Assembly (NCBI GenBank): GCA_002189035.1
Contig: NEEC01000294.1
Span: 1 to 49,472, forward strand
From: Utricularia gibba
Taxonomy: Eukaryota > Streptophyta > Magnoliopsida > Lamiales > Lentibulariaceae
Direction: 5' to 3'
DNA length: 49,472 nt
Below are positions 1 to 49,472 of the stretch, piece after piece. Numbering within the stretch: the first letter of the stretch is position 1; every line of letters begins with the position of its first letter. The position numbers were made by a program, and so were the translations under genes. The notes under the pieces were generated by a model. That model was given only the letters and a program-made list of their open reading frames with translations. It was not told the DNA's origin and did no database searches.

Positions 1-130
1 CAACTAACTTCGGTGCAAGCCAAACATTACCTTTGTCCCGTTCCAGGTGCACCCAAAGACCGCCTGCTCAGTATAAAGTAAGTTGTTGAAAAAATCATGT
101 GGGGTGCACGTGACATCATAATTTAAACAA
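1..130. repeat. Partial type-A unit at the left edge
   Basis: The window opens inside a unit at the CAACTAACT element and runs through TTTGTCCCGTTCCAG, CCGCCTGCTC and the E-box to the next landmark at 131. It carries two small deletions relative to the intact unit: CTCGG reads TTCGG, and CTCAAGTATAAAG reads CTCAGTATAAAG. The array therefore continues beyond the left edge. Confidence 0.95.
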
Positions 131-3100
131 ATGCATCATTTTTTTTAATCGATTTGCATCCAGTTGACCTCATGAGCCATACAGAATCGGGTCAAGGACC
201 AAGTTCCCAGCGAGACTGGCCGCCACAAAACGAGAAGCGGTTCCTTGAAAAACCATGTAGGCAGCCCCCGAAAACCGAACGATAATAAATACATCACTTT
301 ATTTGCCGGACTACAACTAACTCTCGGTGCAAGCCAAACCTTACCTTTGTCCCGTTCCAGGTGCACCCAAAGACCGCCTGCTCAAGTATAAAGTAAGTTG
401 TTGAAAAAATCATGTGGGGTGCACGTGACATCATAATTTAAACAAATGCATCATTTTTTTTAATCGATTTGCATCCAGTTGACCTCATGAGCCATACAGA
501 ATCGGGGTCAAGGACCAAGTTCCAGCGAGACTGGCCGCCACAAAACGAGAAGCGGTTCCTTGAAAAACCATGTAGGCACCCGAAAACCGAACGATAATAA
601 ATACATCACTTTTGCCGGACTACAACTAACTCTCGGTGCAAGCCAAACATTACCTTTGTCCCGTTCCAGGTGCACCCAAAGACCGCCTGCTCAAGTATAA
701 AGTAAGTTTTGAAAAAATCATGTGGGGTGCACGTGACATCATAATTTAAACAAATGCATCATTTTTTTTAATCGATTTGCATCCAGTTGACCTCATGAGC
801 CATACAGAATCGGGTCAAGGACCAAGTTTCCAGCGAGACTGGCCGCCACAAAACGAGAAGCGGTTCCTTGAAAAACCATGTAGGCAGCCCCGAAAACCGA
901 ACGATAATAAATACATCACTTTATTTGCCGGACTACAACTAACTCTCGGTGCAAGCCAAACCTTACCTTTGTCCCGTTCCAGGTGCACCCAAAGACCGCC
1001 TGCTCAAGTATAAAGTAAGTTGTTGAAAAAATCATGTGGGGTGCACGTGACATCATAATTTAAACAAATGCATCATTTTTTTTAATCGATTTGCATCCAG
1101 TTGACCTCATGAGCCATACAGAATCGGGTCAAGGACCAAGTTCCCAGCGAGACTGGCCGCCACAAAACGAGAAGCGGTTCCTTGAAAAACCATGTAGGCA
1201 GCCCCCGAAAACCGAACGATAATAAATACATCACTTTATTTGCCGGACTACAACTAACTCTCGGTGCAAGCCAAAACATTACCTTTGTCCGTTCCAGGTG
1301 CACCCAAAGACCGCCTGCTCAAGTATAAAGTAAGTTGTTGAAAAAATCATGTGGGGTGCACGTGACATCATAATTTAAACAAATGCATCATTTTTTTTTA
1401 ATCGATTTGCATCCAGTTGACCTCATGAGCCATACAGAATGGGTCAAGGACCAAGTTCCCAGCGAGACTGGCCGCCACAAAACGAGAAGCGGTTCCTTGA
1501 AAAACCATGTAGGCAGCCCCGAAAACCGAACGATAATAAATACATCACTTTATTTGCCGGACTACAACTAACTCTCGGTGCAAGCCAAACCTTACCTTTG
1601 TCCCGTTCCAGGTGCACCCAAGACCGCCTGCTCAAGTATAAAGTAAGTTGTTGAAAAAATCATGTGGGGTGCACGTGACATCATAATTTAAACAAATGCA
1701 TCATTTTTTTTAATCGATTTGCATCCAGTTGACCTCATGAGCCATACAGAATCGGGGGACCAAGTTCCCAGCGAGACTGGCCGCCACAAAACGAGAAGCG
1801 GTTCCTTGAAAAACCATGTAGGCACCCCGAAAACCGAACGATAATAAATACATCACTTTATTTGCCGGACTACAACTAACTCTCGGTGCAAGCCAAACAT
1901 TACCTTTGTCCCGTTCCAGGTGCACCCAAAGACCGCCTGCTCAAGTATAAAGTAAGTTGTTGAAAAAATCATGTGGGTGCACGTGACATCATAATTTAAA
2001 CAAATGCATCATTTTTTTTAATCGATTTGCATCCAGTTGACCTCATGAGCCATACAGAATCGGGGTCAAGGACCAAGTTCCCAGCGAGACTGGCCGCCAC
2101 AAAACGAGAAGCGGTTCCTTGAAAAACCATGTAGGCAACCCCCGAAAACCGAACGATAATAAATACATCACTTTATTTGCCGGACTACAACTAACTCTCG
2201 GTGCAAGCCAAACATTACCTTTGTCCCGTTCCAGGTGCACCCAAAGACGCCTGCTCAAGTATAAAGTAAGTTGTTGAAAAAATCATGTGGGTGCACGTGA
2301 CATCATAATTTAAACAAATGCATCATTTTTTTTAATCGATTTGCATCCAGTTGACCTCATGAGCCATACAGAATCGGGTCAAGGACCAAGTTCCCAGCGA
2401 GACTGGCCGCACAAAACGAGAAGCGGTTCCTTGAAAAACCATGTAGGCAGCCCCCGAAAACCGAACGATAATAAATACATCACTTTATTTGCCGGACTAC
2501 AACTAACTCTCGGTGCAAGCCAAACATTACCTTTGTCCCGTTCAGGTGCACCCAAAGACCGCCTGCTCAAGTATAAAGTAAGTTGTTGAAAAAATCATGT
2601 GGGTGCACGTGACATCATAATTTAAACAAATGCATCATTTTTTTTAATCGATTTGCATCCAGTTGACCTCATGAGCCATACAGAATCGGGGTCAAGGACC
2701 AAGTTCCAGCGAGACTGGCCGCCACAAAACGAGAAGCGTTCCTTGAAAAACCATGTAGGCAGCCCCGAAAACCGAACGATAATAAATACATCACTTTTAT
2801 TTGCCGGACTACAACTAACTCTCGGTGCAAGCCAAACTTACCTTTGTCCCGTTCCAGGTGCACCCAAAGACCGCCTGCTCAAGTATAAAGTAAGTTGAAA
2901 AAATCATGTGGGGTGCACGTGACATCATAATTTAAACAAATGCATCATTTTTTTTTAATCGATTTGCATCCAGTTGACCTCATGAGCCATACAGAATCGG
3001 GTCAAGGACCAAGTTCCCAGCGAGACTGGCCGCCACAAAACGAGAAGCGGTTCCTTGAAAAACCATGTAGGCAGCCCCGAAAACCGAACGAATAAATACA

Positions 3101-6100
3101 TCACTTTATTTGCCGGACTACAACTAACTCTCGGTGCAAGCCAAACCTTTGTCCCGTTCCAGGTGCACCCAAAGACCGCCTGCTCAAGTAAAGTAAGTTG
3201 TTGAAAAAATCATGTGGGGTGCACGTGACATCATAATTTAAACAAATGCATCATTTTTTTAATCGATTTGCATCCAGTTGACCTCATGAGCCATACAGAA
3301 TCGGGGTCAAGGACCAAGTTCCCAGCGAGACTGGCCGCCACAAAACGAGAAGCGGTTCCTTGAAAAACCATGTAGGCAGCCCCCGAAAACCGAACGATAA
3401 TAAATACATCACTTTATTTGCCGGACTACAACTAACTCTCGGTGCAAGCCAAACCTTACCTTTGTCCCGTTCCAGGTGCACCCAAAGACCGCCTGCTCAA
3501 GTATAAAGTAAGTTGTTGAAAAATCATGTGGGGTGCACGTGACATCATAATTTAAACAAATGCATCATTTTTTTTAATCGATTTGCATCCAGTTGACCTC
3601 ATGAGCCATACAGAATCGGGTCAAGGACCAAGTTCCCAGCGAGACTGGCCGCCACAAAACGAGAAGCGGTTCCTTGAAAAACCATGTAGGCACCCCGAAA
3701 ACCGAACGATAATAAATACATCACTTTATTTGCCGGACTACAACTAACTCTCGGTGCAAGCCAAACCTTACCTTTGTCCGTTCCAGGTGCACCAAAGACC
3801 GCCTGCTCAAGTATAAAGTAAGTTGTTGAAAAAATCATGTGGGGTGCACGTGACATCATAATTTAAACAAATGCATCATTTTTTTAATCGATTTGCATCC
3901 AGTTGACCTCATGAGCCATACAGAATCGGGGGGACCAAGTTCCCAGCGAGACTGGCCGCCACAAAACGAGAAGCGGTTCCTTGAAAAACCATGTAGGCAG
4001 CCCCGAAAACCGAACGATAATAAATACATCACTTTATTTGCCGGACTACAACTAACTCTCGGTGCAAGCCAAACATTACCTTTGTCCCGTTCCAGGTGCC
4101 CAAAGACCGCCTGCTCAAGTATAAAGTAAGTTGAAAAAATCATGTGGGGTGCACGTGACATCATAATTTAAACAAATGCATCATTTTTTTTAATCGATTT
4201 GCATCCAGTTGACCTCATGAGCCATACAGAATCGGGGTCAAGGACCAAGTTCCCAGCGAGACTGGCCGCCACAAAACGAGAAGCGGTTCCTTGAAAAAAC
4301 CATGTAGGCACCCCCGAAAACCGAACGATAATAAATACATCACTTTATTTGCCGGACTACAACTAACTCTCGGTGCAAGCCAAACCTTACCTTTGTCCCG
4401 TTCCAGGTGCACCCAAAGACCGCCTGCTCAAGTATAAAGTAAGTTGTTGAAAAAATCATGTGGGGTGCACGTGACATCATAATTTAAACAAATGCATCAT
4501 TTTTTTTAATCGATTTGCATCCAGTTGACCTCATGAGCCATACAGAATCGGGTCAAGGACCAAGTTCCCAGCGAGACTGGCCGCCACAAAACGAGAAGCG
4601 GTTCCTTGAAAAACCATGTAGGCAGCCCCCGAAAACCGAACGATAATAAATACATCACTTTATTTGCCGGACTACAACTAACTCTCGGTGCAAGCCAAAC
4701 ATTACCTTTGTCCCGTTCCAGGTGCCCAAAGACCGCCTGCTCAAGTATAAAGTAAGTTGTTGAAAAAATCATGTGGGGTGCACGTGACATCATAATTTAA
4801 ACAAATGCATCATTTTTTTTAATCGATTTGCATCCAGTTGACCTCATGAGCCATACAGAATCGGGGTCAAGGACCAAGTTCCCAGCGAGACTGGCCGCCA
4901 CAAAACGAGAAGCGGTTCCTTGAAAAACCATGTAGGCAGCCCCGAAAACGAACGATAATAAATACATCACTTTATTTGCCGGACTACAACTAACTCTCGG
5001 TGCAAGCCAAACCTTACCTTTGTCCCGTTCCAGGTGCACCCAAAGACCGCCTGCTCAAGTAAAGTAAGTTGTTGAAAAAATCATGTGGGTGCACGTGACA
5101 TCATAATTTAAACAAATGCATCATTTTTTTTAATCGATTTGCATCCAGTTGACCTCATGAGCCATACAGAATCGGGGCAAGGACCAAGTTCCAGCGAGAC
5201 TGGCCGCCACAAAACGAGAAGCGGTTCCTTGAAAAACCATGTAGGCAGCCCCGAAAACCGAACGATAATAAATACATCACTTTTTGCCGGACTACAACTA
5301 ACTCTCGGTGCAAGCCAAACATTACCTTTGTCCCGTTCCAGGTGCCCCAAAGACCGCCTGCTCAAGTATAAAGTAAGTTGAAAAAATCATGTGGGGTGCA
5401 CGTGACATCATAATTTAAACAAAATCATTTTTTTTAATCGATTTGCATCCAGTTGACCTCATGAGCCATACAGAATCGGGTCAAGGACCAAGTTCCCAGC
5501 GAGACTGGCCGCCACAAAACGAGAAGCGGTTCCTTGAAAAACCATGTAGGCAACCCCGAAAACCGAACGATAATAAATACATCACTTTATTTGCCGGACT
5601 ACAACTAACTCTCGGTGCAAGCCAAACATTACCTTTGTCCCGTTCCAGGTGCACCCAAAGACCGCCTGCTCAAGTATAAAGTAAGTTGTTGAAAAAATCA
5701 TGTGGGGTGCACGTGACATCATAATTTAAACAAATGCATCATTTTTTTTAATCGATTTGCATCCAGTTGACCTCATGAGCCATACAGAATCGGGGTCAAG
5801 GACCAAGTTCCCAGCGAGACTGGCCGCCACAAAACGAGAAGCTGTTCCTTGAAAAACCATGTAGGCAGCCCCCGAAAACCGAACGATAATAAATACATCA
5901 CTTTATTTGCCGGACTACAACTAACTCTCGGTGCAAGCCAAACATTACCTTTGTCCCGTTCCAGGTGCACCCAAAGACCGCCTGCTCAAGTATAAAGTAA
6001 GTTGTTGAAAAAATCATGTGGGGTGCACGTGACATCATAATTTAAACAAATGCATCATTTTTTTTAATCGATTTGCATCCAGTTGACCTCATGAGCCATA

Positions 6101-7946
6101 CAGAATCGGGGCAAGGACCAAGTTCCCAGCGAGACTGGCCGCCACAAAACGAGAAGCGGTTCCTTGAAAAACCATGTAGGCAGCCCCGAAAACCGAACGA
6201 TAATAAATACATCACTTTATTTGCCGGACTACAACTAACTCTCGGTGCAAGCCAAACATTACCTTTGTCCCGTTCCAGGTGCACCCAAAGACCGCCTGCT
6301 CAAGTATAAAGTAAGTTGTTGAAAAAATCATGTGGGGTGCACGTGACATCATAATTTAAACAAATGCATCATTTTTTTTAATCGATTTGCATCCAGTTGA
6401 CCTCATGAGCCATACAGAATCGGGTCAAGGACCAAGTTCCCAGCGAGACTGGCCGCCACAAAACGAGAAGCGGTTCCTTGAAAAACCATGTAGGCAGCCC
6501 CCGAAAACCGAACGAAATAAATACATCACTTTATTTGCCGGACTACAACTAACTCTCGGTGCAAGCCAAACATTACCTTTGTCCCGTTCCAGGTGCACCC
6601 AAAGACCGCCTGCTCAAGTATAAAGTAAGTTGTTGAAAAATCATGTGGGGTGCACGTGACATCATAATTTAAACAAATGCATCATTTTTTTTTAATCGAT
6701 TTGCATCCAGTTGACCTCATGAGCCATACAGAATCGGGGGGACCAAGTTCCAGCGAGACTGGCCGCCACAAAACGAGAAGCGGTTCCTTGAAAAACCATG
6801 TAGGCAGCCCCGAAAACCGAACGATAATAAATACATCACTTTATTTGCCGGACTACAACTAACTCTCGGTGCAAGCCAAACATTACCTTTGTCCCGTTCC
6901 AGGTGCACCCAAAGACCGCCTGCTCAAGTATAAAGTTGTTGAAAAAATCATGTGGGGTGCACGTGACATCATAATTTAAACAAATGCATTTTTTTTTTAA
7001 TCGATTTGCATCCAGTTGACCTCATGAGCCATACAGAATCGGGGTCAAGGACCAAGTTCCCAGCGAGACTGGCCGCCACAAAACGAGAAGCGGTTCCTTG
7101 AAAAACCATGTAGGCAGCCCCCGAAAACCGAACGATAATAAATACATCACTTTATTTGCCGGACTACAACTAACTCTCGGTGCAAGCCAAACCCCTTTGT
7201 CCCGTTCCAGGTGCACCCAAAGACCGCCTGCTCAAGTATAAAGTAAGTTGTTGAAAAAATCATGTGGGGTGCACGTGACATCATAATTTAAACAAATGCA
7301 TCATTTTTTTTAATCGATTTGCATCCAGTTGACCTCATGAGCCATACAGAATCGGGGTCAAGGACCAAGTTCCCAGCGAGACTGGCCGCCACAAAACGAG
7401 AAGCGGTTCCTTGAAAAACCATGTAGGCAGCCCCCGAAAACCGAACGATAATAAATACATCACTTTATTTGCCGGACTACAACTAACTCTCGGTGCAAGC
7501 CAAACATTACCTTTGTCCCGTTCCAGGTGCACCCAAAGACCGCCTGCTCAAGTATAAAGTAAGTTGTTGAAAAATCATGTGGGGTGCACGTGACATCATA
7601 ATTTAAAACAAATGCATCATTTTTTTTAATCGATTTGCATCCAGTTGACCTCATGAGCCATACAGAATCGGGGCAAGGACCAAGTTCCCAGCGAGACTGG
7701 CCGCCACAAAACGAGAAGCGGTTCCTTGAAAAACCATGTAGGCAGCCCCGAAAACCGAACGATAATAAATACATCACTTTATTTGCCGGACTACAACTAA
7801 CTCTCGGTGCAAGCCAAACATTACCTTTGTCCCGTTCCAGGTGCACCCAAAGACCGCCTGCTCAAGTATAAAGTAAGTTGTTGAAAAAATCATGTGGGGT
7901 GCACGTGACATCATAATTTAAACAAATGCATCATTTTTTTTAATCG

Positions 7947-7954
7947 ATTTGCAT
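7947..7954 (-). promoter_or_regulatory. Octamer (POU-factor) motif match ATGCAAAT, one per A unit
   Basis: The plus strand reads ATTTGCAT, the exact reverse complement of the classical octamer ATGCAAAT bound by POU-domain (Oct) proteins. It recurs in nearly every A unit right after the T-run and an ATCGAT. Typical B units have ATTTGTAT here, which breaks the match; the B/A hybrids at 38764, 40001 and 46513 keep GCAT. The match is seen directly. Binding is inference, and an 8-bp motif can be fixed by chance in one ancestor and then amplified. Confidence 0.4.
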
Positions 7955-8079
7955 CCAGTTGACCTCATGAGCCATACAGAATCGGGGTCAAGGACCAAGT
8001 TCCCAGCGAGACTGGCCGCCACAAAACGAGAAGCGGTTCCTTGAAAAACCATGTAGGCAGCCCCCGAAAACCGAACGAT

Positions 8080-8085
8080 AATAAA
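8080..8085 (+). promoter_or_regulatory. Polyadenylation-signal-like AATAAA, one per unit
   Basis: AATAAA occurs within the ATAATAAATACATCA element (TTAATAAATACATCA in B). It is present in nearly all units; the B unit at 26014 reads AATAATAC and has lost it, and the A unit at 46816 keeps AATAAAT followed by a short deletion. It is a hexamer match only. Confidence 0.25.
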
Positions 8086-8156
8086 TACATCACTTTATTT
8101 GCCGGACTACAACTAACTCTCGGTGCAAGCCAAACATTACCTTTGTCCCGTTCCAG

Positions 8157-8220
8157 GTGCACCCAAAGACCGCCTGCTCAAGTATAAAGTAAGTTGTTGA
8201 AAAAATCATGTGGGGTGCAC
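8157..8220. repeat. Short inverted repeat GTGCACCC ... GGGTGCAC
   Basis: GTGCACCC at 8157-8164 is the reverse complement of GGGTGCAC at 8213-8220, with 48 bases between that include TATAAAG. GTGCAC is itself palindromic. The arrangement recurs in A units. In B units the left arm reads GTGCCCC(CC), so the pairing is interrupted. The stem is short and any cruciform or hairpin is only possible, not shown. Confidence 0.45.
8183..8189 (+). promoter_or_regulatory. TATA-box-like TATAAAG, one per unit
   Basis: TATAAAG follows the CCGCCTGCTCAAG element and is retained in almost all A and B units (for example in B at 33689-33695). It is a good match to the TATA consensus. If used, it would place a start about 25-30 bp downstream, near the ATCATGTGG stretch. 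The AATAAA of the next unit would lie about 200 bp further on. This is a hypothesis for satellite transcription, not a demonstrated promoter. Confidence 0.25.
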
Positions 8221-8229
8221 GTGACATCA
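8213..8229 (+). promoter_or_regulatory. E-box/G-box CACGTG overlapping CRE-like TGACATCA
   Basis: CACGTG (8218-8223) is a canonical bHLH or G-box palindrome. It overlaps TGACATCA (8222-8229), which is one base away from the CRE TGACGTCA. The pair recurs at the end of nearly all A units. Most B units end with CACTTGACATCG, which destroys the E-box. The motif match is direct; any transcriptional role is unproven. Confidence 0.35.
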
Positions 8230-11200
8230 TAATTTAAACAAATGCATCATTTTTTTTAATCGATTTGCATCCAGTTGACCTCATGAGCCATACAGAATCG
8301 GGGTCAAGGACCAAGTTCCCAGCGAGACTGGCCGCCACAAAACGAGAAGCGGTTCCTTGAAAAACCATGTAGGCAGCCCCCGAAACCGAACGATAATAAA
8401 TACATCACTTTATTTGCCGGACTACAACTAACTCTCGGTGCAAGCCAAACATTACCTTTGTCCCGTTCCAGGTGCACCCAAAGACCGCCTGCTCAAGTAT
8501 AAAGTAAGTTGTTGAAAAAATCATGTGGGTGCACGTGACATCATAATTTAAACAAATGCATCATTTTTTTTAATCGATTTGCATCCAGTTGACCTCATGA
8601 GCCATACAGAATCGGGTCAAGGACCAAGTTCCCAGCGAGACTGGCCGCCACAAAACGAGAAGCGGTTCCTTGAAAAACCATGTAGGCAGCCCCCGAAAAC
8701 CGAACGATAATAAATACATCACTTTATTTGCCGACTACAACTAACTCTCGGTGCAAGCCAAACATTACCTTTGTCCCGTTCCAGGTGCACCCAAAGACCG
8801 CCTGCTCAAGTATAAAGTGTTGAAAAAATCATGTGGGGTGCACGTGACATCATAATTTAAACAAATGCATCATTTTTTTTAATCGATTTGCATCCAGTTG
8901 ACCTCATGAGCCATACAGAATCGGGTCAAGGACCAAGTTCCCAGCGAGACTGGCCGCCAAAAACGAGAAGCGGTTCCTTGAAAAACCATGTAGGCAGCCC
9001 CCGAAAACCGAACGATAATAAATACATCACTTTATTTGCCGGACTACAACTAACTCTCGGTGCAAGCCAAACATTACCTTTGTCCCGTTCCAGGTGCACC
9101 CAAAGACCGCCTGCTCAAGTATAAAGTAAGTTGTTGAAAAAATCATGTGGGGTGCACGTGACATCATAATTTAAACAAATGCATCATTTTTTTAATCGAT
9201 TTGCATCCAGTTGACCTCATGAGCCATACAGAATCGGGGGGACCAAGTTCCAGCGAGACTGGCCGCCACAAAACGAGAAGCGGTTCCTTGAAAAACCATG
9301 TAGGCAGCCCGAAAACCGAACGATAATAAATACATCACTTTATTTGCCGGACTACAACTAACTCTCGGTGCAAGCCAAACATTACCTTTGTCCCGTTCCA
9401 GGTGCACCCAAAGACCGCCTGCTCAAGTATAAAGTAAGTTGAAAAAATCATGTGGGGTGCACGTGACATCATAATTTAAACAAATGCATCATTTTTTTTA
9501 ATCGATTTGCATCCAGTTGACCTCATGAGCCATACAGAATCGGGGTCAAGGACCAAGTTCCCAGCGAGACTGGCCGCCACAAAACGAGAAGCGGTTCCTT
9601 GAAAAACCATGTAGGCAGCCCCGAAAACCGAACGATAATAAATACATCACTTTATTTGCCGGACTACAACTAACTCTCGGTGCAAGCCAAACATTACCTT
9701 TGTCCCGTTCCAGGTGCACCCAAAGACCGCCTGCTCAAGTATAAAGTAAGTTGTTGAAAAAATCATGTGGGGTGCACGTGACATCATAATTTAAACAAAT
9801 GCATCATTTTTTTTAATCGATTTGCATCCAGTTGACCTCATGAGCCATACAGAATCGGGGTCAAGGACCAAGTTCCCAGCGAGACTGGCCGCCACAAAAC
9901 GAGAAGCGGTTCCTTGAAAAACCATGTAGGCAGCCCCGAAAACCGAACGATAATAAATACATCACTTTATTTGCCGGACTACAACTAACTCTCGGTGCAA
10001 GCCAAACATTACCTTTGTCCCGTTCCAGGTGCACCCAAAGACGCCTGCTCAAGTATAAAGTAAGTTGTTGTTGAAAAAATCATGTGGGGTGCACGTGACA
10101 TCATAATTTAAACAAATGCATCATTTTTTTAATCGATTTGCATCCAGTTGACCTCATGAGCCATACAGAATCGGGGAGGACCAAGTTCCAGCGAGACTGG
10201 CCGCCACAAAACGAGAAGCGGTTCCTTGAAAAACCATGTAGGCAGCCCCGAAAACCGAACGATAATAAATACATCACTTTATTTGCCGGACTACAACTAA
10301 CTCTCGGTGCAAGCCAAACATTACCTTTGTCCCGTTCCAGGTGCACCCAAAGACCGCCTGCTCAAGTATAAAGTAAGTTGTTGAAAAAATCATGTGGGGT
10401 GCACGTGACATCATAATTTAAACAAATGCATCATTTTTTTTAATCGATTTGCATCCAGTTGACCTCATGAGCCATACAGAATCGGGTCAAGGACCAAGTT
10501 CCCAGCGAGACTGGCCGCCACAAAACGAGAAGCGGTTCCTTGAAAAACCATGTAGGCAGCCCCCGAAAACCGAACGATAATAAATACATCACTTTATTTG
10601 CCGGACTACAACTAACTCTCGGTGCAAGCCAAACATTACCTTTGTCCCGTTCCAGGTGCACCCAAAGACCGCCTGCTCAAGTATAAAGTAAGTTGTTGAA
10701 AAAATCATGTGGGGTGCACGTGACATCATAATTTAAACAAATGCATCATTTTTTTTAATCGATTTGCATCCAGTTGACCTCATGAGCCATACAGAATCGG
10801 GTCAAGGACCAAGTTCCCAGCGAGACTGGCCGCCACAAAACGAGAAGCTGTTCCTTGAAAAACCATGTAGGCAGCCCCGAAAACCGAACGATAATAAATA
10901 CATCACTTTATTTGCCGGACTACAACTAACTCTCGGTGCAAGCCAAACATTACCTTTGTCCCGTTCCAGGTGCACCCAAAGACCGCCTGCTCAAGTATAA
11001 AGTAAGTTGTTGAAAAAATCATGTGGGTGCACGTGACATCATAATTTAAACAAATGCATCATTTTTTTTAATCGATTTGCATCCAGTTGACCTCATGAGC
11101 CATACAATCGGGGTCAAGGACCAAGTTCCCAGCGAGACTGGCCGCCACAAAACGAGAAGCGGTTCCTTGAAAAACCATGTAGGCAGCCCCGAAAACCGAA

Positions 11201-14200
11201 CGATAATAAATACATCACTTTATTTGCCGGACTACAACTAACTCTCGGTGCAAGCCAAACATTACCTTTGTCCCGTTCCAGGTGCACCCAAGACCGCCTG
11301 CTCAAGTAAAGTAAGTTGTTGAAAAAATCATGTGGGGTGCACGTGACATCATAATTTAAACAAATGCATCATTTTTTTTAATCGATTTGCATCCAGTTGA
11401 CCTCATGAGCCATACAGAATCGGGGCAAGGACCAAGTTCCAGCGAGACTGGCCGCCACAAAACGAGAAGCGGTTCCTTGAAAAACCATGTAGGCCCCGAA
11501 AACCGAACGATAATAAATACATCACTTTATTTGCCGGCTACAACTAACTCTCGGTGCAAGCCAAACTTACCTTTGTCCCGTTCCAGGTGCACCCAAAGAC
11601 CGCCTGCTCAAGTATAAGTGTTGAAAAAATCATGTGGGGTGCACGTGACATCATAATTTAAACAAATGCATCATTTTTTTAATCGATTTGCATCCAGTTG
11701 ACCTCATGAGCCATACAGAATCGGGTCAAGGACCAAGTTCCCAGCGAGACTGGCCGCCACAAAACGAGAAGCGGTTCCTTGAAAAACCATGTAGGCAGCC
11801 CCGAAAACCGAACGATAATAAATACATCACTTTATTTGCCGGACTACAACTAACTCTCGGTGCAAGCCAAACTTACCTTTGTCCCGTTCCAGGTGCACCC
11901 AAAGACCGCCTGCTCAAGTATAAAGTAAGTTGTTGAAAAAATCATGTGGGTGCACGTGACATCATAATTTAAACAAATGCATCATTTTTTTTAATCGATT
12001 TGCATCCAGTTGACCTCATGAGCCATACAGAATCGGGGTCAAGGACCAAGTTCCCAGCGAGACTGGCCGCCACAAAACGAGAAGCGGTTCCTTGAAAAAC
12101 CATGTAGGCAGCCCCCGAAAACCGAACGATAATAAATACATCACTTTATTTGCCAGACTACAACTAACTCTCGGTGCAAGCCAAACATTACCTTTGTCCC
12201 GTTCCAGGTGCACCCAAAGACCGCCTGCTCAAGTATAAAGTAAGTTGTTGAAAAAATCATGTGGGTGCACGTGACATCATAATTTAAACAAATGCATCAT
12301 TTTTTTTAATCGATTTGCATCCAGTTGACCTCATGAGCCATACAGAATCGGGGTCAAGGACCAAGTTCCCAGCGAGACTGGCCGCCACAAAACGAGAAGC
12401 GGTTCCTTGAAAAACCATGTAGGCAGCCCCCGAAAACCGAACGATAATAAATACATCACTTTATTTGCCGGACTACAACTAACTCTCGGTGCAAGCCAAA
12501 CATTACCTTTGTCCCGTTCCAGGTGCACCCAAAGACCGCCTGCTCAAGTATAAAGTAAGTTGTTGAAAAAATCATGTGGGTGCACGTGACATCATAATTT
12601 AAACAAATGCATCATTTTTTTTTAATCGATTTGCATCCAGTTGACCTCATGAGCCATACAGAATCGGGGTCAAGGACCAAGTTCCCAGCGAGACTGGCCG
12701 CCACAAAACGAGAAGCGGTTCCTTGAAAAACCATGTAGGCAGCCCCCGAAAACCGAACGATAATAAATACATCACTTTATTTGCCGGACTACAACTAACT
12801 CTCGGTGCAAGCCAAACCTTACCTTTGTCCCGTTCCAGGTGCACCCAAAGACCGCCTGCTCAAGTATAAAGTAAGTTGTTGAAAAAATCATGTGGGGTGC
12901 ACGTGACATCATAATTTAAACAAATGCATCATTTTTTTTAATCGATTTGCATCCAGTTGACCTCATGAGCCATACAGAATCGGGTCAAGGACCAAGTTCC
13001 CAGCGAGACTGGCCGCCACAAAACGAGAAGCTGTTCCTTGAAAAACCATGTAGGCAGCCCCCGAAAACCGAACGATAATAAATACATCACTTTATTTGCC
13101 GGACTACAACTAACTCTCGGTGCAAGCCAAACCTTACCTTTGTCCCGTTCCAGGTGCACCCAAGACCGCCTGCTCAAGTATAAAGTAAGTTGTTGAAAAA
13201 ATCATGTGGGGTGCACGTGACATCATATTTAAACAAATGCATCATTTTTTTTAATCGATTTGCATCCAGTTGACCTCATGAGCCATACAGAATCGGGTCA
13301 AGGACCAAGTTCCCAGCGAGACTGGCCGCCACAAAACGAGAAGCGGTTCCTTGAAAAACCATGTAGGCAGCCCCCGAAAACCGAACGATAATAAATACAT
13401 CACTTTTATTTGCCGGACTACAACTAACTCTCGGTGCAAGCCAAACTTACCTTTGTCCCGTTCCAGGTGCACCCAAAGACCGCCTGCTCAAGTATAAAGT
13501 AAGTTGTTGAAAAAATCATGTGGGGTGCACGTGACATCATAATTTAAACAAATGCATCATTTTTTTTAATCGATTTGCATCCAGTTGACCTCATGAGCCA
13601 TACAGAATCGGGTCAAGGACCAAGTTCCCAGCGAGACTGGCCGCCACAAAACGAGAAGCGGTTCCTTTAAAAACCATGTAGGCAGCCCCCGAAAACCGAA
13701 CGATAATAAATACATCACTTTATTTGCCGGACTACAACTAACTCTCGGTGCAAGCCAAACTTACCTTTGTCCCGTTCCAGGTGCACCCAAAGACCGCCTG
13801 CTCAAGTATAAAGTAAGTGTTGAAAAAATCATGTGGGGTGCACGTGACATCATAATTTAAACAAATGCATCATTTTTTTTTAATCGATTTGCATCCAGTT
13901 GACCTCATGAGCCATACAGAATCGGGTCAAGGACCAAGTTCCCAGCGAGACTGGCCGCCACAAAACGAGAAGCGGTTCCTTGAAAAACCATGTAGGCAGC
14001 CCCGAAAACCGAACGATAATAAATACATCACTTTATTTGCCGGACTACAACTAACTCTCGGTGCAAGCCAAACTTACCTTTGTCCCGTTCCAGGTGCACC
14101 CAAAGACCGCCTGCTCAAGTATAAAGTAAGTTGTTGAAAAAATCATGTGGGGTGCACGTGACATCATAATTTAAACAAATGCATCATTTTTTTTTAATCG

Positions 14201-17200
14201 ATTTGCATCCAGTTGACCTCATGAGCCATACAGAATCGGGTCAAGGACCAAGTTCCCAGCGAGACTGGCCGCCACAAAACGAGAAGCGGTTCCTTGAAAA
14301 ACCATGTAGGCAGCCCCGAAAACCGAACGATAATAAATACATCACTTTATTTGCCGGACTACAACTAACTCTCGGTGCAAGCCAAACATTACCTTTGTCC
14401 CGTTCCAGGTGCACCCAAAGACCGCCTGCTCAAGTATAAAGTAAGTTGTTGAAAAAATCATGTGGGGTGCACGTGACATCATAATTTAAACAAATGCATC
14501 ATTTTTTTTAATCGATTTGCATCCAGTTGACCTCATGAGCCATACAGAATCGGGTCAAGGACCAAGTTCCCAGCGAGACTGGCCGCCACAAAACGAGAAG
14601 CGGTTCCTTGAAAAACCATGTAGGCAGCCCCCGAAAACCGAACGATAATAAATACATCACTTTATTTGCCGGACTACAACTAACTCTCGGTGCAAGCCAA
14701 ACATTACCTTTGTCCCGTTCCAGGTGCACCCAAAGACCGCCTGCTCAAGTATAAAGTAAGTTGTTGAAAAAATTGTGGGGTGCACGTGACATCATAATTT
14801 AAACAAATGCATCATTTTTTTAATCGATTTGCATCCAGTTGACCTCATGAGCCATACAGAATCGGGTCAAGGACCAAGTTCCCAGCGAGACTGGCCGCCA
14901 CAAAACGAGAAGCGGTTCCTTGAAAAACCATGTAGGCAGCCCCCGAAAACCGAACGATAATAAATACATCACTTTATTTGCCGGACTACAACTAACTCTC
15001 GGTGCAAGCCAAACATTACCTTTGTCCCGTTCCAGGTGCACCCAAAGACCGCCTGCTCAAGTATAAAGTAAGTTGTTGAAAAAATCATGTGGGTGCACGT
15101 GACATCATAATTTAAACAAATGCATCATTTTTTTTAATCGATTTGCATCCAGTTGACCTCATGAGCCATACAGAATCGGGGTCAAGGACCAAGTTCCCAG
15201 CGAGACTGGCCGCCACAAAACGAGAAGCGGTTCCTTGAAAAACCATGTAGGCAGCCCCCGAAAACCGAACGATAATAAATACATCACTTTATTTGCCGGA
15301 CTACAACTAACTCTCGGTGCAAGCCAAACATTACCTTTGTCCCGTTCCAGGTGCACCCAAAGACCGCCTGCTCAAGTATAAAGTAAGTTGTTGAAAAAAT
15401 CATGTGGGGTGCACGTGACATCATAATTTAAACAAATGCATCATTTTTTTTAATCGATTTGCATCCAGTTGACCTCATGAGCCATACAGAATCGGGGTCA
15501 AGGACCAAGTTCCCAGCGAGACTGGCCGCCACAAAACGAGAAGCGGTTCCTTGAAAAACCATGTAGGCAGCCCCCGAAAACCGAACGATAATAAATACAT
15601 CACTTTATTTGCCGGACTACAACTAACTCTCGGTGCAAGCCAAACTTACCTTTGTCCCGTTCCAGGTGCACCCAAGACCGCCTGCTCAAGTATAAAGTAA
15701 GTTGTTGAAAAAATCATGTGGGGTGCACGTGACATCATAATTTAAACAAATGCATCATTTTTTTTAATCGATTTGCATCCAGTTGACCTCATGAGCCATA
15801 CAGAATCGGGTCAAGGACCAAGTTCCCAGCGAGACTGGCCGCCACAAAACGAGAAGCGGTTCCTTGAAAAACCATGTAGGCAGCCCCCGAAAACCGAACG
15901 ATAATAAATACATCACTTTATTTGCCGGACTACAACTAACTCTCGGTGCAAGCCAAACCTTACCTTTGTCCCGTTCCAGGTGCACCCAAAGACCGCCTGC
16001 TCAAGTATAAAGTAAGTTGTTGAAAAAATCATGTGGGTGCACGTGACATCATAATTTAAACAAATGCATCATTTTTTTTAATCGATTTGCATCCAGTTGA
16101 CCTCATGAGCCATACAGAATCGGGTCAAGGACCAAGTTCCCAGCGAGACTGGCCGCCACAAAACGAGAAGCGGTTCCTTGAAAAACCATGTAGGCAGCCC
16201 CGAAAACCGAACGATAATAAATACATCACTTTATTTGCCGGACTACAACTAACTCTCGTGCAAGCCAAACTTACCTTTGTCCCGTTCCAGGTGCACCCAA
16301 AGACCGCCTGCTCAAGTATAAAGTAAGTTGTTGAAAAAAATCATGTGGGGTGCACGTGACATCATAATTTAAACAAATGCATCATTTTTTTTAATCGATT
16401 TGCATCCAGTTGACCTCATGAGCCATACAGAATCGGGGTCAAGGACCAAGTTCCCAGCGAGACTGGCCGCCACAAAACGAGAAGCGGTTCCTTGAAAAAC
16501 CATGTAGGCAGCCCCCGAAAACCGAACGATAATAAATACATCACTTATTTGCCGGACTACAACTAACTCTCGGTGCAAGCCAACACCTTTGTCCCGTTCC
16601 AGGTGCACCCAAAGACCGCCTGCTCAAGTATAAAGTAAGTTGTTGAAAAAATCATGTGGGGTGCACGTGACATCATAATTTAAACAAATGCATCATTTTT
16701 TTTAATCGATTTGCATCCAGTTGACCTCATGAGCCATACAGAATCGGGTCAAGGACCAAGTTCCCAGCGAGACTGGCCGCCACAAAACGAGAAGCGGTTC
16801 CTTAAAAACCATGTAGGCAGCCCCCGAAAACCGAACGATAATAAATACATCACTTTATTTGCCGGACTACAACTAACTCTCGGTGCAAGCCAAACATTAC
16901 CTTTGTCCCGTTCCAGGTGCACCCAAAGACCGCCTGCTCAAGTATAAAGTAAGTTGTTGAAAAAATCATGTGGGGTGCACGTGACATCATAATTTAAACA
17001 AATGCATCATTTTTTTTAATCGATTTGCATCCAGTTGACCTCATGAGCCATACAGAATCGGGGTCAAGGACCAAGTTCCCAGCGAGACTGGCCGCCACAA
17101 AACGAGAAGCGGTTCCTTGAAAAACCATGTAGGCAGCCCCCGAAAACCGAACGATAATAAATACATCACTTTATTTGCCGGACTACAACTAACTCTCGGT

Positions 17201-17627
17201 GCAAGCCAAACTACCTTTGTCCCGTTCCAGTGCACCCAAAGACCGCCTGCTCAAGTATAAAGTAAGTTGTTGAAAAAATCATGTGGGGTGCACGTGACAT
17301 CATAATTTAAACAAATGCATCATTTTTTTTAATCGATTTGCATCCAGTTGACCTCATGAGCCATACAGAATCGGGTCAAGGACCAAGTTCCCAGCGAGAC
17401 TGGCCGCCACAAAACGAGAAGCGGTTCCTTGAAAAAACCATGTAGGCAGCCCCCGAAACCGAACGATAATAAATACATCACTTTATTTGCCGGACTACAA
17501 CTAACTCTCGGTGCAAGCCAAACTTACCTTGTCCCGTTCCAGGTGCACCCAAAGACCGCCTGCTCAAGTATAAAGTAAGTTGTTGAAAAAATCATGTGGG
17601 GTGCACGTGACATCATAATTTAAACAA

Positions 17628-17926
17628 ATGCATCATTTTTTTTAATCGATTTGCATCCAGTTGACCTCATGAGCCATACAGAATCGGGTCAAGGACCAAG
17701 TTCCAGCACTGGCCGCCACAAACGAGAAGCTGTTCCTTGAAAAACCATGTAGGCAACACCGAAAACCGAACGTTAATAAATACATCACTTTCTTTGCCGG
17801 CTACAACTACTTTGGCAAGCCTAAGCTGATCTTTTTCCGTTCCAAGTGCCCCCAAGACCGCCTCCTCAGTATAAAGTAGTTGTTAAAAAATCATGTGGGG
17901 TGCACGTGACATCATAATTTAAACAA
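17628..17926. repeat. First A/B hybrid unit (299 bp)
   Basis: The unit begins as type A, then switches within the CAAGTTCCAGCACTGG stretch to B-diagnostic bases (AGCTGTTCC, CAACACCG, CGTTAATAAA, CTTTCTTTGCC, AGCTGATCTTTTTCC, CGCCTCCTC) and returns to A at the CACGTGACATCATAA tail. It marks the left limit of B material. The loss of GAG in AGCACTGG is shared with the B units at 20108 and 22903. Confidence 0.9.
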
Positions 17927-18545
17927 ATGCATCATTTTTTTATCGATTTGCATCCAGTTGACCTCATGAGCCATACAGAATGGGTCAAGGACCAAGTTCC
18001 CAGCGAGACTGGCCGCCACAAAACGAGAAGCGGTTCCTTGAAAAACCATGTAGGCAGCCCCCGAAAACGAACGATAATAAATACATCACTTTATTTGCCG
18101 GACTACAACTAACTCTCGTGCAAGCCAACCTTACCTTTGTCCGTTCCAGTGCACCCAAAGACGCCTGCTCAAGTATAAAGTAAGTTGTTGAAAAAATCAT
18201 GTGGGTGCACGTGACATCATAATTTAAAACAAATGCATCATTTTTTTTAATCGATTTGCATCCAGTTGACCTCATGAGCCATACAGAATCGGGTCAAGGA
18301 CCAAGTTCCCAGCGAGACTGGCCGCCAAAAACGAGAAGCGGTTCCTTGAAAAACCATGTAGGCAGCCCCCGAAAACCGAACAATAATAAATACATCACTT
18401 TATTTGCCGGACTACAACTAACTCTCGGTGCAAGCCAAACCTTACCTTTGTCCCGTTCCAGGTGCACCCAAAGACCGCCTGCTCAAGTATAAAGTAAGTT
18501 GTTGAAAAAATCATGTGGGTGCACGTGACATCGTAATTTAAACAA

Positions 18546-18854
18546 ATGCATCATTGTATTCATTGATTTGTATCCTTTTGTCCTCATGAGCCATAAAGAA
18601 TCGGGGCCCGGACCAAGTTCCTAGCGAAACTGGCCGCCACAAAACGAGAAGCTGTTCCTTGAAAAACCATGTAGGCAACACCGAAAACCGAACGTTAATA
18701 AATACATCACTTTCTTTGCCGGGCTACAACTTACTTTGGGCCGCCTAAGCTGATCTTTTTCCGGTTCCAAGTGCCCCCCAAGACCGCCTCCTCAGTATAA
18801 AGTATGTTGTTAAAAAAATCATGTGGGGTGCACTTGACATCGTAATTTAAACAA
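18546..18854. repeat. B unit (309 bp)
   Basis: This is the first complete B: TTGTATTCATTGATTTG, CCTTTTGTCC, ATAAAGAATCGGGGCCCGG, TTCCTAGCGAAAC, CAACACCG, CGTTAATAAA, and a CACTTGACATCG tail. Its left flank reads GACATCGTAA and so lacks the GATATC seen before most later B units. It has GGGCCGCCTAAGC where other full-length B copies have GGGCCAAGGCCTAAGC. Confidence 0.92.
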
Positions 18855-19169
18855 ATGCATCATTTTTTTATTCGATTTGCATCCAGTTGACCTCATGAGC
18901 CAGACAGAAATGGGGTCAAGGACCAAGTTCCCAGCGAGACTGGCCGCCACAAAACGAGAAGCGGTTCCTTGAAAAACCATGTAGGCAGCCCCCGAAAAAC
19001 GAACGATAATAAATACATCACTTTATTTGCCGGACTACAACTAACTCTCGGTGCAAGCCAAACATTACCTTTGTCCCGTTCCAGGTGCACCCAAAGACCG
19101 CCTGCTCAAGTATAAAGTAAGTTGTTGAAAAAATCATGTGGGGTGCACGTGACATCATAATTTAAACAA
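18855..19169. repeat. C unit (junction-type A) after B
   Basis: It carries TTATTCGATTT in place of TTTAATCGATTT, CCAGACAGAAATGGGG in place of CCATACAGAATCGGGG, and GAAAAACGAACG in place of GAAAACCGAACG. The rest is type A. This is the reference form of C. Confidence 0.9.
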
Positions 19170-20107
19170 ATGCATCATTTTTTTTAATCGATTTGCATCC
19201 AGTTGACCTCATGAGCCATACAGAATCGGTCAAGGACCAAGTTCCAGCGAGACTGGCCGCCACAAAACGAGAAGCGGTTCCTTGAAAAACCATGTAGGGC
19301 CCCGAAAACCGAACGATAATAAATACATCACTTTATTTGCCGGACTACAACTAACTCTCGGTGCAAGCCAAACTTACCTTTGTCCCGTTCCAGTGCACCC
19401 AAAGACCGCCTGCCTCAAGTATAAAGTAAGTTGTTGAAAAAATCATGTGGGGTGCACGTGACATCATAATTTAAACAAATGCATCATTTTTTTTAATCGA
19501 TTTGCATCCAGTTGACCTCATGAGCCATACAGAATCGGGTCAAGGACCAAGTTCCCAGCGAGACTGGCCGCCACAAAACGAGAAGCGGTTCCTTGAAAAA
19601 CCATGTAGGCAGCCCCCGAAAACCGAACGATAATAAATACATCACTTTATTTGCCGGACTACAACTAACTCTCGTGCAAGCCAACCTTACCTTTGTCCCG
19701 TTCCAGGTGCACCCAAAGACCGCCTGCTCAAGTATAAAGTAAGTTGTTGAAAAAAATCATGTGGGGTGCACGTGACATCATAATTTAAACAAATGCATCA
19801 TTTTTTTTAATCGATTTGCATCCAGTTGACCTCATGAGCCATACAGAATCGGGGTCAAGGACCAAGTTCCCAGCGAGACTGGCCGCCACAAAACGAGAAG
19901 CGGTTCCTTGAAAAACCATGTAGGCAGCCCCCGAAAAACGAACGATAATAAATACATCACTTTATTTGCCGGACTACAACTAACTCTCGGTGCAAGCCAA
20001 ACCTTACCTTTGTCCCGTTCCAGTGCACCCAAAGACCGCCTGCTCAAGTATAAAGTAAGTTGTTGAAAAAATCATGTGGGGTGCACGTGATATCGTAATT
20101 TAAACAA

Positions 20108-20405
20108 ATGCATCATTTTTTCATTGATTTATCCTTTTGACCTCATGAGCCATAAAGAATCGGGGGCCGGACCAAGTTCCTAGCACTGGCCGCCACAAAA
20201 CGAGAAGCTGTTCCTTGAAAAACCATGTAGGCAACCCGAAAACCGAACGTTAATAAATACATCACTTTCTTTGCCGGGCTACAACTTACTTTGGCAAGCC
20301 TAAGCTGACTTTTTTCCGGTTCCAAGTGCCCCCCAAGACCGCCTCCTCAGTATAAAGTGTTGTTAAAAAAATCATGTGGGTGCACTTGACATCGTAATTT
20401 AAAAA
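20108..20405. repeat. B unit (298 bp), shortened
   Basis: The 5' end is CATTTTTTCATTGATTTATCC and keeps GACCTC, so it is partly A-like there. It has CGGGGGCCGG, AGCACTGG (GAG lost), CAACCCG and TTGGCAAGCCTAAGCTGAC. It is preceded by GATATC at 20089. Confidence 0.9.
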
Positions 20406-20717
20406 ATGCATCATTTTTTTATTCGATTTGCATCCAGTTGACCTCATGAGCCAGACAGAATGGGGTCAAGGACCAAGTTCCCAGCGAGACTGGCCGCCAC
20501 AAAACGAGAAGCGGTTCCTTGAAAACCATGTAGGCAGCCCCCGAAAAACGAACGATAATAAATACATCACTTTATTTGCCGGACTACAACTAACTCTCGG
20601 TGCAAGCCAAACTTACCTTTGTCCCGTTCCAGGTGCACCCAAAGACCGCCTGCTCAAGTATAAAGTAAGTTGTTGAAAAAATCATGTGGGGTGCACGTGA
20701 CATCATAATTTAAACAA
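20406..20717. repeat. C unit
   Basis: It has TTATTCGATTT, CCAGACAGAATGGGG and GAAAAACGAACG. The landmark is preceded by AAAAAATG because an AAC was lost. Confidence 0.88.
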
Positions 20718-21343
20718 ATGCATCATTTTTTTTATCGATTTGCATCCAGTTGACCTCATGAGCCATACAGAATCGGGCAAGGACCAAGTTCCCAGCGAGA
20801 CTGGCCGCCACAAAACGAGAAGCGGTTCCTTGAAAAACCATGTAGGCAGCCCCCGAAAACGAACGATAATAAATACATCACTTTATTTGCCGGACTACAA
20901 CTAACTCTCGGTGCAAGCCAAACTTACCTTTGTCCCGTTCCAGGTGCACCCAAAGACCGCCTGCTCAAGTATAAAGTAAGTTGTTGAAAAAATCATGTGG
21001 GGTGCACGTGACATCATAATTTAAACAAATGCATCATTTTTTTTAATCGATTTGCATCCAGTTGACCTCATGAGCCATACAGAATCGGGGTCAAGGACCA
21101 AGTTCCCAGCGAGACTGGCCGCCACAAAACGAGAAGCGGTTCCTTGAAAAACCATGTAGGCAGCCCCCGAAAACCGAACGATAATAAATACATCACTTTA
21201 TTTGCCGGACTACAACTAACTCTCGGTGCAAGCCAAACCTTACCTTTGTCCCGTTCCAGTGCACCCAAAGACCGCCTGCTCAAGTATAAAGTAAGTTGTT
21301 GAAAAAATCATGTGGGGTGCACGTGATATCGTAATTTAAACAA

Positions 21344-21654
21344 ATGCATCATTGTATTCATTGATTTGTATCCTTTTGTCCTCATGAGCCATAAAGAATC
21401 GCGGGCCCGGACCAAGTTCCTAGCGAAACTGGCCGCCACAAAACGAGAAGCTGTTCCTTGAAAAACCATGTAGGCAACACCGAAAACGAACGTTAATAAA
21501 TACATCACTTTCTTTGCCGGCTACAACTTACTTTGGGCCAAGGCCTAAGCTGATCTTTTTCCGGTTCCAAGTGCCCCCAAGACCGCCTCCTCATGTATAA
21601 AGTATGTTGTTAAAAAAATCATGTGGGGTGCACTTGACATCGTAATTTAAACAA
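21344..21654. repeat. B unit (311 bp)
   Basis: It is a full-length B with CGCGGGCCCGG, TTCCTAGCGAAAC and GGGCCAAGGCCTAAGC. One C is missing in GAAAACGAACG. GATATC lies just upstream at 21325. Confidence 0.92.
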
Positions 21655-21963
21655 ATGCATCATTTTTTTTATTCGATTTGCATCCAGTTGACCTCATGAG
21701 CCAGACAGAAATGGGGTCAAGGACCAAGTTCCCAGCGAGACTGGCCCCACAAAACGAGAAGCGGTTCCTTGCCATGCAGGCAGCCCCCGAAAACGAACGA
21801 TAATAAATACATCACTTTATTTGCCGGACTACAACTAACTCTCGGTGCAAGCCAAACATTACCTTTGTCCCGTTCCAGGTGCACCCAAAGACCGCCTGCT
21901 CAAGTATAAAGTAAGTTGTTGAAAAAATCATGTGGGGTGCACGTGACATCATAATTTAAACAA
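21655..21963. repeat. C unit with CATGCAGG variant
   Basis: It has TTATTCGATTT and CCAGACAGAAATGGGG. It also has deletions in CTGGCCCCAC and after TTCCTTG, and CATGCAGG instead of CATGTAGG. The last variant is shared with the next two C units (23212 and 25074). Confidence 0.9.
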
Positions 21964-22902
21964 ATGCATCATTTTTTTTATCGATTTGCATCCAGTTGAC
22001 CTCATGAGCCATACAGAATCGGGTCAAGGACCAAGTTCCAGCGAGACTGGCCGCCACAAAACGAGAAGCGGTTCCTTGAAAAACCATGTAGGCAGCCCCC
22101 GAAAACCGAACGATAATAAATACATCACTTTATTTGCCGGACTACAACTAACTCTCGGTGCAAGCCAACCTTACCTTTGTCCCGTTCCAGGTGCCCAAAG
22201 ACCGCCTGCTCAAGTATAAAGTAAGTTGTTGAAAAAATCATGTGGGGTGCACGTGACATCATAATTTAAACAAATGCATCATTTTTTTTAATCGATTTGC
22301 ATCCAGTTGACCTCATGAGCCATACAGAATCGGGGTCAAGGACCAAGTTCCCAGCGAGACTGGCCGCCACAAAACGAGAAGCGGTTCCTTGAAAAACCAT
22401 GTAGGCAGCCCCCGAAAAACGAACGATAATAAATACATCACTTTATTTGCCGGACTACAACTAACTCTCGGTGCAAGCCAAACTTACCTTTGTCCCGTTC
22501 CAGGTGCACCCAAAGACCGCCTGCTCAAGTATAAAGTAAGTTGTTGAAAAAATCATGTGGGGTGCACGTGACATCATAATTTAAACAAATGCATCATTTT
22601 TTTTAATCGATTTGCATCCAGTTGACCTCATGAGCCATACAGAATCGGGTCAAGGACCAAGTTCCCAGCGAGACTGGCCGCCACAAAACGAGAAGCGGTT
22701 CCTTGAAAAACCATGTAGGCAGCCCCCGAAAACCGAACGATAATAAATACATCACTTTATTTGCCGGACTACAACTAACTCTCGGTGCAAGCCAAACCTT
22801 ACCTTTGTCCCGTTCCAGGTGCACCCAAAGACCGCCTGCTCAAGTATAAAGTAAGTTGTTGAAAAATCATGTGGGGTGCACGTGATATCGTAATTTAAAC
22901 AA

Positions 22903-23211
22903 ATGCATCATTTGTATTCATTGATTTGTATCCTTTTGTCCTCATGAGCCATAAAGAATCGGGGCCCGGACCAAGTTCCTAGCACTGGCCGCCACAAAAC
23001 GAGAAGCTGTTCCTTGAAAAACCATGTAGGCAACACCGAAAACGAACGTTAATAAATACATCACTTTCTTTGCCGGGCTACAACTTACTTTGGGCCAAGG
23101 CCTAAGCTGATCTTTTTCCGGTTCCAAGTGCCCCCCAAGACCGCCTCCTCATGTATAAAGTATGTTGTTAAAAAAATCATGTGGGGTGCACTGACATCGT
23201 AATTTAAACAA
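22903..23211. repeat. B unit (309 bp)
   Basis: It has TTTGTATTCATTGATTTG, CGGGGCCCGG, AGCACTGG (GAG lost, as at 17628 and 20108), GGGCCAAGGCCTAAGC and a CACTGACATCG tail. GATATC lies upstream at 22884. Confidence 0.92.
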
Positions 23212-23518
23212 ATGCATCATTTTATTCGATTTGCATCCAGTTGACCTCATGAGCCATACAGAATGGGGTCAAGGACCAAGTTCCCAGCGAGACTGGCCGC
23301 CACAAAACGAGAAGCGGTTCCTTGAAAACCATGCAGGCAGCCCCGAAAAACGAACGATAATAAATACATCACTTTATTTGCCGGACTACAACTAACTCTC
23401 GGTGCAAGCCAAACATTACCTTTGTCCCGTTCCAGTGCACCCAAAGACCGCCTGCTCAAGTATAAAGTAAGTTTTTAAAAAATCATGTGGGGTGCACGTG
23501 ACATCATAATTTAAACAA
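23212..23518. repeat. C unit with CATGCAGG variant
   Basis: The T-run is cut to CATTTTATTCGATTT. It also has ACAGAATGGGG, GAAAACCATGCAGG and GAAAAACGAACG, and ends in GTTTTTAAAAAATCATG. Confidence 0.88.
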
Positions 23519-24766
23519 ATGCATCATTTTTTTTAATCGATTTGCATCCAGTTGACCTCATGAGCCATACAGAATCGGGTCAAGGACCAAGTTCCCAGCG
23601 AGACTGGCCGCCACAAAACGAGAAGCGGTTCCTTGAAAACCATGTAGGCAGCCCCCGAAAAACGAACGATAATAAATACATCACTTTATTTGCCGGACTA
23701 CAACTAACTCTCGGTGCAAGCCAAACATTACCTTTGTCCCGTTCCAGGTGCACCCAAGATGCTCAAGTATAAAGTAAGTTGTTGAAAAAATCATGTGGGT
23801 GCACGTGACATCATAATTTAAACAAATGCATCATTTTTTTTAATCGATTTGCATCCAGTTGACCTCATGAGCCATACAGAATCGGGTCAAGGACCAAGTT
23901 CCCAGCGAGACTGGCCGCCAAAACGAGAAGCGGTTCCTTGAAAAACCATGTAGGCAGCCCCCGAAACCGAACGATAATAAATACATCACTTTATTTGCCG
24001 GACTACAACTAACTCTCGGTGCAAGCCAAACATTACCTTTGTCCCGTTCCAGGTGCACCCAAAGACCGCCTGCTCAAGTATAAAGTAAGTTGTTGAAAAA
24101 ATCATGTGGGGTGCACGTGACATCATAATTTTAAACAAATGCATCATTTTTTTTAATCGATTTGCATCCAGTTGACCTCATGAGCCATACAGAATCGGGT
24201 CAAGGACCAAGTTCCCAGCGAGACTGGCCGCCACAAAACGAGAAGCGGTTCCTTGAAAAACCATGTAGGCAGCCCCCGAAAAACGAACGATAATAAATAC
24301 ATCACTTTATTTGCCGGACTACAACTAACTCTCGTGCAAGCCCAACCTTACCTTTGTCCCGTTCCAGGTGCACCCAAGACCGCCTGCTCAAGTATAAAGT
24401 AAGTTGTTGAAAAATCATGTGGGGTGCACGTGACATCATAATTTAAACAAATGCATCATTTTTTTTAATCGATTTGCATCCAGTTGACCTCATGAGCCAT
24501 ACAGAATCGGGGGTCAAGGACCAAGTTCCCAGCGAGACTGGCCGCCACAAAACGAGAAGCGGTTCCTTGAAAAACCATGTAGGCAGCCCCCGAAAACCGA
24601 ACGATAATAAATACATCACTTTATTTGCCGGACTACAACTAACTCTCGGTGCAAGCCAAACCTTACCTTTGTCCCGTTCCAGGTGCACCCAAAGACCGCC
24701 TGCTCAAGTATAAAGTAAGTTGTTGAAAAAATCATGTGGGTGCACGTGATATCGTAATTTAAACAA

Positions 24767-25073
24767 ATGCATCATTGTATTCATTGATTTGTATCCTTTT
24801 GTCCTCATGAGCCATAAAGAATCGCGGCCGGACCAAGTTCCTAGCAAAACTGGCCGCCACAAAACGAGAAGCTGTTCCTTGAAAAACCATGTAGGCAACA
24901 CCGAAAACCGAACGTTAATAAATACATCACTTTCTTTGCCGGGCTACAACTTACTTTGGGCCAAGCCTAAGCTGATCTTTTTCCGGTTCCAAGTGCCCCC
25001 CAAGACCGCCTCCTCATGTATAAAGTATGTTGTTAAAAAAGGTGGGGTGCACTTGACATCGTAATTTAAACAA
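24767..25073. repeat. B unit (307 bp) with 3' deletion
   Basis: It has CGCGGCCGG and TTCCTAGCAAAACTGG. Near the end ATCATG is lost, giving TTAAAAAAGGTGGGG. GATATC lies upstream at 24748. Confidence 0.91.
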
Positions 25074-25385
25074 ATGCATCATTTTTTTTTATTCGATTTG
25101 CATCCAGTTGACCTCATGAGCCAGACAGAAATGGGGTCAAGGACCAAGTTCCCAGCGAGACTGGCCGCCACAAACGAGAAGCGGTTCCTTGATAAACCAT
25201 GCAGGCAGCCCCGAAAAACGAACGATAATAAATACATCACTTTATTTGCCGGACTACAACTAACTCTCGGTGCAAGCCAAACATTACCTTTGTCCCGTTC
25301 CAGGTGCACCCAAAGACCGCCTGCTCAAGTATAAAGTAAGTTGTTGAAAAAATCATGGGTGCACGTGACATCATAATTTAAACAA
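25074..25385. repeat. C unit with CATGCAGG variant
   Basis: It has TTATTCGATTT, CCAGACAGAAATGGGG, GATAAACCATGCAGG and GAAAAACGAACG. It is the third consecutive C unit with CATGCAGG. Confidence 0.9.
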
Positions 25386-25700
25386 ATGCATCATTTTTTT
25401 TATCGATTTGCATCCAGTTGACCTCATGAGCCATACATAATCGGGATCAAGGACCAAGTTCCCAGCGAGACTGGCCGCCACAAAACGAGAAGCGGTTCCT
25501 TGAAAAACCATGTAGGCAGCCCCCGAAAAACGAACGATAATAAATACATCACTTTATTTGCCGGACTACAACTAACTCTCGGTGCAAGCCAAACATTACC
25601 TTTGTCCCGTTCCAGGTGCACCCAAAGACCGCCTGCTCAAGTATAAAGTAAGTTGTTGAAAAAATCATGTGGGGTGCACGTGACATCATAATTTAAACAA

Positions 25701-26013
25701 ATGCATCATTTTTTTAATCGATTTGCATCCAGTTGACCTCATGAGCCATACAGAATCGGGGTCAAGGACCAAGTTCCCAGCGAGACTGGCCGCCAAAAAC
25801 GAGAAGCGGTTCCTTGAAAAACCATGTAGGCAGCCCCGAAAAGCGAACGATAATAAATACATCACTTTATTTGCCGGACTACAACTAACTCTCGATGCAA
25901 GCCATACCTTACCTTTGTCCCGTTCCAGGTGCACCCAAAGACCGCCTGCTCAAGTATAAAGTAAGTTGTTGAAAAAATCATGTGGGGTGCACGTGATATC
26001 GTAATTTAAACAA
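25701..26013. repeat. B-1 variant A unit (GATGCAAGCCATACC)
   Basis: Directly before the B unit at 26014, this A unit reads CTCGATGCAAGCCATACC instead of CTCGGTGCAAGCCAAACC. The same variant recurs at 35936 and 47740, again directly before a B unit. It also has GAAAAGCGAACG. Confidence 0.85.
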
Positions 26014-26319
26014 ATGCATCATTGTATTCATTGATTTGTATCCTTTTGTCCTCATGAGCCATAAAGAATCGGGGCCCGGACCAAGTTCCTAGCGAGACTG
26101 GCCGCCACAAAACGAGAAGCTGTTCCTTGAAAAACCATGTAGGCACCGAAAACCGAACGATAATAATACATCACTTTCTTTGCCGGGCTACAACTTACTT
26201 TGGGCCAAGGCCTAAGCTGATCTTTTCCGTTCCAAGTGCCCCCCAAGACCGCCTCCTCAGTATAAAGTATGTTGTTAAAAAAATCATGTGGGGTGCACGT
26301 GACATCGTAATTTAAACAA
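26014..26319. repeat. B unit (306 bp)
   Basis: It has CGGGGCCCGG, AGGCACCG (ACA lost) and the A-type base in CGATAATAATAC, where AATAAA is lost. GGGCCAAGGCCTAAGC is intact. The tail is CACGTGACATCG, so the E-box is kept. Confidence 0.9.
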
Positions 26320-26633
26320 ATGCATCATTTTTTTTTATTCGATTTGCATCCAGTTGACCTCATGAGCCATACAGAATGGGGTCAAGGACCAAGTTCCCAG
26401 CGAGACTGGCCGCCAAAAACGAGAAGCGGTTCCTTGAAAAACCATGTAGGCAGCCCCCGAAAACCGAACGATAATAAATACATCACTTTATTTGCCGGAC
26501 TACAACTAACTCTCGGTGCAAGCCAAACTTACCTTTGTCCCGTTCCAGGTGCACCCAAAGACCGCCTGCTCAAGTATAAAGTAAGTTGTTGAAAAAATCA
26601 TGTGGGGTGCACGTGACATCATAATTTAAACAA
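26320..26633. repeat. C unit
   Basis: It has TTATTCGATTT and ACAGAATGGGG but normal GAAAACCGAACG, so it has only the 5' half of the C signature. Confidence 0.85.
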
Positions 26634-26948
26634 ATGCATCATTTTTTTAATCGATTTGCATCCAGTTGACCTCATGAGCCATACAGAATCGGGGTCAAGG
26701 ACCAAGTTCCCAGCGAGACTGGCCGCCACAAAACGAGAAGCGGTTCCTTGAAAAACCATGTAGGCAGCCCCCGAAAACCGAACGATAATAAATACATCAC
26801 TTTATTTGCCGGACTACAACTAACTCTCGGTGCAAGCCAAACCTTACCTTTGTCCCGTTCCAGGTGCACCCAAAGACCGCCTGCTCAAGTATAAAGTAAG
26901 TTGTTGAAAAAATCATGTGGGGTGCACGTGACATCGTAATTTAAACAA

Positions 26949-27246
26949 ATGCATCATTTTTTTCATCGATTTGCATCCTTGACCTCATGAGCCATACAGA
27001 ATCGGGGCAAGGACCAAGTTCCAGCGAGACTGGCCGCCACAAAACGAGAAGCGGTTCCTTGAAAAACCATGTAGGCAACCCGAAAACCGAACGATAATAA
27101 ATACATCACTTTATTTGCCGGGCTACAACTTACTTTCAAGCCTAAATCTTTTTCCGTTCCAAGTGCCCCCCAAGACCGCCTCCTCAAGTATAAAGTAAGT
27201 TGTTAAAAAATCATGTGGGGTGCACGTGACATCGTAATTTAAACAA
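26949..27246. repeat. B/A hybrid unit (298 bp)
   Basis: The first two-thirds are A-like (CATCGATTTGCATCC, ACAGAATCGGGGCAAGG, GCGGTTCC, CGATAATAAA). The last third is B-like (GGGCTACAACTTAC, AAGCCTAAATCTTTTTCC, AAGTGCCCCCC, CGCCTCCTC). The flank is GACATCGTAA without GATATC, and no typical C unit follows. Confidence 0.87.
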
Positions 27247-28188
27247 ATGCATCATTTTTTTTATCGATTTGCATCCAGTTGACCTCATGAGCCATACAGA
27301 ATCGGGGTCAAGGACCAAGTTCCCAGCGAGACTGGCCGCCACAAAACGAGAAGCGGTTCCTTGAAAAACCATGTAGGCAGCCCCCGAAAAACCGAACGAT
27401 AATAAATACATCACTTTATTTGCCGGACTACAACTAACTCTCGGTGCAAGCCAAACTTACCTTTGTCCCGTTCCAGGTGCACCCAAAGACCGCCTGCTCA
27501 AGTATAAAGTAAGTTGTTGAAAAAATCATGTGGGGTGCACGTGACATCATAATTTAAACAAATGCATCATTTTTTTTAATCGATTTGCATCCAGTTGACC
27601 TCATGAGCCATACAGAATCGGGGTCAAGGACCAAGTTCCCAGCGAGACTGGCCGCCAAAAACGAGAAGCGGTTCCTTGAAAAACCATGTAGGCAGCCCCC
27701 GAAAACCGAACGATAATAAATACATCACTTTATTTGCCGGACTACAACTAACTCTCGGTGCAAGCCAAACTTACCTTTGTCCCGTTCCAGGTGCACCCAA
27801 AGACCGCCTGCTCAAGTATAAAGTAAGTTGTTGAAAAAAATGTGGGGTGCACGTGACATCATAATTTAAACAAATGCATCATTTTTTTTAATCGATTTGC
27901 ATCCAGTTGACCTCATGAGCCATACAGAATCGGGGTCAAGGACCAAGTTCCCAGCGAGACTGGCCGCCACAAAACGAGAAGCGGTTCCTTGAAAAACCAT
28001 GTAGGCAGCCCCCGAAAACCGAACGATAATAAATACATCTTTTTATTTGCCGGACTACAACTAACTCTCGGTGCAAGCCAAACCTTACCTTTGTCCCGTT
28101 CCAGGTGCACCCAAAGACCGCCTGCTCAAGTATAAAGTAAGTTGTTGAAAAAATCATGTGGGGTGCACGTGATATCGTAATTTAAACA

Positions 28189-28486
28189 ATGCATCATTGT
28201 ATTCATTGATTTGTATCCTTTTGTCCTCATGAGCCATAAAGAATCGGGGCCGGACCAAGTTCCTAGCGAGACTGGCCGCCACAAAACGAGAAGCTGTTCC
28301 TTGAAAAACCATGTAGGCAACACCGAAAACCGAACGTTAATAAATACATCACTTTCTTTGCCGGGCTACAACTTACTTTGGGCAAGCCTAAATCTTTTTC
28401 CGTTCCAAGTGCCCCAAAGACCGCTCAGTATAAAGTAGTTGTTAAAAAAATCATGTGGGGTGCACTTGACATCGTAATTTAAACAA
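28189..28486. repeat. B unit (298 bp), shortened
   Basis: It has TTGTATTCATTGATTTG, CGGGGCCGG, GGGCAAGCCTAAATCTTTTTCC and GTGCCCCAAAGACCGCTCAG, with several deletions in the 3' third. GATATC lies upstream at 28171. Confidence 0.9.
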
Positions 28487-28798
28487 ATGCATCATTTTTT
28501 TTATTCGATTTGCATCCAGTTGACCTCATGAGCACAGAAATGGGGTCAAGGACCAAGTTCCCAGCGAGACTGGCCGCCACAAAACGAGAAGCGGTTCCTT
28601 GAAAAACCATGTAGGCAGCCCCCGAAACCGAACGATAATAAATACATCACTTTATTTGCCGGACTACAACTAACTCTCGGTGCAAGCCAAACATTACCTT
28701 TGTCCCGTTCCAGGTGCACCCAAAGACCGCCTGCTCAAGTATAAAGTAAGTTGTTGAAAAAAATCATGTGGGGTGCACGTGACATCATAATTTAAAAA
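28487..28798. repeat. C unit
   Basis: It has TTATTCGATTT and GAGCACAGAAATGGGG. The C-tract region reads CCCCCGAAACCG. Confidence 0.87.
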
Positions 28799-29114
28799 AT
28801 GCATCATTTTTTTTAATCGATTTGCATCCAGTTGACCTCATGAGCCATACAGAATCGGGGTCAAGGACCAAGTTCCCAGCGAGACTGGCCGCCACAAAAC
28901 GAGAAGCGGTTCCTTGAAAAACCATGTAGGCAGCCCCCGAAAACCGAACGATAATAAATACATCACTTTATTTGCCGGACTACAACTAACTCTCGGTGCA
29001 AGCCAAACCTTACCTTTGTCCCGTTCCAGGTGCACCCAAAGACCGCCTGCTCAAGTATAAAGTAAGTTGTTGAAAAAATCATGTGGGGTGCACGTGACAT
29101 CATAATTTAAACAA

Positions 29115-29374
29115 ATGCATCATTTTTTTGATTTGCATCCAGTTGACCTCATGAGCCATAGAATCGGGGCGGACCAAGTTCCAGCGAGACTGGCCGCCAC
29201 AAAACGAGAAGCTGTTCTTGAAAAACCATGTAGGCAACCCGAAAACCGAACGTAAATACATCACTTTATTTGCCGGGCTACAACAAAGCCTAAGGTTCCA
29301 ACAAGACCGCCTGCTCAAGTATAAAGTAAGTTGAAAAATCATGTGGGGTGCACGTGACATCATAATTTAAACAA
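29115..29374. repeat. Deleted B/A hybrid unit (260 bp)
   Basis: This is the shortest unit in the window. It retains the order of elements but has lost about 50 bp in many separate small deletions: part of the T-run and AATC, TTCGGGGCGGACC, GCTGTTCTTG, CAACCCG, CGTAAATACATCA (AATAAA lost), most of the segment between CTACAAC and GACCGCC, and TTG in GTAAGTTGAAAAATC. B-diagnostic GCTGTT, GGGCTACAAC and GCCTAAG are present. Confidence 0.9.
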
Positions 29375-30000
29375 ATGCATCATTTTTTTTAATCGATTTG
29401 CATCCAGTTGACCTCATGAGCCATACAGAATCGGGTCAAGGACCAAGTTCCCAGCGAGACTGGCCGCCACAAAACGAGAAGCGGTTCCTTGAAAAACCAT
29501 GTAGGCAGCCCCCGAAAAACGAACGATAATAAATACATCACTTTATTTGCCGGACTACAACTAACTCTCGGTGCAAGCCAAACTTACCTTTGTCCCGTTC
29601 CAGGTGCACCCAAAGACCGCCTGCTCAAGTATAAAGTAAGTTGTTGAAAAAATCATGTGGGGTGCACGTGACATCATAATTTAAACAAATGCATCATTTT
29701 TTTTAATCGATTTGCATCCAGTTGACCTCATGAGCCATACAGAATCGGGGTCAAGGACCAAGTTCCCAGCGAGACTGGCCGCCACAAAACGAGAAGCGGT
29801 TCCTTGAAAAACCATGTAGGCAGCCCCCGAAAACCGAACGATAATAAATACATCACTTTATTTGCCGGACTACAACTAACTCTCGTGCAAGCCAAACCTT
29901 ACCTTTGTCCCGTTCCAGTGCACCCAAAAACCGCCTGCTCAAGTATAAAGTAAGTTGTTGAAAAAATCATGGGGTGCACGTGATATCGTAATTTAAACAA

Positions 30001-30308
30001 ATGCATCATTGTATTCATTGATTTGTATCCTTTTGTCCTCATGAGCCATAAGAATCGCGGGCCCGGACCAAGTTCCTAGCGAGACTGGCCGCCACAAAAC
30101 GAGAAGCTGTTCCTTGAAAAACCATGTAGGCACACCGAAAACCGAACGTTAATAAATACATCACTTTCTTTGCCGGGCTACAACTTACTTTGGGCCAAGC
30201 CTAAGCTGATCTTTTTTCCGTTCCAAGTGCCCCCCAAAACCGCCTCCTCATGTATAAAGGTTGTTAAAAAAATCATGTGGGGTGCACGTGACATCGTAAT
30301 TTAAACAA
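30001..30308. repeat. B unit (308 bp)
   Basis: It has ATAAGAATCGCGGGCCCGG, AGGCACACCG, GGGCCAAGCCTAAGCTG, CCCCCCAAAACCGCC and TATAAAGGTTGTT (GTAT lost). The tail is CACGTGACATCG. GATATC lies upstream at 29982. Confidence 0.9.
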
Positions 30309-30619
30309 ATGCATCATTTTTTTATTCGATTTGCATCCAGTTGACCTCATGAGCCATACAGAATGGGGTCAAGGACCAAGTTCCAGCGAGACTGGCCGCC
30401 ACAAAACGAGAAGCGGTTCCTTGAAAAACCATGTAGGCAGCCCCCGAAAACGAACGATAATAAATACATCACTTTTTTGCCGGACTACAACTAACTCTCG
30501 GTGCAAGCCAAACCTTACCTTTGTCCCGTTCCAGGTGCACCCAAAGACCGCCTGCTCAAGTATAAAGTAAGTTGTTGAAAAAATCATGTGGGGTGCACGT
30601 GACATCATAATTTAAACAA
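30309..30619. repeat. C unit
   Basis: It has TTATTCGATTT, ACAGAATGGGG, GAAAACGAACG, and CACTTTTTTGCC with a small deletion. Confidence 0.86.
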
Positions 30620-30935
30620 ATGCATCATTTTTTTTAATCGATTTGCATCCAGTTGACCTCATGAGCCATACAGAATCGGGGTCAAGGACCAAGTTCCCAG
30701 CGAGACTGGCCGCCACAAAACGAGAAGCGGTTCCTTGAAAAACCATGTAGGCAGCCCCCGAAAACCGAACGATAATAAATACATCACTTTATTTGCCGGA
30801 CTACAACTAACTCTCGGTGCAAGCCAAACCTTACCTTTGTCCCGTTCCAGGTGCACCCAAAGACCGCCTGCTCAAGTATAAAGTAAGTTGTTGAAAAAAT
30901 CATGTGGGGTGCACGTGATATCGTAATTTAAACAA

Positions 30936-31244
30936 ATGCATCATTGTATTCATTGATTTGTATCCTTTTGTCCTCATGAGCCATAAAGAATCGGGCCCGG
31001 ACCAAGTTCCTAGCGAAACTGGCCGCCACAAAACGAGAAGCTGTTCCTTGAAAAACCATGTAGGCAACACCGAAAACCGAACGTTAATAAATACATCACT
31101 TTCTTTGCCGGGCTACAACTTACTTTGGGCCAAGCCTAAGCTGATCTTTTTCCGGTTCCAAGTGCCCCCAAGACCGCCTCCTCATGTATAAAGTATGTTG
31201 TTAAAAAATCATGTGGGGTGCACTTGACATCGTAATTTAAACAA
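30936..31244. repeat. B unit (309 bp)
   Basis: It is a standard B with ATCGGGCCCGG, TTCCTAGCGAAAC, GGGCCAAGCCTAAGCTG and a CACTTGACATCG tail. GATATC lies upstream at 30917. The next B is eight units away. Confidence 0.92.
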
Positions 31245-31559
31245 ATGCATCATTTTTTTTATTCGATTTGCATCCAGTTGACCTCATGAGCCAGACAGAA
31301 ATGGGTCAAGGACCAAGTTCCCAGCGAGACTGGCCGCCACAAAACGAGAAGCGGTTCCTTGAAAAACCATGTAGGCAGCCCCCGAAAAACGAACGATAAT
31401 AAATACATCACTTTATTTGCCGGACTACAACTAACTCTCGGTGCAAGCCAAACATTACCTTTGTCCCGTTCCAGGTGCACCCAAAGACCGCCTGCTCAAG
31501 TATAAAGTAAGTTGTTGAAAAAATCATGTGGGGTGCACGTGACATCATAATTTAAACAA
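31245..31559. repeat. C unit
   Basis: It carries the full C signature: TTATTCGATTT, CCAGACAGAAATGGG and GAAAAACGAACG. Confidence 0.9.
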
Positions 31560-32184
31560 ATGCATCATTTTTTTTAATCGATTTGCATCCAGTTGACCTC
31601 ATGAGCCATACAGAATCGGGGTCAAGGACCAAGTTCCCAGCGAGACTGGCCGCCAAACGAGAAGCGGTTCCTTGAAAAACCATGTAGGCAGCCCCCGAAA
31701 ACGAACGATAATAAATACATCACTTTATTTGCCGGACTACAACTAACTCTCGTGCAAGCCAACTTACCTTTGTCCCGTTCCAGGTGCACCCAAAGACCGC
31801 CTGCTCAAGTATAAAGTAAGTTGTTGAAAAAAATCATGTGGGGTGCACGTGACATCATAATTTAAACAAATGCATCATTTTTTTTTAATCGATTTGCATC
31901 CAGTTGACCTCATGAGCCATACAGAATCGGGGTCAAGGACCAAGTTCCCAGCGAGACTGGCCGCCACAAAACGAGAAGCGGTTCCTTGAAAACCATGTAG
32001 GCAGCCCCCGAAAACCGAACGATAATAAATACATCACTTTATTTGCCGGACTACAACTAACTCTCGGTGCAAGCCAACCTTACCTTTGTCCCGTTCCAGG
32101 TGCACCCAAAGACCGCCTGCTCAAGTATAAAGTAAGTTGTTGAAAAAATCATGTGGGGTGCACGTGACATCATAATTTAAACAA

Positions 32185-32496
32185 ATGCATCATTTTTTTT
32201 AATCGATTTGCATCCAGTTGACCTCATGAGCCATACAGAATCGGGGTCAAGGACCAAGTTCCCAGCGAGACTGGCCGCCACAAAACGAGAAGCGGTTCCT
32301 TGAAAAACCATGTAGGCAGCCCCCGAAAAAACGAACGATAATAAATACATCACTTTATTTGCCGGACTACAACTAACTCTCGTGCAAGCCAAACTACCTT
32401 TGTCCCGTTCCGTGCCCCCCAAGACCGCCTGCTCAAGTATAAAGTAAGTTGTTAAAAAAATCATGTGGGGTGCACGTGACATCATAATTTAAACAA
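32185..32496. repeat. A unit with B-like 3' segment
   Basis: It is type A until CTCGTGCAAGCC, then has TTCCGTGCCCCCCAAGACC and GTTGTTAAAAAAATC, which are B-like. It also has a run of six A in GAAAAAACGAACG. It resembles a short gene-conversion or crossover product. Confidence 0.75.
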
Positions 32497-33433
32497 ATGC
32501 ATCATTTTTTTTAATCGATTTGCATCCAGTTGACCTCATGAGCCATACAGAATCGGGGTCAAGGACCAAGTTCCCAGCGAGACTGGCCGCCACAAAACGA
32601 GAAGCGGTTCCTTGAAAAACCATGTAGGCAGCCCCCGAAAACGAACGATAATAAATACATCACTTTATTTGCCGGACTACAACTAACTCTCGGTGCAAGC
32701 CAAACTTACCTTTGTCCCGTTCCAGGTGCACCCAAAGACCGCCTGCTCAAGTATAAAGTAAGTTGTTGAAAAAATCATGTGGGGTGCACGTGACATCATA
32801 ATTTAAACAAATGCATCATTTTTTTTTAATCGATTTGCATCCAGTTGACCTCATGAGCCATACAGAATCGGGTCAAGGACCAAGTTCCCAGCGAGACTGG
32901 CCGCCACAAAACGAGAAGCGGTTCCTTGAAAAACCATGTAGGCAGCCCCCGAAAACCGAACGATAATAAATACATCTTTATTTGCCGGACTACAACTAAC
33001 TCTCGGTGCAAGCCAACCTTACCTTTGTCCCGTTCCAGGTGCACCCAAAGACCGCCTGCTCAAGTATAAAGTAAGTTGTTGAAAAAATCATGTGGGGTGC
33101 ACGTGACATCATAATTTAAACAAATGCATCATTTTTTTAATCGATTTGCATCCAGTTGACCTCATGAGCCATACAGAATCGGGTCAAGGACCAAGTTCCC
33201 AGACTGGCCGCCACAAAACGAGAAGCGGTTCCTTGAAAAACCATGTAGGCAGCCCCCGAAAACCGAACGATAATAAATACATCACTTTATTTGCCGGACT
33301 ACAACTAACTCTCGGTGCAAGCCAAACCTTACCTTTGTCCCGTTCCAGGTGCACCCAAAGACCGCCTGCTCAAGTATAAAGTAAGTTGTTGAAAAAATCA
33401 TGTGGGGTGCACGTGATATCGTAATTTAAACAA

Positions 33434-33746
33434 ATGCATCATTGTATTCATTGATTTGTATCCTTTTGTCCTCATGAGCCATAAAGAATCGCGGGCCCGG
33501 ACCAAGTTCCTAGCGAAACTGGCCGCCACAAAACGAGAAGCTGTTCCTTGAAAAACCATGTAGGCAACACCGAAAACCGAACGTTAATAAATACATCACT
33601 TTCTTTGCCGGGCTACAACTTACTTTGGGCCAAGGCCTAAGCTGATCTTTTTCCGGTTCCAAGTGCCCCCAAGACCGCCTCCTCATGTATAAAGTATGTT
33701 GTTTAAAAAATCATGTGGGGTGCACTTGACATCGTAATTTAAACAA
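33434..33746. repeat. B unit (313 bp), near full-length reference
   Basis: It is one of the best-preserved B copies: GTATTCATTGATTTG, CGCGGGCCCGG, TTCCTAGCGAAAC, CAACACCG, CGTTAATAAA, GGGCCAAGGCCTAAGC, GATCTTTTTCCGG, CGCCTCCTCATG, TATAAAGTATG and CACTTGACATCG. GATATC lies upstream at 33415. Confidence 0.93.
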
Positions 33747-34060
33747 ATGCATCATTTTTTTTATTCGATTTGCATCCAGTTGACCTCATGAGCCATACAA
33801 ATGGGGTCAAGGACCAAGTTCCCAGCGAGACTGGCCGCCACAAAACGAGAAGCGGTTCCTTGAAAAACCATGTAGGCAGCCCCCGAAAACCGAACGATAA
33901 TAAATACATCACTTTATTTGCCGGACTACAACTAACTCTCGGTGCAAGCCAAACATTACCTTTGTCCCGTTCCAGGTGCACCCAAAGACCGCCTGCTCAA
34001 GTATAAAGTAAGTTGTTGAAAAAATCATGTGGGGTGCACGTGACATCATAATTTAAACAA
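33747..34060. repeat. C unit
   Basis: It has TTATTCGATTT and CATACAAATGGGG; the remainder is standard A with GAAAACCGAACG. Confidence 0.86.
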
Positions 34061-35000
34061 ATGCATCATTTTTTTATCGATTTGCATCCAGTTGACCTCA
34101 TGAGCCATACAATCGGGTCAAGGACCAAGTTCCAGCGAGACTGGCCGCCACAAAACGAGAAGCGGTTCCTTGAAAAACCATGTAGGCAGCCCCCGAAAAC
34201 CGAACGATAATAAATACATCACTTTATTTGCCAGACTACAACTAACTCTCGGTGCAAGCCAAACATTACCTTTGTCCGTTCCAGGTGCACCCAAAGACCG
34301 CCTGCTCAAGTATAAAGTAAGTTGTTGAAAAAAATCATGTGGGGTGCACGTGACATCATAATTTAAACAAATGCATCATTTTTTTTAATCGATTTGCATC
34401 CAGTTGACCTCATGAGCCATACAGAATCGGGGTCAAGGACCAAGTTCCCAGCGAGACTGGCCGCCACAAAACGAGAAGCGGTTCCTTGAAAAACCATGTA
34501 GGCAGCCCCCGAAAAAAGCGAACGATAATAAATACATCACTTTATTTGCCGGACTACAACTAACTCTGGATGCAAGCCAACCTTACCTTTGTCCCGTTCC
34601 AGGTGCACCCAAAGACCGCCTGCTCAAGTATAAAGTAAGTTTGTTGAAAAAATCATGTGGGGTGCACGTGACATCATAATTTAAACAAATGCATCATTTT
34701 TTTTAATCGATTTGCATCCAGTTGACCTCATGAGCCATACAGAATCGGGGTCAAGGACCAAGTTCCCAGCGAGACTGGCCGCCACAAAACGAGAAGCGGT
34801 TCCTTGAAAAACCATGTAGGCAGCCCCCGAAAACCGAACGATAATAAATACATTTTTATTTGCCGGACTACAACTAACTCTCGTGCAAGCCAACCTTACC
34901 TTTGTCCCGTTCCAAGTGCACCCAAAAACCGCCTGCTCAAGTATAAAGTAAGTTGTTGAAAAAATCATGTGGGGTGCACGTGATATCGTAATTTAAACAA

Positions 35001-35310
35001 ATGCATCATTGTATTCATTGATTTGTATCCTTTTGTCCTCATGAGCCATAAAGAATCGCGGGCCCGGACCAAGTTCCTAGCGAGACTGGCCGCCACAAAA
35101 CGAGAAGCTGTTCCTTGAAAAACCATGTAGGCAACACCGAAAACCGAACGTTAATAAATACATCACTTTCTTTGCCGGGCTACAACTACTTTGGCCAAGC
35201 CTAAGCTGATCTTTTTCCGTTCCAAGTGCCCCCAAAACCGCCTCCTCATGTATAAAGTAATGTTGTTAAAAAAATCATGTGGGGTGCACTTGACATCGTA
35301 ATTTAAACAA
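35001..35310. repeat. B unit (310 bp)
   Basis: It has CGCGGGCCCGG, ACTACTTTGGCCAAGCCTAAGC, CCCCCAAAACCGCC and TATAAAGTAATG. GATATC lies upstream at 34982. The preceding A unit has CCAAGTGCACCC and AAAAACCGCC, echoing B. Confidence 0.91.
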
Positions 35311-35622
35311 ATGCATCATTTTTTTATTCGATTTGCATCCAGTTGACCTCATGAGCCAACAAATCGGGTCAAGGACCAAGTTCCCAGCGAGACTGGCCGC
35401 CACAAAACGAGAAGCGGTTCCTTGAAAAAACCATGTAGGCAGCCCCCGAAAAACGAACGATAATAAATACATCACTTTATTTGCCGGACTACAACTAACT
35501 CTCGGTGCAAGCCAAACATTACCTTTGTCCCGTTCCAGGTGCACCCAAAGACCGCCTGCTCAAGTATAAAGTAAGTTGTTGAAAAAATCATGTGGGGTGC
35601 ACGTGACATCATAATTTAAAAA
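35311..35622. repeat. C unit
   Basis: It has TTATTCGATTT, GAGCCAACAAATCGGG and GAAAAACGAACG. Confidence 0.86.
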
Positions 35623-35935
35623 ATGCATCATTTTTTTAATCGATTTGCATCCAGTTGACCTCATGAGCCATACAGAATCGGGTCAAGGACCAAGTTCCCA
35701 GCGAGACTGGCCGCCACAAAACGAGAAGCGGTTCCTTGAAAAACCATGTAGGCAGCCCCGAAAACCGAACGATAATAAATACATCACTTTATTTGCCGGA
35801 CTACAACTAACTCTCGGTGCAAGCCAAACTTTACCTTTGTCCGTTCCAGGTGCACCCAAAGACCGCCTGCTCAAGTATAAAGTAAGTTGTTGAAAAAAAT
35901 CATGTGGGGTGCACGTGACATCATAATTTAAACAA

Positions 35936-36250
35936 ATGCATCATTTTTTTTAATCGATTTGCATCCAGTTGACCTCATGAGCCATACAGAATCGGGGTCA
36001 AGGACCAAATCCCAGCGAGACTGGCCGCCACAAAACGAGAAGCGGTTCCTTGAAAAACCATGTAGGCAGCCCCCGAAAACGAACGATAATAAATACATCT
36101 TTTTTATTTGCCGGACTACAACTAACTCTCGATGCAAGCCATACCTTACCTTTGTCCCGTTCCAAGTGCACCCAAAAACCGCCTGCTCAAGTATAAAGTA
36201 AGTTGTTGAAAAAATCATGTGGGGTGCACGTGATATCGTAATTTAAACAA
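35936..36250. repeat. B-1 variant A unit (GATGCAAGCCATACC)
   Basis: It has ACCAAATCCCAGC, ACATCTTTTTTATTTGCC, CTCGATGCAAGCCATACC, CCAAGTGCACCC and AAAAACCGCC. These changes recur in other units placed directly before B (34689, 47740 and in part 27874). Confidence 0.85.
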
Positions 36251-36559
36251 ATGCATCATTGTTTCATTGATTTGTATCCTTTTGTCCTCATGAGCCATAA
36301 AGAATCGCGGGCCGGACCAAGTTCCTAGCGAGACTGGCCGCCACAAAACGAGAAGCTGTTCCTTGAAAAACCATGTAGGCAACACCGAAAACCGAACGTT
36401 AATAAATACATCACTTTCTTTGCCGGGCTACAACTTACTTTGGGCCAAGGCCTAAGCTGATCTTTTTCCGGTTCCAAGTGCCCCAAAACCGCCTCCTCAT
36501 GTATAAAGTATGTTGTTAAAAAATCATGTGGGGTGCACTTGACATCGTAATTTAAACAA
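36251..36559. repeat. B unit (309 bp)
   Basis: It has TTGTTTCATTGATTTG, CGCGGGCCGG, GGGCCAAGGCCTAAGC and GTGCCCCAAAACCGCC, with a CACTTGACATCG tail. GATATC lies upstream at 36232. Confidence 0.91.
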
Positions 36560-36876
36560 ATGCATCATTTTTTTTATTCGATTTGCATCCAGTTGACCTC
36601 ATGAGCCATACAGAATCGGGGTCAAGGACCAAGTTCCCAGCGAGACTGGCCGCCACAAAACGAGAAGCGGTTCCTTGAAAAACCATGTAGGCAGCCCCCG
36701 AAAACCGAACGATAATAAATACATCACTTTATTTGCCGGACTACAACTAACTCTCGGTGCAAGCCAAACATTACCTTTGTCCCGTTCCAGGTGCACCCAA
36801 AGACCGCCTGCTCAAGTATAAAGTAAGTTGTTGAAAAAATCATGTGGGGTGCACGTGACATCATAATTTAAAACAA
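36560..36876. repeat. C unit, mostly reverted to A
   Basis: Only TTATTCGATTT marks it as C. The rest (ACAGAATCGGGG, GAAAACCGAACG) is canonical A. Confidence 0.82.
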
Positions 36877-37822
36877 ATGCATCATTTTTTTTAATCGATT
36901 TGCATCCAGTTGACCTCATGAGCCATACAGAATCGGGGTCAAGGACCAAGTTCCCAGCGAGACTGGCCGCCACAAAACGAGAAGCGGTTCCTTGAAAAAA
37001 CCATGTAGGCAGCCCCCGAAAACCGAACGATAATAAATACATCACTTTATTTGCCGGACTACAACTAACTCTCGGTGCAAGCCAAACCTTACCTTTGTCC
37101 CGTTCCAGGTGCACCCAAAGACCGCCTGCTCAAGTATAAAGTAAGTTGTTGAAAAAATCATGTGGGGTGCACGTGACATCATAATTTAAACAAATGCATC
37201 ATTTTTTTTAATCGATTTGCATCCAGTTGACCTCATGAGCCATACAGAATCGGGGTCAAGGACCAAGTTCCCAGCGAGACTGGCCGCCACAAAACGAGAA
37301 GCGGTTCCTTGAAAAACCATGTAGGCAGCCCCCGAAAACGAACGATAATAAATACATCACTTTATTTGCCGGACTACAACTAACTCTCGATGCAAGCCAA
37401 CCTTACCTTTGTCCCGTTCCAGGTGCACCCAAAGACCGCCTGCTCAAGTATAAAGTAAGTTGTTGAAAAAATCATGTGGGGTGCACGTGACATCATAATT
37501 TAAACAAATGCATCATTTTTTTTAATCGATTTGCATCCAGTTGACCTCATGAGCCATACAGAATCGGGGTCAAGGACCAAGTTCCCAGCGAGACTGGCCG
37601 CCACAAAACGAGAAGCGGTTCCTTGAAAAACCATGTAGGCAGCCCCCGAAAACCGAACGATAATAAATACATCACTTTATTTGCCGGACTACAACTAACT
37701 CTCGGTGCAAGCCAAACCTTACCTTTGTCCCGTTCCAGTGCACCCAAAAACCGCCTGCTCAAGTATAAAGTAAGTTGTTGAAAAAATCATGTGGGGTGCA
37801 CGTGATATCGTAATTTAAACAA

Positions 37823-38137
37823 ATGCATCATTGTATTCATTGATTTGTATCCTTTTGTCCTCATGAGCCATAAAGAATCGCGGGCCCGGACCAAGTTCCT
37901 AGCGAGACTGGCCGCCACAAAACGAGAAGCTGTTCCTTGAAAAACCATGTAGGCAACACCGAAAACCGAACGTTAATAAATACATCACTTTCTTTGCCGG
38001 GCTACAACTTACTTTGGCCAAGGCCTAAGCTGATCTTTTTTCCGGTTCCAAGTGCCCCCCAAAGACCGCCTCCTCATGTATAAAGTATGTTGTTAAAAAA
38101 ATCATGTGGGGTGCACTTGACATCGTAATTTAAACAA
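37823..38137. repeat. B unit (315 bp), longest B copy
   Basis: All B elements are present, with CGCGGGCCCGG, GGCCAAGGCCTAAGC, TTTTTTCCGG and CCCCCCAAAGACC. The tail is CACTTGACATCG. GATATC lies upstream at 37804. Confidence 0.93.
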
Positions 38138-38451
38138 ATGCATCATTTTTTTTATTCGATTTGCATCCAGTTGACCTCATGAGCCATACAGAATCGGGGT
38201 CAAGGACCAAGTTCCCAGCGAGACTGGCCGCCACAAAACGAGAAGCGGTTCCTTGAAAAACCATGTAGGCAGCCCCGAAAACCGAACGATAATAAATACA
38301 TCACTTTATTTGCCGGACTACAACTAACTCTCGGTGCAAGCCAACATTACCTTTGTCCCGTTCCAGGTGCACCCAAAGACCGCCTGCTCAAGTATAAAGT
38401 AAGTTGTTGAAAAAATCATGTGGGGTGCACGTGACATCATAATTTAAACAA
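38138..38451. repeat. C unit, mostly reverted to A
   Basis: It has TTATTCGATTT, then canonical ACAGAATCGGGG and GAAAACCGAACG, as in the C unit at 36560. Confidence 0.82.
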
Positions 38452-38763
38452 ATGCATCATTTTTTTTAATCGATTTGCATCCAGTTGACCTCATGAGCCA
38501 TACAGAATCGGGGTCAAGGACCAAGTTCCCAGCGAGACTGGCCGCCACAAAACGAGAAGCGGTTCCTTGAAAAACCATGTAGGCAGCCCCCGAAAACCGA
38601 ACGATAATAAATACATCACTTTATTTGCCGGACTACAACTAACTCTCGTGCAAGCCAACTTACCTTTGTCCCGTTCCAGTGCACCCAAAGACCGCCTGCT
38701 CAAGTATAAAGTAAGTTGTTGAAAAAATCATGTGGGGTGCACGTGATATCGTAATTTAAACAA

Positions 38764-39065
38764 ATGCATCATTGTGATTTGCATCCTTTTGTCCTCATGA
38801 GCCATAAAGAATCGGGGCAAGGACCAAGTTCCTAGCGAGACTGGCCGCCACAAAACGAGAAGCTGTTCCTTGAAAAACCATGTAGGCAACCCGAAAACCG
38901 AACGTTAATAAATACATCACTTTCTTTGCCGGGCTACAACTACTTTGGGCCAAGGCCTAAGCTGATCTTTTCCGGTTCCAAGTGCCCCCCAAACCGCCTC
39001 TCATGTATAAAGTATGTTGTTAAAAAAAATCATGTGGGGTGCACTTGACATCGTAATTTAAACAA
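38764..39065. repeat. B unit with A-like 5' end (302 bp)
   Basis: CATTGTGATTTGCATCC keeps the octamer and has lost TATTCAT. It also has AATCGGGGCAAGG as in A, then B bases from TTCCTAGCG on (GCTGTT, CAACCCG, CGTTAATAAA, GGGCCAAGGCCTAAGC). GATATC lies upstream at 38745. Confidence 0.88.
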
Positions 39066-39378
39066 ATGCATCATTTTTTTTAATCGATTTGCATCCAGTT
39101 GACCTCATGAGCATACAGAATGGGGTCAAGGACCAAGTTCCCAGCGAGACTGGCCGCCAAAAAACGAGAAGCGGTTCCTTGAAAAACCATGTAGGCAGCC
39201 CCGAAAAACGAACGATAATAAATACATCACTTTATTTGCCGGACTACAACTAACTCTCGGTGCAAGCCAAACATTACCTTTGTCCCGTTCCAGGTGCACC
39301 CAAAGACCGCCTGCTCAAGTATAAAGTAAGTTGTTGAAAAAATCATGTGGGGTGCACGTGACATCATAATTTAAACAA
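39066..39378. repeat. C unit with A-type 5' end
   Basis: TTTAATCGATTT is A-type, but GAGCATACAGAATGGGG and GAAAAACGAACG are C-type. Confidence 0.82.
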
Positions 39379-39688
39379 ATGCATCATTTTTTTTAATCGA
39401 TTTGCATCCAGTTGACCTCATGAGCCATACAGAATCGGGTCAAGGACCAAGTTCCCAGCGAGACTGGCCGCCACAAAACGAGAAGCGGTTCCTTGAAAAA
39501 CATGTAGGCAGCCCCGAAAACCGAACGATAATAAATACATCACTTTATTTGCCGGACTACAACTAACTCTCGGTGCAAGCCTAAGCTGACTTTTGTCCGG
39601 TTCCTCTGCCCCAAGACCGCCTGCTCAAGTATAAAGTAAGTTGTTAAAAAAATCATGTGGGGTGCACGTGACATCATAATTTAAACAA
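39379..39688. repeat. B+2 hybrid unit (type D)
   Basis: It is type A with GAAAAACATGTAGG (one C lost), followed by a B-like segment GCAAGCCTAAGCTGAC, TTTTGTCCGGTTCCTCTGCCCC and GTTGTTAAAAAAATC. Similar units occur two positions after B at 44021 and 48673, and in part at 42169. Confidence 0.85.
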
Positions 39689-40000
39689 ATGCATCATTTT
39701 TTTTAATCGATTTGCATCCAGTTGACCTCATGAGCCATACAGAATCGGGGTCAAGGACCAAGTTCCCAGCGAGACTGGCCGCCACAAAACGAGAAGCGGT
39801 TCCTTGAAAAACCATGTAGGCAGCCCCGAAAACGAACGATAATAAATACATCACTTTATTTGCCGGACTACAACTAACTCTCGATGCAAGCCAACCTTAC
39901 CTTTGTCCCGTTCCAGGTGCACCCAAAACCGCCTGCTCAAGTATAAAGTAAGTTGTTGAAAAAATCATGTGGGGTGCACGTGACATCATAATTTAAACAA

Positions 40001-40300
40001 ATGCATCATTTATTTATTGATTTGCATCCTTTTGTCCTCATGAGCCATAAAGAATCGCGGGCCCGGACCAAGTTCCTAGCGAGACTGGCCGCCACAAAAC
40101 GAGAAGCGTTCCTTGAAAAACCATGTAGGCAACCCGAAAACCGAACGTTAATAAATACATCACTTTTTGCCGGGCTAAACTACTTTGGCAAGCCTAAGCT
40201 GACTTTTTCCGGTTCCAAGTGCCCCAAAACCGCCTCCTCATGTATAAAGTAAGTTGTTAAAAAATCATGTGGGGTGCACTTGACATCGTAATTTAAACAA
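40001..40300. repeat. B/A hybrid unit (300 bp)
   Basis: CATTTATTTATTGATTTGCATCC keeps the octamer. The centre is B (CCTTTTGTCC, CGCGGGCCCGG, CGTTAATAAA), but it has GCGTTCC and CAACCCG. The 3' end reads TATAAAGTAAG as in A, then CACTTGACATCG as in B. There is no GATATC upstream. Confidence 0.87.
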
Positions 40301-40614
40301 ATGCATCATTTTTTTTATTCGATTTGCATCCAGTTGACCTCATGAGCCATACAGAATCGGGGTCAAGGACCAAGTTCCCAGCGAGACTGGCCGCCACAAA
40401 ACGAGAAGCGGTTCCTTGAAAAACCATGTAGGCAGCCCCGAAAACCGAACGATAATAAATACATCACTTATTTGCCGGACTACAACTAACTCTCGGTGCA
40501 AGCCAAACATTACCTTTGTCCCGTTCCAGGTGCACCCAAAGACCGCCTGCTCAAGTATAAAGTAAGTTGTTGAAAAAATCATGTGGGGTGCACGTGACAT
40601 CATAATTTAAACAA
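40301..40614. repeat. C unit, mostly reverted to A
   Basis: Only TTATTCGATTT is C-type. CACTTATTTGCC has lost one T. Confidence 0.82.
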
Positions 40615-41554
40615 ATGCATCATTTTTTTTAATCGATTTGCATCCAGTTGACCTCATGAGCCATACAGAATCGGGGTCAAGGACCAAGTTCCCAGCGAGA
40701 CTGGCCGCCACAAAACGAGAAGCGGTTCCTTGAAAAACCATGTAGGCAGCCCCCGAAAACCGAACGATAATAAATACATCACTTTATTTGCCGGACTACA
40801 ACTAACTCTCGGTGCAAGCCAAACCTTACCTTTGTCCCGTTCCAGGTGCACCCAAAGACCGCCTGCTCAAGTATAAAGTAAGTTGTTGAAAAAATCATGT
40901 GGGGTGCACGTGACATCATAATTTAAACAAATGCATCATTTTTTTTAATCGATTTGCATCCAGTTGACCTCATGAGCCATACAGAATCGGGGTCAAGGAC
41001 CAAGTTCCCAGCGAGACTGGCCGCCACAAACGAGAAGCGGTTCCTTGAAAAACCATGTAGGCAGCCCCCGAAAACGAACGATAATAAATACATCACTTTA
41101 TTTGCCGGACTACAACTAACTCTCGGTGCAAGCCAACTTACTTTGTCCCGTTCCAGGTGCACCCAAAGACCGCCTGCTCAAGTATAAAGTAAGTTGTTGA
41201 AAAAATCATGTGGGGTGCACGTGACATCATAATTTAAACAAATGCATCATTTTTTTTATCGATTTGCATCCAGTTGACCTCATGAGCCATACAGAATCGG
41301 GGTCAAGGACCAAGTTCCCAGCGAGACTGGCCGCCACAAAACGAGAAGCGGTTCCTTGAAAAACCATGTAGGCAGCCCCCGAAAACCGAACGATAATAAA
41401 TACATCACTTTATTTGCCGGACTACAACTAACTCTCGTGCAAGCCAAACCTTACCTTTGTCCCGTTCCAGTGCACCCAAAGACCGCCTGCTCAAGTATAA
41501 AGTAAGTTGTTGAAAAAATCATGTGGGGTGCACGTGATATCGTAATTTAAACAA

Positions 41555-41865
41555 ATGCATCATTGTATTCATTGATTTGTATCCTTTTGTCCTCATGAGC
41601 CATAAAGAATCGCGGGCCCGGACCAAGTTCCTAGCGAGACTGGCCGCCACAAAACGAGAAGCTGTTCCTTGAAAAACCATGTAGGCAACACCGAAAACCG
41701 AACGTTAATAAATACATCACTTTCTTTGCCGGGCTACAACTTACTTTGGGCCAAGGCCTAAGCTGATCTTTTTCCGGTTCCAAGTGCCCCAAAACCGCCT
41801 CTCATGTATAAAGTATGTTGTTAAAAAAATCATGTGGGGTGCACTTGACATCGTAATTTAAACAA
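41555..41865. repeat. B unit (311 bp)
   Basis: It has CGCGGGCCCGG, GGGCCAAGGCCTAAGC and GTGCCCCAAAACCGCCTCTCATG, with a CACTTGACATCG tail. GATATC lies upstream at 41536. Confidence 0.92.
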
Positions 41866-42168
41866 ATGCATCATTTTTTTTATTCGATTTGCATCCAGTT
41901 GACCTCATGAGCACAGAATGGGGTCAAGGACCAAGTTCCCAGCGAGACTGGCCGCCAGAAGCGGTTCCTTGAAAAACCATGTAGGCAGCCCCGAAAAACG
42001 AACGATAATAAATACATCACTTTATTTGCCGGACTACAACTAACTCTCGGTGCAAGCCAAACATTACCTTTGTCCCGTTCCAGGTGCACCCAAAGACCGC
42101 CTGCTCAAGTATAAAGTAAGTTGTTGAAAAAATCATGTGGGGTGCACGTGACATCATAATTTAAACAA
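41866..42168. repeat. C unit with internal deletion
   Basis: It has TTATTCGATTT, GAGCACAGAATGGGG and GAAAAACGAACG. The CAAAACG of CCGCCACAAAACGAGAAG is missing (CCGCCAGAAG). Confidence 0.87.
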
Positions 42169-42473
42169 ATGCATCATTTTTTTTAATCGATTTGCATCCA
42201 GTTGACCTCATGAGCCATACAGAATCGGGTCAAGGACCAAGTTCCCAGCGAGACTGGCCGCCACAAAACGAGAAGCGGTTCCTTGAAAAACCATGTAGGC
42301 AGCCCCCGAAAACCGAACGATAATAAATACATCACTTTATTTGCCGGACTACAACTAACTCTCGGTGCAAGCCAAACTTTTTGTCCGTTCCCCCCCCCAA
42401 AGACCGCCTGCTCAAGTATAAAGTAAGTTGTTGAAAAAATCATGTGGGGTGCACGTGACATCATAATTTAAAA
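42169..42473. repeat. B+2 unit with rearranged 3' third and C9 run
   Basis: After CTCGGTGCAAGCC it reads AAACTTTTTGTCCGTTC followed by a run of nine C (42390-42398) and AAAGACC, so the ACCTT and AGGTGCA portions are gone. It sits at the offset where other blocks have the D hybrid. Confidence 0.78.
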
Positions 42474-42787
42474 ATGCATCATTTTTTTAATCGATTTGCA
42501 TCCAGTTGACCTCATGAGCCATACAGAATCGGGGTCAAGGACCAAGTTCCCAGCGAGACTGGCCGCCACAAAACGAGAAGCGGTTCCTTGAAAAACCATG
42601 TAGGCAGCCCCGAAAACCGAACGATAATAAATACATCACTTTATTTGCCGACTACAAACTAACTCTCGGTGCAAGCCAAACATTACCTTTGTCCCGTTCC
42701 AGGTGCACCCAAAGACCGCCTGCTCAAGTATAAAGTAAGTTGTTGAAAAAATCATGTGGGGTGCACGTGACATCATAATTTAAACAA

Positions 42788-43086
42788 ATGCATCATTTTT
42801 TTTAATCGATTTGCATCCAGTTGACCTCATGAGCCATACAGAATCGGGGTCAAGGACCAAGTTCCCAGCGAGACTGGCCGCCACAAAACGAGAAGCGGTT
42901 CCTTGAAAAACCATGTAGGCAGCCCCCGAAAACCGAACGATAATAAATACATCACTTTATTTGCCGGACTACAACTAACTCTCGGTGCAAGCCAACTTAC
43001 CTTTGTCCGAAAGACCGCCTGCTCAAGTATAAAGTAAGTTGTTAAAAAAATCATGTGGGGTGCACGTGACATCATAATTTAAACAA
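42788..43086. repeat. A unit lacking the GTTCCAGGTGCACC element (299 bp)
   Basis: It reads CTTTGTCCGAAAGACC, so the CGTTCCAGGTGCACCC stretch, including the AG and the left arm of the inverted repeat, is deleted. GTTGTTAAAAAAATC is B-like. Confidence 0.85.
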
Positions 43087-43398
43087 ATGCATCATTTTTT
43101 TTAATCGATTTGCATCCAGTTGACCTCATGAGCCATACAGAATCGGGGTCAAGGACCAAAGTTCCAGCGAGACTGGCCGCCACAAAACGAGAAGCGGTTC
43201 CTTGAAAAACCATGTAGGCAGCCCCCGAAAACGAACGATAATAAATACATCACTTTATTTGCCGGACTACAACTAACTCTCGTGCAAGCCAACCTTACCT
43301 TTGTCCCGTTCCAGTGCACCCAAAGACCGCCTGCTCAAGTATAAAGTAAGTTGTTGAAAAAATCATGTGGGGTGCACGTGATATCGTAATTTAAACAA

Positions 43399-43706
43399 AT
43401 GCATCATTGTATTCATTGATTTGTATCCTTTTGTCCTCATGAGCCATAAAGAATCGCGGGCCCGGACCAAGTTCCTAGCGAGACTGGCCGCCACAAAACG
43501 AGAAGCTGTTCCTTGAAAAACCATGTAGGCAACACCGAAAACCGAACGTTAATAAATACACTTTTTTGCCGGGCTACAACTTACTTTGGGCAAGGCCTAA
43601 GCTGATCTTTTTCCGGTTCCAAGTGCCCCCCAAAACCGCCTCCTCATGTATAAAGTATGTTGTTAAAAAATCATGTGGGGTGCACTTGACATCGTAATTT
43701 AAACAA
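43399..43706. repeat. B unit (308 bp)
   Basis: It has CGCGGGCCCGG, AATACACTTTTTTGCC (small deletion), GGGCAAGGCCTAAGC and CCCCCCAAAACCGCC. GATATC lies upstream at 43380. The next B is ten units away, the longest interval. Confidence 0.92.
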
Positions 43707-44020
43707 ATGCATCATTTTTTTTATTCGATTTGCATCCAGTTGACCTCATGAGCCAGACAGAATGGGGTCAAGGACCAAGTTCCCAGCGAGACTGGCCGCC
43801 AAAAACGAGAAGCGGTTCCTTGAAAAACCATGTAGGCAGCCCCCGAAAAACGAACGATAATAAATACATCACTTTATTTGCCGGACTACAACTAACTCTC
43901 GGTGCAAGCCAAACATTACCTTTGTCCCGTTCCAGGTGCACCCAAAGACCGCCTGCTCAAGTATAAAGTAAGTTGTTGAAAAAATCATGTGGGGTGCACG
44001 TGACATCATAATTTAAACAA
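43707..44020. repeat. C unit
   Basis: It has TTATTCGATTT, CCAGACAGAATGGGG and GAAAAACGAACG. Confidence 0.89.
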
Positions 44021-44328
44021 ATGCATCATTTTTTTTAATCGATTTGCATCCAGTTGACCTCATGAGCCATACAGAATCGGGTCAAGGACCAAGTTCCCAG
44101 CGAGACTGGCCGCCACAAAACGAGAAGCGGTTCCTTGAAAAACATGTAGGCAGCCCCCGAAAACGAACGATAATAAATACATCACTTTATTTGCCGGACT
44201 ACAACTAACTCTCGGTGCAAGCCAAGCTTACTTTTGTCCGGTTCCATTCCCCCAAGACCGCCTGCTCAAGTATAAAGTAAGTTGTTAAAAAAACATGTGG
44301 GGTGCACGTGACATCATAATTTAAACAA
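44021..44328. repeat. B+2 hybrid unit (type D)
   Basis: It has GAAAAACATGTAGG, GCAAGCCAAGCTTAC, TTTTGTCCGGTTCCATTCCCCC and GTTGTTAAAAAAACATGTGG. The last, which has lost a T, is shared with the D unit at 48673. Confidence 0.85.
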
Positions 44329-46512
44329 ATGCATCATTTTTTTAATCGATTTGCATCCAGTTGACCTCATGAGCCATACAGAATCGGGGTCAAGGACCAA
44401 GTTCCCAGCGAGACTGGCCGCCACAAAACGAGAAGCGGTTCCTTGAAAAACCATGTAGGCAGCCCCGAAAACCGAACGATAATAAATACATCACTTTATT
44501 TGCCGGACTACAACTAACTCTCGGTGCAAGCCAAACTTACCTTTGTCCCGTTCCAGGTGCACCCAAAGACCGCCTGCTCAAGTATAAAGTAAGTTGTTGA
44601 AAAAATCATGTGGGGTGCACGTGACATCATAATTTAAACAAATGCATCATTTTTTTTAATCGATTTGCATCCAGTTGACCTCATGAGCCATACAGAATCG
44701 GGGTCAAGGACCAAGTTCCCAGCGAGACTGGCCGCCACAAAACGAGAAGCGGTTCCTTGAAAAACCATGTAGGCAGCCCCCGAAAACGAACGATAATAAA
44801 TACATCACTTTATTTGCCGGACTACAACTAACTCTCGGTGCAAGCCAAACACCTTTGTCCCGTTCCAGGTGCACCCAAGACCGCCTGCTCAAGTATAAAG
44901 TAAGTTGTTAAAAAATCATGTGGGGTGCACGTGACATCATAATTTAAACAAATGCATCATTTTTTTTAATCGATTTGCATCCAGTTGACCTCATGAGCCA
45001 TACAGAATCGGGGTCAAGGACTCCCAGCGAGACTGGCCGCCACAAAACGAGAAGCGGTTCCCTTGAAAAACCATGTAGGCAGCCCCGAAAACCGAACGAT
45101 AATAAATACATCACTTTATTTGCCGACTACAACTAACTCTCGGTGCAAGCCAAACATTACCTTTGTCCCGTTCCAGGTGCACCCAAAGACCGCCTGCTCA
45201 AGTATAAAGTAAGTTGTTGAAAAAATCATGTGGGGTGCACGTGACATCATAATTTAAACAAATGCATCATTTTTTTAATCGATTTGCATCCAGTTGACCT
45301 CATGAGCCATACAGAATCGGGGTCAAGGACCAAGTTCCCAGCGAGACTGGCCGCCACAAAACGAGAAGCGGTTCCTTGAAAAACCATGTAGGCAGCCCCC
45401 GAAAACGAACGATAATAAATACATCACTTTATTTGCCGGACTACAACTAACTCTCGGTGCAAGCCAAAATTACCTTTGTCCGTTCCAGGTGCACCCAAAG
45501 ACCGCTGCTCAAGTATAAAGTAAGTTGTTGAAAAAATCATGTGGGGTGCACGTGACATCATAATTTAAACAAATGCATCATTTTTTTTATCGATTTGCAT
45601 CCAGTTGACCTCATGAGCCATACAGAATCGGGTCAAGGACCAAGTTCCCAGCGAGACTGGCCGCCACAAAACGAGAAGCGGTTCCTTGAAAAACCATGTA
45701 GGCAGCCCCCGAAAACCGAACGATAATAAATACATCACTTTATTTGCCGGACTACAACTAACTCTCGGTGCAAGCCAACATTACTTTGTCCGTTCCAGGT
45801 GCACCCCAAAGACCGCCTGCTCAAGTATAAAGTAAGTTGTTGAAAAAATCATGTGGGGTGCACGTGACATCATAATTAAAACAAATGCATCATTTTTTTT
45901 AATCGATTTGCATCCAGTTGACCTCATGAGCCATACAGAATCGGGGTCAAGGACCAAGTTCCCAGCGAGACTGGCCGCCACAAAACGAGAAGCGGTTCCT
46001 TGAAAAACCATGTAGGCAGCCCCGAAAACGAACGATAATAAATACATCACTTTATTTGCCGGACTACAACTAACTCTCGGTGCAAGCCAAACCTTACCTT
46101 TGTCCCGTTCCAGGTGCACCCAAAGACCGCCTGCTCAAGTATAAAGTAAGTTGTTGAAAAAATCATGTGGGTGCACGTGACATCATAATTTAAACAAATG
46201 CATCATTTTTTTTAATCGATTTGCATCCAGTTGACCTCATGAGCCATACAGAATCGGGGTCAAGGACCAAGTTCCCAGCGAGACTGGCCGCCACAAAACG
46301 AGAAGCGGTTCCTTGAAAAACCATGTAGGCAGCCCCCGAAAAACCGAACATAATAAATACATCACTTTATTTGCCGGACTACAACTAACTCTCGTGCAAG
46401 CCAAACCTTACCTTTGTCCCGTTCCAGGTGCACCCAAAGACCGCCTGCTCAAGTATAAAGTAAGTTGTTGAAAAAATCATGTGGGGTGCACGTGATATCG
46501 TAATTTAAACAA

Positions 46513-46815
46513 ATGCATCATTTATTCATTGATTTGCATCCTTTTGTCCTCATGAGCCATAAAGAATCGGGGCCCGGACCAAGTTCCTAGCGAGACTGGC
46601 CGCCACAAAACGAGAAGCGTTCCTTGAAAAACCATGTAGGCAACACCGAAAACCGAACGTTAATAAATACATCACTTTTTGCCGGACTACAACTACTTTG
46701 GGCAAGCCTAAGCTTCTTTTTTCCGGTTCCAGTGCCCCCCAAGACCGCCTCCTCAAGTATAAAGTATGTTGTTAAAAAATCATGTGGGGTGCACTTGACA
46801 TCATAATTTAAACAA
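46513..46815. repeat. B unit with A-like features (303 bp)
   Basis: It has CATTTATTCATTGATTTGCATCC (octamer kept), CGGGGCCCGG, GCGTTCC, GCCGGACTACAACTACTTTGGG, AAGCTTCTTTTTTCC and CTCAAGTATAAAGTATG. The tail is CACTTGACATCATAA. GATATC lies upstream at 46494. Confidence 0.89.
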
Positions 46816-47121
46816 ATGCATCATTTTTTTTATTCGATTTGCATCCAGTTGACCTCATGAGCCAACAGAATGGGGTCAAGGACCAAGTTCCCAGCGAGAC
46901 TGGCCGCCACAAAACGAGAAGCGGTTCCTTGAAAACCATGTAGGCAGCCCCAAAACGAACGATAATAAATATCACTTTATTTGCCGGACTACAACTAACT
47001 CTCGGTGCAAGCCAAACATTACCTTTGTCCCGTTCCAGGTGCACCCAAAGACCGCCTGCTCAAGTATAAAGTGTTGTTGAAAAAATCATGTGGGGTGCAC
47101 GTGACATCATAATTTAAACAA
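46816..47121. repeat. C unit
   Basis: It has TTATTCGATTT, GCCAACAGAATGGGG, and small deletions in GCCCCAAAACGAACG and AATAAATATCACTT. Confidence 0.86.
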
Positions 47122-47739
47122 ATGCATCATTTTTTTTAATCGATTTGCATCCAGTTGACCTCATGAGCCATACAGAATCGGGTCAAGGACCAAGTTCCCG
47201 CGAGACTGGCCGCCACAAAACGAGAAGCGGTTCCTTGAAAAACATGTAGGCAGCCCCCGAAAACCGAACGATAATAAATACATCACTTTATTTGCCGACT
47301 ACAACTAACTCTCGGTGCAAGCCAACATTACCTTTGTCCCGTTCCAGGTGCACCCAAAGACCGCCTGCTCAAGTATAAAGTAAGTTGTTGAAAAAATCAT
47401 GTGGGGTGCACGTGACATCATAATTTAAACAAATGCATCATTTTTTTTAATCGATTTGCATCCAGTTGACCTCATGAGCCATACAGAATCGGGGTCAAGG
47501 ACCAAGTTCCCAGCGAGACTGGCCGCCACAAAACGAGAAGCGGTTCCTTGAAAAACCATGTAGGCAGCCCCCGAAAACGAACGATAATAAATACATCACT
47601 TTATTTGCCGGACTACAACTAACTCTCGGTGCAAGCCAACCTTACCTTTGTCCCGTTCCAGGTGCACCCGCCTGCTCAAGTATAAAGTAAGTTGTTGAAA
47701 AAATCATGTGGGGTGCACGTGACATCATAATTTAAACAA

Positions 47740-48047
47740 ATGCATCATTTTTTTTAATCGATTTGCATCCAGTTGACCTCATGAGCCATACAGAATCGGG
47801 GTCAAGGACCAAGTTCCCAGCGAGACTGGCCGCCACAAAACGAGAAGCGGTTCCTTGAAAAACCATGTAGGCAGCCCCCGAAAACGAACGATAATAAATA
47901 CATCTTTTTATTTGCCGGACTACAACTAACTCTCGATGCAAGCCATACCTTACCTTTGTCCCGTTCCAAGTGCACCCGCCTGCTCAAGTATAAAGTAAGT
48001 TGTTGAAAAAATCATGTGGGGTGCACGTGATATCGTAATTTAAACAA
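47740..48047. repeat. B-1 variant A unit (GATGCAAGCCATACC)
   Basis: It has ACATCTTTTTATTTGCC, CTCGATGCAAGCCATACC, CCAAGTGCACCC and a deletion of the AAAGACC stretch (CACCCGCCTG). It is almost the same set of variants as at 35936, and again directly precedes B. Confidence 0.86.
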
Positions 48048-48357
48048 ATGCATCATTGTATTCATTGATTTGTATCCTTTTGTCCTCATGAGCCATAAAG
48101 AATCGCGGGCCCGGACCAAGTTCCTAGCGAGACTGGCCGCCACAAAACGAGAAGCTGTTCCTTGAAAAACCATGTAGGCAACACCGAAAACCGAACGTTA
48201 ATAAATACATCTTTTTGCCGGGCTACAACTTACTTTGGGCCAAGGCCTAAGCTGATCTTTTTCCGGTTCCAAGTGCCCCCCAAAACCGCCTCCTCATGTA
48301 TAAAGTATGTTGTTAAAAAAATCATGTGGGGTGCACTTGACATCGTAATTTAAACAA
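48048..48357. repeat. B unit (310 bp)
   Basis: It has CGCGGGCCCGG, AATACATCTTTTTGCC, GGGCCAAGGCCTAAGC and CCCCCCAAAACCGCC, with a CACTTGACATCG tail. GATATC lies upstream at 48029. It is the last B in the window. Confidence 0.92.
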
Positions 48358-48672
48358 ATGCATCATTTTTTTTATTCGATTTGCATCCAGTTGACCTCAT
48401 GAGCAAGACAGAAATGGGTCAAGGACCAAGTTCCCAGCGAGACTGGCCGCCAAAAAACGAGAAGCGGTTCCTTGAAAAACCATGTAGGCAGCCCCCGAAA
48501 AACGAACGATAATAAATACATCACTTTATTTGCCGGACTACAACTAACTCTCGGTGCAAGCCAAACATTACCTTTGTCCCGTTCCAGGTGCACCCAAAGA
48601 CCGCCTGCTCAAGTATAAAGTAAGTTGTTGAAAAAATCATGTGGGGTGCACGTGACATCATAATTTAAACAA
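48358..48672. repeat. C unit
   Basis: It has TTATTCGATTT, GAGCAAGACAGAAATGGG and GAAAAACGAACG. Confidence 0.89.
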
Positions 48673-48983
48673 ATGCATCATTTTTTTTAATCGATTTGCA
48701 TCCAGTTGACCTCATGAGCCATACAGAATCGGGTCAAGGACCAAGTTCCCAGCGAGACTGGCCGCCACAAAACGAGAAGCGGTTCCTTGAAAAAACATGT
48801 AGGCAGCCCCCGAAAACCGAACGATAATAAATACATCACTTTATTTGCCGGACTACAACTAACTCTCGGTGCAAGCCAAGCTGACTTTTGTCGGTTCCTC
48901 TTCCCCCCAAGACCGCCTGCTCAAGTATAAAGTAAGTTGTTAAAAAAACATGTGGGGTGCACGTGACATCATAATTTAAATAA
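48673..48983. repeat. B+2 hybrid unit (type D)
   Basis: It has GAAAAAACATGTAGG, GCAAGCCAAGCTGAC, TTTTGTCGGTTCCTCTTCC and GTTGTTAAAAAAACATGTGG. It closely matches the units at 39379 and 44021. Confidence 0.85.
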
Positions 48984-49297
48984 ATGCATCATTTTTTTAA
49001 TCGATTTGCATCCAGTTGACCTCATGAGCCATACAGAATCGGGGTCAAGGACCAATCCCAGCGAGACTGGCCGCCACAAAAACGAGAAGCGGTTCCTTGA
49101 AAAACCATGTAGGCAGCCCCCGAAAACCGAACGATAATAAATACATCACTTTATTTGCCGGACTACAACTAACTCTCGGTGCAAGCCAAACATTACCTTT
49201 GTCCCGTTCCAGGTGCACCCAAAGACCGCCTGCTCAAGTATAAAGTAAGTTGTTGAAAAAATCATGTGGGGTGCACGTGACATCATAATTTAAACAA

Positions 49298-49472
49298 ATG
49301 CATCATTTTTTTTAATCGATTTGCATCCAGTTGACCTCATGAGCCATACAGAATCGGGGTCAAGGACCAAGTTCCCAGCGAGACTGGCCGCCACAAAACG
49401 AGAAGCGGTTCCTTGAAAAACCATGTAGGCAGCCCCCGAAAACCGAACGATAATAAATACATCACTTTATTT
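49298..49472. repeat. Partial type-A unit at the right edge
   Basis: It is a canonical A unit from the landmark to CACTTTATTT. The array continues past the right edge. Confidence 0.95.

What the first reader, a model, noticed from the sequence alone, without database searches (positions are those of the whole stretch)
17628..49472. Two-subfamily higher-order repeat: B-C pairs every 3-10 units
B units differ from A at about 15 percent of positions, yet they are dispersed singly rather than clustered, and almost each is followed by the same junction-type unit C. The B-to-B intervals (3, 5, 4, 5, 6, 4, 3, 4, 3, 3, 3, 8, 5, 4, 5, 3, 4, 5, 6, 10, 5 units) centre on 3-5. This is what unequal exchange of multi-unit blocks produces. 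It resembles, in principle, higher-order repeats of other centromeric satellites but with variable length.
Basis: seen in the sequence. Interest (0 to 1): 0.72.

Follow-up and report, generated by a model that had tools for sequence, protein, structure and literature searches.

The report
Irregular higher-order repeat in plant satellite
A stretch of bladderwort-like plant DNA made only of a 315-letter repeat carries a variant pair of units that recurs every 3 to 10 units: an ordinary kind of satellite organisation, of interest mainly because this plant's centromeres have been described as lacking satellites.

Summary
The window is one contig (C90) of a 100.09-Mb angiosperm assembly, very probably Utricularia gibba, and is all ~315-bp satellite. 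From 17.6 kb on there are 19 full and 3 partial B units (about 11% substitutions from A). The unit before B is also marked (246C, 18 of 19).

Elsewhere the same A and B types form regular or nearly regular A-B dimers (C484; with exceptions C65, C487, C96, C7). Junction states flanking B there also flank B here. Best reading: a ~0.5-kb cassette related to that dimer was scattered through an expanding A array by out-of-register exchange. Copies are not ordered by position, so simple neighbour duplication is not shown. Bases are missing most often at variable sites, so exact spacing may be partly a consensus artefact.

Of 32 ends of 16 large contigs, five run into satellite, three of them opposite a telomere. 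Two contigs with telomeres at both ends show no exact satellite word in capped pattern listings. A centromeric location is plausible but unproven.

The parts
1..17590 (+). A-only part of the satellite array, ~315-bp units, 0-2 substitutions each
   Evidence: mean pairwise substitution 0.26% over 56 units
17591..49472 (+). A array with scattered B-C cassettes (irregular higher-order repeat)
17591..17889 (+). partial B unit (second half B-like, missing bases; not followed by C)
   Evidence: unit 57
18510..19132 (+). B + C
   Evidence: units 60-61
20071..20680 (+). B + C
   Evidence: units 65-66
21307..21926 (+). B + C
   Evidence: units 69-70
22866..23481 (+). B + C
   Evidence: units 74-75
24731..25351 (+). 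B + C
   Evidence: units 80-81
25977..26596 (+). B + C
   Evidence: units 84-85
26912..27209 (+). partial B unit; next unit has only 24G of the C marks
   Evidence: units 87-88
28153..28762 (+). B + C
   Evidence: units 91-92
29078..29337 (+). partial B-like unit with 55 missing bases
   Evidence: unit 94
29966..30582 (+). B + C
   Evidence: units 97-98
30899..31522 (+). B + C
   Evidence: units 100-101
33397..34023 (+). B + C
   Evidence: units 108-109
34964..35586 (+). B + C
   Evidence: units 113-114
36214..36838 (+). B + C
   Evidence: units 117-118
37786..38414 (+). B + C
   Evidence: units 122-123
38727..39341 (+). B + C
   Evidence: units 125-126
39964..40577 (+). B + C (B with 21 substitutions)
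   Evidence: units 129-130
41518..42131 (+). B + C
   Evidence: units 134-135
43362..43983 (+). B + C
   Evidence: units 140-141
46476..47084 (+). B + C
   Evidence: units 150-151
48011..48635 (+). B + C
   Evidence: units 155-156

Best explanation
The window is part of a long satellite array of ~315-bp monomers in a plant nuclear genome, very probably Utricularia gibba. A and B are two distinct monomer types, most likely sisters. In other contigs they alternate as an A-B dimer of about 625 bp. Here the homogeneous A monomer has expanded, and B occurs only inside a scattered cassette: the last part of the preceding unit (246C), one B unit, and the first part of the following unit (24G plus 16T, 54T, 86G, 94G), about 0.47-0.56 kb in all. 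The cassette has one origin, shares its junction states with the dimer, and was copied through the array by out-of-register exchange. Inferred: exchange between nearly identical A units changes the run lengths freely, while the ~11% A-B mismatch discourages exchange inside B, so B stays single and the interval varies. Also inferred: the array sits in a centromeric or pericentromeric block. Its function would be that of bulk satellite chromatin, with no separate role for the B-C pair.
For: Cassette coherence: at least three of six C marks after 19 of 19 full B units; five of the six marks in 0 of 111 units after A. In C38, C54 and C78 24G follows B in 13 of 15 and A in 0 of 56 units; 54T follows B in 13 of 15 and A in 1 of 56. 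Genome-wide, 28 of 34 exact B2 words have a C word about 300-315 bp downstream (my pairing of the lists; 15 of 15 in C90, 13 of 19 elsewhere). Shared junctions: 24G after B in 60 of 76 and 246C before B in 53 of 82 A units of the dimer loci, against 18 of 19 and 18 of 19 here. Regular dimer: C484 (L013) differs by 10% at lag 1 and 0.9% at lag 2; intervals of 2 throughout L013, mostly 2 in C65, C487 and C96. One contig, C10, has B units with B1 marks in 12-20 kb and with B2 marks beyond 23 kb. Sister status: at 39 A/B sites the outgroup arrays are split (C213 14 A-like, 14 B-like; C402 14/15 and 10/16). A expansion: pairwise substitution 0.26% in the A-only part and 0.67% among other A units, against 2.13% among B.
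Against: Neighbouring cassettes are not more alike than distant ones, which local unequal exchange would predict. 33 of the 61 C words have no exact B2 word one unit upstream; inexact copies may explain this, but it was not tested. In the dimer loci the 24G and 246C states could hardly be contrasted with A-A neighbours, as only 3 cases exist (P = 0.13 and 0.05). Six of eight C8 units lean to B at the 39 sites and two to A, so the sister reading rests on C213 and C402. The C10 stretch between the layouts, and much of its B1 side, is full of missing bases and is not a clean dimer (intervals 2-5); it could be a false join. Part of the B diversity may be sequencing error. No CENH3, FISH or raw-read data were available.
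Confidence: 0.6

Rival explanations
1. Assembly artefact: B units exist, but their positions, spacing and the partial B units were produced by collapsing and averaging reads from several arrays.
For: Missing bases concentrate at the variable sites 246 (17 of 42 other A units), 242 (13 of 42) and 181 (11 of 42). Three partial B units lack many bases. The transition zone of C10 is degraded.
Against: The B-C linkage recurs in four other contigs, C10, C38, C54 and C78, with different interval strings. Substitutions in the A units are very few. The spacing is more regular than random.
Confidence: 0.2
2. Simple local block duplication: cassettes were duplicated next to one another, so position along the array mirrors descent.
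For: Intervals centre on 3-5. 164C is carried by three consecutive C units. C54 has a period-4 signal and C38 a period-7 signal.
Against: Mantel and joint permutation tests are not significant. The window has no sharp period (mean differences 0.034-0.049 over lags 1-12).
Confidence: 0.3
3. The satellite is not centromeric but belongs to subtelomeric or interstitial heterochromatin, or to a few chromosomes only.
For: Contigs C3 and C4, with telomeres at both ends, have no listed exact word of the families. PMC8333044 (passages) reports an absence of satellite repeats in putative centromeric regions of U. gibba.
Against: C213, C244 and C451 have telomere repeats at one end and a satellite array at the other, 3.4-6.8 Mb away. 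The satellite at the C414 start lies near gag and RNase H remnants of a retrotransposon.
Confidence: 0.35
4. The B-C cassette was spread by reinsertion of excised circles or by gene conversion rather than by crossing over.
For: Single dispersed copies with the same junction states and no order by position.
Against: C carries 16T, 54T, 86G and 94G, each found in 0 of 76 units after B in the dimer loci, so recent conversion from those dimers is unlikely; conversion among the cassettes is not excluded.
Confidence: 0.2

Closest known systems
A-B dimer higher-order repeat of the Sorghum bicolor centromere satellite (PMC4053949, passages)
   Same: Two monomer variants of one satellite form a dimer that is itself repeated, and A and B group apart in a tree (as in C484 here).
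   Different: In the window 1-8 A units lie between one cassette and the next B, and a third junction type (C) occurs.
Switchgrass centromere repeats with multi-monomer HORs that include truncated units (PMC4053949, passages)
   Same: Multi-unit HORs of unequal composition in a plant satellite.
   Different: There the HORs described have fixed lengths within a read; here the length varies from 3 to 10 units.
Primate HOR satellites (PMC4053949, passages; details of alpha-satellite recalled)
   Same: Monomer types in a fixed order inside a larger repeated unit.
   Different: No fixed HOR length here, and no positional gradient could be shown.
Species with both repeat-based and repeatless centromeres, such as potato (search listing only; otherwise recalled)
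   Same: Some large contigs end in satellite arrays, two others have both telomeres and no listed satellite word.
   Different: No CENH3 data here, so the comparison is only a lead.

Membership tests
Higher-order-repeat satellite | Distinct monomer subfamilies that form clades | tested here: met
   B 19 of 19 in the window (support 0.71), 82 of 82 without C8 (0.88); C 34 of 34 with 2 further units (0.93), though 0.0 within the window alone
Higher-order-repeat satellite | Monomer types in a fixed order inside the repeated block | tested here: met
   246C unit before B 18 of 19; C after B 19 of 19
Higher-order-repeat satellite | Copies of the same type more alike than different types | tested here: met
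   Within-type pairwise substitution 0.26-2.13% against 11% for A-B
Higher-order-repeat satellite | Constant length of the higher-order unit | tested here: not met
   Intervals 3-10 units and shallow lag profile in the window; met in C484, L013
Higher-order-repeat satellite | Descent by local block duplication (neighbours most alike) | tested here: inconclusive
   Mantel P = 0.32, 0.08, 0.56; joint permutation P = 0.22 and 0.41
Centromeric satellite | Long tandem arrays of high copy number | tested here: met
   9,535 exact copies of a conserved 20-mer in the assembly, 140 of them in the window
Centromeric satellite | Placed at chromosome interiors, between two arms | tested here: inconclusive
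   5 of 32 ends of 16 large contigs are satellite, 3 of them opposite a telomere; C3 and C4 have no listed exact word
Centromeric satellite | Bound by CENH3 nucleosomes | not testable with these tools
   no ChIP data
Centromeric satellite | FISH signal at primary constrictions | not testable with these tools
   no cytology

The most novel reading that the evidence does not exclude
The unfinished chromosomes of Utricularia gibba have satellite-based centromeres, built of array-specific versions of two satellite families (about 300-315 bp and 336-344 bp) with different higher-order layouts, while the chromosomes that assembled completely lack them. The published picture of satellite-free, neocentromere-like centromeres in this miniature genome would then rest on the chromosomes that happened to assemble, and the B-C-A arrays would show a regular dimer HOR dissolving under the expansion of one monomer.
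Probability: 0.4. Interest if true: 0.65.

Novelty: new member of a known kind. Interest (0 to 1): 0.42.

Why it matters
Higher-order repeats are known in many satellites (PMC4053949, passages), so the pattern itself is ordinary. It would matter as a possible intermediate: regular A-B dimers in some contigs, and in others an A array with scattered cassettes that keep the dimer's junction states. It would matter more if the array is centromeric, because the statement seen here (PMC8333044, passages) is that satellite repeats are absent from the putative centromeres of U. gibba. The assembly itself holds 9,535 exact words of this family and 2,279 of a second one.

Tried and rejected
RNA family: no Rfam match in window 17,000-22,000, the only part searched. 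Special single-strand structure: one A unit folds no better than shuffles (z = 0.72; 80 of 100 shuffles fold at least as well). C as merely the A unit of the dimer: rejected as stated, because C has 16T, 54T, 86G and 94G, each in 0 of 76 dimer-locus units after B; only 24G is shared. B as a derivative of A, or A of B: not supported, since C213 and C402 are split. Order by position: not found. C90 as an overlap of C54 or C38: the interval strings seen differ, but only 10 kb of each was compared. Literature: 314-bp and 315-bp with satellite and centromere (one unrelated paper each), Utricularia gibba with centromere and satellite, tandem-repeat or PacBio terms, and Lentibulariaceae with centromeric repeat gave no description of this satellite in the listings or in the passages I read. 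The U. gibba assembly paper (doi 10.1073/pnas.1702072114) is not held; I know its statement on centromeres only through the passage in PMC8333044.

Dropped before counts: searches left unsegmented double units unclassified; and later replaced this by a wrap-around alignment. The tree left out units with more than 25 missing bases, more than 12 inserted bases or incomplete ends, and used the window and 7 of the 11 ten-kilobase loci then held (not L011, L012, L014, L017). The neighbour test left out incomplete units and those with more than 40 missing bases, and did not use L017 or L037. Pattern listings show only the first 100 places; that C1 to C6 have none is read from lists that appear to run in contig order and begin at C7, C7, C7, C32 and C34. 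Of the large contigs only 16 were looked at (C1-C4 and others met in the histone search), and at their starts only 200-600 bases (C414 also beyond).
Full report
What the window is. The 49,472-base window is one whole contig (C90) of an assembly of 100,091,633 bases in 516 contigs. Tandem Repeats Finder sees only a 314-bp repeat, in two rows that together cover nearly all of it. The genome is that of a flowering plant: plant-type histone H3 (my reading) and long runs of TTTAGGG. I take it to be the PacBio assembly of the bladderwort Utricularia gibba. Its COX1 frame contains two contiguous cysteines, a feature reported for Utricularia and some Genlisea (PMC3141634, passages). A contig of 6,822,880 bases fits the 'Unitig_8 (6.8 Mb)' of PMC8333044 (passages). 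The sizes of the large contigs seen (1.7-8.5 Mb) suit the contig N50 of 3.4 Mb given in PMC5793159 (passages). No record names the genome, so the species is an inference.

Observation. I cut the array by wrap-around alignment to the A consensus, frame starting at ATCATGTGGGG. The first 17.6 kb are A units with 0-2 substitutions; missing bases are far more common than substitutions (3.2 per unit) and look like sequencing error. All 19 full B units are followed by a C unit with at least three of six marks. The marks 16T, 24G, 54T, 86G and 94G occur in 0 of 111 units that follow an A unit, 181A in 6 of 111. The unit before B has 246C in 18 of 19, against 14 of 42 other A units of that region and 10 of 56 in the A-only part (P = 5e-6 against the 42, or 0.002 with gaps left out). 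The spacing is more regular than random (P = 0.0005 for the minimum, 0.003 for the spread).

Tree and order. In a FastTree tree of 374 units, B units of the window form a group of 19 of 19 (support 0.71). B units of the window and six loci form a group of 82 of 82 if the C8 units are set aside (0.88), and of 81 of 82 if they are kept (0.74). C units of four contigs form a group of 34 of 34 plus two further units (0.93); one of these two follows a B-like unit just under the cut-off. Within the window alone the split of the 19 C units had support 0.0. B-1 units do not form a clade (best 5 of 19 with 1 other). Distances between B, C or B-1 units do not grow significantly with distance along the array (Mantel P = 0.32, 0.08, 0.56), and informative sites show no joint clustering of carriers (P = 0.22 for 23 sites, 0.41 for 15).

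The same monomers elsewhere. An A-specific 31-mer occurs 2,270 times and a B-specific one 1,730 times in the assembly (reversed-pattern controls 0). In the listings for C7 A and B mostly alternate at about 625 bp, with exceptions. Unit cutting gives B-B intervals of 2 throughout L013 (C484), and mostly 2 with some 1 or 3 in the loci of C65, C487 and C96; C96, C65 and C114 also contain hybrid-looking units. B units of these loci are mostly of another subtype (B1: 25C, 42A) than those of the window (B2: 56T, 63T). A B2 word occurs 34 times, in C10, C38, C54, C78 and C90 only; a C word occurs 61 times, in nine contigs. By my pairing, 28 of 34 B2 words have the C word about 300-315 bp downstream, 15 of 15 in C90 and 13 of 19 elsewhere; 33 of 61 C words have no exact B2 word upstream. 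C54 has a period-4 and C38 a period-7 signal, and C8 holds more divergent units with a period of four. A further word typical of divergent members occurs 1,534 times.

Relation of the two layouts. In the dimer loci the A unit carries 24G next to the B before it (60 of 76) and 246C next to the B after it (53 of 82, with 25 gaps). In the window the same states sit on either side of B, but on two different A units: 24G on C (18 of 19), 246C on B-1 (18 of 19). In C38, C54 and C78 the counts are 13 of 15 and 12 of 13. That is what results if A units were added inside the A unit of a B-A dimer, or if a dimer-related cassette was carried into an A array. Within the dimer loci only 3 A units have an A neighbour on the side concerned, so the contrast there is weak (P = 0.13 and 0.05). 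In contig C10 six of eight B units between 12 and 20 kb have at least one B1 mark and none a B2 mark, and all six B units beyond 23 kb have B2 marks and no B1 mark; the low side is full of missing bases and not a clean dimer there. At 39 sites that distinguish A and B, outgroup copies of C213 and C402 are split (14 and 14; 14 and 15; 10 and 16), while six of eight C8 units lean to B and two to A. I read A and B as sisters.

Mechanism. Shown: coherent cassette, shared junction states, variable A runs, and higher homogeneity of A (0.26-0.67% pairwise) than of B (2.13%, error included). Inferred: out-of-register exchange between nearly identical A units changes run lengths, and exchange within B is rarer because of the 11% mismatch. 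Not shown: which of crossing over, conversion or reinsertion moved the cassette. A caution applies to everything that depends on exact spacing: in the 42 other A units bases are missing most often at the variable sites 246 (17), 242 (13) and 181 (11), which suggests averaging of reads from different copies.

Where the array lies. I looked at both ends of 16 large contigs, with 200-600 bases at the starts and 2,000 at the ends. Of 32 ends, 13 carry telomere repeats, 5 are satellite, 1 is withheld (N) and 13 are neither. C213, C244 and C451 have telomere repeats at the start and satellite at the end. The last 12.5 kb of C213, apart from 653 bases not fetched, are units about 69% identical to A. 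The ends of C244 and C451 are a second satellite of 344 and 336 bp, 75% alike, with 2,279 exact words in the assembly. The C402 end has blocks of the first family every ~2.3 kb. The C414 start has about 127 bp of the family (85% identity), and gag and RNase H domains lie within the next 7 kb; that these are of Ty3/gypsy type is my reading. C3 and C4 have telomeres at both ends and no listed exact word. A centromeric place is therefore plausible for some chromosomes. The conserved 20-mer occurs 9,535 times, 140 of them in the window of about 159 units, so some 3.4 Mb of the assembly may be this family (my estimate). [quoted passage not shown] gibba; the present data show that the assembly holds such repeats, but not that they are centromeric.

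Verdict. The pattern is real in the assembly and is an irregular higher-order repeat of a plant satellite, related to an A-B dimer. HORs of this kind are known (PMC4053949, passages). I file it as a new member of a known kind, with a modest extra interest from the genome it is in.

Noticed in passing
G000 C244 end (L050) and C451 end (L058, L065): A second satellite family of 344 and 336 bp, 75% alike, at the ends of telomere-bearing contigs; 2,279 exact copies of a shared 24-mer in the assembly.
   Followed up: partly
G000 C402:2618001-2629907 (L066, L053): A composite repeat of about 2.33 kb: some 840 bp of the satellite family and other DNA with a 62-bp minisatellite, four full blocks in L066.
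   Followed up: partly
G000 C8:1-10000 (L037): Divergent units of the family that mix A-like and B-like states, with a period-four higher-order signal.
   Followed up: partly
G000 C34, C37, C47, C50, C52 and others: A further subfamily word with 1,534 exact copies, listed first in contigs that did not appear in the A, B, B2 or C listings seen.
   Followed up: no
window 39342-39651, 43984-44291, 48636-48946: Three units two places after a B share a block of variants (244G, 251T, 259G and others), in the right half of the array only; perhaps a segment of another subfamily.
   Followed up: no
G000 C414:1-10000 (L033, L056, L067): Near the satellite fragment at the contig start lie gag and RNase H domains of a retrotransposon, probably of Ty3/gypsy type.
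   Followed up: partly
G000 C515 (L042): The COX1 frame has two contiguous cysteines and runs on into what looks like an intron-encoded LAGLIDADG protein; the latter is my reading of the letters, not a search result.
   Followed up: no
G000 contigs C1, C2, C409, C505: Contig lengths are multiples of 2,500 (8,500,000; 6,192,500; 2,492,500; 3,452,500), so these ends may be cuts rather than natural contig ends.
   Followed up: no
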